IMG/VR virus record: IMGVR_UViG_3300017788_003148
Span: 1-42,004 of that record
From: a virus
Strand: one strand, 5' to 3'
Length of the DNA: 42,004 nt
The stretch's first letter is position 1. Each line of letters starts with the position of its first letter. Made by a program: the position numbers and the translations under genes. Below are positions 1 to 42,004 of this stretch, piece after piece. The notes beneath the pieces were generated by a model. It had not been told where the DNA came from. It saw only the letters and a list, made by a program, of their open reading frames with translations, and made no database searches.

Positions 1-12
1 ATATATTTTCTA

Positions 13-1455
13 TCATGACCAATCTCTATTATAATGCCATGTGGGGCGAATGAGGTCCGACATATCTACTAGTTCTATTTCAGAAACTGATGAACAAAGA
101 CTATTTGTATTATATGCTCTGTATCCTGACCACGCCCTTTGATCAAACATAATATGGGCTCGGGGTACTATTTCTTTTAATTTTTTTAGTGTATAATTTT
201 CCATCTCTACCCGATATTTTAAACTATAAAATACACTTGTTGAATGATAATTGAATACATGATTTAAATTTATTAACGTACACGGATCGTCTAATTCGGG
301 ATCTATCCAATAGCCTTGATCTTTACCATTGGGTCCTTCGTAATGTAAAAAATCTTTATATCGAAATTCGAATTTGACTTTTTCTTTTATCGTATTCCAA
401 AATTCCTTCCACGAATATCGTTTTTCGATTTCCGACCATTTTTTTTCTAATCCCTCTTTAGTTCCTAGCCATATATTTTCAGGTAAATTTAAGAATTTTG
501 ATTTTCTTATAGAAAATCCATTTAGAAAATTTATATAATCGTTGCCATCCCAGTTAACTAGTTCTTGCATAAATTCTAGACTTAACAGATTATAATCTGT
601 AAATCTTACGGTAGTATTAGAATCGAAGCCATAATAATTTAGATAATGCACAAAGTCTAAACCCATAGCAGGAGAAACTAGATATTTTAGATTTCCATTT
701 AATTTCGGACCGAAATAGATAGAACCTGTACTAAAAGGATTAACCCAATTTCTTGAAGCAACATTTTGTTCTAGATAAAATTCGCTTAATCTAGAGATTA
801 TATCGCTGTTATTATCTGGATAAAGATATTTTTTACTATTTCTAAACTCGTCATTAAAAACATAAACGTTTAGCGAATTTCTTAAAGCTTCTGAAATAAT
901 ATTCCAACCATGGCATTTATGATAATAAACCGTTTCTTCATTGCCCGGTTTGATCCATTTAGGTGTATATTCGTCGTGAAAATTATCTGCACTTCTAATA
1001 GGCGACATTTGATAATGAGTTTTACCTAATTCTCTTTCTCCGATAATAGGACATTTTAATCTGCGGTGATATTCGAGATTAATAATAAAACACTGAGGAT
1101 GTAGTTCGTAATATGCTTCTTTTTTATCTAATATATGTCCTAAAATATAAAAATCATTTTCCTTACAAAATCTCTCGACAAGAGAATAAAAATTTAAATT
1201 ATCGGAGGTTACAGACCCCATAGATGATACAATAGCATAGTCGTATTCTTGGCATGCCTGCCGGAGAATATAATCGGCATCGTAGCCGATTAATACATCG
1301 AATCCCATACCTGTAATTTTTCCAATCTCGAAATCAGCATTATTTTTAACTATCTCTTGTACCCAATTATTTGGATATAGAGAATGATCGTCAATCATAC
1401 AGAATACTATCTTTTTTTGTTCGAACTTAGTAGAATTGAATTTAATTATAGCCAT
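13..1455 (-). CDS. Hypothetical protein, 480 aa
   Basis: I do not recognise this protein. It is a soluble-looking 480-residue product without a clear signal peptide or membrane segment. It is rich in Tyr, Trp and Asn, and its N-terminal part (FCMIDDH near residues 18-24, then VLIGYDADYIL) has the look of an alpha/beta fold with an acidic loop, as in nucleotide-sugar-using enzymes, but no diagnostic motif is visible. The ATG at 1455 lies inside the end of the upstream hydroxylase gene (14-base overlap), so the two are probably co-translated as the last genes of a leftward operon that begins at 6301. Ends in TGA. A glycosyltransferase-like role is only a guess. Confidence 0.6.
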   Translation of the reverse strand: MAIIKFNSTKFEQKKIVFCMIDDHSLYPNNWVQEIVKNNADFEIGKITGMGFDVLIGYDADYILRQACQEYDYAIVSSMGSVTSDNLNFYSLVERFCKENDFYILGHILDKKEAYYELHPQCFIINLEYHRRLKCPIIGERELGKTHYQMSPIRSADNFHDEYTPKWIKPGNEETVYYHKCHGWNIISEALRNSLNVYVFNDEFRNSKKYLYPDNNSDIISRLSEFYLEQNVASRNWVNPFSTGSIYFGPKLNGNLKYLVSPAMGLDFVHYLNYYGFDSNTTVRFTDYNLLSLEFMQELVNWDGNDYINFLNGFSIRKSKFLNLPENIWLGTKEGLEKKWSEIEKRYSWKEFWNTIKEKVKFEFRYKDFLHYEGPNGKDQGYWIDPELDDPCTLINLNHVFNYHSTSVFYSLKYRVEMENYTLKKLKEIVPRAHIMFDQRAWSGYRAYNTNSLCSSVSEIELVDMSDLIRPTWHYNRDWS

Positions 1456-2191
1456 GTTGTTTTTTGTAACTTCTATAAATTAGATCAGAAAACTCGTTGA
1501 TCTTATTTCCGATTACTGCTTCAGCTATGACATGTATCCTATCTTTATCGCTGCGATTGATTACACTATGGTTTTTCGTGATATTGATAATAAACATATC
1601 TCCGGGTTGAAACGGAACTGTGCCAGTGTTTTCTATCACAAAATCACATCCTTGGGGATGTATTAATGCTACATTAATTGCCACCGACTTGTCAAGAACT
1701 TTTAGTTCTGATAGATTGGCTAGTTTCATGTTAGATGGTCGGTCATTATGTATTCCTATAAATCCGTTCGACTTTAATTTCATAAATCGCAATCTTCGAA
1801 ATCTTTCTACCGGAAATTTTTTCCAAAATTCTGTGACTTTAGGTGTTTTTGCAGATAGTTCAGTCCATTGGAATTGATCGTTATCGGCAGATTCATCTGC
1901 TTCTGTATGAGTTATTGATGTTCCGTGTATACAGCAACTCATCCAATCCTGATGCTTTTGATCGATATAATTTTCCGAACTACGATGATGTACGTAATGT
2001 GGTTCGACCATCGCAGATTCTTCGATCCAGTCATTTAAATTTATATCGATATCTATTTTTAACCAACCCATCGAATCTTGTTCAAAAAGCCATTTTGTTA
2101 ATTCCAATGGAGTTAATCCCGAAGGCGGCACTGGAGCTAACCATGATTTATTTTTATGCATTTGAAAAAAAGATTCTAGATTAGCTGTCAT
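1442..2191 (-). CDS. Aspartyl/asparaginyl beta-hydroxylase-like 2OG-Fe(II) oxygenase
   Basis: A 249-residue protein with the double-stranded beta-helix pattern of 2-oxoglutarate iron oxygenases: H148-x-D150 (GIHNDRP), a distal H208 (NHSVIN) and R218 (DRIHVIAEA), the last suited to bind the 2OG carboxylate. The stretch GCDFVIENTGTVPFQPGDMF before the distal His is typical of the aspartyl/asparaginyl hydroxylase branch. The expected reaction is hydroxylation of a peptide or small molecule coupled to 2OG decarboxylation; the substrate is unknown. It overlaps the radical SAM gene upstream by 11 bases and the 480-aa gene downstream by 14. It is one of eight related oxygenase-like genes in the island. 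Its C-terminal helix (NEFSDLIYR) resembles the tail that is cut off in the gene at 4525. Confidence 0.75.
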   Translation of the reverse strand: MTANLESFFQMHKNKSWLAPVPPSGLTPLELTKWLFEQDSMGWLKIDIDINLNDWIEESAMVEPHYVHHRSSENYIDQKHQDWMSCCIHGTSITHTEADESADNDQFQWTELSAKTPKVTEFWKKFPVERFRRLRFMKLKSNGFIGIHNDRPSNMKLANLSELKVLDKSVAINVALIHPQGCDFVIENTGTVPFQPGDMFIINITKNHSVINRSDKDRIHVIAEAVIGNKINEFSDLIYRSYKKQHGYN

Positions 2192-3329
2192 TTAATTGTT
2201 CTAAGTTTATAAATTGATCTCCAAACTGACTGATTATTTTTTCTTCCCACCTACCACAAATACGTGAACAAGTAGTTAATTTTTTACTATGCCAGTAGAT
2301 ATTCCAGGCAGATTGCCATTGATGACTATCGATTATTTCTTTAATTGATCTTTGTTTTAAATTAACTGCATTCCATCCTCCGAGATAATTGATAAAATCT
2401 AGCAATGAGTTTTTTTGATCTTGATGATAACTGAAAGTTATATCATTGTGCTCGGCATAACTGTAGTAAGCAGAACCTAAGAAACAACAGGGATAAAGAT
2501 GCCCTTGTGCATCTACATATATGTCTTTTTCTTTTTGTACTTTACATTCAATCTTAGCCGAATTAATATACTTTCGATAATTTTTTATTTTTTCTTTATC
2601 GATAAAGGTTATTTTATTTTCTTTTGGGGGTTCGAGATTATAAGAATGATTTCCTTTTTTATCCTTGACAGAAAAATATGGTTCATGAATAAATCGCCCG
2701 GTAGCTTTATGATTAAATGATAAAAATCCTAATTCTTTTGCCATTTCCTTGGCAGTATCGAGTTGGTGTTCGTTATGTTTGAACGACAGAAATACCCATT
2801 CTGCTTTACCGCCCGATTGTATAAAATTTTTAGCATTTTCGATAATTTTATTAAAGTTAGTCCCTGTTCTATATAGATGATGTGTATCTTCGAGACCATC
2901 GAGCGCAAAATGAACTAGATGATTTTTAGGTAGAATTTGTGCTAATTTTTTCCACCAGGATTTAGATCTAGCACTACCGTTTGTATGTATTGAAATACAT
3001 AGATTGGGGTTAATCTTTGTTGAGTGTTCAATCATCGGTATTAGATCTTTGGCTAGTATAGGATCACCAAAATTTCCACAATAATACATACTCTGAATTT
3101 GTGTTAATACTTCATTATTGAATATTAATTTAAAATCATTCAATGATAACTCATTTACTATTAGATATGGATTTTCTCCGCCGCCGTGATCGTTTCTTGC
3201 GCACATTGGGCAAGACGCTTGGCAATTCGATGTTACTTCTACATGTATCTGTTTTAATTCATTAAATTTAAACATATTATTTCTAATAGAGAATAGTTTT
3301 TCATCTGTAACATCTAATGGTGTATTCAT
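2181..3329 (-). CDS. Radical SAM/SPASM domain protein
   Basis: A 382-residue radical SAM enzyme. The SAM-binding 4Fe-4S motif is C36-x3-C40-x2-C43 (CQASCPMC), followed by YYCGNFGDP near residue 82 in place of GGEP, and IHTNGS near residue 114. C-terminal cysteines (C262, C281, C282, C354, C358) match a SPASM/twitch domain that would hold auxiliary iron-sulfur clusters. SPASM enzymes commonly modify ribosomal peptides or proteins, so a peptide substrate is an inference. The start overlaps the stop of the upstream radical SAM gene (ATGA, 3326-3329), which indicates translational coupling. No obvious precursor peptide lies beside it. Confidence 0.85.
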   Translation of the reverse strand: MNTPLDVTDEKLFSIRNNMFKFNELKQIHVEVTSNCQASCPMCARNDHGGGENPYLIVNELSLNDFKLIFNNEVLTQIQSMYYCGNFGDPILAKDLIPMIEHSTKINPNLCISIHTNGSARSKSWWKKLAQILPKNHLVHFALDGLEDTHHLYRTGTNFNKIIENAKNFIQSGGKAEWVFLSFKHNEHQLDTAKEMAKELGFLSFNHKATGRFIHEPYFSVKDKKGNHSYNLEPPKENKITFIDKEKIKNYRKYINSAKIECKVQKEKDIYVDAQGHLYPCCFLGSAYYSYAEHNDITFSYHQDQKNSLLDFINYLGGWNAVNLKQRSIKEIIDSHQWQSAWNIYWHSKKLTTCSRICGRWEEKIISQFGDQFINLEQLNDS

Positions 3330-4444
3330 TTAAAATCTTTCTTATTGAGATTAAAATCTATTCTAGTTTCTGGACCAGTCATCACTCTATGACCTTGATA
3401 CCAACCTTTTCTCAATCCATCCCTTAAAATTGATTGGATTAAAAATGTACTAAATGTGTTTGGCATAAACATAGCGTAAGGTCCCATGTACATATAACTA
3501 GTATCAACTGTTTTTACTGTTGCCCAATGTATGATCTGTAAGTTTTGCCGGCCATCTAAAATGTGCCCAACATGATAAGGATTACTTCCATAATTTGGAT
3601 GTTTTTCAAATTTTATATTTTTCTTTTGAGCGATCTCACTGATCCATTTTACAATATCGCTTGCAAAAATTTCTCCATTATTCACATAAGGCACGCCGAT
3701 TTCAGCTGGCGAACGAATACAAAAATCTTTTGGTTTTACATTGTGTTCTAACAACCAGAGAATTTTGTCAATTACTTTTTCAACTTGTTCTTTACTTTCG
3801 ACTGTGAAGGACAATTGGCCAAAATTTAAATCAGAATTAATCAAATTAATTAGTGTCTTATTTACATTCTTCCAAACTTTTTCATTATGATAGTCTTGAT
3901 GATGTATACTCATATTAATCCACTTTAATCCTGCGTTTTTAAGTGAATTTAAATATTGTTCATTCTGTAACCTAATTCCATTTGTGTATACACTACAAAT
4001 TCTATTTTCTTCGCCACGAAATTTTAAATTTTGTATTTCTCTTATAATAATTGGCAAGTCATCTCTTATAGTAGGTTCACCGCCAGATAAACATATATCG
4101 TTTGTTGGTGCAGTATCAACTTTTTTGAGTATCCATTCCAAGGACTTATCTCCAATTTTATTGTCTGGTATGAAATAACAATGTTTACACCTAACATTAC
4201 ATCGATCAGTAACTTCAATAACCGTAACATTATTATAATTGTCGTATGTAGCGTTAGGACTTTTTTGCACACAACTGTCCCAAAACTTGTAATCCCTCTC
4301 AACCATAGCCTCTTCATAACCGTGTTCTGGACAGGTCTTTGTGATGTAAGCAGCACCATCACTTCTATATTCTATATGAGCTGGCAATTCTCTATAACAG
4401 GTACCGCACAACCCTGTTGTAAAGTATTTTTTTATTATTTCCAT
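3326..4444 (-). CDS. Radical SAM protein with N-terminal zinc-ribbon-like motif (Tes/MmpA-like)
   Basis: A 372-residue protein. The N-terminus has C13-x2-C16 followed by C38-P-E-H41-G, the layout seen in archaeal tetraether synthase (Tes) and the methanopterin methylase MJ0619 family. The radical SAM motif is C82-x3-C86-x2-C89 (CNVRCKHCY) and GGEP is at 121-124. It is shorter than the roughly 500-residue archaeal enzymes and shows few C-terminal cysteines, so the accessory cluster domain may be reduced. Those relatives join or methylate unactivated sp3 carbons; the substrate here is unknown. Its ATG is in a TAATG arrangement with the frame that continues past the TAG of the upstream hydroxylase gene. 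Confidence 0.8.
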   Translation of the reverse strand: MEIIKKYFTTGLCGTCYRELPAHIEYRSDGAAYITKTCPEHGYEEAMVERDYKFWDSCVQKSPNATYDNYNNVTVIEVTDRCNVRCKHCYFIPDNKIGDKSLEWILKKVDTAPTNDICLSGGEPTIRDDLPIIIREIQNLKFRGEENRICSVYTNGIRLQNEQYLNSLKNAGLKWINMSIHHQDYHNEKVWKNVNKTLINLINSDLNFGQLSFTVESKEQVEKVIDKILWLLEHNVKPKDFCIRSPAEIGVPYVNNGEIFASDIVKWISEIAQKKNIKFEKHPNYGSNPYHVGHILDGRQNLQIIHWATVKTVDTSYMYMGPYAMFMPNTFSTFLIQSILRDGLRKGWYQGHRVMTGPETRIDFNLNKKDFK

Positions 4445-4524
4445 TAAGTATCTCTTTCTTTTATCTTAAAAATCAGATCTGTGACAAACTCATGGTCAAG
4501 TTCTGTTGAATTGTTATCTTCAAA
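4444..4524 (-). other. In-frame C-terminal tail of the hydroxylase beyond its TAG
   Basis: These 26 codons plus TAA continue the reading frame of the hydroxylase gene immediately after its TAG. The tail looks like real coding sequence: it resembles the end of the paralogue, and its TAA overlaps the next ATG (TAATG), the same junction type used elsewhere in the window. If the TAG were not a stop, the product would be about 262 residues, close to the 249 of the paralogue. Confidence 0.55.
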
Positions 4525-5232
4525 CTATATGATTGTTTCCTGATCTAAGGATAATGCAAGAATGTCTTTAACCCAGACACTACCATATATATGTACACGA
4601 TCGGTATTACCTCTATTGTCTGTGCTGTGTAGATATGTGGTGTTAACAAGATAACACCAACCATCGGCGGGTAAATGAACATCTTCGCCATTGATAATAA
4701 ACTTAGCTTCTGGGTTTGTGATAATAGGTATATGAAATCTAAATTTATTATCTTCGTCCTGATGCTGAGGTAATTTAGTCTGCGGAGTATGAACAGCAAT
4801 TTGTATATCGTGAGGCGGACAAGGCATAGAAGAAAAAATTTCAAGAGCATATCCTTTACAACATTCTCTCGCACCTAACGGTTCGTCTCTGATGTTTCTA
4901 GGCATCAATGCATCATATTCCGGTTTAGCTATGTATCTCAGCCAAGGTACAGGTCCTTTTCTATCATCCCCCCAAGTGAGCATTAACCAGGAAGTATCTG
5001 TTTTTAATCCATCTCCAGTTAATTTATTAGCATCATATTTCCACATATCTTTGTGTTTGCCATAAAACCAAAACCAGTCTGAATATTCTTTTTTTGTTTG
5101 AGAATACCATTCTAATAATTTGTTTTGATCTATTTTAAACCATTTTTTAATGATCCAACCGGTATCGATTATTGGATAATCTGTGATGCAATCAACTACA
5201 GATGACAGAGGGTTTGAATTCATCTCGATCAT
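4525..5232 (-). CDS. Aspartyl/asparaginyl hydroxylase-like oxygenase, probably truncated by in-frame TAG
   Basis: A 235-residue beta-helix oxygenase with H157-x-D159 (LPQHQDED), distal H202 (YLHSTDNRG) and R212 (DRVHIYGSVW), so the catalytic core is complete. Translation stops at a TAG (4525-4527). The same frame stays open for 26 more codons and then ends at TAA in a TAATG overlap with the next gene. The extra residues (HEFVTDLIFKIKERDT) resemble the C-terminal helix of the paralogue at 1442-2191 (NEFSDLIYRSYKK). The TAG is therefore probably a recent nonsense change, a readthrough site or a sequence error. The ATG overlaps the upstream stop as ATGA (5229-5232). Confidence 0.75.
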   Translation of the reverse strand: MIEMNSNPLSSVVDCITDYPIIDTGWIIKKWFKIDQNKLLEWYSQTKKEYSDWFWFYGKHKDMWKYDANKLTGDGLKTDTSWLMLTWGDDRKGPVPWLRYIAKPEYDALMPRNIRDEPLGARECCKGYALEIFSSMPCPPHDIQIAVHTPQTKLPQHQDEDNKFRFHIPIITNPEAKFIINGEDVHLPADGWCYLVNTTYLHSTDNRGNTDRVHIYGSVWVKDILALSLDQETII

Positions 5233-5813
5233 GATTCTAATCTTCGTATTACTTCTTCTATAGATGGCACAGGAAATTTAATTCCTAGAGAAACAGAAGT
5301 TCTTAATTCGGGGGCTACAATTAAATGTGGAATACTGGTGTTGATTAATGCAGGGCCTTGATCATTCCATATCGCGCTCGGCCGAATTCCTTTAACATTT
5401 ATTGGTATATATGCTGTTACGTTATCGGTTTTCCATCCAGTGTCAATTTCATTTTCAAATCTAACAGTTTTATCGATATTATCTATGTCATAGAAATTTA
5501 CTTGACTTTTGTTAGTATTTAAAGTCCAATTTATGGCACAGGGTGATATTTCTCCACAAGCATCGCAATCGATATGTGCCCATATTGGATCATTACAAAA
5601 CCAATTCCAGATTATAATTTTATCTATTAATATCTCTTTGGATTTTAAATATGCTACAAATTCTAAATTTAAAATGTTAGGGTCAAATGTCTGTTTATGT
5701 ACGAATTGATCAGATATATTTTTTTCTTCTATTATTTTCACAGATCGAACATCGACAAGATTATTAAAATCAAACGGCAGTAGATGCGAAATGTTTTTAT
5801 AGAATATTGTCAT
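5229..5813 (-). CDS. 2OG-Fe(II) oxygenase-like protein
   Basis: A 194-residue protein with H80-x-D82 (AHIDCD), a distal H163 (SIPHLIV) and R171 (RTSVSLG). The layout is that of a compact 2OG oxygenase core, a form common in marine phages. Between the metal ligands, ACGEISPCAINWTLNT followed by VNFYD is a pattern shared with similar phage proteins I have seen. Substrate unknown. It is joined to both neighbours by ATGA overlaps (5229-5232 and 5810-5813), so it belongs to the same leftward operon. No SD is evident, consistent with reliance on coupled translation. Confidence 0.7.
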   Translation of the reverse strand: MTIFYKNISHLLPFDFNNLVDVRSVKIIEEKNISDQFVHKQTFDPNILNLEFVAYLKSKEILIDKIIIWNWFCNDPIWAHIDCDACGEISPCAINWTLNTNKSQVNFYDIDNIDKTVRFENEIDTGWKTDNVTAYIPINVKGIRPSAIWNDQGPALINTSIPHLIVAPELRTSVSLGIKFPVPSIEEVIRRLES

Positions 5814-6301
5814 GGCGCGATATTTGTTGCGATCTGCAGAGAGATTTTAGGTAAAAATCCTATATTAACAGCACCATGCCATATTTGATTATCCTCGAAT
5901 TCGAATAAATCTCCTGCTTGATAATTTGTCAAGATTTTATCAGCGTAGGTAAAAATATGACCGGGTTGATAGTCTTGATAAGCCATCCAGAATCTTTTTA
6001 ATTTAATATTGTCGGAGTAAGAATCAACATGCATAGGAAACATATCGCCTGGATTTAGTTTACTAAACCACCAATGATAAACCTGATCAAATGGTAAATT
6101 GATATCGTTTCCTAAATGACGATGATCGTAAAACTCCCATCTTAACTTTTTAATATCGTAGCCTGCTTCCACCCATTTTTTGTATACCTCAGATTGGTGA
6201 TTTTGAGTGGTATCTGTTGGTCGAACGTCACCGATATTTTTGATTATTTTTTCAATGACAATATTGGATACTAAATGACGATAATTTCCAAGATATTTCA
6301 T
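5810..6301 (-). CDS. Small 2OG oxygenase-like hydroxylase
   Basis: A 163-residue beta-helix protein with H91-x-D93 (PMHVDSY) and distal H142 (WHGAVNIGF). A lysine (PKISLQI, K152) sits where the 2OG-binding arginine is expected. It is a clear paralogue of the gene at 16418-16987, which keeps the order SPGKCVPWHWD ... GHIF ... H-x-GVN-GF-PK. This is the first gene of the leftward operon running to position 13. The ATG at 6301 has no SD; a GATAAATA box ends five bases before it, which suggests a very short or absent leader. Confidence 0.7.
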   Translation of the reverse strand: MKYLGNYRHLVSNIVIEKIIKNIGDVRPTDTTQNHQSEVYKKWVEAGYDIKKLRWEFYDHRHLGNDINLPFDQVYHWWFSKLNPGDMFPMHVDSYSDNIKLKRFWMAYQDYQPGHIFTYADKILTNYQAGDLFEFEDNQIWHGAVNIGFLPKISLQIATNIAP

Positions 6302-6306
6302 AAAAA

Positions 6307-6314
6307 TATTTATC
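6307..6314 (-). promoter_or_regulatory. Candidate T4-type late promoter box (GATAAATA)
   Basis: GATAAATA on the minus strand matches seven of eight bases of the T4 late -10 element TATAAATA. It ends five bases before the ATG at 6301, so the expected transcript would begin at or next to the start codon. The same octamer occurs upstream of genes at 14597 and 19102. Confidence 0.4.
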
Positions 6315-6327
6315 GGGCTGCAGGATC

Positions 6328-6335
6328 ATTAAATA
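6328..6335 (+). promoter_or_regulatory. Candidate late promoter box (ATTAAATA)
   Basis: ATTAAATA lies six bases before the ATG at 6342, which has no convincing SD. It is divergent from the GATAAATA box at 6307-6314. It resembles the T4 late -10 element, but with two mismatches to TATAAATA in AT-rich DNA it is weak on its own. Confidence 0.3.
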
Positions 6336-6341
6336 TATTTT

Positions 6342-7760
6342 ATGTCAGAAAATATCTACTGGTTAAAACCAGAAAATACTAAACTAGGGTTATGGCAACA
6401 CAACATTCAAAAAATAACAGATAGCCATACTTTTTGTATTCTACCTTGGATACATTTTGCTACAAGACCCAATGGAGATATGCGGCTTTGTTGTAATTCT
6501 AATTCCAGTGGGGCGGGATTTGATCATGCTATCGGGTTAGTAAAAAACGAAATAGGAGTTCCGGCAAATTTTGGTAGAGAAACTCCGATGAGCGCATGGA
6601 ACAACGACTATATGCGCAGTGTAAGAACGGCGATGTTAGATAATAAAATTCCCTCTAGCTGTAAAAAATGTTTCGACGAAGAATCAAACAATGTCATATC
6701 TAAACGTATGTGGGAAACAGTAACTTGGATGGATGAGGGATTAGATTTAGCAGAGTTAATCGACCAAACTTCTCAGGATGGTAGTGTGCCTGAAAAATTA
6801 TTTTATCTCGATCTTAGATTAGGTCATACTTGTAATTTAAAATGTATTATGTGTAGTCCTCATGATAGCAGCCAATGGGTTGCAGATCATAAAAAAGTAT
6901 ATCCGTTATTCCAACATACTGAGCTTAAGAAACAGATGACTTGGGATAGAAAAAGTTTTGATAATTTTTGGCATGAGAATCCCGAGTTTTGGAAAGAAAT
7001 GTACCAACAAATACCCAATTTGAAGCAGATATATTTTGCCGGCGGCGAGCCTTTAATGATAAAAGAACATAAGTTATTTCTTGAAGAAATAGTTCGACAA
7101 GGTTATGCTGATAAAATATTGATAAGATACAATACCAACGGATTATTAATCGATGATGAAATTATAAATTTATGGAAGCATTTTAAAAAGGTTAAAGTTG
7201 GAGTAAGCATAGATGCACTCGACGAAAGAAATTATTATATAAGATTTCCAACCGATTGGAGTAAAGTTGTGAAGAATTTACATAAACTTGATAATACTCC
7301 TGAAAGTATACAAGTTAGCATAGCTACTGCGATTCAGATTTTAAATATCAAACATCTTCCAGATTTTGCAAAATGGAAAATAATTCAGGGGTTTAAAAAA
7401 ATAAATTTTGAAAATGTTATCGAAGGTATGCAGGCCGGTGGCGGGATTTTTAATATGCATCTTTTATATATACCAACATTCTTAAGTATTAAATGCCTGC
7501 CCGAAAATGAAAAAACAGAAGTAAGAAAAATTTTTGCAAAATTTGCAGATTGGCTATTCGAAAATTATAGGCAGGATACCGATTTTTGGAAATATAATCC
7601 GTACGGATGGAAACGTTGGCAAGCGATATTAGATTTTATGAATAGTGAAGATCATACACATTTATTGCCTGCATTTCGAGAATATATAGAAACAATGGAT
7701 AAACAAAGAGGATTGAATTTTAGAAAGACATTTCCTGAATTAGAGTCATTGTTATGTTAA
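6342..7760 (+). CDS. Twitch domain-containing radical SAM protein
   Basis: A 472-residue radical SAM enzyme of the type with an N-terminal twitch domain. Its cluster cysteines are C32 (FCILPWIHF), C50-C51 (MRLCCNS) and C107-x2-C110 (CKKC), placed ahead of the core motif C164-x3-C168-x2-C171 (CNLKCIMC). AGGEP is at 233-237. Such proteins are widespread in marine phages; the reaction is not known. It is the outer member of a mirror pair: twitch radical SAM then short radical SAM on the plus strand here, facing the same two types on the minus strand (8738-10949). It overlaps the next gene by seven bases. Confidence 0.88.
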   Translation: MSENIYWLKPENTKLGLWQHNIQKITDSHTFCILPWIHFATRPNGDMRLCCNSNSSGAGFDHAIGLVKNEIGVPANFGRETPMSAWNNDYMRSVRTAMLDNKIPSSCKKCFDEESNNVISKRMWETVTWMDEGLDLAELIDQTSQDGSVPEKLFYLDLRLGHTCNLKCIMCSPHDSSQWVADHKKVYPLFQHTELKKQMTWDRKSFDNFWHENPEFWKEMYQQIPNLKQIYFAGGEPLMIKEHKLFLEEIVRQGYADKILIRYNTNGLLIDDEIINLWKHFKKVKVGVSIDALDERNYYIRFPTDWSKVVKNLHKLDNTPESIQVSIATAIQILNIKHLPDFAKWKIIQGFKKINFENVIEGMQAGGGIFNMHLLYIPTFLSIKCLPENEKTEVRKIFAKFADWLFENYRQDTDFWKYNPYGWKRWQAILDFMNSEDHTHLLPAFREYIETMDKQRGLNFRKTFPELESLLC

Positions 7761-8812
7761 AGATTGTAAGAATAGAATCCAATAAGCCTCGAGAATTATT
7801 AGATATAGGATGGGATCCAACTAATTACTGTAATTTTAATTGTTCTTATTGCTTTCCGGGCTGTAATACCGGAACAGAAAAGTTTGAAGGAGAAATTGAT
7901 ATCCTAGTGAAAAATTTCCAACATCTTTTTGATTATTATAAAATACATCTAGGGAAAACTAAAATTAATCTTTCTGTTTCGGGAGGGGAGCCTACGTTAT
8001 GGAAAGATTTAGACAAATTTATTGTTTCAATTAAAGAAAAGAATCACGTATATTTTTCTCTTATTTCTAACGGATCTAGATCTATCAGATGGTGGAAAGA
8101 AAATGCTAATATGATCGATAATGCACATTTATCTCATCATTTAGAACAAGGTAATGTTGAACATATCACTTCGGTAGCTGACATACTGCACGATGCAGGA
8201 TCAAAGGTTACAGTTAAAGTTTTAATGGATATTCGATACTGGAAAAAAGGATTAACCGATATTAATTATATGAAAAAAAACAGTCGAAACAAGTGGTTTA
8301 TTACAGTTTCTCCAGTCATTGATAACTCTGAGAATTCTGTTCAAAAATACGATGATAACCAACAGAAATATCTAAATCGAGAAATAAAGAGAATACCTAG
8401 TATTTTTTGGTTTTGGAAAAACAGAAAGTTATTTAAAACAAGTATGCGATTATTTGATAGTCGAATTTTTTTCGAGAATGGAAAAACGATAAATGGTACA
8501 AACAGCGTATATTTAAATAGAGGTCTGAATTTTTTTAAAGGATGGAGTTGCAGTATCGGTTTAGATCGTATTTTTATTGATTGGACTGGAGAATTAAAGG
8601 GGTCGTGTGGTACTAGATTATATAATCTTCCTTATCATTATAATATCAAAGATCCGAATTTTAAAAAAATATTTAAACCTATTATGGATCAAACTATATG
8701 CACTAAAGATGAATGCTGGTGCTCACCCGAAATCCATTTAACGAAGATCAATCTTAGTCAACGGAATATCCGAGGAACACGTACAATAATTCCTATCACA
8801 AATTATCGATGA
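7754..8812 (+). CDS. Radical SAM protein
   Basis: A 352-residue radical SAM enzyme with C26-x3-C30-x2-C33 (CNFNCSYC) and SGGEP near residues 76-80. Near the C-terminus, CTKDECWCSPEIHLTKINL carries cysteines that could bind a second cluster and matches the end of the convergent paralogue (CDRNYCTCSSDIPLTKIDL). After that shared motif the protein runs on for about 16 residues that are antisense to the paralogue, so its 3' end appears to have been captured from the opposite strand. Start overlaps the upstream stop by seven bases. Function unknown; a partner role with the twitch radical SAM upstream is inferred from the repeated pairing. Confidence 0.83.
   Translation: MLKIVRIESNKPRELLDIGWDPTNYCNFNCSYCFPGCNTGTEKFEGEIDILVKNFQHLFDYYKIHLGKTKINLSVSGGEPTLWKDLDKFIVSIKEKNHVYFSLISNGSRSIRWWKENANMIDNAHLSHHLEQGNVEHITSVADILHDAGSKVTVKVLMDIRYWKKGLTDINYMKKNSRNKWFITVSPVIDNSENSVQKYDDNQQKYLNREIKRIPSIFWFWKNRKLFKTSMRLFDSRIFFENGKTINGTNSVYLNRGLNFFKGWSCSIGLDRIFIDWTGELKGSCGTRLYNLPYHYNIKDPNFKKIFKPIMDQTICTKDECWCSPEIHLTKINLSQRNIRGTRTIIPITNYR
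8738..8761. repeat. 24-bp quasi-palindrome coding LTKI(N/D)L on both strands
   Basis: Read on the plus strand these 24 bases encode LTKINLSQ of the gene at 7754. Read on the minus strand the same 24 bases, in the same register, encode LTKIDLR followed by the stop of the gene at 8738. The two readings agree at 18 of 24 bases, with the symmetry centre between 8749 and 8750. It is the pivot of the mirror-image radical SAM array. As RNA it could fold back, but no T-run follows on either strand, so I do not call it a terminator. Confidence 0.8.
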
Positions 8813-9640
8813 AGTCGGAATATCGAATGTGCCTGTGTAAATATTCCCTAAATTGCCTCCGACACGACAAGTAGCCCGATATACATCACCGCTCCAGTTG
8901 ATCATTAAACTTTCGATACCAGCAGCACAAGACCAATCTTTAAATTTGTTAAGATGTAATTTAATAATATCATTAGAGTGCATCATTCGTTCACTGTTGC
9001 TGCCACCGTCGATCACACAATTAGCCGATACTGTGGATTCTTGTTCTTTAACCCACGCTAAGTCGTCGGGATGATATCGAAGATCATCAAATAAATCTCT
9101 ATCGCCATCGGTCCATCTTATACGTCTTACAGTATTAGATATAGACAAATTATTAAATAATGATCTAACAGTACGAACATTTATCATGTGATCATGGTGA
9201 GCCATTATTTGTCCGACAATATGTTTATTTGATCTCTCTTTTAATTTTATGATCGTATCTAACGTTCTTTTTAGATCATATTCGAAGTGTAGACTAAAAA
9301 TATATTGATCTACCTCTAGGTTTTGATAATAATCAAGGTGCCTTGTACCATTAGTAGTTACACTAATCCAATTTACACCTGTGTGTCTACAATATCTTAT
9401 CAGTTCGTTAAACTTAGGATGAACTGTAGGTTCACCTCCCGTAAAACTTAATCTAATAGGTTTTCCGATGTTTAATAATTTATCTACTGTAGATTTTAAA
9501 ATTTCTATATCAGTGTGTGAACTACTATTATCATGTATTTCTGCCGGACAATAGCTACAGTCATAATTGCATCTCTTACCTAAATTCCATTCTATTTTGA
9601 TAGAATTTTGATGAGACCACCTACTTGTTATTTTATACAT
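8738..9640 (-). CDS. Radical SAM protein
   Basis: A 300-residue radical SAM enzyme with C24-x3-C28-x2-C31 (CNYDCSYC), FTGGEPTVHP near residue 66 and a C-terminal cysteine set (ICDRNYCTCSSDIPLTKI) that could ligate a second cluster. It is homologous in layout to the convergent gene at 7754 and overlaps it by 75 bases tail to tail. Its ATG overlaps the end of the upstream twitch radical SAM gene by eight bases, mirroring the seven-base overlap of the plus-strand pair. Substrate unknown. Confidence 0.83.
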   Translation of the reverse strand: MYKITSRWSHQNSIKIEWNLGKRCNYDCSYCPAEIHDNSSSHTDIEILKSTVDKLLNIGKPIRLSFTGGEPTVHPKFNELIRYCRHTGVNWISVTTNGTRHLDYYQNLEVDQYIFSLHFEYDLKRTLDTIIKLKERSNKHIVGQIMAHHDHMINVRTVRSLFNNLSISNTVRRIRWTDGDRDLFDDLRYHPDDLAWVKEQESTVSANCVIDGGSNSERMMHSNDIIKLHLNKFKDWSCAAGIESLMINWSGDVYRATCRVGGNLGNIYTGTFDIPTSSIICDRNYCTCSSDIPLTKIDLR

Positions 9641-10949
9641 ACGAAATAAATTCTGGAATAGCAGTTAATAAATTTTGTTTTCTACCGACATCTAATTTTC
9701 GATTAAATTCTACGAAGTCGTGCCAGAGATGATTTTGGTCTCGAGCACGTAGATAGTTAATATTGTCTCTAATCTGTTGTTGTGTGATCTTTTCTAATAT
9801 AGGATATTTTTCTACATTGGGGAATGTAAAAATACGTTGTGACACTGCTTCTAATCTTTGTATTGCAAGTTCTTTAAGTTCTTGCGGTAATACCTGTGCC
9901 GATAGACAGTTAGGATAGCTGACTCTATGGCTGTAGAAAACTATGTTCATTTCATTAATGAAATAATCAATACACTCAGCTGCCTGTAATATATTTGCAG
10001 CCTGTGCGGTAAATGCTCCGACTACACGACTGACATTTGGAAATGATTGAAATATCTTGATATTTTCTTCTACAGTAGTAAAGCTACTGTTAGAGCGAAT
10101 ATAGTCATAGACAGCGTGAATACCGTCAATGCTAACATTGACCGCAACACTGCGGAAATGCGGCCAATAGTCGTGGACAGTGCGGCTACCTTTGATACCT
10201 GTAGTTGTGCCGTTAGTAGCATATTTAAGTTCGACATTTTTTCCATAAGGCTTCAGCATATCTAGAATCTTATAGTGTTGGGGATCCATCAACGGTTCTC
10301 CACCTGCAAACTCTACTCTACGGAAATAAGGAAGCAACCGTTCAAAACTAGTCCACCAATTATCTGTATCTTCGAAAGGGCAGAGATATTTGCTTGTCTG
10401 CAATCCTAATTTATTGATTACCGGAACGAGATAGTTGTTTTCTTTCTTATAAAAACTTTCAACTTGATCCCAGTCATTCCATGATGTACTGTCCATGGGA
10501 TGACACATGCGACACCTGAGATTGCAGAGATTGTTTAGTTTGATTTCCATAGTAGGAAATTCAAATGGCATTGTATAATCTTCTCTCAGTTGTTGTAGTG
10601 CAGTAGGATATAGATTAATGCGTGCTTCTGGTATTATTCCATTAATATGTCTTTGCCTTAAACTTTCTACGCCCTGATCCTCGAGGTCAAAGCACGGCCT
10701 ACACACTTCAGGTCGTTCACCGTAGAGCACTTGCTTACGAACCTCTCTCATCGTATCGTTATTCCAAATTTCTTCTAGGGTGTTGTCTTGTATAAAACCA
10801 ATGGGAGCACTACGGCAGCAGACTTTTATAGCCCCGTCTTCACGTGTAGCTAATCCAGTAAATGGATGCATGCAAAATGTTTTACTTTGCGTGTTCAGTG
10901 GCCCACGCTCTTTCTTTGCACCAAAAACATTCTCCGCAGATTGGAACAT
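9633..10949 (-). CDS. Twitch domain-containing radical SAM protein
   Basis: A 438-residue relative of the protein at 6342. N-terminal twitch cysteines are C26 (FCMHPFTGLATRE), C44-C45 (KVCCRS) and C83-x2-C86 (CRPC). The core motif is C142-x3-C146-x2-C149 (CNLRCRMC), with FAGGEPL near residue 225. Parts of the gene are visibly richer in G+C (about 55% over 10141-10200) than neighbouring genes, which may indicate separate acquisition. The ATG at 10949 gives an unusual 68-base overlap with the end of the PP-loop gene. A later start would remove the conserved first twitch cysteine, so I keep it. Confidence 0.85.
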   Translation of the reverse strand: MFQSAENVFGAKKERGPLNTQSKTFCMHPFTGLATREDGAIKVCCRSAPIGFIQDNTLEEIWNNDTMREVRKQVLYGERPEVCRPCFDLEDQGVESLRQRHINGIIPEARINLYPTALQQLREDYTMPFEFPTMEIKLNNLCNLRCRMCHPMDSTSWNDWDQVESFYKKENNYLVPVINKLGLQTSKYLCPFEDTDNWWTSFERLLPYFRRVEFAGGEPLMDPQHYKILDMLKPYGKNVELKYATNGTTTGIKGSRTVHDYWPHFRSVAVNVSIDGIHAVYDYIRSNSSFTTVEENIKIFQSFPNVSRVVGAFTAQAANILQAAECIDYFINEMNIVFYSHRVSYPNCLSAQVLPQELKELAIQRLEAVSQRIFTFPNVEKYPILEKITQQQIRDNINYLRARDQNHLWHDFVEFNRKLDVGRKQNLLTAIPEFISYV

Positions 10950-11661
10950 ATTGTCCGGTCCTATAATTTTTATAGTTTATATTATCGATTTCACCTTCGC
11001 AGCTTCTTGTTAATACTAGAAGGTCGCTGAGATTTAAATCGATATATTTTTTTAAAATCCAACTTTTCTCTATAAATCTAAACGGATGGCATGCTATAAC
11101 GCCCATATGATTCATGATAGACAAGTAAAATTTACTTTTATTAAATTCAATATCTCGAGTAGGCATACCATTTTTTATATTTGGTGGATTTTTAGTTACC
11201 GCATTAAAGTATGCATCAATTTTGTGATTAAAACACACATATTCAGCAAATGCCCTAAGTTCTATGTTATCACCACTAACAGTTTTTCCATATTCATCGA
11301 TCATGGTTGGGCCTTTATCTCCCCACTCCATCTCAGGCGGAACAAAATTTTCGTGTCTAACAAATGACAAGTTTTTGAATTTGTTTTTTAAATAATTATA
11401 TACATTAATGCTATTTTCTTTTTGCCACGGCTTCGTTTTCCAACATCGAATATTAGATATTACATGTATTTCTATATCTAAATTCATTTTAGATATTATA
11501 TCTAGTATTAGATATGACATTAATGCGCTGTCAGCTCCACCACTTATAGCTAGGGAAATCTTAGACCATTTTTTATCTATAGGGAAATAAACACCATCGA
11601 TCTCGGATAAAATATCTGCGTATTCACTTTCTTGATAAACAATGTTTAGATCGTCGATCAT
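10882..11661 (-). CDS. QueC-like PP-loop ATPase
   Basis: A 259-residue PP-loop protein with the ATP-pyrophosphatase motif SGGADS (residues 40-45). The C-terminus has TRSC (C221) and then C242-GE-C245-FW-C248-KERA, the four-cysteine zinc arrangement of 7-cyano-7-deazaguanine synthase (QueC: SC ... CGxCxxCxxR). QueC adenylates 7-carboxy-7-deazaguanine and uses ammonia to make preQ0. The spacing between the first and second zinc Cys is longer than usual and the middle of the protein is divergent. It may therefore be QueC for the queE/dpdA pathway in the right part, or an amide/nitrile-forming enzyme for the radical SAM island. Overlaps: four bases with the upstream gene, 68 with the downstream one. 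Confidence 0.72.
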   Translation of the reverse strand: MIDDLNIVYQESEYADILSEIDGVYFPIDKKWSKISLAISGGADSALMSYLILDIISKMNLDIEIHVISNIRCWKTKPWQKENSINVYNYLKNKFKNLSFVRHENFVPPEMEWGDKGPTMIDEYGKTVSGDNIELRAFAEYVCFNHKIDAYFNAVTKNPPNIKNGMPTRDIEFNKSKFYLSIMNHMGVIACHPFRFIEKSWILKKYIDLNLSDLLVLTRSCEGEIDNINYKNYRTGQYVPICGECFWCKERAWATEHAK

Positions 11662-13160
11662 AAATTTAATTTTTTATTAATATATTCATCTTTGATTTTT
11701 AGACATTTTTGTCTGAGCGGTTCTTCTTCAAATCGAGTTATTAGGTCTTGAACATCGGGTGATATATTTGATTCGTTAAGAGTTAGCCCGTGTTCTAAAC
11801 TTTCGCAGACCGGCAACATACTAAACAATTTCCAACTATCTATGTATGCCGGACGAAAATTTTTTATTTCGTAGTCTACTAGATCGATAGCATCATACAT
11901 ATTCATGTTATCGTTTTCCCATATAGTTAAATCATTAGAGAAAAAATTATGCCGATTATATAATGTTCGCTTCTCAGTGCCCATCAATCGGTAACCATAT
12001 TTCTCATAATTTTCATCTAATTTAGATTTTTTTCCGACTAGACTGATGTTTAAGGGAAATGCTATAACGCTTTGTTTGTTCCAATTGTTACATAGCCAAT
12101 TTAAGCCATCGAGAATAGATTCTTTGGTCTCTCTTGGAAGACCATATATTAATGAAACTGTACCTCGATATAGCCCTAAATTTTTTGTAAAATAGTCTTC
12201 GGTATTCAATAATCCGGATTTAATTTTATCCGGATGCATACCCTTACCTATAAGTTTTCCTGTTTCGTGATTAAATGTTTCTATACCATAATAATGCGCC
12301 CATACCCTGGCGTCTGCTAATAATTTAAGTTGTTCTGGTCTACTAAAAAGTATGTCACCTCTAATAAAAGCACTAAAATTTAAGTCGAATGGAACGTCAT
12401 TGACAATTTTACCGATTTTAACTAATTTTTCATCTCGATCATTTAAAGTTTCGTCTGCGACTTGATAATTAGTACATCCGAATTCATAATAATTTCTTAA
12501 TAATTCGTCTTTTAAAGAAGTTAAATCTCTAGTGGTATCTTCCTTGACTCCGAGGACAGGAAAATTACAGAATGTACAGGCAAATTTACATCCTCTCGAA
12601 AATTCTAAAGCCAGTGTTTCATTAGGAAAAATAAAATCTCGAAATTCATAATCTATAGAAAGATCACTGATCGGCCACGCCTGATAAAACGCATTAGCGT
12701 CTATATACCAGCCATTGTTTCTAGGAATGCCTTTAATAGGTTTTCCATTGCTAAAAATATATTTTAATACTTCAACTATAGCAATTTCACCGAACCCACC
12801 AATTATATAATCAATATCATCATATATTTTAAAATGAGTGCTGGGATTTTGACCACCTGCGATTGTTACGATTCCGGGATATTCTTCTTTTACATGTTTT
12901 AAAAAGTCAACCATCATCTGTTGGACAGGGTCCGAAGAGTAGTTTATCCATGTACAGCTAAATCCAACCCATGATATCTTTTTTTGTTGATTCCTTATCG
13001 ATATTAGTTCTTTTAATTGATCTAAATTCCAGCGATAAAAAAAATCAACAACTTCAACATTCCAGCCATGCTTTCTTAAAACAGTGGCGATACGATACGC
13101 ACCGCTGACTCTTTCGAGGCCGCTAGATCGTTCATAGCCAGTAAAAATTATAGCGTTCAT
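11658..13160 (-). CDS. B12-binding-like domain radical SAM protein
   Basis: A 500-residue protein. The N-terminal ~140 residues have the Rossmann-like pattern of a cobalamin-binding domain (AIIFTGYERSSGLERVSGAYRIA, then VGFSCT and IAGGQNPS), without a visible DxHxxG motif for the lower-ligand His. The radical SAM core has C191-x3-C195-x2-C198 (CKFACTFC) within EFSRGCKFACTFCNFPVLG. Class B relatives perform methylations or ring chemistry. It is the first gene of a leftward operon with the PP-loop ATPase and two further radical SAM genes. A palindromic TATTTAATTAAATA box ends four bases before the ATG and no SD is visible. Confidence 0.85.
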   Translation of the reverse strand: MNAIIFTGYERSSGLERVSGAYRIATVLRKHGWNVEVVDFFYRWNLDQLKELISIRNQQKKISWVGFSCTWINYSSDPVQQMMVDFLKHVKEEYPGIVTIAGGQNPSTHFKIYDDIDYIIGGFGEIAIVEVLKYIFSNGKPIKGIPRNNGWYIDANAFYQAWPISDLSIDYEFRDFIFPNETLALEFSRGCKFACTFCNFPVLGVKEDTTRDLTSLKDELLRNYYEFGCTNYQVADETLNDRDEKLVKIGKIVNDVPFDLNFSAFIRGDILFSRPEQLKLLADARVWAHYYGIETFNHETGKLIGKGMHPDKIKSGLLNTEDYFTKNLGLYRGTVSLIYGLPRETKESILDGLNWLCNNWNKQSVIAFPLNISLVGKKSKLDENYEKYGYRLMGTEKRTLYNRHNFFSNDLTIWENDNMNMYDAIDLVDYEIKNFRPAYIDSWKLFSMLPVCESLEHGLTLNESNISPDVQDLITRFEEEPLRQKCLKIKDEYINKKLNL

Positions 13161-13164
13161 GGTA

Positions 13165-13178
13165 TATTTAATTAAATA
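13165..13178. promoter_or_regulatory. 14-bp palindrome between divergent genes, candidate bidirectional late promoter
   Basis: TATTTAATTAAATA is a perfect palindrome giving an ATTAAATA box in each direction. On the minus strand the box ends four bases before the ATG at 13160. On the plus strand it lies about 20 bases before the ATG at 13198, which has its own SD. Reading it as a T4-like late promoter pair is inference. Confidence 0.35.
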
Positions 13179-13197
13179 GTCATTGAAGGAAAAAATA

Positions 13198-13890
13198 ATG
13201 CAGTTTGACTATTATTATAATAACGTTCCCGGAATAGGGCAAGTGCGTAACAATTTAGTTTATACTAGCCTGATCTCTCGAGACAAAAAAATCTTTGTGC
13301 AATGGTTTACCAATGATACTGAATACCATCGAGGAAAAAATGAAATAATTGATCCTGAATTGATGGAAGAAAAATGGCTGAGAGAATTAAAACATTCGGA
13401 ATTAATGCGAACCCGTTTTAAAGAGGATCTATTGGAGGTCGACGATATAGATCATCGAGAAAAGAAAATTTTTTTAAAGATACAAGGGAATGACTTTTGG
13501 CAGCAACATTTTGATCAAAAAATGAGTTTTGATCAGTTAGTGCCCGGATGGAGATCGCAGATGTTAGGAATGTTTAAAAATTACAGATCTCTTGGATTAT
13601 ATAAATTTTCTCTCCATCCTAGCAGTTATTTTATTATTAATGGAAAGCTAAAATCTATTAACTATTTTTTTAGTTATTTAGGAACAGAGTCGCCCCCTGT
13701 GCTAGAATCTCATAGAAGTTATATTAGTTGGGAAAGGCAAGCCAAATTAAAAAAATATATGGACACGATCGGGATTAATTGGCAAACTAGGTTATCTTTT
13801 AAAGATTCCCAGATTTTGTGTTTCGAAAGTTTCAAGAATGATTACCCTGAAGGGTTTATTGATGAGGCTAAACACATATATGATAACTGA
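13198..13890 (+). CDS. Hypothetical protein, 230 aa
   Basis: Not recognised. I start it at ATG 13198 because AAGGA (13186-13190) lies seven bases upstream; the open frame begins earlier only through a TTG at 13183. The protein is rich in Trp, Tyr, Lys and Asp. The segment SLHPSSYFIINGKLKSINYFF near residues 140-160 vaguely recalls the catalytic-loop/metal-loop spacing of aminoglycoside-phosphotransferase-like kinases, but I see no complete kinase motif. It heads a rightward operon of hydroxylases and unknown proteins and overlaps the next gene by 29 bases. Confidence 0.65.
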   Translation: MQFDYYYNNVPGIGQVRNNLVYTSLISRDKKIFVQWFTNDTEYHRGKNEIIDPELMEEKWLRELKHSELMRTRFKEDLLEVDDIDHREKKIFLKIQGNDFWQQHFDQKMSFDQLVPGWRSQMLGMFKNYRSLGLYKFSLHPSSYFIINGKLKSINYFFSYLGTESPPVLESHRSYISWERQAKLKKYMDTIGINWQTRLSFKDSQILCFESFKNDYPEGFIDEAKHIYDN

Positions 13891-14569
13891 TGTCGGAATA
13901 CATGTAGATTTAAAACCGTTTTTATCTGATCTGGAACGAGCATCTTGGGACGACAAAAATCGATGTTCGCTTAATAAACCTACTGGAAATTGGTTATATG
14001 ATCCTTATGAATTTTTGCCTGATTGGAAAAATACTAGTTTTGAAAGATTTTTAAATTTTTTACCGTTTCCGATCGGCGAGGCTCGATTGATTAAGTTGTC
14101 ACATGGTGAATGCTATCATAGTCATGCCGATATAGATGATAGATATCATTTAAACTTAACCAGCAATGATGGTTGTTTTCTTTTAGAGCTCGACGGTAAT
14201 CAGATTCACGCCTTTCCGATTAAATCAGATGGTATTTTATATAGGATGGATGCAGGAAAAATTCATACTGCGGTTAATTTTGGATCTTCTGACAGGATCC
14301 AATTAGTTGTACGAGTCCCCTTAATTCGTTCAAATTTTGACAATTTAGAATCGATAACGATAGAATTTTTAGATAAATTAACCGACCTACGATTTAAAAT
14401 AGATAATTCAATAATGCCGATTTTGAATAGATTAAACAAGATTCATAGAATAGCAGATTTTAGTAGCATTTCTGAAACAGCATTTTCTTTAAGAATCGAA
14501 AAATATTATATTCCTCAGATAATCGCTGCGATCGATCAGTTGGGATTAACATATAAGATATTGAGATAA
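13862..14569 (+). CDS. Aspartyl/asparaginyl hydroxylase-like 2OG oxygenase
   Basis: A 235-residue beta-helix oxygenase with H88-x-D90 (CYHSHADIDDRYH), distal H135 (AGKIHTAVNFG) and R145 (DRIQLVVRV). The order and spacing match the aspartyl/asparaginyl hydroxylase branch. I choose ATG 13862 because GAAGGG (13849-13854) lies seven bases upstream; ATG 13838 and ATG 13880 are possible alternatives. The C-terminal ~80 residues after the core are helical and unmatched. A GATAAATA box overlaps the stop region (14565-14572), so a new transcript may begin just downstream. Confidence 0.7.
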   Translation: MRLNTYMITDVGIHVDLKPFLSDLERASWDDKNRCSLNKPTGNWLYDPYEFLPDWKNTSFERFLNFLPFPIGEARLIKLSHGECYHSHADIDDRYHLNLTSNDGCFLLELDGNQIHAFPIKSDGILYRMDAGKIHTAVNFGSSDRIQLVVRVPLIRSNFDNLESITIEFLDKLTDLRFKIDNSIMPILNRLNKIHRIADFSSISETAFSLRIEKYYIPQIIAAIDQLGLTYKILR

Positions 14570-14572
14570 ATA
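14565..14572 (+). promoter_or_regulatory. Candidate T4-type late promoter box (GATAAATA)
   Basis: GATAAATA overlaps the TAA of the preceding gene and lies 24 bases before the ATG at 14597, leaving room for a leader with an SD (GAGGGG). It is the same octamer as at 6307 and 19143. Confidence 0.45.
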
Positions 14573-14596
14573 ACAATAACCGAGGGGAATACTACA

Positions 14597-15397
14597 ATGG
14601 CACCGATCTACGGAAGTTTAGATTATCTTAGATCAAAAATGACAAGCTGGACACAAGAGTCAGCTTTAGAGTTTCACACTGAATATTATAAAGGATATCC
14701 AGAAAAATCCAAATATATATGGGAAGAAGCTAACACAGATGACACTGAAGGATTTGTTTATTATGGTCCAGATATGGCTTCCTATTTTAGCGCCGACGGC
14801 AGCGAATATGTTTTAAGTCACTGGTTTGATCAGTTAGAGTTTGATAAAGTCTGGAAAGCTGGAAAAAAGTTGTATGAGGATAGCCTTAATGATCCAGATT
14901 TTTCTATAGTTAGACCCATTGGATTTCCTTCAGGTTTAATGGGATCTTCTTATCGAGTTATGCAACTCGACCAATATGCTTACAATTATTACAAATTAGA
15001 GCATCCTAACAATGAGTTGGGATCATTATTAGTGTTTTCGAATTCGGTGCAAACGGTCCCCGAATACTTAAATCTTTTTATAAATCAGGTCACTAAGCTA
15101 ATTCAATATGCTAAACCGATAGTCGAAGATTGTTCTAGTTATCGAAATACGAACGATTCGTCTGGTTGGGGATATCCAGGAATTAAAATTAATGATTTAA
15201 TGACTAATTCTTCTGGCCCTTATTGGCGATTTTTATACAAGTGGTCGATGACTCCTACCGGATTTTACAGCAAGGTCTATGGCGAATTAGAAAAAATGAT
15301 ACAGCATATTAACATCAACGAGCAATATAGGAATGATGTACCGTCGGGTATTTTAGAACAAGCGAGTGCGACATGGAAAAACGAATTAAATATCTAA
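14597..15397 (+). CDS. Hypothetical protein, 266 aa
   Basis: Not recognised. The 266-residue product is aromatic-rich (many Trp and Tyr), with no Cys cluster, HxD motif, signal peptide or membrane segment. It has the best translation signals of the island: GAGGGG (14582-14587) nine bases before the ATG, and a late-type promoter box at 14565. High expression together with lack of catalytic motifs would fit a structural or substrate protein, but that is inference. The next gene overlaps its end by 25 bases. Confidence 0.7.
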   Translation: MAPIYGSLDYLRSKMTSWTQESALEFHTEYYKGYPEKSKYIWEEANTDDTEGFVYYGPDMASYFSADGSEYVLSHWFDQLEFDKVWKAGKKLYEDSLNDPDFSIVRPIGFPSGLMGSSYRVMQLDQYAYNYYKLEHPNNELGSLLVFSNSVQTVPEYLNLFINQVTKLIQYAKPIVEDCSSYRNTNDSSGWGYPGIKINDLMTNSSGPYWRFLYKWSMTPTGFYSKVYGELEKMIQHININEQYRNDVPSGILEQASATWKNELNI

Positions 15398-15645
15398 ATT
15401 ATAGAGTTTTAAGAAATAACCAACTGCTTCATTCAGGGACTGTTCCTGAAATTTTAGCGTTAAGCGGCTTAGAAAAAACATGGAATCTAGGTGGAGTCTG
15501 GTTGAATTATCGACATAATGAAGAAACTATCTTAGAATTCAGCGATGGAAATCGTACGATAGCGATTTCATCTAAATCGACAGAGCATGAGTGGGTGAGT
15601 TATGTTAATAAAATCGATCAAGGATTACTCCAAGAGAAATATTAA
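15373..15645 (+). CDS. Hypothetical small protein, 90 aa
   Basis: Not recognised. A 90-residue basic N-terminal and mixed beta-looking protein. Its 25-base overlap with the preceding gene and the three-base gap to the following GTG start place it firmly in the rightward operon. No metal, Cys or membrane motif. It could be a small adaptor or a substrate of the neighbouring oxygenases; nothing in the sequence decides this. Confidence 0.6.
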   Translation: MEKRIKYLNYRVLRNNQLLHSGTVPEILALSGLEKTWNLGGVWLNYRHNEETILEFSDGNRTIAISSKSTEHEWVSYVNKIDQGLLQEKY

Positions 15646-15648
15646 TCT

Positions 15649-16428
15649 GTGATTAGAGGAATTAATAATCAGCCTTTTCTTGATCTTGACGCTTGGTTAG
15701 ACATCGAAGGATTTAAAAATCTGCATTATGAGATGTGTTATGGTCTAGCGGTTTCTTCTTGGAAAAAAGAAGGAAATATAGTTAAACCGGGCGGATGTGA
15801 TCAGTATGACCCTAGCTTTAAACCAATTTTTAAATCTTTAGAAGAATATTTTTCTTTGCCCGAGGACCACGAAATACGAAAGTATGGCAAAATAATTGGC
15901 GAATTAGATAATAGAAATACGTTTATCAATTTTTTAAAGTTATCTTTGGGGGCATATGATCCTTATCAATTTATTTTTTTAAAAACAGAAGACGGTGGGT
16001 GGCAGTCTAGATTCCAAGAAAAACAATGGACCCCCGATTCTGAAAACTTTCCTAATCTTAAAAAGTGGATAGAAAAATTAATCGAAGATCGTGTTTTTCA
16101 GCACTTAGGTAGAATTATTTTTTTTAAAGCCGAGCATGATGTTATTATGCCAAAACATCGAGATCTAATATTACCGCATGAAACTGAATATACTGATCAC
16201 AGACATGAATTTATACACATAAGATCAACGATGGATAAAAAATTTTATATCTGGGATAACGATATTGATGTATATCATTATGTCAATTGTTATTCTTGTT
16301 TTTTTAACGATCAAGATTGGCACGGGGGAGAAGCCAACGATCGACAGACTTTTTCATTAAGAATAGATGGCAGATTCACTGATGAATTCAGACAAAAAAT
16401 AGGGATATCTCATCTATCTATCTACTAA
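15649..16428 (+). CDS. 2OG oxygenase-like protein (paralogue of 17000 gene)
   Basis: A 259-residue protein starting with GTG. The start is supported by alignment of its first residues (INNQPFLDLDAWLDI) with those of the paralogue at 17000 (INKAPYITLDNYLDI). Candidate iron ligands are H170-x-D172 (PKHRDL) and H225 (DWHGG), with R238 (SLRIDG) for the 2OG carboxylate. The shared C-terminal block GRFT-EFR-IGI is a family signature. Substrate unknown. The 3' end overlaps the convergent gene at 16418 by 11 bases. Confidence 0.65.
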   Translation: MIRGINNQPFLDLDAWLDIEGFKNLHYEMCYGLAVSSWKKEGNIVKPGGCDQYDPSFKPIFKSLEEYFSLPEDHEIRKYGKIIGELDNRNTFINFLKLSLGAYDPYQFIFLKTEDGGWQSRFQEKQWTPDSENFPNLKKWIEKLIEDRVFQHLGRIIFFKAEHDVIMPKHRDLILPHETEYTDHRHEFIHIRSTMDKKFYIWDNDIDVYHYVNCYSCFFNDQDWHGGEANDRQTFSLRIDGRFTDEFRQKIGISHLSIY

Positions 16429-16987
16429 CTCCGATAATGTGTAATATATATTTAGGATCAAATCCGCAATTGACTCCTAAATGATAATCGTTCCACTCAT
16501 TCCATTCAAACACACTCCCCTGTTCTACTAGATAAAAACATTGGTTACCGACTACAAAGATATGACCTAATTTCGGCGGGTCGATGAATACAGTAAATCT
16601 TTTTATCTTTCCTTCCCGGCTCCAACTCTGAGAGTTAGATTCGATATCCCAATGCCACGGAACACATTTTCCAGGAGAGATTCCACTGATCCAAATATTT
16701 TTAGCAGACACAGATAATCTATCTATCAGCGGTGTTAAAAGATTTCGAGTAAAATGCTGATCTGGATAATAATTTGTCCATTCTATAACATTTTGTTCGA
16801 TATACCCAGCATCTTTCCACGAATCGTACATTTTTTTAATTTCTGTTTGTTGATACTGATCTACATTGATGTTTTTTCCGTAAGGAGTTTGATGGGTTTT
16901 AACATGCCCGCATGCCGAAGATATTTCTTTTAATAGTAAATCGAAATTTAATAATGTTTCAGAGTTTAACAAATATTTTGTTGACAT
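16418..16987 (-). CDS. 2OG oxygenase-like hydroxylase (paralogue of 5810 gene)
   Basis: A 189-residue beta-helix protein with H112-x-D114 (VPWHWDIE) and distal H169 (DYHLGVNCGF). As in its paralogue at 5810, a lysine follows (DPKYILHI) where Arg is usual. It is a single-gene leftward unit inserted between two rightward paralogues of another oxygenase family. It ends with TAG. Its ATG is separated from the divergent ATG at 17000 by only 12 bases, leaving no space for an SD, so its transcript is likely leaderless or starts inside the neighbour. Confidence 0.68.
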   Translation of the reverse strand: MSTKYLLNSETLLNFDLLLKEISSACGHVKTHQTPYGKNINVDQYQQTEIKKMYDSWKDAGYIEQNVIEWTNYYPDQHFTRNLLTPLIDRLSVSAKNIWISGISPGKCVPWHWDIESNSQSWSREGKIKRFTVFIDPPKLGHIFVVGNQCFYLVEQGSVFEWNEWNDYHLGVNCGFDPKYILHIIGVSR

Positions 16988-16995
16988 AATAAATA
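16988..16995 (+). promoter_or_regulatory. Candidate late promoter box (AATAAATA)
   Basis: The 12 bases between two divergent ATGs contain AATAAATA, followed by four bases and the ATG at 17000. It matches seven of eight bases of the T4 late -10 element. On the minus strand only a weak GAAATATT faces the ATG at 16987. Confidence 0.35.
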
Positions 16996-16999
16996 TTTC

Positions 17000-17860
17000 A
17001 TGCTTACGATTAACAAAGCTCCATATATTACCTTAGACAACTATTTAGACATTGATAAGTTACTTAATCTCGAAGATGAATTTAATTTTTTAATCTGTAA
17101 AAGCTGGGATAAAATTAGAACAGGAGTATGGAATGCAGGTGGACATGCGCCCGACGATATAGTTAATTTTCCCTCGGTATTTAGAGAGCGGGATCTATTG
17201 TATTACTCCTATGGAAAAGCTAAAGTAGATAGATTGTCTGATATATCGTTAGATAGATATCTAAAACATTTTGAAGAGACTTCAGATAGGCATGGATTAA
17301 GTAGATTTTTAAAATTAAAATATCAATCATTTGATCCTTATAATATATTAAATTTAAGAAAAACTACTAGCAATGTTTATGCTGCTGATGCTTATTCTTT
17401 TACAGACGCCGACTGGGACACTTATAGTTGGGTAGATTATATTGACGAACATCCAATGATAAAAAAGTTTATATTAGATCTTCCGTTTGACAGAATCGGA
17501 ATAGTTACAGTTTTTTATAACGAGCATTTCGTTCCGTTAGGACATCACAGAGATTTAAATTATTTTCCATACGAAAAAGGTAACGCCGCGGAAACTTTCC
17601 CACATAGACAAGAACTTATTTGGTTTAGATTTGATCTATCGAGGCCATTTAATTTATTTGATATAAACATTAACACAGGAAAAATTTTAGAAAAGGTTCC
17701 GGTTCAAGGCTATAGTGTATTTTTCAATCATCACAATTGGCATGGAAATTTTGATCCCTATCCCTATAGTTCAATAACTGTTAAAGTAGAGGGTAGGTTT
17801 ACTTCAGAATTTCGAAAAATGATAGGAATAGATAATTTAAAATATTATTATTACGAATAA
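17000..17860 (+). CDS. 2OG oxygenase-like protein (paralogue of 15649 gene)
   Basis: A 286-residue protein with H183-x-D185 (GHHRDLNYF) and distal H248 (NWHGNFD), followed by VKVEGRFTSEFRKMIGI. The last block is shared with the gene at 15649 (RIDGRFTDEFRQKIGI). Note that the position of the putative 2OG Arg (R238 in the paralogue) reads Lys here. No SD is present; AATAAATA sits four bases before the ATG. The stop lies immediately beside the end of the convergent tail fibre gene (17861). Confidence 0.65.
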   Translation: MLTINKAPYITLDNYLDIDKLLNLEDEFNFLICKSWDKIRTGVWNAGGHAPDDIVNFPSVFRERDLLYYSYGKAKVDRLSDISLDRYLKHFEETSDRHGLSRFLKLKYQSFDPYNILNLRKTTSNVYAADAYSFTDADWDTYSWVDYIDEHPMIKKFILDLPFDRIGIVTVFYNEHFVPLGHHRDLNYFPYEKGNAAETFPHRQELIWFRFDLSRPFNLFDININTGKILEKVPVQGYSVFFNHHNWHGNFDPYPYSSITVKVEGRFTSEFRKMIGIDNLKYYYYE

Positions 17861-19102
17861 TTATGGTTCTTGAGCCACAATTATCCAACTACCACCTAAT
17901 CTAACTACCATCTGCTGTTTATACGGACTACCTAATCCTAGTGGATCCCAACCGTTTGTAGAATCACCATCCGCTATAGCTATCATACCGTCGAGAGGAT
18001 TTGTTGGAGCTTCGCTTAGTATAGCTAATTTAGCAAAACCATTTACATCTAACGTTGCCTGAGCGTTTTGTTGATTAACTGCAAGTCTTCCTAGAGAATC
18101 AAAGCATAAAAATGGAAAGTTTCCAAGCGAGGCTTCGGCAGCAGTGGCTGGTTGATTTACAAGCGTAAATTTTGTAGGTAGATGAGAACCAGACATAGTT
18201 CCGGCTGGATCTATTTGTACTCCCAGGAGGGCAGCTGGTTCTGCCCCTGTGCTAGCAATATGGCCACTAAATCCGATCGCAGAAAGTATGTCACCTGATT
18301 CCGGATCTCCAGGATTGGCAGGCCCGTTTTTCCATCCCCTAAGATCGAAGTACTGCAGGTTTGCAGCACCAGTTAATAAATTACCACCGATCGTGGAAAC
18401 CATTTCAAAATTAATTCGTACTTGGGCACCTTCTTCGAAATCGGATTCTAGAATAATTTCATTGCTATTAGATTTTATAGTAGGTCCTATGACTGTCTCG
18501 AAAATACTTAGATTTCCCGTTGAAAACCGACTATTGACAGCATCGACTAAAATAGTAGAATCTATAGCACGAACGTCGCCAGTCACATCACCTATAACAT
18601 CCCCTATGAGGTTTCCAGAAACTGTTCCGTAAAATATAGCTTGTCCAGACTGGTTATCGAGAACTATGTTTCCGTCGGACGGAGAGAGAATATCTCCTAC
18701 AAATGGCCCAGTGAGTTGACCATTGATACTATCAACTAGAATCGGTGATCCGGGTCCTACTCCTACTACATCGCCTACAAGATTACCTATTAGAGTACCG
18801 GAAACATTTCCGATCAAGTTACCAGTTACATTTCCGATCAAATCACCATTGAATTGACCGGTAGTTTGAATTAAACCATCGATATTGATGTCGCCGAACC
18901 CGACTATGTTATTGTTATTAAGATTGATGCTAGAACTTAAAGCTCCGCCCAATCCGCCTGCTACCGATACTTCTATCCCCCCAGGAGTAATACCATCTCC
19001 CACAAACAATTTTTTAGAATCTGTGGTAAAAATTGGTTCACCGGGTAAGGGAACAAATCCCTGTAATTGGGCAGATGAGCCTTTTCTGAACTGTAACGCC
19101 AT
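17861..19102 (-). CDS. Phage tail fibre / receptor-binding structural protein
   Basis: A 413-residue fibre protein. The N-terminus (LQFRKGSSAQLQG, then GEPIFTTDSKKLFVGDG) matches the short attachment domain found at the start of many phage fibres and tropism determinants. Residues ~80-115 are a Gly-Asn repeat (GNVTGNLIGNVSGTLIG) suggestive of a triple-stranded fibrous stem. A further repeat of the same kind is near 165-180, and the C-terminus (LDVNGFAKLAIL... ending VRLGGSWIIVAQEP) recalls fibre or chaperone-domain ends. A strong SD (AGGAG) lies upstream of the ATG, with a GATAAATA box at 19143. It adjoins the modification island, which hints at a host-interaction context. Confidence 0.82.
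   Translation of the reverse strand: MALQFRKGSSAQLQGFVPLPGEPIFTTDSKKLFVGDGITPGGIEVSVAGGLGGALSSSINLNNNNIVGFGDINIDGLIQTTGQFNGDLIGNVTGNLIGNVSGTLIGNLVGDVVGVGPGSPILVDSINGQLTGPFVGDILSPSDGNIVLDNQSGQAIFYGTVSGNLIGDVIGDVTGDVRAIDSTILVDAVNSRFSTGNLSIFETVIGPTIKSNSNEIILESDFEEGAQVRINFEMVSTIGGNLLTGAANLQYFDLRGWKNGPANPGDPESGDILSAIGFSGHIASTGAEPAALLGVQIDPAGTMSGSHLPTKFTLVNQPATAAEASLGNFPFLCFDSLGRLAVNQQNAQATLDVNGFAKLAILSEAPTNPLDGMIAIADGDSTNGWDPLGLGSPYKQQMVVRLGGSWIIVAQEP
18797..18844 (-). repeat. Two tandem 24-bp repeats inside the tail fibre gene
   Basis: Two adjacent imperfect copies (18797-18820 and 18821-18844) share the core ACATTTCCGATCAA as read on the plus strand. Each encodes eight residues of the Gly-Asn stem repeat; more degenerate copies flank them. 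Such repeats allow fibre length change by slippage or recombination. Confidence 0.75.
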
Positions 19103-19142
19103 ATTATAACTCCTAGGGTATTATATATTTACCATGTTAGAG

Positions 19143-19150
19143 TATTTATC
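19143..19150 (-). promoter_or_regulatory. Candidate T4-type late promoter box (GATAAATA) of the tail fibre
   Basis: GATAAATA on the minus strand begins at the end of thyA and lies about 40 bases before the tail fibre ATG. It precedes a gene that is expected to be late in any T4-like phage, which makes it the best supported of the late boxes. Confidence 0.5.
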
Positions 19151-20058
19151 TAAACAGCCATTTCAACTTTTATGGCAGGATAAGGGTTATAATTTTCTAG
19201 GATAAAGTCGCTAACAACGTATTCTTTGATTTTTTTATTATTGGACATGACTAATTTAGGTAACATTTTGGGAGTACGAGTCAACTGTTCTTTTACAGCA
19301 GAAATATGGGTATTATATATATGACAGCCCCCGCCTATCCAGATAAATTCGCCTACATCTAAGTCGCATTCCTTGGCTATAATATGCGTCAAAAGGCTAT
19401 AACTTGCGATGTTAAACGGCACTCCTAGAAACATATCGCAACTGCGCTGATACATCTGACAGCTTAATTTGCCATCAGTGACGTCAAATTGACTTAAAAT
19501 ATGGCAGGGTGGCAATGCCATTTGATCTAATTCGGCAGGATTCCATGCAGTTATTATGTGTCTACGACCGTGGGGATCTTTTTTAATACCTTCTATCAGA
19601 TTCGATATCTGATCTACCTGGGTCTGTAATATTGTACCAGATTGTCGATATGCGGTACCAAAATCATCTTTAAATTCTTTGATATTATTTTTTCTACAGT
19701 AATGCCATTTACGCCACTGTACTCCATATACTCTTCCTAGGTCACCCGAAAATTTAGCTTTAGGTTTCCAATAGGACGCCTCGGCATTTTCAGTCCATAT
19801 CGTTTTTTTGTCAGAATCTCTAGAACCGTATAATATTTCACATAATCGGCGTTCATCGCTACTGCCTTCTAAAAACCAAAGCAATTCAGATACTACGGCT
19901 TTCCATGCTAATTTTTTGGTAGTAATCGCAGGAAATCCCTGTGCTAAATCAAATCGCATCTGATAACCAAATACTGATATAGTTCCTGTACCAGTTCTAT
20001 CAGATTTTAATTTTCCGTTTTCGAGGATGTGACTTAAGGCATCATGATATTGTTGCAA
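19150..20058 (-). CDS. thyA: Thymidylate synthase (ThyA type)
   Basis: Methylates dUMP to dTMP using methylene-tetrahydrofolate. The 302-residue protein has the family signatures: RTGTGT near residue 21, catalytic C185 in PPCHILSQF, DPHGRRHIITAWNP at 161, FNIASYSLLTHIIA for dUMP binding, HIYNTH, and the expected C-terminal end (AIKVEMAV). Its stop is TAG exactly at the family C-terminus, which shows that TAG terminates translation in this genome. It overlaps the DHFR gene by 17 bases; the pair forms the usual phage dTMP cycle. Many marine phages carry ThyX instead, so the ThyA/DHFR pair is worth noting. Confidence 0.97.
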   Translation of the reverse strand: MQQYHDALSHILENGKLKSDRTGTGTISVFGYQMRFDLAQGFPAITTKKLAWKAVVSELLWFLEGSSDERRLCEILYGSRDSDKKTIWTENAEASYWKPKAKFSGDLGRVYGVQWRKWHYCRKNNIKEFKDDFGTAYRQSGTILQTQVDQISNLIEGIKKDPHGRRHIITAWNPAELDQMALPPCHILSQFDVTDGKLSCQMYQRSCDMFLGVPFNIASYSLLTHIIAKECDLDVGEFIWIGGGCHIYNTHISAVKEQLTRTPKMLPKLVMSNNKKIKEYVVSDFILENYNPYPAIKVEMAV

Positions 20059-20533
20059 TTTCGTATTCCTCCATTTTACAGCTACCGAGATTGATAGTTT
20101 TCACTAGTTTTGTATTTTCTAGAAAGAAATTTAGATCGATAAATGTATCGCTGAGGTATTCTCCTGCTATCCTAGTAACATAAATTTTTTCTAAAACCGG
20201 TTTACTTTGGAGAAGAATATTAGGACCACCGATAACAAAAATATTTTTTTTCTTGTAATTTTTTTTGATGGAAATCAAAGCTTCACATAGATCACCCCTA
20301 ATCTGTTCTATGTCTTCTCTGTCCATAAAATTATTCGTAAACAATACATTGGTTCTTCCGGGTAACGGCTTGGGCATATCGGGGCTTTCCCAAGTTTTTC
20401 TCCCCATAACAACTATATGATTCTGGGTAGTATTTTTAAACCATTTCATGTCATCTTTATTATTAGGCCATGGAAGGCTACCTTTCCATCCCATCCCGCC
20501 TGCTTGGTCTACAGCAAATAAGGCAGCTATCAT
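20042..20533 (-). CDS. folA: Dihydrofolate reductase
   Basis: Reduces dihydrofolate to tetrahydrofolate with NADPH, regenerating the cofactor consumed by thymidylate synthase. The 163-residue protein shows MIAALFAVDQAGGMGWKGSLPWP (active-site loop with the conserved W and acidic D28 region in NNKDDMKWFK), VVMGRKTWES and IFVIGG, all standard for DHFR. The start overlaps the upstream stop as ATGA (20530-20533), and the end overlaps thyA by 17 bases, so the three are translated together. Confidence 0.95.
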   Translation of the reverse strand: MIAALFAVDQAGGMGWKGSLPWPNNKDDMKWFKNTTQNHIVVMGRKTWESPDMPKPLPGRTNVLFTNNFMDREDIEQIRGDLCEALISIKKNYKKKNIFVIGGPNILLQSKPVLEKIYVTRIAGEYLSDTFIDLNFFLENTKLVKTINLGSCKMEEYEIATIS

Positions 20534-20850
20534 TTTTTTGATTTCGTTTTTTTTAAAAAGCTATTTGTTTTTTTCACGATATCTTTTTTAAATTTAGCAA
20601 CATCTAATCTAAAGTCTATGTGTTCTATAGTATCTTTATAAGTTTCGATCAGTTCTTCGAGATTAGTTTTTAATTCGTCTATGCCTTCTTTTCTAACCTG
20701 AGATGTAATACGAAAATACCAGATGTTACCATCCTCGAAATGTATCCGCATGGAGTCGAGGTATTCGATTGGTACTGCTTTAACATCGATATCTCGAAAA
20801 ATTTCAGGCCATTGCTCTACGATTTCTTTAGGTAGTGACCGTTTTTTCAC
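20530..20850 (-). CDS. Conserved phage hypothetical protein, 106 aa
   Basis: A 106-residue protein beginning with GTG (MKKRSLPKEIVEQWPEIF). I recognise this as a protein common in T4-like cyanophages (pattern SLPK-I---WPE-F-D, YL---I-FEDG-IW), but its function is not known to me. The C-terminal third is Lys-rich and helical. The GTG start gives a 23-base overlap with the upstream gene. The SD is weak, and no ATG in the frame would keep the conserved N-terminus. Confidence 0.75.
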   Translation of the reverse strand: MKKRSLPKEIVEQWPEIFRDIDVKAVPIEYLDSMRIHFEDGNIWYFRITSQVRKEGIDELKTNLEELIETYKDTIEHIDFRLDVAKFKKDIVKKTNSFLKKTKSKK

Positions 20851-21472
20851 TTTCTATCATACCTGTAACTTTTTTCTTGATAGGTGCTAATTCGTCAGCT
20901 AGGCGTCTAAGCTGAGCAGCTTCTTTGCTTAACCGATCAGCTTGGCTACGATATCGTTTTGCAAGATCAGTGTCTGATAAAGGCTCCTCTGGTATATTAG
21001 TAGCTACTTGGCTTTCGGCTACTACATCAGGGTCTTTGTCAGTAACAATTTCGTTGACCGACGCTATTTCTTCTATCTTAGCACTGTTCCCCAAGGCTAG
21101 ATCATTTACGGAAATGCCTCTTTGTTCTGCGATAAGCTGATTTAATTGATCCAACCCGATGCTAGTATTCATGTTTGGAATCATTTCAATCTGGCTAGTT
21201 CCAACCTTAGTCAACTTTCCAGTCAAATGTAATGATTGTAACATCGGTGAACCGTCGGGGAATCTCACCCTAGCCATTACTTCTGCAAATTCATAGCTAC
21301 TTTGACCTGCCGGGGATTCTACTAATTTGATTAGAGCATCGTGTTGATCATCTCTGAGATTCTCTGTCAATACTATTAATGCTGAATCACTTTCTCCGGG
21401 TAATGTTCTATAGACTACTATAGCTTTTTTTTGATTTTTTTTAATTCTGCCGACATGTTTTATATCAGGCAT
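20828..21472 (-). CDS. Conserved phage hypothetical protein, 214 aa
   Basis: A 214-residue protein with an N-terminal beta-rich domain (IVVYRTLPGESDSALIVLTENLRDDQHDALIKLVES) and a C-terminal helical/coiled region. Found in T4-like cyanophages as far as I recall; function unknown. I start it at ATG 21472, seven bases after AAAGGTG, rather than at the GTG three codons upstream. The start overlaps the end of the 72-aa gene by eight bases. Confidence 0.75.
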   Translation of the reverse strand: MPDIKHVGRIKKNQKKAIVVYRTLPGESDSALIVLTENLRDDQHDALIKLVESPAGQSSYEFAEVMARVRFPDGSPMLQSLHLTGKLTKVGTSQIEMIPNMNTSIGLDQLNQLIAEQRGISVNDLALGNSAKIEEIASVNEIVTDKDPDVVAESQVATNIPEEPLSDTDLAKRYRSQADRLSKEAAQLRRLADELAPIKKKVTGMIESEKTVTT

Positions 21473-21683
21473 TTTGCGCACCTTTAGCCACTGTAGATAG
21501 AAATCCTACAAGCTTGTTATAGGTTTTTCCAACTACTTCCATTTCACCGGGTTTGAATGCACCTCTTTGTGCAGCAGCATCGATGATTGTTTTAATAGCG
21601 TTCAAATCTTGAACTGTTAGATCGTAGTTTTGTGGTTCGGCTCCAGTATCTTGTACTGGTGGTTGCTGATTTTCTTCTGACAT
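21465..21683 (-). CDS. Conserved small phage protein, 72 aa
   Basis: A 72-residue protein. The disordered, Pro/Gln-rich N-terminus is followed by LTVQDLNAIKTIIDAAAQRGAFKPGEMEVVGKTYNKLVGFL, a pattern I recognise from many marine myoviruses. Function unknown. A strong SD (AGGAGG) lies six bases before the ATG, and the 40-base gap upstream means it may begin a translational unit, though I see no clear promoter there. Confidence 0.8.
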   Translation of the reverse strand: MSEENQQPPVQDTGAEPQNYDLTVQDLNAIKTIIDAAAQRGAFKPGEMEVVGKTYNKLVGFLSTVAKGAQNA

Positions 21684-21723
21684 AATATCCTCCTAAAAAG
21701 ATACTGTATATATCAGATCGAAA

Positions 21724-21999
21724 TCAGTGATCGTTTAAAAATGGGCAGCTGAGTATGAAAAAACTAGATTCTTTAGGATCTTCGAACCCAAGTCTGATTT
21801 TAGTGACAATTTGATTATTTTCGATGCAGAGAGTAGTACCGATATAAAATCGATACTTTAAATTTTCATAAATCCAGTCTCTTAGTACATCGATTTTTTT
21901 TAGATTCGTATCTAACACAAGATATTCGAAGAGAGTTGGGGGGAAATCTAACTCTCTTATATCTAGTACGTTTAACGGATTAATCTTTAAATCAACCAT
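21724..21999 (-). CDS. Hypothetical protein, 91 aa
   Basis: A 91-residue acidic/aromatic protein of unknown function with alternating hydrophobic segments; no known motif. It is coupled to the upstream metallopeptidase/VWA gene by an eight-base overlap and is likely expressed from the promoter at 23199. Confidence 0.65.
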   Translation of the reverse strand: MVDLKINPLNVLDIRELDFPPTLFEYLVLDTNLKKIDVLRDWIYENLKYRFYIGTTLCIENNQIVTKIRLGFEDPKESSFFILSCPFLNDH

Positions 22000-23170
22000 T
22001 TTTTACCGATTTGGTATAATGTGCATATGTACCAAATGGTGGAACGATAGAGTCATTTCCGTGGATGATAAAAATGGTGTCGCAGTAATCTTCGTCACCC
22101 CACGAATCCCAGGGATATCCGTCGGTAAACATAATAAATTTCTTCGGACAGATGTTGTTTTCTTTCATATGAGTCCAGTTACAAGTAAAATCTGTGCCAC
22201 CGCCCCCCGTGATTTGATACTCGTTAATCTGATCCGAATTATAACCATCAAAATCTTGTTCGTTGTATACCCTAGTATCAAAGCACCAAATTTTCATTTG
22301 GAAATCTTTGAATTCCTCCATGATACCTTTGACTTCGCCCATGAAATCTGCAGCTTCAGTATCACCGATAGATCCACTCATATCCAACCCTACGCAGATA
22401 TCGATACTGGTATCAAAGTTACAACCAGGCAATATGGCTCCGGTCATCTGGCCCTTGCGGTTCGGGCGTGCGAAGGTAAAATCGTTTTTGATCGTACTTT
22501 GGATTTGTTGACGTAGAAGTTCTCGCCAATTCATCTTTGGCTCAGTCATTTCTTTGATCATTCGAGCGATGTCACCGGGAATATTGCCGGCGCCGGCTGC
22601 CTGTGCAGACTGTAACATCGCTTCTTTGATTTCATCGCGGATTTTCTTTAATTCATCTTTGCTGTATTTTGGACCCTTGCCTTCACCGGGCTTATCCGGA
22701 TCTAAGTGTTCGTCCAACATTTCTCCGAGTGCCTTAAGTTCTTCTTCGTCGTAGTTAGCATAAATTTCGTCATAGACCTGTTCAGCACTCCACCCATCAT
22801 ACTTACGATCATGGAAAAATTTTACTGGCGGGTCGTCACCGATGCGCTCACGTTTTAATGTACCGTTGACACAATAGTCGGCGGCGATATTCCAAATCTG
22901 TCGATCTCGACCTTCGACTCGCATCATATGATCATAGACACAGTGAAGGATTTCGTGAGCTACGACGAATTCAACTTGGCGTGGCGTCATTTTTTCGAAA
23001 AATTCTCGATTATAGTAGAAATTACGGAAATCTGTAGCTGCAGTAGGCAACCAATCTGATGCATCTATTAACTTCATTCGAGTAGCCATATTTCCAAAAA
23101 ATGGATGGCGTAGCAGTAGCCCAACTCGAGCAACTACAATTTTATCAACAATGGGATCGAGATAAGACAT
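21992..23170 (-). CDS. VWA-like protein with HEXXH metallopeptidase-type motif
   Basis: A 392-residue protein with HEILH at 72-76 (zinc metallopeptidase-like) and, near residue 263, DMSGS, the start of a metal-ion-dependent adhesion site in a von Willebrand A-like fold. This two-part layout is that of the putative metallopeptidase/VWA family that works with MoxR-type AAA+ ATPases. The MoxR-type gene lies directly upstream, so the two proteins probably act as a chaperone or remodelling pair; the client is unknown. It has its own sigma70-like promoter (23199-23227) and an AGGAA ribosome site seven bases before the ATG. Confidence 0.85.
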   Translation of the reverse strand: MSYLDPIVDKIVVARVGLLLRHPFFGNMATRMKLIDASDWLPTAATDFRNFYYNREFFEKMTPRQVEFVVAHEILHCVYDHMMRVEGRDRQIWNIAADYCVNGTLKRERIGDDPPVKFFHDRKYDGWSAEQVYDEIYANYDEEELKALGEMLDEHLDPDKPGEGKGPKYSKDELKKIRDEIKEAMLQSAQAAGAGNIPGDIARMIKEMTEPKMNWRELLRQQIQSTIKNDFTFARPNRKGQMTGAILPGCNFDTSIDICVGLDMSGSIGDTEAADFMGEVKGIMEEFKDFQMKIWCFDTRVYNEQDFDGYNSDQINEYQITGGGGTDFTCNWTHMKENNICPKKFIMFTDGYPWDSWGDEDYCDTIFIIHGNDSIVPPFGTYAHYTKSVKNG

Positions 23171-23198
23171 GTTATTTCCTTTTTCACTGTATGCTTAT

Positions 23199-23227
23199 AT
23201 TATATATTCTATCGGAAAAAAAGTCAA
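23199..23227 (-). promoter_or_regulatory. Sigma70-type promoter, TTGACT-17-TATAAT
   Basis: On the minus strand TTGACT (23222-23227) and TATAAT (23199-23204) are separated by exactly 17 bases, placing the transcript start about 20 bases before the ATG at 23170. It abuts the hairpin at 23229-23254. Confidence 0.8.
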
Positions 23228-23228
23228 G

Positions 23229-23254
23229 AGAAAGGGTACCAAAGTACCCTTTCT
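23229..23254 (-). terminator. Hairpin after the MoxR gene, likely intrinsic terminator
   Basis: An 11-bp perfect stem (arms 23229-23239 and 23244-23254) with a four-base loop follows the MoxR stop. On the minus strand a run of seven T appears six bases beyond the stem, inside the next promoter's -35 region. The T-run is displaced, so termination may be incomplete. Confidence 0.55.
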
Positions 23255-23259
23255 TAAAA

Positions 23260-24357
23260 TTATCGACCGCCTTTTTCTTGCGCGGCTGCGATATATTTTC
23301 CAAATTTCTCATGGAACTCGTCGAAACAGTCGATTTCGTCCGGATCTAACGGTAATTGATATTGTGTTAATGCAAGTTTGGTACCCATGACAACCAATTC
23401 AGTTTCAAAATTATCCATCATGAACCGGAAGAAGTTGTTGACTTTATCATCGAATTTCTTGTCCTTTTTATCTGAAGCATCCTTGAGTTCGTAGCAAAGG
23501 CTAACGGTCAAAGAGTACATCGCAGAAATTTCTTTGGTTTCCATTTTCTTAACCTTGCCTGCAAGGATGTCCTCTGGTTTCGGTAATTTGGAGCTAACCT
23601 TACGGTGAGCCATGAATTTAACAGCCAGTCCTTCTCCGATCGCCCCTGCTACGAGATCGGTTAACGTGGTTTCGTCAGTGTCTTCATCTTCTAACAATTC
23701 ACTGACAAATGACCAAGAACGGGGAGTGGCAAAACTACGACTAGAAGATTTTGGATCGAAATCGTATAAATCTTTCTTACTAAACGTGCAGAATCCAACG
23801 ACGTCTTTGTGGACACGATTCTCAGTAGCCCACAGACTCCAGTCGTCGAAGTCCACACGCATCTCCAAGTGAACGAAACGGTTAGCCAACGGAGCAGGCA
23901 TACGGTAGGTAACACCTTTGTCTGCTTCACGGTTACCAGCGGCAACGATAAGAACGTTATCGGGCAAATGATACTGACCAACACGACGGTTAAGGATCAG
24001 CTGATAGGCTGCTGCCTGTACTGAAGGAGCTGCAGAGTTCATTTCATCGAGGAACAGGATCACGTGGGGATATTGATCTGCGAACTCTTGGCCAGGCAGC
24101 TCTGATGGTTGACCCCATACCATGGTCTTTTGCACGGAGTCAAAATAAGGAATACCTTTGATGTCTGTAGGCTCCCAAAGGCTAAGGCGGATGTCGATAA
24201 CATGAGCGCCCATCTCTGCTCCTAATTGATGGATAATGTCGCTCTTACCAATTCCCGGTGGACCCCATAAGAATAGTGGGCGCTGCTTTTTAAATGCTTT
24301 TCGGATAGCGGATTTGGCGCTGTTTGGGCTTACTGTACGAGATACTACGTCTGCCAT
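23260..24357 (-). CDS. MoxR-type AAA+ ATPase
   Basis: A 365-residue ATPase with Walker A GPPGIGKS (32-39), Walker B LFLDEM (101-106) and GNREADKGVTYRMPAPLANRF in the sensor/arginine-finger region. MoxR ATPases pair with VWA proteins to load metals or remodel complexes; the VWA/HEXXH partner is the next gene. It has its own strong promoter at 24396-24424 and is followed by a hairpin, so the pair is expressed as two separate units. G+C is visibly higher than in the left island. Confidence 0.9.
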   Translation of the reverse strand: MADVVSRTVSPNSAKSAIRKAFKKQRPLFLWGPPGIGKSDIIHQLGAEMGAHVIDIRLSLWEPTDIKGIPYFDSVQKTMVWGQPSELPGQEFADQYPHVILFLDEMNSAAPSVQAAAYQLILNRRVGQYHLPDNVLIVAAGNREADKGVTYRMPAPLANRFVHLEMRVDFDDWSLWATENRVHKDVVGFCTFSKKDLYDFDPKSSSRSFATPRSWSFVSELLEDEDTDETTLTDLVAGAIGEGLAVKFMAHRKVSSKLPKPEDILAGKVKKMETKEISAMYSLTVSLCYELKDASDKKDKKFDDKVNNFFRFMMDNFETELVVMGTKLALTQYQLPLDPDEIDCFDEFHEKFGKYIAAAQEKGGR

Positions 24358-24395
24358 TTAGGGCTCCTTGTTGAAAAGTGTTTCTAAGTGTTACT

Positions 24396-24424
24396 ATTAT
24401 ACTTCAAAACAAGGATATTGTCAA
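24396..24424 (-). promoter_or_regulatory. Sigma70-type promoter, TTGACA-17-TATAAT
   Basis: Perfect consensus hexamers on the minus strand: TTGACA (24419-24424), 17 bases, TATAAT (24396-24401). It drives the MoxR gene; AAGGAG lies before that gene's ATG. The -35 box touches the stop region of the upstream gene. Confidence 0.85.
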
Positions 24425-24426
24425 AT

Positions 24427-24828
24427 CTATTCTTTACCAGAATCATTAGATTTATTTTGACGGCTCATAGCCTTTATAAGTCCGTATTTTTGGACATCAC
24501 CGGAAAATAGATGAAGTTCAAAACATTTTTTTTCGTTAGTGACCACTATGCTTTTCTCAGTGAGATGATATGGACAATCCATGAATCGATCTAGATGTAT
24601 TATAACCTGAGGTTTTAGATCCAACACTATGGGAAAAGGTATTTCATATACGGATAGATTCAATTCTTCTTTTAAGAATTTCAAACCTTCGTCGCTGAGC
24701 CTGAGGGCTCCGGTTTTTTTCGTTCTCGGATTAAACCACCAACGATGCCTAGCCAAATTAATATTTTCTGGCGTCATCGTTTGATTAGTTTGTTTTAAAA
24801 AAAGTTTAGTATAAAATTCTTGGTTCAT
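24427..24828 (-). CDS. Conserved phage hypothetical protein, 133 aa
   Basis: A 133-residue protein of unknown function. The N-terminal half (NLARHRWWFNPRTKKTGALRLSDEG) looks like a small basic domain that could contact nucleic acid, followed by KFLKEEL and a C-terminal beta segment; I recall similar proteins in T4-like cyanophages. ATGA overlap with the upstream gene (24825-24828). Confidence 0.7.
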   Translation of the reverse strand: MNQEFYTKLFLKQTNQTMTPENINLARHRWWFNPRTKKTGALRLSDEGLKFLKEELNLSVYEIPFPIVLDLKPQVIIHLDRFMDCPYHLTEKSIVVTNEKKCFELHLFSGDVQKYGLIKAMSRQNKSNDSGKE

Positions 24829-25109
24829 AGCACTGAATCGCCTGTGATTAACTTAACCACAGAAAAATCAGAAGTATCGAAAATTTTGTTTAATTTTTTA
24901 GCTAGATTAAGAGCATGCCCGGGATTACTGAAACTAACTTTTTTATACTTGCTGCCTTGATATGATCCTAAATGGTTGGTACTTTTTAAATTAAATGGTC
25001 TAGATTGATAAAAAACAGCCCAGATAGCCTCTGCTTCAAGTATTTGGTCTGTTTTATGCGTTTTTTTATCGATATTTTCCAGTACTATTTTTGGTTTTGG
25101 TCTACTCAT
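24825..25109 (-). CDS. Hypothetical protein, 94 aa
   Basis: A 94-residue basic protein (MSRPKPKIVLENIDKKTHK...) of unknown function. I start it at ATG 25109; the frame is open to a TTG at 25127, but GGAA lies closer to the ATG. A GATAAATA octamer on the minus strand (25130-25137) lies about 20 bases upstream and could be a late promoter, though it also overlaps the end of the preceding gene. Confidence 0.65.
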   Translation of the reverse strand: MSRPKPKIVLENIDKKTHKTDQILEAEAIWAVFYQSRPFNLKSTNHLGSYQGSKYKKVSFSNPGHALNLAKKLNKIFDTSDFSVVKLITGDSVL

Positions 25110-25128
25110 GATAATTTTCCGATGCAAT

Positions 25129-25383
25129 TTATTTATCTGAGTTGTTTTTAGACCAGTCTCCTCCGTCCATGTTAACCGTAACTACTTCTTCTTTCTGCGC
25201 AGTTTTTTTAAGAAGGTCTTCGTAATTTCCAGCCAATCTCGCTAGTAAGATCGAAATAGAATAAGAAACATTTTTTGCTGTGATGAGATCTAACCTTAGC
25301 TCTCTCTGATTTCCTAGATCTGCAGCTTTTACTTGATTAATAAAATTTTGTAGTGGTACAGTATTAATAGGTTCAGTTGGCAC
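25129..25383 (-). CDS. Hypothetical protein, 84 aa, GTG start
   Basis: An 84-residue, mostly helical protein with an acidic tail (VNMDGGDWSKNNSDK). The GTG start at 25383 is supported by AAAGG about seven bases upstream. It overlaps the upstream gene by 11 bases. Function unknown. Confidence 0.65.
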   Translation of the reverse strand: MPTEPINTVPLQNFINQVKAADLGNQRELRLDLITAKNVSYSISILLARLAGNYEDLLKKTAQKEEVVTVNMDGGDWSKNNSDK

Positions 25384-25849
25384 GATTTAGCCTTTCTTTC
25401 ATTTCTATTTCTGTGGTAAACGGTCCTTGAAAAGGGTATCGATCTATTGTGATTAGTTTAGGACAGAAACTTTTAACCCATCCCTTGTTAAACTTAATAA
25501 TATAATAACCTGCACAGTAAATACTCTTGCTTTTTAGACTTTTAGTAAACAGTGGCAGTTTTTTCTTAACATCAAATATTACATTGTGTGGGATGCTGCT
25601 AGTAGGGAATCCATAAACTGATTTTTTATTATCGTCAAGTTCTTTATTTTCTGACTTTTTTATAAAGAAATCTTTACCAAATTTATCGATTATTTTTTTC
25701 TTATTGTCAAACGTTGTTATTTGATCTTTACTACTGAACATATATTTTTTTTGTTCGGTTATTTTTAAAACTCCGATCTTTTGATCGTTTTTTTCTACGA
25801 TCCAAAATTTACCATCAATCACGGGTTTAGCATGTAATTCGTCAGTCAT
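25373..25849 (-). CDS. Conserved phage hypothetical protein, 158 aa
   Basis: A 158-residue Lys-rich protein. Its core (KYMFSSKDQITTFDNKKKIIDKFG, then VYGFPTSSIPHNVIFDVKKKLPLFTKS) I recognise from T4-like cyanophages, where it is found near the RNase H-type exonuclease gene. Function unknown. ATGA overlap with the exonuclease gene (25846-25849). Confidence 0.75.
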   Translation of the reverse strand: MTDELHAKPVIDGKFWIVEKNDQKIGVLKITEQKKYMFSSKDQITTFDNKKKIIDKFGKDFFIKKSENKELDDNKKSVYGFPTSSIPHNVIFDVKKKLPLFTKSLKSKSIYCAGYYIIKFNKGWVKSFCPKLITIDRYPFQGPFTTEIEMKERLNRAN

Positions 25850-26814
25850 AGAGCACCTTTATATTTGGCATTTAAGGGGTCAGCATAGCTCTGTATCTGA
25901 TCCGATATTTTTTGTAGATCGTATAGTTGGCAAAATTTAAGTAATCTAATACCAACTTGTGAGACAGATTTTGGTTCTACTGTTTTAATTTTATCGACTA
26001 TTATTTTTTTAATTTCTTCGGGCTGGCAGGATAGATCCACTAGTTGTTTGTTTCTCTCATAGTCTTCTAGTACTCGATGTTCCTCACCGTTGTGATCGAT
26101 CCATCGCTGTAACATAAGATTATTCCATGCAAATCCTTTGTTGGATCTATCTCTAAATGCTTCTTCCAACTTATTTTTTCTTACTTTGGGGTAGGCACTG
26201 AATACATTGTCTGAGCTATCGCCTCTCATGCATTTTTCAAATAACAACCATTCGGGGTTTGGAATATCTTTAGGCTGTTTGGTTTTAGAATCGATTACAC
26301 GGTTATTTTTTTTATCAAAGATCCCCTCATGGGTGATAGTCTGTTCCATAACACCATTATATTGTTTAACATTGGGTGCTATCAACTGCATAAAATCGCT
26401 GTCGGTACTAATAATAACATGATCATCATCAGAATGATTCTGTATCCAACCTGCGATAAGATCATCTGCTTCGAGTTGTGGATGTTGAAGAACTGTGCAA
26501 TTAGTCCTTTCATTTAAAAATTCTTTGAACTTATCAAAGCTTTCCCAAAACAATTGATCTTCTTCTTGTTCTTTTGGTGTCAATGCTGCTCGAGCGTCGC
26601 TGCGATTTCTTTTGTAAGGTTCATAGTAATCTTTCCTCCAGCTACGACCTTCCAGGCAAAACACCACATGGGTACCTTTGAAATCCTGCCAGGCTTTTTT
26701 GATGCTATTCAATGTGATATGAAAAGCCATACCGAGTTTGGTATCAGCATCTCCTTTTATCACATGTCTAGCACGGAAAAACGTATTAGCAGTATCTACA
26801 AGAATGTAAGTCAT
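25846..26814 (-). CDS. rnh: T4 RNase H-like 5'-3' exonuclease
   Basis: A 322-residue FEN/RNase H-family nuclease. Acidic metal ligands are visible in order: D7 (ILVDTANTFFRAR), QLEADDLIAGW, and STDSDFMQL followed by RGDSSDNV. The R-x-x-Y-KRNR segment near residue 78 is the helical arch region. In T4-like phages this enzyme removes RNA primers from lagging-strand fragments. It is coupled to neighbours on both sides by ATGA overlaps. Length agrees with T4 RNase H (305 residues). Confidence 0.9.
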   Translation of the reverse strand: MTYILVDTANTFFRARHVIKGDADTKLGMAFHITLNSIKKAWQDFKGTHVVFCLEGRSWRKDYYEPYKRNRSDARAALTPKEQEEDQLFWESFDKFKEFLNERTNCTVLQHPQLEADDLIAGWIQNHSDDDHVIISTDSDFMQLIAPNVKQYNGVMEQTITHEGIFDKKNNRVIDSKTKQPKDIPNPEWLLFEKCMRGDSSDNVFSAYPKVRKNKLEEAFRDRSNKGFAWNNLMLQRWIDHNGEEHRVLEDYERNKQLVDLSCQPEEIKKIIVDKIKTVEPKSVSQVGIRLLKFCQLYDLQKISDQIQSYADPLNAKYKGAL

Positions 26815-27263
26815 GAAACCTCTGATTTTCCTTCGGTTAACTTTTTAACATTGATAAACCCACTACCTCTATCAGTCATATCAATACCCTCCTCGTTGGC
26901 CACGTCTTTACAGAGATCACGGAACCATCTGTCGACGATTTCTTCTTCTGGATCAGCTTCAAACCCGTAACCAGCTTGTTTTAATTGTACTATAAAACGT
27001 TCGTTCCAGTCAAGTTCAAAAAATCCGTTTCTTGGATTATCTTGATTTACTTTAGTATCCAGAACTGCAACCCAGGGTTGATCTAACGCAGTAGCACGCT
27101 CTTTTGGAGTCATTCTAGCCAATTCTTCTGCTTTTTTGGCCTCCTCCTCTTTGGCTTTGGTCTCGGCTAATCTCGCCAAAGCCTGAGCATTTTCTTCTTC
27201 GATACGTTTTTTTTCTTCTTCTAATTTTTTAATACCGATCAATCTTTTGATCCATTCACCCAT
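26811..27263 (-). CDS. Conserved phage protein with N-terminal coiled coil, 150 aa
   Basis: A 150-residue protein. Residues ~12-50 form a highly charged coiled coil (EEEKKRIEEENAQALARLAETKAKEEEAKKAEE would be the extent). The C-terminal domain has the motif TPKERATALDQPWVAVLDT and NPRNGFFELDWN, which I associate with cyanophage-type proteins. Function unknown. AGGAG precedes the ATG. The 68-base gap to queE holds a 7-bp hairpin at 27287-27303 without a T-run on the coding strand. Confidence 0.75.
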   Translation of the reverse strand: MGEWIKRLIGIKKLEEEKKRIEEENAQALARLAETKAKEEEAKKAEELARMTPKERATALDQPWVAVLDTKVNQDNPRNGFFELDWNERFIVQLKQAGYGFEADPEEEIVDRWFRDLCKDVANEEGIDMTDRGSGFINVKKLTEGKSEVS

Positions 27264-27331
27264 GATTATCTCCTAATAGCCTTTTTTTGATCTGCCAGAT
27301 CAAGAATTCATTCCGGTCGATCCAATATACA

Positions 27332-28186
27332 TCAGGTCCCCCAAGCATTCTTAAATAACGGCACCTGTAATCTATCGCTGTATCGGAGGCCGTGTTTCAT
27401 AGCCAATTCTGCCACATTCCGATTATTCATAGTGTATATGTTTTCAACACCGCCCACAGGCATCAAATAGCAAGGTCCTTGAAAACCTTCTGCACGATAT
27501 ATGTCTAGTGTTTCCAAGGCTTCTTCCGCATCTTCTTCGGTGGCTACTACGAATTTTAAATAAGTGTAACCGACTTCTTCATATTCGCAGACGGTAGACG
27601 GTTTTATAGCTCGGTCTCTAGATTCTCCGGAACAACTTAATTTAGCACTGACGCTGAAAGTAATGATATCGCTGCTAGCTTCTCGATCGTTGACCCATTT
27701 TAATAAGTATTTTTTGAAATCTTGAGTTAATTCCTGGGTCCCGTTAGTTTCAAAAGTTAATTCTTTCAGTGATAGCATCTTTTCATGCTCTAGTAGTTTG
27801 GGGTATATATTCTGCCATTTAAGCAAGGGCTCCCCGCCGGTGATCACTAGATGCTCATCTTGCCAACTTTTATATGGAAGAGTGGCTACAATTCTCTCAG
27901 CGATCTCATCGATTTCCATGAATGGGCTGAGGTGTTTCATAGCTGGATGCCATGTAGCATAGCTATCGCATCCTCGTTCTACTAACGGTAATTCTTCATA
28001 GGTTTTGTAAAGATGTATATTTTCAGCGACTTGATCGGGTTCATCCGTGAATTCTCCCTTAGGCATACCAAAACCCGAACATTTAAAATTACAGCCAAAA
28101 GTACGCAAGAAAACGGAAGGTACCCCCATATACCTTCCTTCGCCTTGGATGCTGTAAAAGATTTCTGAAATTTTTATCTTTTCCAT
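27332..28186 (-). CDS. queE: 7-carboxy-7-deazaguanine synthase (QueE), phage type
   Basis: Converts 6-carboxytetrahydropterin to 7-carboxy-7-deazaguanine by radical SAM chemistry. The 284-residue protein begins with ISEIFYSIQGEGRYMG and has LVITGGEPLLKW near 125, both QueE hallmarks. The cluster motif is unusual: C32-x3-C36 is followed not by Cys at +3 (CNFKCSGF) but by C73 in GCDSYATW, which matches the usual CD(T/S)xYxW end of the motif, giving CX3CX36C. The enzyme is longer than E. coli QueE (223 residues). It forms part of the 7-deazaguanine set with folE, queD and dpdA; a one-base overlap joins it to the upstream gene. Confidence 0.9.
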   Translation of the reverse strand: MEKIKISEIFYSIQGEGRYMGVPSVFLRTFGCNFKCSGFGMPKGEFTDEPDQVAENIHLYKTYEELPLVERGCDSYATWHPAMKHLSPFMEIDEIAERIVATLPYKSWQDEHLVITGGEPLLKWQNIYPKLLEHEKMLSLKELTFETNGTQELTQDFKKYLLKWVNDREASSDIITFSVSAKLSCSGESRDRAIKPSTVCEYEEVGYTYLKFVVATEEDAEEALETLDIYRAEGFQGPCYLMPVGGVENIYTMNNRNVAELAMKHGLRYSDRLQVPLFKNAWGT

Positions 28187-28830
28187 TATCTCTCTATTTT
28201 GTGTACTTTAAACTCGGAACCTTTGCCTGTGGTGGAGTATCCTGATGTATCATCTAGCTCGATACTTTCATAGCTGACACCGTCTACGAATTCCCAACCA
28301 TTAACATCGTTGGTGCTGAAATTTATCCTAGCTGGATCGAAATCGCCGTATATTTCAATTTCGTAGGTTTGAAAAAGACCCTTCTCGAAATTTTGGCCAG
28401 CGAAGAAATAATCTTCTGTGGTATCATATTCTATATAATACTCTTTTCGAAGCATGCCGTCAACCCCGACACCTCTATTTTCTAGAGCAGAAACACTTAG
28501 CGGACTCGACCACACCTCATTTCCCTCTTGATCTTGGACTACCACTGAACAGAGATCTGAAAATTCACAACCGTTAGTATGCTCGAGATTATCACAGTCA
28601 TGCCACGCACCCGGATCGAATATCTTCATCGAATCGGGGATATCCATTTCTCCATCCCAATCGTAGGCAAATTCTTCAAGGTCTTCTCGATCTTTCCAAA
28701 ATTCGTATTGCTCTTTGGTTATTGAACCGAGTACGAATTCTCCACCGTATCCTTGAAGATGTATGTCGTATTTTTTCTTTTCTGCTTTTATCGCTTTAAA
28801 CAGTTCTTGTTTTTCCTCACTGGTTGCCAT
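28186..28830 (-). CDS. Hypothetical acidic protein, 214 aa
   Basis: A 214-residue, strongly acidic protein of unknown function, with many Asp, Glu and aromatic residues and a beta-rich C-terminal half. CDNLEHTNGCEFSDLC in the middle has three Cys and a His that could bind a metal. High acidity might indicate a DNA-mimic or protein-binding role, but this is speculative. TAATG junction with queE and a 14-base overlap upstream. Confidence 0.65.
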   Translation of the reverse strand: MATSEEKQELFKAIKAEKKKYDIHLQGYGGEFVLGSITKEQYEFWKDREDLEEFAYDWDGEMDIPDSMKIFDPGAWHDCDNLEHTNGCEFSDLCSVVVQDQEGNEVWSSPLSVSALENRGVGVDGMLRKEYYIEYDTTEDYFFAGQNFEKGLFQTYEIEIYGDFDPARINFSTNDVNGWEFVDGVSYESIELDDTSGYSTTGKGSEFKVHKIER

Positions 28831-29158
28831 GTCGTTTTCCTTTCGGTGTTTCTAGATCGTTGATCGCAGTTTTTAACGTTTCTGCATAATTAAGTGCGGT
28901 TTGTTTATCTAACACTATAGTGGTTTCAAAACTAGTGTGACCTTTGATTAGCAATGACCATAAATGATACCACCTGGTCTTAGACCAAAAGTTAGTGCGT
29001 GTTTTGGTATAGATAGTAACGTTTACTTCTGTATCAGTTTCTATATCTATGACATGAGAACAATCGTCATCGCCACATTCGCAGACTGCCTTATACATCT
29101 TCGATGTACCCCAGTCATTGATTTTTAATATACCTTTTGCTGCAGTTTCGGGTTTCAT
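28817..29158 (-). CDS. Hypothetical protein with CxCGxxxCxH motif, 113 aa
   Basis: A 113-residue protein with AVCECGDDDCSHVIDIE near residues 25-40, a Cys/His cluster suitable for zinc, and a beta-rich body ending in a helix (DKQTALNYAETLKTAINDLE). I recall similar proteins in marine T4-like phages; function unknown. ATGA overlap upstream (29155-29158). Confidence 0.68.
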   Translation of the reverse strand: MKPETAAKGILKINDWGTSKMYKAVCECGDDDCSHVIDIETDTEVNVTIYTKTRTNFWSKTRWYHLWSLLIKGHTSFETTIVLDKQTALNYAETLKTAINDLETPKGKRHGNQ

Positions 29159-29379
29159 TGAATTACTCCTTGATTTAGATCGAATCGTTTGACTCTGTCT
29201 TTCATTTCTACGATTTGATCAACGATTTTCTCGTAATCAGATTCGGTTAGAATCGTTCGATATATGCTGAGAGCCTGTGCCATCATCACTCCTGCTATCT
29301 GTTCCGCGCTGTGATCTATGGCCACTCTGTCTGTAAAGATAAGATATTTTTCGTAAAGTGTATCAACTTCTGGAAGCAT
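29155..29379 (-). CDS. Conserved small phage protein, 74 aa
   Basis: A 74-residue helical protein (LPEVDTLYEKYLIFTDRVAIDHSAEQIAGVMMAQAL...) of a type seen in marine myoviruses; function unknown. Its start overlaps the end of a 57-codon gene by 17 bases. Confidence 0.7.
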   Translation of the reverse strand: MLPEVDTLYEKYLIFTDRVAIDHSAEQIAGVMMAQALSIYRTILTESDYEKIVDQIVEMKDRVKRFDLNQGVIQ

Positions 29380-29536
29380 TTCGATTTTCTTTCTGATAGA
29401 GATTTTTTAGAAACCATTTATTTTTATTCCAATAATCTTGGAAGGATAGGACATCTTCTTTATAAATGCGATGTTCCTCGCAGTTTACGAGATATTTTTC
29501 TCTCACCCAAGTTTTGAAATTCAAAAACGATTTCAT
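29363..29536 (-). CDS. Small hypothetical protein, 57 aa
   Basis: A 57-residue basic, aromatic protein (MKSFLNFKTWVREKYLVNCE...). It fills what would otherwise be a 153-base gap. Its ATG overlaps the upstream stop as ATGA (29533-29536), and its end overlaps the next start, the same tight packing as its neighbours. These junctions are the main evidence that it is real. Confidence 0.65.
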   Translation of the reverse strand: MKSFLNFKTWVREKYLVNCEEHRIYKEDVLSFQDYWNKNKWFLKNLYQKENRNASRS

Positions 29537-29733
29537 AGTTTCAATGTAACAAAATACATGATATAAACCAAGCCTATCAATAGGCTAACACCTGCGGCTC
29601 CCAATGCCTTAAAGATCAGTATAAAGAACACAGAGAAAATGAACACAGTCCATTTGATTTCGATCTGCGACAGTGATTCTTGCAGATAGTTGAATACGGA
29701 TTGTATCTTTGAACCTATATTTCTAATTTCCAT
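29533..29733 (-). CDS. Small membrane protein, 66 aa
   Basis: A 66-residue protein with a soluble amphipathic N-terminus and two predicted membrane spans (TVFIFSVFFILIFKALG and AGVSLLIGLVYIMYFVTL). Function unknown. It follows another tiny membrane protein gene downstream of folE, so two membrane peptides are made from the same early operon. Confidence 0.65.
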   Translation of the reverse strand: MEIRNIGSKIQSVFNYLQESLSQIEIKWTVFIFSVFFILIFKALGAAGVSLLIGLVYIMYFVTLKL

Positions 29734-29766
29734 ATTAGCTTTTCATAACCTCCATGTCTACTGAGT

Positions 29767-29898
29767 TCATTTATAAAACCTTTCTACAAGTATACCAATA
29801 CCGGCTAAAATCAATCCAGCAATAAGAGGCGCTGGATTGAAGGTAACCAAACTGATTATTCCAAATACAACTACTATTATCCAAATTAAAATCATCAT
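29767..29898 (-). CDS. Very small membrane protein, 43 aa
   Basis: A 43-residue, almost entirely hydrophobic peptide (MMILIWIIVVVFGIISLV, then a turn at NPAP and a second span LIAGLILAGIGILV) ending ERFYK, a typical double-span hairpin. The ATG overlaps the folE stop as ATGA (29895-29898). Function unknown; such peptides in phages can alter the host membrane. Confidence 0.6.
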   Translation of the reverse strand: MMILIWIIVVVFGIISLVTFNPAPLIAGLILAGIGILVERFYK

Positions 29899-30647
29899 CT
29901 TGGGGCAAAGTCCTGTTGGAGCTTGATGTTATCAAAGAATTCTTTTTTCGTGCCCGGGTCATCTTTAAAAGTACCTTTCAATACCGTTGTTTGTGTTAAA
30001 CTACTATGCGCCATGATGCCTCTGTTCTCGCAACACCCGTGGGTTGCTTGGATATAAACGCCTACATCCTGGCTGTCTGTAGCCTTCATGATTTCCCTAG
30101 CGATGTCGTTGGCTAGCTCTTCCTGTAGTGTACCACGTCGACTGCACCACTGAGCGATGCGTGTGTACTTGCTGAGTCCTATTAGTTTTTCTGCAGCAAG
30201 AATGCCAATATAAGCAACCCCAACAACGGGTTGGTGATGATGAGAACACATACTGCGGATTTCACTGCGAACCACAAGCATGCCTGTGTAACAGTCCTTG
30301 CCGTCGTTAGGAAACGCTGTGCAGTCGGGTGCTGGATCATATCTACCTCCCATTATCTCATTGTAGTACATTTTGGCCAGTCTGCGAGCAGTACCTTGAC
30401 TATTGGGATCAGTTTCTCGATCGATCAAGAGCCGATCCAATACTAGCTCGAACGCTTCTGTGGCTTCGGCGATCAGTTTTTTCTTAAAGATGCCATTATC
30501 GTCTAGGTATTCGGAAATGTTGTCGCCAGCCCAGAATCTCTTGCCGTCTCGCCTCATCTTAAAGCGAATAGTGTCTGCAAGATACGCTTCTTGGTATCCA
30601 CCATCGCCAGCCATGGCATCCAGCCCTGTTTGTTTTTTGTCTGACAT
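29895..30647 (-). CDS. folE: GTP cyclohydrolase I
   Basis: Converts GTP to dihydroneopterin triphosphate, the first step towards both folate and 7-deazaguanines. In the 250-residue protein C134-SH-H137 (MCSHHHQPVVG) and C205 (THGCCENRG) are the zinc ligands of the family, and GLSKYTRIAQWCSRRGTLQEEL is the substrate-binding block. The usual CEHH reads CSHH here. It has a consensus promoter (30666-30694) and GGAG before the ATG. With queD, queE and dpdA in the same early region its likely role is DNA modification rather than folate. Confidence 0.95.
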   Translation of the reverse strand: MSDKKQTGLDAMAGDGGYQEAYLADTIRFKMRRDGKRFWAGDNISEYLDDNGIFKKKLIAEATEAFELVLDRLLIDRETDPNSQGTARRLAKMYYNEIMGGRYDPAPDCTAFPNDGKDCYTGMLVVRSEIRSMCSHHHQPVVGVAYIGILAAEKLIGLSKYTRIAQWCSRRGTLQEELANDIAREIMKATDSQDVGVYIQATHGCCENRGIMAHSSLTQTTVLKGTFKDDPGTKKEFFDNIKLQQDFAPR

Positions 30648-30665
30648 ATATACTCCTTGATATCT

Positions 30666-30694
30666 ATTATATGAGTTATTTAGGTTTTTGTCAA
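30666..30694 (-). promoter_or_regulatory. Sigma70-type promoter, TTGACA-17-TATAAT
   Basis: Perfect consensus on the minus strand: TTGACA (30689-30694), 17 bases, TATAAT (30666-30671). It drives folE and probably the small membrane genes, queE and neighbours downstream. It lies over the 3' end of the preceding gene. ATCAAGGAG follows as the ribosome site. Confidence 0.88.
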
Positions 30695-30916
30695 CGGTTT
30701 CGAATGATATTCTTCATGATAATCGTATAGTTTATCATAGCTTTTACAGATTTCTTTTACTTGGGATGGAATATCATTGTTATTTTTAAACATTCTACAA
30801 TCAACAATGATGTATTCTGTTTGGATTGGTTCGTCGTAACTTACCATCCAAATCAAAGAAGCTGTAAAAAATCCTAATAGGTATTTGGCAATCTCTCTGA
30901 CAGCATTATCCGACAT
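30680..30916 (-). CDS. Hypothetical protein with one membrane span, 78 aa
   Basis: A 78-residue protein with a hydrophobic segment at residues ~11-26 (YLLGFFTASLIWMVSY) followed by a charged tail, so it may be anchored in the membrane. It overlaps the upstream gene by 43 bases, more than is usual here, and the folE promoter lies in its end. No SD is clear, so confidence is moderate. Confidence 0.5.
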   Translation of the reverse strand: MSDNAVREIAKYLLGFFTASLIWMVSYDEPIQTEYIIVDCRMFKNNNDIPSQVKEICKSYDKLYDYHEEYHSKPLTKT

Positions 30917-31095
30917 AGATCGGCATCTTTCTTTGATTTAAATGTAAATGTCATGTAATCCATGCTGGGAGTGTAGACGAATCTTTGCCCAGGTAATCCA
31001 AAAACTTCTAATACCATGGCACAAGTTTCATTCCACCAGATGGTTCCTCTCTCTGGAGTCCAGTCTACGATTACTTCATGATCACTTGGGGTCAT
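30874..31095 (-). CDS. Conserved phage hypothetical protein, 73 aa
   Basis: A 73-residue protein beginning MTPSDHEVIVDWTPERGTIWWNETCAM, a sequence pattern I recognise from T4-like cyanophages; function unknown. I start it at ATG 31095, inside the end of the HIT gene (14-base overlap). ATG 31128 is possible but would overlap further. Confidence 0.7.
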   Translation of the reverse strand: MTPSDHEVIVDWTPERGTIWWNETCAMVLEVFGLPGQRFVYTPSMDYMTFTFKSKKDADLCRIMLSERLPNTY

Positions 31096-31489
31096 TTTTT
31101 CTGTAGTTTCCTCGTTCAGGTATGACATGCCGAACACCACCTCTGGGATCTTCCATATCTCCTTTACGTCTAGGAATAAGATGTACATGCGGCCACATAC
31201 ATGTCTGACCAGCTGCCTCGCCTATGTTTATTCCGATGTTAAACCCGTCGATTTCACCGGACATCAGCATTTTTTCTCCCTCTATGATAGCATCCTCTAA
31301 CGCAACTTTTAAAATTCCTATATTATTAAATTTAGGTACAAATAATAGGTGACCCTCGGTTACCGGATACTTATCTCGATAAACTGCAACATGAAAATCT
31401 TCTCGTTCTAAATCAGACCACGGAGCATTCGTCGAATCAGTTTTATCATGTGGTTCAGTTGGTATTATTTTTAATAAATCTTTAGACAT
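31082..31489 (-). CDS. HIT family protein
   Basis: A 135-residue histidine-triad protein: WPHVHLIPRRKGD contains H101-V-H103 of the HxHxH-type active site, here H-V-H-L-I-P. HIT proteins hydrolyse or transfer nucleotides from nucleoside mono- or polyphosphates. I start at ATG 31489 because GGAG lies nine bases upstream and the ATG makes a TAATG junction with the phosphoribosyltransferase; an earlier start would overlap it. The partnership with a phosphoribosyltransferase suggests nucleotide salvage. Confidence 0.85.
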   Translation of the reverse strand: MSKDLLKIIPTEPHDKTDSTNAPWSDLEREDFHVAVYRDKYPVTEGHLLFVPKFNNIGILKVALEDAIIEGEKMLMSGEIDGFNIGINIGEAAGQTCMWPHVHLIPRRKGDMEDPRGGVRHVIPERGNYRKNDPK

Positions 31490-32010
31490 TATCGATGCTC
31501 CTCGGTAGGATCCCACTTCCTCCACCACTCTTCCCAGGGAAAGACGATCCAACAAGGATCTTCCATCTTATTGATGCTTTCTGCGGCATAGTTTACTTCA
31601 AGTGGGCTGTCACTGGCCTCATTGTCGTACAAAGCAGCAACTCGCACGGTATCCCCCCAGATGGTTGACCATCTACTATCGTTAGGGAAATGGCCACTGG
31701 GCCAATCGTTTTTGATCCAAGTCAGTGTAGCACCGCTATCGTTGATGTCATCTACTATGAGTATCTTTTTACCTTCGAAGGCATCTGCAGCCATCCATAG
31801 ATTGCTTTCTTGTTCTCCACCATCTCGAAGACTGACCTTTAATGCCTCCATAGGACAATCTAGATATTGACTAATTAGATTGGCCGGAGTCAAACCACCT
31901 CTAGTTATGCCTACTATATAGTCAGGAGTCCAACGATCCTTCCACATCTGTCGAATTAATTCTTGTACCTGTCGTTGGACATCATTCCAGCTCACATAGA
32001 CTTTTTTCAT
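31489..32010 (-). CDS. Phosphoribosyltransferase
   Basis: A 173-residue type I phosphoribosyltransferase with the PRPP-binding loop ILIVDDINDSGAT (83-95) and an upstream VGITRGGLTPA. This layout fits hypoxanthine/xanthine/guanine-type enzymes that join a purine to PRPP. Since the phage probably makes 7-deazaguanine bases, a role in salvaging a displaced or modified purine is an attractive but unproven idea. ATGA overlap with the next upstream gene is absent; it overlaps the 66-aa gene by four bases (32007-32010). Confidence 0.88.
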   Translation of the reverse strand: MKKVYVSWNDVQRQVQELIRQMWKDRWTPDYIVGITRGGLTPANLISQYLDCPMEALKVSLRDGGEQESNLWMAADAFEGKKILIVDDINDSGATLTWIKNDWPSGHFPNDSRWSTIWGDTVRVAALYDNEASDSPLEVNYAAESINKMEDPCWIVFPWEEWWRKWDPTEEHR

Positions 32011-32207
32011 AAAGATAAACCTTTTATCAATCTATCGATGTCACTTTGATTTAAGGAAAAATTATATGTTGACGTCATAGTTATTTCACCGTCTTTTAAT
32101 TGTTCATTGATGAATTCGAAATTATATAAACCTTTTGGAGCCAAACATTCCCTGTTAGTCACACGTAGACGAAAACTTTCGTTTTCTTTAACTATAAATT
32201 CTTTCAA
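32007..32207 (-). CDS. Hypothetical protein, 66 aa, TTG start
   Basis: A 66-residue protein of unknown function, with beta-rich N-terminal half (KEFIVKENESFRLRVTNRECLAPKG) and a helical end. I choose TTG 32207: AGGAG sits six bases before it and it begins two bases after the upstream TAA. The frame is open further upstream only through a GTG inside the preceding gene without an SD. Confidence 0.65.
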   Translation of the reverse strand: MKEFIVKENESFRLRVTNRECLAPKGLYNFEFINEQLKDGEITMTSTYNFSLNQSDIDRLIKGLSL

Positions 32208-32209
32208 TT

Positions 32210-32536
32210 TTATTCTCCTTTTAGTGTTTCCCACATCCTCGCTTTAGAAAGCTCTTTGATATAGACATCATAGAGACTTTTTAACCTGGGATATTTTTTT
32301 TCTAGTTTAACATCTCTTTCGGGTATCTGCAATATTTTTTCGATCGTAGACAACCTTTCCTCGAGATCTCTTTCGTTGATAACTATCCTCCTGTCTACCT
32401 GCAGAGTAGTATTGGGGCAGATGCCATTAATTCCGAGCCCCCATTTTGGCGAATTATGGATGGCATAGTTGCCGCCATTGCCGATTGGAATCGTGCTAGA
32501 CAGAGTGCTGTCTGCGATCTTGTAGGTATTGCTCAT
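32210..32536 (-). CDS. Conserved phage hypothetical protein, 108 aa
   Basis: A 108-residue protein: a beta segment rich in Gly and Asn (PIGNGGNYAIHNSPKWGLGINGICPNTTLQV), then VDRRIVINERDLEERLSTIEKIL, a helical part, and a Lys-rich end. I recall this type from T4-like cyanophages; function unknown. It overlaps the cupin gene by 41 bases. Confidence 0.7.
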   Translation of the reverse strand: MSNTYKIADSTLSSTIPIGNGGNYAIHNSPKWGLGINGICPNTTLQVDRRIVINERDLEERLSTIEKILQIPERDVKLEKKYPRLKSLYDVYIKELSKARMWETLKGE

Positions 32537-32915
32537 TGTGTATCCATTGGTTGTTGACTAAAAACCCCCATTCGCGTCGGTATGGCCCCGGCATAAACAA
32601 GGTCCAACAAGTCACATCATCTCTGAGTTCGATGCGGTGATAGCTGATAGATCTGCAGACACGGAAATGTCCTGGCCCACGCCAATGTCGTGTTTCACCG
32701 ATCTTAATACCTTGTCCATCAAAGTTTGGAATCCATTCATAATAGCCGCCCTTTAAAATTAATGTAGCATAAGGCCACGGATGATCATGTACATCATCGG
32801 GATCGCCTTTTAGAAATTTATGTAAAAATATATTAAACGGAAATCGTTTTCTATCTTTTAAGAAAAGATAATATCTTTCTAGATAGGGTTCTTGGCTGAC
32901 TCTATCCATGATCAT
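32496..32915 (-). CDS. Cupin-like protein
   Basis: A 139-residue protein with DDVHDHPWPYATLILKGGYYEW, a cupin motif 1 pattern carrying H-D-H and a downstream Glu, and GHFRVCRSISYHRIEL as motif 2 (H). It could bind a metal and act on a sugar or small molecule; the exact reaction is unknown. I start it at ATG 32915, after GGAAG, instead of the longer open frame that would overlap the upstream gene. Confidence 0.7.
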   Translation of the reverse strand: MIMDRVSQEPYLERYYLFLKDRKRFPFNIFLHKFLKGDPDDVHDHPWPYATLILKGGYYEWIPNFDGQGIKIGETRHWRGPGHFRVCRSISYHRIELRDDVTCWTLFMPGPYRREWGFLVNNQWIHNEQYLQDRRQHSV

Positions 32916-32934
32916 TCTTTTTCTTCCAATTTTT

Positions 32935-33105
32935 TCAAGCAGTGTTAGAAGCATTCTTTTTAGCCTTTTTTTCAAATCTGGGAATCCCGATTTTAGTATC
33001 GAGATATTTGCAGTTTTTTAATAGATCAATCACTGACGATTTCTCTTCTATCTTATATCGCTGAAGACATTCAAATTCTCCTTCTTTAAGCACGAAATAC
33101 AACAT
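32935..33105 (-). CDS. Hypothetical protein, 56 aa
   Basis: A 56-residue protein ending in a Lys-rich tail (RFEKKAKKNASNTA). ATG 33105 is chosen because ATCAAGGAG ends five bases before it; a longer frame starting at 33153 lacks such a site. Function unknown. Confidence 0.6.
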   Translation of the reverse strand: MLYFVLKEGEFECLQRYKIEEKSSVIDLLKNCKYLDTKIGIPRFEKKAKKNASNTA

Positions 33106-33139
33106 CGATGCTCCTTGATTTATTTGATCGTCAAAAAGT

Positions 33140-33520
33140 TTATTTAGATTCATCTTTAAGAGTTTTCCAATCGTCTTTGCAAAGGTCATAAATCTGTTTT
33201 AGATTTTCAAACGCTTTGTCTAAAGAAGGATAAGCAGTCTTCATAGCAGAAAAATCACTCCATGCTGGGAATGCATCGACGAATGGTATTTCCTCTAAAA
33301 AAGTCCAATTGGTATTCAACGATGTGTCGCTGATAACATATTGATCTGAGGTAGTATAGCTTGTGATAGAACTGAGGTTATTTAATACGCTCGGGTCTAA
33401 ATTAATTGTAATTACATCATTGGAATTTACTGTAAAGATTTCCTGCGCTGAAAAATTGTTCGGAGAGATCTCTTGATTGTTTCCTGATAGTAGGTACGAA
33501 TCGTTCATAGTTGTCCATGT
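33140..33520 (-). CDS. Conserved phage hypothetical protein, start uncertain
   Basis: The C-terminal part (PFVDAFPAWSDFSAMKTAYPSLDKAFENLKQIYDLCKDDWKTLKDE) matches a family I recognise from T4-like cyanophages. Before it lies a Ser/Thr/Leu-rich stretch (NLDPSVLNNLSSITSYTTS). No ATG exists between the end of the glycosyltransferase (33417) and this domain, so the gene must start inside that gene. I give ATG 33520; ATG 33571 is equally possible, and a rare ATT start near 33410 cannot be excluded. Confidence 0.55.
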   Translation of the reverse strand, partial: TWTTMNDSYLLSGNNQEISPNNFSAQEIFTVNSNDVITINLDPSVLNNLSSITSYTTSDQYVISDTSLNTNWTFLEEIPFVDAFPAWSDFSAMKTAYPSLDKAFENLKQIYDLCKDDWKTLKDESK

Positions 33521-34511
33521 ATTGCATGATTCTGTAGCAGAGCTGCTGTCGATTTTCTTGATATCGGTCATAATTTTCAGTCCATTCTGATGGGTATTTG
33601 AATGTATCATAATACATTTCTGTGTAACTAAGTCTATCCGGCACCATAGGGATAGCATCCACTATCGAACCTTCGTAGCAAGAGATGCCTAGTGTTTCTT
33701 GTAAATTGGCACTAAAGACTACCTTTGCTTCTCCTAGCAGATTATGATATTCATTTTTTGTTAGTTGTTGATCCTGACAGACTACGAATTCGTATTGTGG
33801 TAGATGTTCTTTTAGATCTCTGAAAATATCTACTTGTTTTTCTGGAGCGATGCGATGAGGGAATAATATAAGATTACGTTTCCTCATTCCTTTATATGAA
33901 GTTAATATGTCCTCCATATACTCCATAGGCCAACCTGTGCGCACAATTTTTTTATTTGCGAGATAATCCTGCATATCTTCGTATCGCCAGGGATTTTCCA
34001 TCAAACCATCGTTTAATAGATTACTATCAAACATTTTGATATGAAAATCTGTGGCAAAGTAGTTGTAGTCGATAGCATGAAAGAATGATTTTTCAGCATG
34101 CCTGACCCACGGAGTATCTCCAATTAATCGACCTAAGAAATCTTGAGGATCATAGCTGCCAGCATGCCATAATGCGTGAATGGTCACAGGAATCTGTAAC
34201 AGTTCACTCATATACTTTAGATTTATAATGCCTGGGTGCCAAGCATCAGTAAAAATAAAATGGTCGCCAGCTGAAATGCGTCCATAGCAAAATAATCGAC
34301 CAATCTGTTCAACTTGACTAGACTTATAGATATTAGTACCACCAAAATTGAGAAAGGCGCCAGGAGTAGTGGCACGAGGAATATCTTCAGGGCCAGCAAT
34401 AACTTGAACATCAAAACCTCTCTTTTTCAATAACGCAGGCAAGTGGGTTTTCCACTCACCTGTATATCTTGTTTCTACGGCTTCTAGATCAACGAGAAAA
34501 ATTTTGGTCAC
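33417..34511 (-). CDS. GT-B fold glycosyltransferase
   Basis: A 364-residue protein with the layout of a retaining GT4-like glycosyltransferase: an N-terminal acceptor domain, NLILFPHRIAPEKQVDIFRDLKE near 217, VVFSANLQETLGISCYEGSI near 277 (the conserved E-x7-E-type donor-sugar region), then a C-terminal helical tail. It transfers a sugar to an unknown acceptor. It is encoded with queD and dpdA, so glycosylation of modified DNA is one possibility, as is surface glycan change in the host. Overlaps the upstream gene by 23 bases. Confidence 0.78.
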   Translation of the reverse strand: MTKIFLVDLEAVETRYTGEWKTHLPALLKKRGFDVQVIAGPEDIPRATTPGAFLNFGGTNIYKSSQVEQIGRLFCYGRISAGDHFIFTDAWHPGIINLKYMSELLQIPVTIHALWHAGSYDPQDFLGRLIGDTPWVRHAEKSFFHAIDYNYFATDFHIKMFDSNLLNDGLMENPWRYEDMQDYLANKKIVRTGWPMEYMEDILTSYKGMRKRNLILFPHRIAPEKQVDIFRDLKEHLPQYEFVVCQDQQLTKNEYHNLLGEAKVVFSANLQETLGISCYEGSIVDAIPMVPDRLSYTEMYYDTFKYPSEWTENYDRYQENRQQLCYRIMQYMDNYERFVPTIRKQSRDLSEQFFSAGNLYSKFQ

Positions 34512-34737
34512 GTTTAAATCCGTTATTCCTTGGCTTTCGATCTTGCCATGGTCGTTGCGGTCTCTGAGAATTTAGAAACGCTTTGTAATTTTCGTTAGTC
34601 TTGTCGTATAAATGAGATGGATTGAAATCTCTGAGCTCGAATCGACAGAAATCTAGATATACATCGAGGTCGTCAAACACTTTAACCACATCGGGCTTCA
34701 TAGTAAGATATTTATTAAGCCATGTAGGGTTTGCCAT
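34489..34737 (-). CDS. Conserved small phage protein, 82 aa
   Basis: An 82-residue protein (MANPTWLNKYLTMKPDVVKVFDDLDVYLDFCRFELRDFNPSHLYDKTNENYKAF with a basic tail) of a type well known to me from marine T4-like phages, function undetermined. The basic, Arg/Gln-rich C-terminus suggests nucleic-acid contact. Starts at ATG 34737, 20 bases after the queD-like gene. Confidence 0.78.
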   Translation of the reverse strand: MANPTWLNKYLTMKPDVVKVFDDLDVYLDFCRFELRDFNPSHLYDKTNENYKAFLNSQRPQRPWQDRKPRNNGFKRDQNFSR

Positions 34738-34757
34738 TTAGTTTTCCTTGTTTAAAA

Positions 34758-35138
34758 TCAACCGGGGAAATATTCAATGATGCCATCGGATTCCCCGTCC
34801 TCCGAGACAACGATTTCGTAATATCTCTCACCGTAGTTGGGTTTGAGATGTTCTTCCAAGATATCTGTTGCGATCATCTCGCAGCTCTTGTGATGCATTT
34901 TACCATCTTTTAGATAGTCTTGCAATGCCCATTTGACCAAGAAGAATTCCAGTTCGCGATCGAGATGAGTGACACCAATCTTGACCTCTATCTTAAACAT
35001 ATGGCGATGCTCGTTTTCCAAAAACTTGATACGAGGATCAATCTCTCCAGCGTCGGGATAGAAGTGGAATCCTTCAAATTCTGTACGTATTTTGATAAAC
35101 GTTTCGGTTCTAGGTCGAATGTCTTGTTTTATGATCAT
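34758..35138 (-). CDS. queD: QueD-like 6-pyruvoyltetrahydropterin synthase family protein
   Basis: A 126-residue protein with zinc-binding histidines H25 (EGFHFYPDA), H44 and H46 (NEHRHMFKIEV) and an SCEMIATDIL segment that matches the SCE-IA block of the family. It would convert dihydroneopterin triphosphate to 6-carboxytetrahydropterin, the substrate of QueE. The catalytic Cys expected between the first His and the HxH pair is absent, so activity may be altered or the product different. TAATG junction with the upstream gene. Genomic company (folE, queE, dpdA) supports the pathway assignment. Confidence 0.78.
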   Translation of the reverse strand: MIIKQDIRPRTETFIKIRTEFEGFHFYPDAGEIDPRIKFLENEHRHMFKIEVKIGVTHLDRELEFFLVKWALQDYLKDGKMHHKSCEMIATDILEEHLKPNYGERYYEIVVSEDGESDGIIEYFPG

Positions 35139-35665
35139 TATAGTACCTTGTCATTTTTATAGCAATCCCAACTGGTAAAACAGTCTCGGTCTTGGAGTTT
35201 ATGAAGACTATGAGACCAAACACCGGGATTAGTGGCACGGAAATCTCGATCATCGATTTTTATCATGGTGTTGTAATTCCAAAGTTTGATATAAGGAATC
35301 GGAACACGGATTTGTGGAATGAATCTCTCGTACTCATTTAGTCCGCCGTCGTTAAATTCTTCTACAACACTTAGGGGAATATCTAAACTACACCAGTTAC
35401 CTCGTTCGAGGAAAAAAGTGATCATATCTTCCCAGAGTTTCCATTCAGCGTGGTCGTTATATCGAGGATTGAAACTATGATTAGCACCGAAGAAAATATG
35501 ACGGGTCTCATAGGTAGTTCCCGCCATTTTATCTAAGATCTCATCCGGATTTTTCACCCCCACTACAAACAGTGTGTGCATGCCAAAAGCGGGAGTGTGT
35601 TCTACTTCTTTGCCCCAGAAAAAATCTACATCATCTTTTTGACCATCGTCGTAATCACGTTGCAT
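35138..35665 (-). CDS. Conserved phage hypothetical protein, 175 aa
   Basis: A 175-residue protein containing GMHTLFVVGVKNPDEIL, HIFFGANHSF, GNWCSLDIPL, FIPQIRVPIPYIKLWNYNTMIKIDD and NPGVWSHSLHKL, a pattern familiar to me from many T4-like cyanophages; function unknown. ATG 35665 is preceded by AAGGAAG and overlaps the upstream stop by 11 bases. Lying between the queD-like and dpdA genes, it may be linked to the modification pathway, but no motif shows this. Confidence 0.78.
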   Translation of the reverse strand: MQRDYDDGQKDDVDFFWGKEVEHTPAFGMHTLFVVGVKNPDEILDKMAGTTYETRHIFFGANHSFNPRYNDHAEWKLWEDMITFFLERGNWCSLDIPLSVVEEFNDGGLNEYERFIPQIRVPIPYIKLWNYNTMIKIDDRDFRATNPGVWSHSLHKLQDRDCFTSWDCYKNDKVL

Positions 35666-35915
35666 TTTTTTCTTCCTTAGATTGTTCATACCGTTTCATA
35701 AATCTAGTCACAGGTTCCATTTCTTCGGCGATAATATCTGGAGATTTTCTAGCGAGTTCTCTAAGATAATATTCACCGGGATAGTGTCGGAGTACGGATC
35801 GAGCACGCTGCCTAACGATCTTAGGAATCCTAGGAGTAACTGAGGGATCTAATAGTTCTTGTAGAAATCGTTCAGCCCATATAAGGGCACGATATCGTTC
35901 GTCTGGTAATGTCAT
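35655..35915 (-). CDS. Conserved phage protein of BPSL0761 type, 86 aa
   Basis: An 86-residue protein (MTLPDERYRALIWAERFLQELLDPSVTPRIPKIVRQRARSVLRHYPGEYYLRELAR with acidic tail) matching a widespread family seen in phages and bacteria whose role is unknown. ATG 35915 starts the conserved region; the frame extends upstream to 35981 without a better site. It lies 55 bases after dpdA. Confidence 0.8.
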   Translation of the reverse strand: MTLPDERYRALIWAERFLQELLDPSVTPRIPKIVRQRARSVLRHYPGEYYLRELARKSPDIIAEEMEPVTRFMKRYEQSKEEKNAT

Positions 35916-35970
35916 ATTGTCTGTGTTTATTAAGATAAGTGGATGAGCAGTCATTATACAATCAAACGAC

Positions 35971-37500
35971 CTATTCGTCAAACAAATTGGTAAAGTTATT
36001 AGTTTTTGGCTCCGGCACTTTGACCGCCTTTAGATTAGAAAAATCCACAGATGGTAATCCAAATTCATTGGCTTTGGTATGTGCATTTAATGTTTTCTTT
36101 CCAGTAGCACCTCTAGTTCCGATGATGCCCATCCAATATTTGCTGTATTCTTCGACGATTTGATCTGCTGTTCCTCTGTCCGATGTGGCGAAAATCGCTT
36201 CGACTATGTCTTTGAAATATAGCCTTTCGAAATTTTCTTGCACCAACATTTCTGGTATACTACCACTATCGTATCTACGATTAGCTTCTTGCACGGCATT
36301 GACGTGCATCCAAACATTGTGGCCCATCATGATCGCATAGCTAAAACTGTCCCACGAAGTCTTACCTATCTTACCAAGCTTGTTTACATCATTAGGTCCA
36401 TAGATACATATATCTTTTATTTCTACTTGATCTATCAAAGGACTAGATTCGAAATTAGCAAAGATACCATCTTGTATCACAGCGTCTTTGAATAGTCTCG
36501 AATCTGTGGAATATTTTTTGTCATCAGCAGACGGCACCATCCTGTAGACCCATTTCGTCCTGTCTTGGGTCTCAGTTTGGATATAGATTTGCCCGTTAGC
36601 TGTTGCGAGAAACGGTGAGGCGCAGTCAAAAGATATGGTAAAGTTTTCATTATGATATTTTCTCACGGCACGTTGTACATCTGTTAATAACACAGCCCAC
36701 TCTAATTTACTGGTTCCGAGAAAATGCATCCAATCATGCAGTCCTTTTTCTAAGAGGCCATCAAATCTCAAAGACACCAATCTCTTTAATACTAAATGAA
36801 TGTCGCACATGTTCTGTCCACCCATAGCCCAACCATTAAAGTGGTTAGAATATTGTTTGTGATCGCAGTATTTTTTCATTCGATCATACCAGTCATCGGC
36901 ATCGGCATGATTTTCGCCTTGCAGCACATTTAGGAATTTACAATTTCCATTTCTATTGTTTATAAAATAATCATTGTTGATGTATGTGCCCTGTACCGCC
37001 TCAGCATACGAAGTAATACCTGTGGCTTTTTGTCCGGCAGGGCTACGAGCCACCCAAGCCGGAATATCAAGAATCATGCCGTAGTCCATGAGAGCATCCA
37101 TCCAATCTAAGACTTGTTTACGTTTTTTAGCGGCCTTGGGACAATTCGGATCTTTCCAGTCAGCTTCCCAGACGCCTTTACCGATCTGAAATCCGCCCGA
37201 ATCTCCTAGGACCCAGCTGTCATTCCTGTTTCTTTTTCGAAACATATCCTCGCCTTCGTCTTGTTTATTCAAATCGAGATTAGCATGACCGGCGCTGTAC
37301 AGACACCACTTATAATAAAATGACGCATTGGGATCGAGATAGTTTAAACTTTCTATGCCATTAGTAAACGACTGCGGGATACGAGCAGGATCGACATAAT
37401 TGCTGTATCTTTGCTTGCCTATGAAGGTAGCATAAAATCCACTGGTCGCAGGCAGGAATACCGCGTAGTCGTTCTGTGTAGCGGTTAGATTGTTATTCAT
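35971..37500 (-). CDS. dpdA: DpdA-like DNA 7-deazaguanine transglycosylase
   Basis: A 509-residue relative of tRNA-guanine transglycosylase. VLGDSGGFQIGKG (D100-Q105) is the substrate-binding loop, and SFDCASPF (D292) fits the nucleophile Asp region; LNVLQGE near 191 and WAMGG near 224 resemble other TGT blocks. It lacks the C-terminal tRNA-binding and zinc motif features of bacterial TGT and is longer, as in the phage DNA-modifying DpdA group. It would swap guanine in DNA for preQ0 or a related base, protecting the genome from restriction. It directly follows the clamp gene (14-base gap). Confidence 0.82.
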   Translation of the reverse strand: MNNNLTATQNDYAVFLPATSGFYATFIGKQRYSNYVDPARIPQSFTNGIESLNYLDPNASFYYKWCLYSAGHANLDLNKQDEGEDMFRKRNRNDSWVLGDSGGFQIGKGVWEADWKDPNCPKAAKKRKQVLDWMDALMDYGMILDIPAWVARSPAGQKATGITSYAEAVQGTYINNDYFINNRNGNCKFLNVLQGENHADADDWYDRMKKYCDHKQYSNHFNGWAMGGQNMCDIHLVLKRLVSLRFDGLLEKGLHDWMHFLGTSKLEWAVLLTDVQRAVRKYHNENFTISFDCASPFLATANGQIYIQTETQDRTKWVYRMVPSADDKKYSTDSRLFKDAVIQDGIFANFESSPLIDQVEIKDICIYGPNDVNKLGKIGKTSWDSFSYAIMMGHNVWMHVNAVQEANRRYDSGSIPEMLVQENFERLYFKDIVEAIFATSDRGTADQIVEEYSKYWMGIIGTRGATGKKTLNAHTKANEFGLPSVDFSNLKAVKVPEPKTNNFTNLFDE

Positions 37501-37514
37501 CTCTGAAACCCATG

Positions 37515-38249
37515 TTATTTGCTCTGCGCAGGTAATATATATTCGTAGACAGTTATTCCACTATCAACGATAATCTGCATAGCACCAGCATCTGAGATCT
37601 TCATAGTTATATTTCCATCGAGATTTAAAATGCTCTGTATTTGACTTACCGGCCATGACCAAGTATGTTTCAGTTTAGACTTAATGTTTGGTTGGAAAAC
37701 GAAGCTCCCAGCGTGCGTGCTAGCATCACCAAAGAAGAAAACTAGATTGCCATCTTCGGTTTTTACTTGGAACACAGTTTCTTCGCTGTGTGCCGCTGCC
37801 TGCAATTTCAATCTCTGAATGGCTGCTACACTGGGTTCAAAAGATACTTCCCAACTAGCACCTTTGAACTTAACGCTTTTCAATTTTTCGTTGATGATCT
37901 CTGCACTCATAAACCGATAGTCGTTTTGGAAGTCCTCTGCTTGATTTTCAAAATGAAGACTAGTAGGAATTTGAACACCATTTTTTTCTGTTTTGATTAC
38001 TTCAATTTTGGCATTTTCTTTGTATTCGGGATTTTTTAGATGTAGATTTAATTTATCTAGATTAGGCATACCAAACGTGCCTTGAAAATCCGATACTGGC
38101 GAATGGGTGGCAGCCGAAACTACCACAGAACGATCTTCAGCCATCGATTCGATTATAGTAGAATCTGTGTCTCCGGTTATTTTTACTAACGGTAAAAAAC
38201 CGAGACTATGTGTATGAGCTACAATATCTGTTAGTACATCTTTAATCAT
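37515..38249 (-). CDS. 45: DNA polymerase sliding clamp (gp45)
   Basis: A 244-residue processivity clamp of the T4 gp45 family. It forms a trimeric ring that tethers polymerase to DNA and in T4 also activates late transcription. Sequence runs from MIKDVLTDIVAHTHSLGFLPLVKITG to VYEYILPAQ. It lies right after the polymerase gene, whereas in T4 the clamp-loader genes 44 and 62 and regA lie between 45 and 43. It has a strong promoter at 38270-38298 and AAGGAG before the ATG. Confidence 0.88.
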   Translation of the reverse strand: MIKDVLTDIVAHTHSLGFLPLVKITGDTDSTIIESMAEDRSVVVSAATHSPVSDFQGTFGMPNLDKLNLHLKNPEYKENAKIEVIKTEKNGVQIPTSLHFENQAEDFQNDYRFMSAEIINEKLKSVKFKGASWEVSFEPSVAAIQRLKLQAAAHSEETVFQVKTEDGNLVFFFGDASTHAGSFVFQPNIKSKLKHTWSWPVSQIQSILNLDGNITMKISDAGAMQIIVDSGITVYEYILPAQSK

Positions 38250-38269
38250 TTTTTTTTCTCCTTGATATG

Positions 38270-38298
38270 ATTATACTTAGGTTTTTTTCAAAAGTCAA
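38270..38298 (-). promoter_or_regulatory. Sigma70-type promoter, TTGACT-17-TATAAT
   Basis: On the minus strand TTGACT (38293-38298), 17 bases, TATAAT (38270-38275), with ATCAAGGAG downstream. It overlaps the end of the polymerase gene and drives the clamp and probably dpdA, the queD-like gene and the glycosyltransferase. Confidence 0.83.
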
Positions 38299-38299
38299 A

Positions 38300-40969
38300 T
38301 TAAAATTCAAATAAGCTGTTAAATGTGTTTTTTTCTTCCGTGCGAGAAATATCCCAACCCAATACACCGATGAGATTCTCTAGTTTATTATCGATAATGG
38401 TATTTTCCATTTCAGCATCATCGAACGGAAGTTCCATAAACCATTTTGGCAATCGCAGTTCATCTACGGGATAAGCCACCGAAGTGAATCCTATGGGATT
38501 GGATTTCAACTTGCAGACGATGACCTTAGCTCCGTCTACGATCTGTATACTATATTTGTCGCTGTTCATACGGCGCAAGGTATTCCAATTGATTGATGCT
38601 CTTACATGCCCAGGCATATTGGCCTTACCTTGTTTCTTTTCTTTAGCTTCATAATCTGTGATATTGTTAGCACGTTTTGGACTACCTTTTTCCCAGCCTG
38701 GTCTGCTCTTAAATTCGGTGCGAAATTTCGTTATGAAATCTAAAACTTTTTCTTCGGTAGAGCCGGTGAGTACTTTTTCTAATATATCGCTTAGAAAATC
38801 TTGGATAAATGCCGGAGTATCGCTGCGTTTAAGATCTAACCCCATAGCTTTGATCTTTCCAGGTTTTCCATCTGTATCTTGTCGCTTGCCTTCTTTATCA
38901 TAGACTAGCACAGCATATCTTTTCTTAGTAATGAACAGTGCCTTGGAACCCACGATTTCTCTACCGGCTTTTATAACATCACCTCTAGTGGGAGGGCAGT
39001 GGAATGCATCTTGCATGAATTTAACAAAAGTTCCGTTTACTTCTTCTGCGATTTTGTCATAGAGCGATATGATGTTTTCTTTGGTCCACGGTATGACCCC
39101 GGTATCGATGTCTTTCTTTAAGGTAGTATAAGCAGAAAAATAACAACTGTCTGTATCACCGTAAATGATAGCACGACCTACGTGATTATATTCTCCGGTA
39201 ATGATTTCATTGACCTTGGCAGCCATGTGTTTGGCCAGTTGCCGTCCAGTTAAGGTGGTTGACTGACCAATACGCTTATCGAAAAATCTACAACCGGGAT
39301 TAAGGATGGCACCATATAGACTATTTAGGTTAATCTTTTTGACTAACTGACGTTTGTCCCAGTATTCTTCTTCTATTTTATTACCTGCTTGAATACATTC
39401 TTTCAATTTAGCCTGCATCTCTTTACGTTCAGCGTACCAGCGTTTTAATAGACCGGGTATAATACCTTCTTTTTCATAGGTGAAGATAGTTCCATTAGCT
39501 GACAGCATCCATGGTTGGTTGCTATCGAAGATTAATTTATAAATCTCTGCAGCGCTGTGTATAGTAGTTTCGCCATCCTCCCAATCAATGGTGATTTCAG
39601 TATCTTTACGTTGCTCCATCACTGCGGTATATTCGAAGCTACCAAACAACCCTTCCCAGGAGGCAGCAAATGATTTCTTTTTAAGAGACATCTGTTCGTG
39701 TATGTGCGCCTGTGTATAGACCGACCTTAATTGTCCCACGATCGTTTCTGGACCCATGTTCAAAGCACGAATCGCCGAGGGGTACAGCGAATTAATATCT
39801 AACGAACCGACCCAGTCTTGTAGTCCTTCTTTGGGATAAGCGACATAAGCACCTGCAGCCTGTGTGTCCTCGTCTTCAGATAACTTAGGTCTATTTGGAA
39901 CTTGGAATCCTCGTCGATGTGCTTCGTTGATGATAGCTTGTTCAGTTACAGCCACAGCGCCCATGGTAGTCTGTAGCAACACCGTACATTCGTGTGCTAG
40001 TTTGTTTGCGAGATCGATGAATTTTAATTTATCATCTAATTTATTTAACAGTGCTACGTCTTGTCTATTATACTCGATAAATCTATGGAAATCGTTGTTG
40101 TATAACTGATCTAGTGTGCCTTCATATACTGTTTTATTCTCACCAATTTCTGCTTCTCCGATGGCATCCAGTCTATAAGTGTGCCGCTCTTCATAGGTAT
40201 ATTTCCTATAGAGTTCTAAACTGTCTAGGTGTACTCTGCCTACGAGATCGTAGGTTTCCATCTGCCTACCATATTTTTCAAATTCTCGCTTTTTAGGAAA
40301 CTGGTCCCATAAACAAAATCTGCGGGTGTCTTCTTTGCTGAGCACACGGGTAACACGGTTGACTGTGTAAGGGATGTCGTAGCCCTCGCTGTTCCAACCG
40401 CTGATAATATCAGAATCCTGTATCAATTCTAGAAAAGTCTCTAGCATGTCTGATTCATTTTCGAATAGATAACAGTTTGAAATGTCGCTGATCAATTCGT
40501 TGGCTTGGTTAAAGGACAACGATTTGGGAGGTAATGCCAGTGTTATCAACCTATCTAACCATTTAAGATGGACACTGATAGCAGTTATAGGCATGAATGG
40601 GTCGCTGGGATCAGCATAACCTCGTTCTGGATCGAAAGCAACTTCGATGTCAAAGAAACAGATGTTTAGATTTGGTGCTTCTTGATTTAGATAATTTTCA
40701 CTGAGAGTAACAAATATAGGATTGATGTCTGATTCATAGAATTCTTTTCCGCTGTTAATTGCTAATTCTTTGCGAAAATCTTTGGAATTTTTACAGACTA
40801 CCCTAGTTAACGGGTCACCATATATGCTAGTGAATTTTCCGCGAGGATCTGGATAATAAAACGTATACCGTACCGGATATTCTTTGAATAGCCGTTGGCT
40901 TTGATCATTTCTTTCGACGATCTTGATAATATCATTATCTCGATCGAATAATGCGTCGACGTAACTCAT
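38300..40969 (-). CDS. 43: Family B DNA polymerase (gp43)
   Basis: Replicative polymerase with 3'-5' proofreading, 889 residues (T4 gp43: 898). Exonuclease motifs: FFDIEVAFD (D107, E109), SGWNSEGYDIP near 190 and EYNRQD near 299. Polymerase motifs: DINSLYPSAIR near 391, KKINLNSLYG near 544 and YGDTDS near 603. I start at ATG 40969, preceded by AGGAGA, because the longer frame begins with TTG in a poor context. The end overlaps the clamp promoter. Confidence 0.97.
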   Translation of the reverse strand: MSYVDALFDRDNDIIKIVERNDQSQRLFKEYPVRYTFYYPDPRGKFTSIYGDPLTRVVCKNSKDFRKELAINSGKEFYESDINPIFVTLSENYLNQEAPNLNICFFDIEVAFDPERGYADPSDPFMPITAISVHLKWLDRLITLALPPKSLSFNQANELISDISNCYLFENESDMLETFLELIQDSDIISGWNSEGYDIPYTVNRVTRVLSKEDTRRFCLWDQFPKKREFEKYGRQMETYDLVGRVHLDSLELYRKYTYEERHTYRLDAIGEAEIGENKTVYEGTLDQLYNNDFHRFIEYNRQDVALLNKLDDKLKFIDLANKLAHECTVLLQTTMGAVAVTEQAIINEAHRRGFQVPNRPKLSEDEDTQAAGAYVAYPKEGLQDWVGSLDINSLYPSAIRALNMGPETIVGQLRSVYTQAHIHEQMSLKKKSFAASWEGLFGSFEYTAVMEQRKDTEITIDWEDGETTIHSAAEIYKLIFDSNQPWMLSANGTIFTYEKEGIIPGLLKRWYAERKEMQAKLKECIQAGNKIEEEYWDKRQLVKKINLNSLYGAILNPGCRFFDKRIGQSTTLTGRQLAKHMAAKVNEIITGEYNHVGRAIIYGDTDSCYFSAYTTLKKDIDTGVIPWTKENIISLYDKIAEEVNGTFVKFMQDAFHCPPTRGDVIKAGREIVGSKALFITKKRYAVLVYDKEGKRQDTDGKPGKIKAMGLDLKRSDTPAFIQDFLSDILEKVLTGSTEEKVLDFITKFRTEFKSRPGWEKGSPKRANNITDYEAKEKKQGKANMPGHVRASINWNTLRRMNSDKYSIQIVDGAKVIVCKLKSNPIGFTSVAYPVDELRLPKWFMELPFDDAEMENTIIDNKLENLIGVLGWDISRTEEKNTFNSLFEF

Positions 40970-41031
40970 TTTTCTCCTATGTGATTTATGGCTCACAAAT
41001 ACCAATGATGCGGATTATGGCCCAGCTGACC

Positions 41032-41337
41032 TTAGACAATATTACTTATCATCCTCACTAGTCCTACCGAGTCGATCGTGACAAGAAGTAGATAATTGGC
41101 AAGCATACCAAAACTACCACGAGTATAAGCAGCCCAAGCATACATTGCACAGCCAAGGATCCATATAGGATATAATATGAGTAAGGGTGGGGTAGGAACG
41201 GTAAGAGCCATGGTAATGCTACAGCCAATGCTAATAGCCCAAGCGATGACTTCAACCAGAAACCTAAACGGCCATTCATGGTAATCTCTCTCCGCCCACC
41301 GATAGATGTCTACGGCGACATCTGTGATTTGATGCAT
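41032..41337 (-). CDS. Membrane protein, 101 aa
   Basis: A 101-residue protein with three hydrophobic stretches (FLVEVIAWAISIGCSITMAL, PLLILYPIWILGCAMYAWAA, LANYLLLVTIDSVGLVRMI), so an integral membrane protein of unknown function; I recall similar ones near the polymerase genes of T4-like cyanophages. TAATG junction with the DsbA-like gene. The 62 bases between its stop and the polymerase start hold no strong promoter. Confidence 0.7.
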   Translation of the reverse strand: MHQITDVAVDIYRWAERDYHEWPFRFLVEVIAWAISIGCSITMALTVPTPPLLILYPIWILGCAMYAWAAYTRGSFGMLANYLLLVTIDSVGLVRMISNIV

Positions 41338-41597
41338 TATTTGTCTTTGCCAACCGTAGTGATCAATGTTTCTAGATCATCAAATTCTGAATAGACATCG
41401 TTCCAGTTGCCCTTGTGTGCGATAGAGATCGCTTTGTTGATCAATGCCGGTTTGATATCTAGCTCTTTGGCCACTGCTTGTACTGTTTCTTTTAGACCTT
41501 CCTGCAGGCTTTCGATCTCGTAGCGGATCTGTACGCCTTCGTTGACTAATCTTTCTAGCTTGGCTTTTTCTTCTGGTCCGTAGGTACGGCTACTCAT
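41337..41597 (-). CDS. dsbA: DsbA-like double-stranded DNA-binding protein
   Basis: An 86-residue helical, charged protein whose order (LVNEGVQIRYEIESLQEGLKETVQAVAKELDIKPALINKAISIAHKGN) resembles T4 DsbA, which binds DNA near late promoters and aids late transcription. The similarity is in pattern and length (T4 DsbA is 89 residues), not in a catalytic motif. AAGGAG precedes the ATG, and a palindrome-bearing promoter lies upstream (41613-41650). Confidence 0.65.
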   Translation of the reverse strand: MSSRTYGPEEKAKLERLVNEGVQIRYEIESLQEGLKETVQAVAKELDIKPALINKAISIAHKGNWNDVYSEFDDLETLITTVGKDK

Positions 41598-41612
41598 GTG
41601 GTTCTCCTTGAT

Positions 41613-41637
41613 AACTCTAGTATTTTATACTAGAGTT
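41613..41637. repeat. 10-bp palindrome overlapping a candidate promoter, possible operator
   Basis: Perfect 10-bp arms (41613-41622 and 41628-41637) around a five-base loop (arm AACTCTAGTA). On the minus strand TTGATT (41645-41650), 17 bases, TAAAAT (41622-41627) forms a promoter candidate whose -10 box lies in the loop. No T-run follows, so this is a more likely repressor site or leader hairpin than a terminator. Confidence 0.5.
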
Positions 41638-41646
41638 TCAAAAAAA

Positions 41647-42003
41647 TCAACGGTCTTGGTTGCGCAGCTTAGCCAAACCTAGATATTTTAAGACAGAGAT
41701 ATACATCCAACCTATGTCAAATTCCCAAGGCTTTTGGCTGAACTTGGCGGCTGTGCCATTGTCGTGGTGATTGGCATGAAGTTCCTCCCCGCCGATCCAG
41801 ACGGCCCAAGGCCATAAGTTACGGCTGCTGTCTCCGTTCTTGATGTTGCGATATCCCCACCAGTGGCATAGACCATTTATTACTCCCGCCGCGAAAAAAG
41901 GTATCCATATCATTTGGATACCCCACACTACGAGTCCCCAGAATCCAAAAAGAACAAGATCTATGATCAACATTAAGAATATTCCCGAGCGACTGTGTGT
42001 GGA
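41647..42003 (-). CDS. Fatty acid desaturase, 5' end outside the window
   Basis: The frame is open to the window edge; an ATG at 41973 exists, but residues before it (HSRSGIFLM) look like the middle of a membrane-bound desaturase. GLCHWWGYRN and GGEELHANHHDNGTAAKFSQKPWEFDIGWMYI contain the HxxHH histidine box of acyl desaturases, which use iron to introduce a double bond in fatty acids in the membrane. Similar genes occur in marine myoviruses. Only the C-terminal part is present. Confidence 0.85.
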   Translation of the reverse strand, partial: STHSRSGIFLMLIIDLVLFGFWGLVVWGIQMIWIPFFAAGVINGLCHWWGYRNIKNGDSSRNLWPWAVWIGGEELHANHHDNGTAAKFSQKPWEFDIGWMYISVLKYLGLAKLRNQDR

Positions 42004-42004
42004 G

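Follow-up and report, generated by a model that had tools for sequence, protein, structure and literature searches.

The island under study spans positions 13-17860 (~18 kb) of the window (by which we mean the whole 42,004-nt stretch that was analysed), in the genome of a large uncultivated virus of bacteria. It carries about twenty enzymes, among them seven radical SAM (rSAM) enzymes, one QueC-family PP-loop ATPase, eight HxD...H oxygenases, one degenerate kinase-like protein and one two-domain GT-A/methyltransferase-like protein, every gene being open and intact at the coordinates listed below. The genes fall into six transcription units, adjoining a tail fibre gene with an Mtd_N domain. Coupling through ATGA overlaps, proposed in an earlier sequence-only reading, is borne out by exact 4-nt overlaps at g03/g04, g05/g06, g06/g07 and g12/g13, but the strands alternate and the island is not one operon.

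13-1455, minus: g01, 480 aa, GT-A-like N domain and Rossmann methyltransferase-like C domain (AF2 pLDDT 82; Foldseek partial matches to GT-A enzymes and NNMT)
1442-2191, minus: g02, Asp/Asn beta-hydroxylase-type 2OG oxygenase (PF05118 1.4e-9)
2181-3329, minus: g03, core, rSAM with C-terminal SPASM-like domain (rSAM382; PF04055 3.5e-8; in 76/80 QueC-like loci)
3326-4444, minus: g04, rSAM with HMPTM zinc ribbon, TrsS/Tes-like by partial match under equivalog cut-offs (PF04055 6.3e-19, PF23545 1.3e-11)
4525-5232, minus: g05, Asp/Asn beta-hydroxylase-type oxygenase (PF05118 2.1e-10)
5229-5813, minus: g06, HxD...H oxygenase-like, 194 aa
5810-6301, minus: g07, HxD...H oxygenase-like, 163 aa, first in its unit (GATAAATA 5 bp before ATG)
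6302-6341, no strand: divergent promoter gap g07/g08, 40 bp (TAAATA on each strand, 5 bp before one start and 6 bp before the other)
6342-7760, plus: g08, core, N-terminal-twitch rSAM TwiB (NF033640 400 bits)
7754-8812, plus: g09, rSAM352 (PF04055 4.9e-12)
8738-9640, minus: g10, core, rSAM300 with C-terminal Cys cluster, adjoining TwiA (PF04055 1.2e-13; in 79/80 TwiA loci)
9633-10949, minus: g11, core, N-terminal-twitch rSAM TwiA, most conserved (NF033640 320 bits)
10882-11661, minus: g12, core, QueC-family PP-loop ATPase (SGGADS, C221 and CxxCxxC kept; QueC YPDCR not kept)
11658-13160, minus: g13, B12-binding rSAM (PF04055 1.4e-12, PF02310 1.2e-6)
13161-13182, no strand: divergent promoter gap g13/g14, 22 bp (TAAATA 4 bp before both starts)
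13183-13890, plus: g14, degenerate protein-kinase-like protein (profile match to TTK kinase 5.4e-6)
13838-14569, plus: g15, core, beta-hydroxylase-like 2OG oxygenase (Pfam; PDB profile match 7v4f 2.6e-18)
14597-15397, plus: g16, 266 aa, variable
15373-15645, plus: g17, 90 aa (relatives looked for, none found)
15649-16428, plus: g18, HxD...H oxygenase-like
16418-16987, minus: g19, HxD...H oxygenase-like
17000-17860, plus: g20, HxD...H oxygenase-like, g18 paralogue (AATAAATA 4 bp before ATG)
17861-19102, minus: g21, tail fibre with Mtd_N domain at the island edge (PF18454 8.9e-12; GATAAATA 40 bp upstream)

The island is indeed rich in rSAMs, but where six had been claimed we count seven, each with an intact CxxxCxxC (g03, g04, g08, g09, g10, g11 and the B12-type g13); an eighth, QueE-like, at 27332 belongs to the backbone outside the island. 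Both g08 and g11 cover the full N_Twi_rSAM model (NF033640) above its cut-off of 170 bits, with the twitch preceding the rSAM domain. TwiA is mostly 69-81% identical among a diverse set of relatives and gives the clearest dN/dS example (0.09/1.17). Against the Tes and TrsS equivalog models g04 scores 81 and 91 bits (cut-offs 450 and 490, respectively). A sixth recurrent rSAM of the phage module is the family c11. PADLOC pVip models match five of the rSAMs and PDC-M51A matches g13, as might be expected of an anti-phage or counter-defence role in which viperin-like enzymes make chain-terminating nucleotides against competitors; these matches, however, span ~100-180 residues in the region that rSAMs have in common, the best NCBIfam viperin score (55.5 bits, g10) lies far under the cut-off of 180, and the other core genes would be left unexplained, making such a role very improbable.

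About eight HxD...H oxygenase-like proteins had been predicted and eight are present, recognised by Pfam (g02, g05, g15), by an HxD...H motif invariant in alignment (g07, g18, g19, g20) or by motif only (g06). As a further oxygenase g14 was rejected on its kinase-like profile match; the catalytic HxD/DFG residues are absent from g14/c12, the HxD-equivalent region reading SLHP/LYPH in the alignment. Relatives of g01 adjoin a g02-type oxygenase in 80/80 cases; the predicted g01 structure returned no confident single-fold match in the PDB (weak matches, best E about 1e-3), and its sequence has no obvious DxD. Among recurrent partner families, c6 has a class I methyltransferase fold by structure comparison and c30 is GT2-like (a weak Pfam match, via a bacterial homologue); variable partners in the islands comprise SDR, epimerase, UDP-sugar dehydrogenase, SGNH-like, sulfotransferase-like and B12-rSAM proteins.

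The claim of a QueC-like PP-loop ATPase stands: PF06508 matches 13/15 relatives of g12 (best 4.6e-7), and across these 15 the PP-loop SGGxDS and the Zn-binding cysteines are invariant. From an alignment with E. coli QueC, we take the Tyr/Asp that recognise 7-carboxy-7-deazaguanine (CDG) to lie at YPDCR of that protein. Roles have been assigned to the CDG-binding residues of QueC (PMC13279940), and the phage QueC-likes lack this Tyr/Asp, with GMxxRD in place of SGYPDCR. The replacement argues against a 7-deazaguanine extension, in which the QueC-like protein and rSAMs would act with backbone FolE, QueE and a transglycosylase-like protein to give a hypermodified phage DNA base. FolE (Pfam) and the QueE-like rSAM do lie in the same window, and a 509-aa protein at 35971 has relatives in 8/12 large island-bearing contigs, but a Pfam search with that protein gave no match and QueC-likes accompany twitch rSAMs in a bacterial locus too (L181, which has three copies); we judge this route unlikely.

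The core, comprising TwiA, TwiB, rSAM300, rSAM382, the QueC-like protein and g15, was found together in hundreds of further viruses. Reciprocity was tested with TwiA, QueC-like and g01 queries against a backbone-gene control, and co-occurrence reached ~75-99% of single-member loci versus 0-8% of backbone-gene loci. The QueC-like query (n=80 loci) recovered TwiA in 75/80, TwiB in 68/80, rSAM300 in 68/80 and g15 in 73/80, the backbone vWA control (n=80 loci) giving 6, about 1, 0 and 0, respectively; the loci are contig fragments, partly interrelated, such that these counts are not independent. Dereplication at 90% TwiA identity retained rSAM300 in 43/44 loci and TwiB in 40/44, and the set persists where gene order is shuffled (loci L100, L156-158 and L161). 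The phage core is usually joined by rSAM352 and c11, and c6 is also co-inherited. The identity matrices of QueC, g15 and rSAM382 track that of TwiA poorly (Spearman 0.37, 0.05 and 0.13), suggesting that these genes may be swapped between phages. The sequence-only reading had named homologues scattered singly and at random as grounds for giving it up; since the set recurs in many loci and does so reciprocally, those grounds fall away, and the island core is not a chance gene pile.

The site itself behaves as a tail-fibre-linked hypervariable island (HRC): on the thyA side, content differs between phages with closely related backbones, and the fibre lies at 17861. This variability, together with GIY-YIG-like c31 inserts in some islands, would fit a cargo region gathering unrelated accessory genes, but the strong reciprocal co-occurrence survives rearrangement and is replicated in bacteria. 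We give such an origin little credence overall: for the core it is largely refuted, and for several outer genes (g04, g06, g16, g17) it is plausible. Among isolated phages, the only matches were Vibrio phage rSAMs at 21-24% identity and the module was not found; a DNA-level search of isolated phages with the backbone gave no match.

A few predatory and marine bacteria (Bdellovibrionota and two further bacterial MAGs) have a counterpart of the core, in which TwiB is 41-49% identical and neighbours rSAM382, c11, c6, c30, rSAM352 or g02. Across 114 Bdellovibrionota genomes, all six with c11 fall within the ten with c6 (P about 8e-8), and in a marine MAG (L166) the twitch rSAM is fused to an rSAM300/352-type domain. 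Bacterial loci, read by eye, also hold GT2, AsnB-like and carbamoyltransferase-like genes. Finding these loci required a broader twitch alignment, a scan of bacteria with TwiA only returning nothing. The core (at least four rSAMs, namely TwiA, TwiB, rSAM300 and rSAM382, with the QueC-family ATPase, g15 and c6) is co-inherited in phages and partly grouped in a few bacteria.

Genes that open an island unit are often preceded, 4-5 bp ahead of the start codon, by a T4-type late-promoter element, and TAAATA is ~32-fold enriched in divergent gaps, with a peak 4-5 bp before start codons (the hallmark of T4-type late transcription is a TATAAATA-like element lying 5-6 bp ahead of the position where transcription begins; distances here run to start codons). 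The exact TATAAATA is absent (0 seen versus 7.2 expected); this was entertained as an argument against late expression and overturned, the motif being avoided everywhere and NATAAATA/TAAATA variants directly preceding unit starts. That the island is made late, as earlier suggested, agrees with such elements directly before the first gene of most window units, and their spacing from the start codons suggests that it is probably both late and leaderless.

No conserved small ORF that could encode a precursor was found among 1832 small ORFs in 156 phage loci, in keeping with the earlier remark that no precursor peptide was obvious; those that did recur looked like tRNA-gene artefacts, IF-1 and proteins of the backbone. 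The products of g16 (266 aa) and g17 (90 aa), which had been put forward, proved poor candidates: neither belongs to the core, and a collection search with g16 gave no close match, only three distant relatives at 24-27%. The short conserved precursor near the enzymes that marks a RiPP system was thus not found, although a distant or unlinked one may exist. Such a precursor, or a virion protein (e.g. the tail fibre), would be the substrate if rSAMs and hydroxylases modify a protein or peptide; the QueC-like enzyme would then target a protein terminus, as is the case for Cap9 and has been proposed for QatC. Twitch/SPASM rSAM and AspH-type oxygenase families are mostly known to act on peptides and proteins, members of the QueC family are able to modify the N termini of proteins (PMC13279940), the fibre adjoins the island in the window, and the islands look late-expressed, like virion genes. 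Placement beside tail fibres is, however, not general (a fibre homologue lies at only 10/80 TwiA and 4/80 QueC-like loci), sugar-handling partners recur, and neither g16 nor g17 is conserved; a protein substrate is possible, though less likely than a glycan.

We instead favour, at about an even chance, a late-expressed phage-borne biosynthetic module whose product would most likely be a glycan or glycoconjugate, borne by either the host envelope or the virion, that alters recognition or keeps competitors out. The glycan side is the best reading of the GT-A-like g01, c30, the UDP-sugar dehydrogenase and epimerase partners, the bacterial GT2, AsnB-like and carbamoyltransferase-like genes, and the LPS-gene-rich islands of other phages (PMC7029224). 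Once late promoters fire, the enzymes would act sequentially on one scaffold: rSAMs would introduce radical C-H changes, TwiA handing over to rSAM300; g02/g15-type oxygenases would hydroxylate; g01 (always beside g02) and c30 would attach sugar; the QueC-like enzyme would spend ATP on activating a carboxylate or amide distinct from 7-carboxy-7-deazaguanine; and the variable genes would tailor the product. We more tentatively propose, at somewhat under even chances, a pathway common to phages of aquatic habitats and certain Bdellovibrionota: six or seven rSAMs, together with a QueC-like ATPase and several oxygenases of the 2-oxoglutarate type, would yield a heavily radical-modified (glyco)conjugate, under leaderless T4-type late promoters in the phage.

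Defining the core set, with its promoters and its counterpart in bacteria, turns the remark that marine T4-like phages have many rSAM genes into a testable object. Should the pathway prove real, infection by these phages would involve an unusually dense programme of oxygen-sensitive radical enzymes, and the product could be sought by a non-viral route through the bacterial relatives. Orphan families (N-terminal-twitch rSAMs, QueC-likes without the CDG motif) also gain strong context for function discovery.

We found no literature that describes the conserved module, its relatives in bacteria or its promoters, and work on the twitch family, or on Bdellovibrio in connection with radical SAM, likewise yielded nothing on this module; the module thus appears undescribed, as earlier supposed, but its ingredients had been noticed. 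The host recognition cluster of pelagimyophages and cyanomyophages is likewise hypervariable, with tail fibres and glycosyltransferases, and rSAM cassettes (reported in 2020 from LPS-gene-rich pelagimyophage tail-fibre islands) and an Asp/Asn beta-hydroxylase are mentioned; the excerpted text of that report describes neither a conserved multi-rSAM module nor a QueC-like protein, a counterpart in bacteria or a promoter feature (PMC7029224). Those hosts of the cluster are T4-like marine phages, whereas the polymerase of the present phage is nearest to the jumbo phages Phosso and Atu_ph07. The T4-like EVG TARA_ERS488813_N000010, similar by description rather than sequence, has 12 rSAM genes in one marine genome, treated as Fe-S metabolism (PMC5332604). 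Prokaryotic viperins share the rSAM superfamily and partial profile matches, but island scores fall far under the family cut-off. Multi-enzyme RiPP pathways such as that of the nitrilobacillins (PMC13060819) combine rSAMs, 2OG or MNIO oxygenases and an ATP-dependent nitrile/amide synthetase in a similar mix, but their ATPase is AS-like rather than QueC-like, and the island has no precursor found. QueC, Cap9 (type IV CBASS) and QatC (qatABCD) share the PP-loop SGGxDS and C-terminal Zn-type cysteines with the island protein, which differs in not conserving the CDG-binding Tyr/Asp and in having rSAMs, rather than a CD-NTase or QatB, as its neighbours.

The window, a complete IMG/VR record of 42,004 bases, is a linear fragment in which the island (13-17860) is truncated at the left by the contig start and bounded at the right by the tail fibre gene (g21). 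G+C is ~0.32-0.34 over most of the island's length, as against ~0.36-0.43 in the backbone, and the right part of the window has a minus-strand set of T4-type replication and nucleotide genes. Comparison with isolated phages gave zero DNA-level matches to the window.

Features outside the island genes
17861-19102: tail fibre g21, Mtd_N domain, right-hand island boundary
27332-28186, minus strand: QueE-like radical SAM gene, backbone
29895-30647, minus strand: FolE, backbone
35971-37500: 509-aa protein, backbone; suspected DpdA/TGT-like, without Pfam match
38300, minus strand: DNA polymerase; nearest isolates are two jumbo phages, Phosso of Sinorhizobium (50%) and Atu_ph07 of Agrobacterium (46%)
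Right part, minus strand: sliding clamp, assigned by position
Right part, minus strand: ThyA and DHFR

The g21 fibre shares its N-terminal domain with the major tropism determinant of Bordetella phage. Of 12 large contigs that bear the island, 8 encode a relative of the 509-aa protein (44-80% identity).

The island encodes seven radical SAM (rSAM) proteins, one more than the sequence-only reading had counted, all with intact CxxxCxxC; g08 (TwiB) and g11 (TwiA) count as full members of NF033640, the N-terminal-twitch family. The estimate of about eight HxD...H oxygenase-like proteins was accurate (g02, g05, g06, g07, g15, g18, g19, g20): three are called by Pfam (g15 additionally by a PDB profile, E 2.6e-18), four by an invariant motif and g06 by motif only. 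The QueC-family protein is g12; g14 is degenerate and kinase-like (TTK profile match ~5e-6, HxD lost), and the g01 model shows two domains, GT-A-like at the N terminus and Rossmann methyltransferase-like behind it. Coupling of the genes by ATGA overlaps holds at four junctions with 4-nt overlaps, but not throughout, the genes falling into six units of alternating strand.

That reading had also proposed a search for co-occurrence of these families, and the set does recur. A TwiA query against 2.9 million viral contigs found 244 relatives; among the best 80 loci (contig fragments, partly redundant), rSAM300 (g10-type) was present in 79, TwiB in 73, g15 in 64, rSAM382 (g03-type) in 61 and the QueC-like gene in 60, as well as two core genes that the window fragment lacks: c6 in 58 and the rSAM family c11 in 42. 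Dereplication at 90% TwiA identity left 44 loci, with rSAM300 in 43, TwiB in 40, g15 and rSAM382 in 38 each, c6 in 33 and QueC-like in 31. The reciprocal QueC-like query (80 loci) recovered rSAM382 in 76, TwiA in 75, g15 in 73, TwiB and rSAM300 in 68 each and c6 in 64; a g01 query placed g02 in 80/80 loci and TwiA in 65, commonly in the order c30 c11 rSAM382 c6 g02 g01 TwiA rSAM300 <rSAM352 <TwiB <SGNH-like <QueC >g15 >c12 >g19 (rSAM352, g09-type; c12, g14-type). By contrast, 80 loci found with the backbone vWA gene held TwiA in 6 and neither rSAM300 nor g15 (0 each; Fisher P ~1e-31); many of these control loci are short, and a TwiA-type gene in 6 of the 28 that reach thyA is still far under the 75/80 of the QueC-like query. 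Five loci (L100, L156-158, L161) retain the gene set in disrupted order. We are highly confident that the set is a co-inherited module. No isolate carrying it was found.

Identity matrices indicate that TwiA, TwiB, rSAM300 and c6 co-evolve (Spearman 0.56-0.75); QueC, g15 and rSAM382 track the others less well, and the unit is thus partly modular. In several loci a MUG113 (GIY-YIG-like) protein (family c31; L080:11319-12128 and others) lies between TwiA and rSAM300, a possible case of homing-type mobility. Separately, one phage island fuses a cold-shock domain to glutathione peroxidase (L050:19262-19996), and a 72-aa protein resembling translation initiation factor IF-1 (c42) is phage-encoded near the island in L043, L044, L056 and L068.

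A broader twitch alignment recovered bacterial relatives. TwiB relatives (41-49% identity) occur in Bdellovibrionota MAGs (L163, L164, L180, L184, L217) and in MAGs labelled Neisseriaceae (L165) and Rickettsiales (L166), where the neighbours include homologues of rSAM382, c11, c6, c30, rSAM352 or g02 together with arrays of additional twitch rSAMs; in L181 there are three QueC-like proteins. The pairing of TwiA with rSAM300 is supported by L166, where a twitch rSAM and an rSAM300/352-type enzyme are fused in a single 663-aa protein. An 876-aa ORF of Bdellovibrionales (L191:13465-16095) with two CxxxCxxC motifs is possibly a second rSAM-rSAM fusion. Among 114 Bdellovibrionota genomes c6 is present in ten and c11 in six, all six within the ten (P 8e-8), and in G013, G016 and G102 the two genes are separated by 4-5 kb; of 399 genomes from the phylum of L166, a single one has c11, namely L166's own. 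Phage TwiB sequences form one supported clade, separate from the bacterial clade; the sole "cellular" row within it (L162, PUNK01000001.1, a contig of 3.5 kb assigned to a Thermoplasmata MAG) is probably contaminating phage DNA. In two Bdellovibrionota islands (L163:19101-20550, L181:3765-5229) a membrane-protein pair, HTTM-like by eye without Pfam match, adjoins QueC-like and twitch rSAM genes.

T4-type late-promoter-like elements suggest how the island is expressed. In the window, no 7-mer out of 21 with the same composition is rarer than ATAAATA. Among 56 permutations, TATAAATA ranks last in frequency both in the window and in three related phage locus sets; the bacterial set does not show this. 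TAAATA lies within 40 bp in 108/235 distinct upstream regions of first-of-unit genes, peaking 4-5 bp before the start codon, as against 28/738 internal genes, without a peak; its copies in the window sit 4-6 bp ahead of g07, g08, g13, g14 and g20, and farther upstream of g16 and the tail fibre. In T4 late promoters this box occupies roughly -13 to -6; transcripts would then start at or near the start codon, and we infer from the sequence that island mRNAs are probably late and leaderless. Divergent island genes are only 12-40 bp apart (window 6302-6341, 13161-13182, 16988-16999, and related loci) and have TAAATA near their start codons, so back-to-back putative late promoters appear to overlap. 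Where such gaps are short in related islands, TAAATA density is 32x the overall value.

As to substrate, c6 has a class I methyltransferase fold. The QueC-like protein retains SGGxDS, the CxxCxxC cluster and a fourth cysteine; by alignment, E. coli QueC's SGYPDCR segment is missing from it. The Tyr and Asp with which QueC reads 7-carboxy-7-deazaguanine (PMC13279940) appear to fall within this segment and to be replaced in the phage protein, as they likewise are in QatC; what the phage enzyme activates is probably a different acid or amide. The main rival to a surface glycan or glycoconjugate as product is a protein substrate. As the sequence-only reading had said, no precursor peptide is evident (none conserved among 1832 small ORFs), and its two candidates, the 90-aa (g17) and 266-aa (g16) proteins, are poor ones, being not conserved. 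This, the recurring sugar-handling partners (UDP-sugar dehydrogenase, epimerase, GT-like c30, a weak sulfotransferase match) and the GT2, AsnB-like and carbamoyltransferase-like genes read by eye in bacterial loci lead us to favor the glycan or glycoconjugate, to which we give an even chance.

At the thyA-adjacent site, phages with an 81-88% identical vWA gene carry large ORFs without rSAM, or another rSAM/oxygenase set. Nishimura et al. described 12 rSAM genes in one T4-like genome (PMC5332604). A further report notes rSAM cassettes in the host recognition cluster, a hypervariable region next to tail fibres, with which the variable thyA-side site here agrees (PMC7029224).
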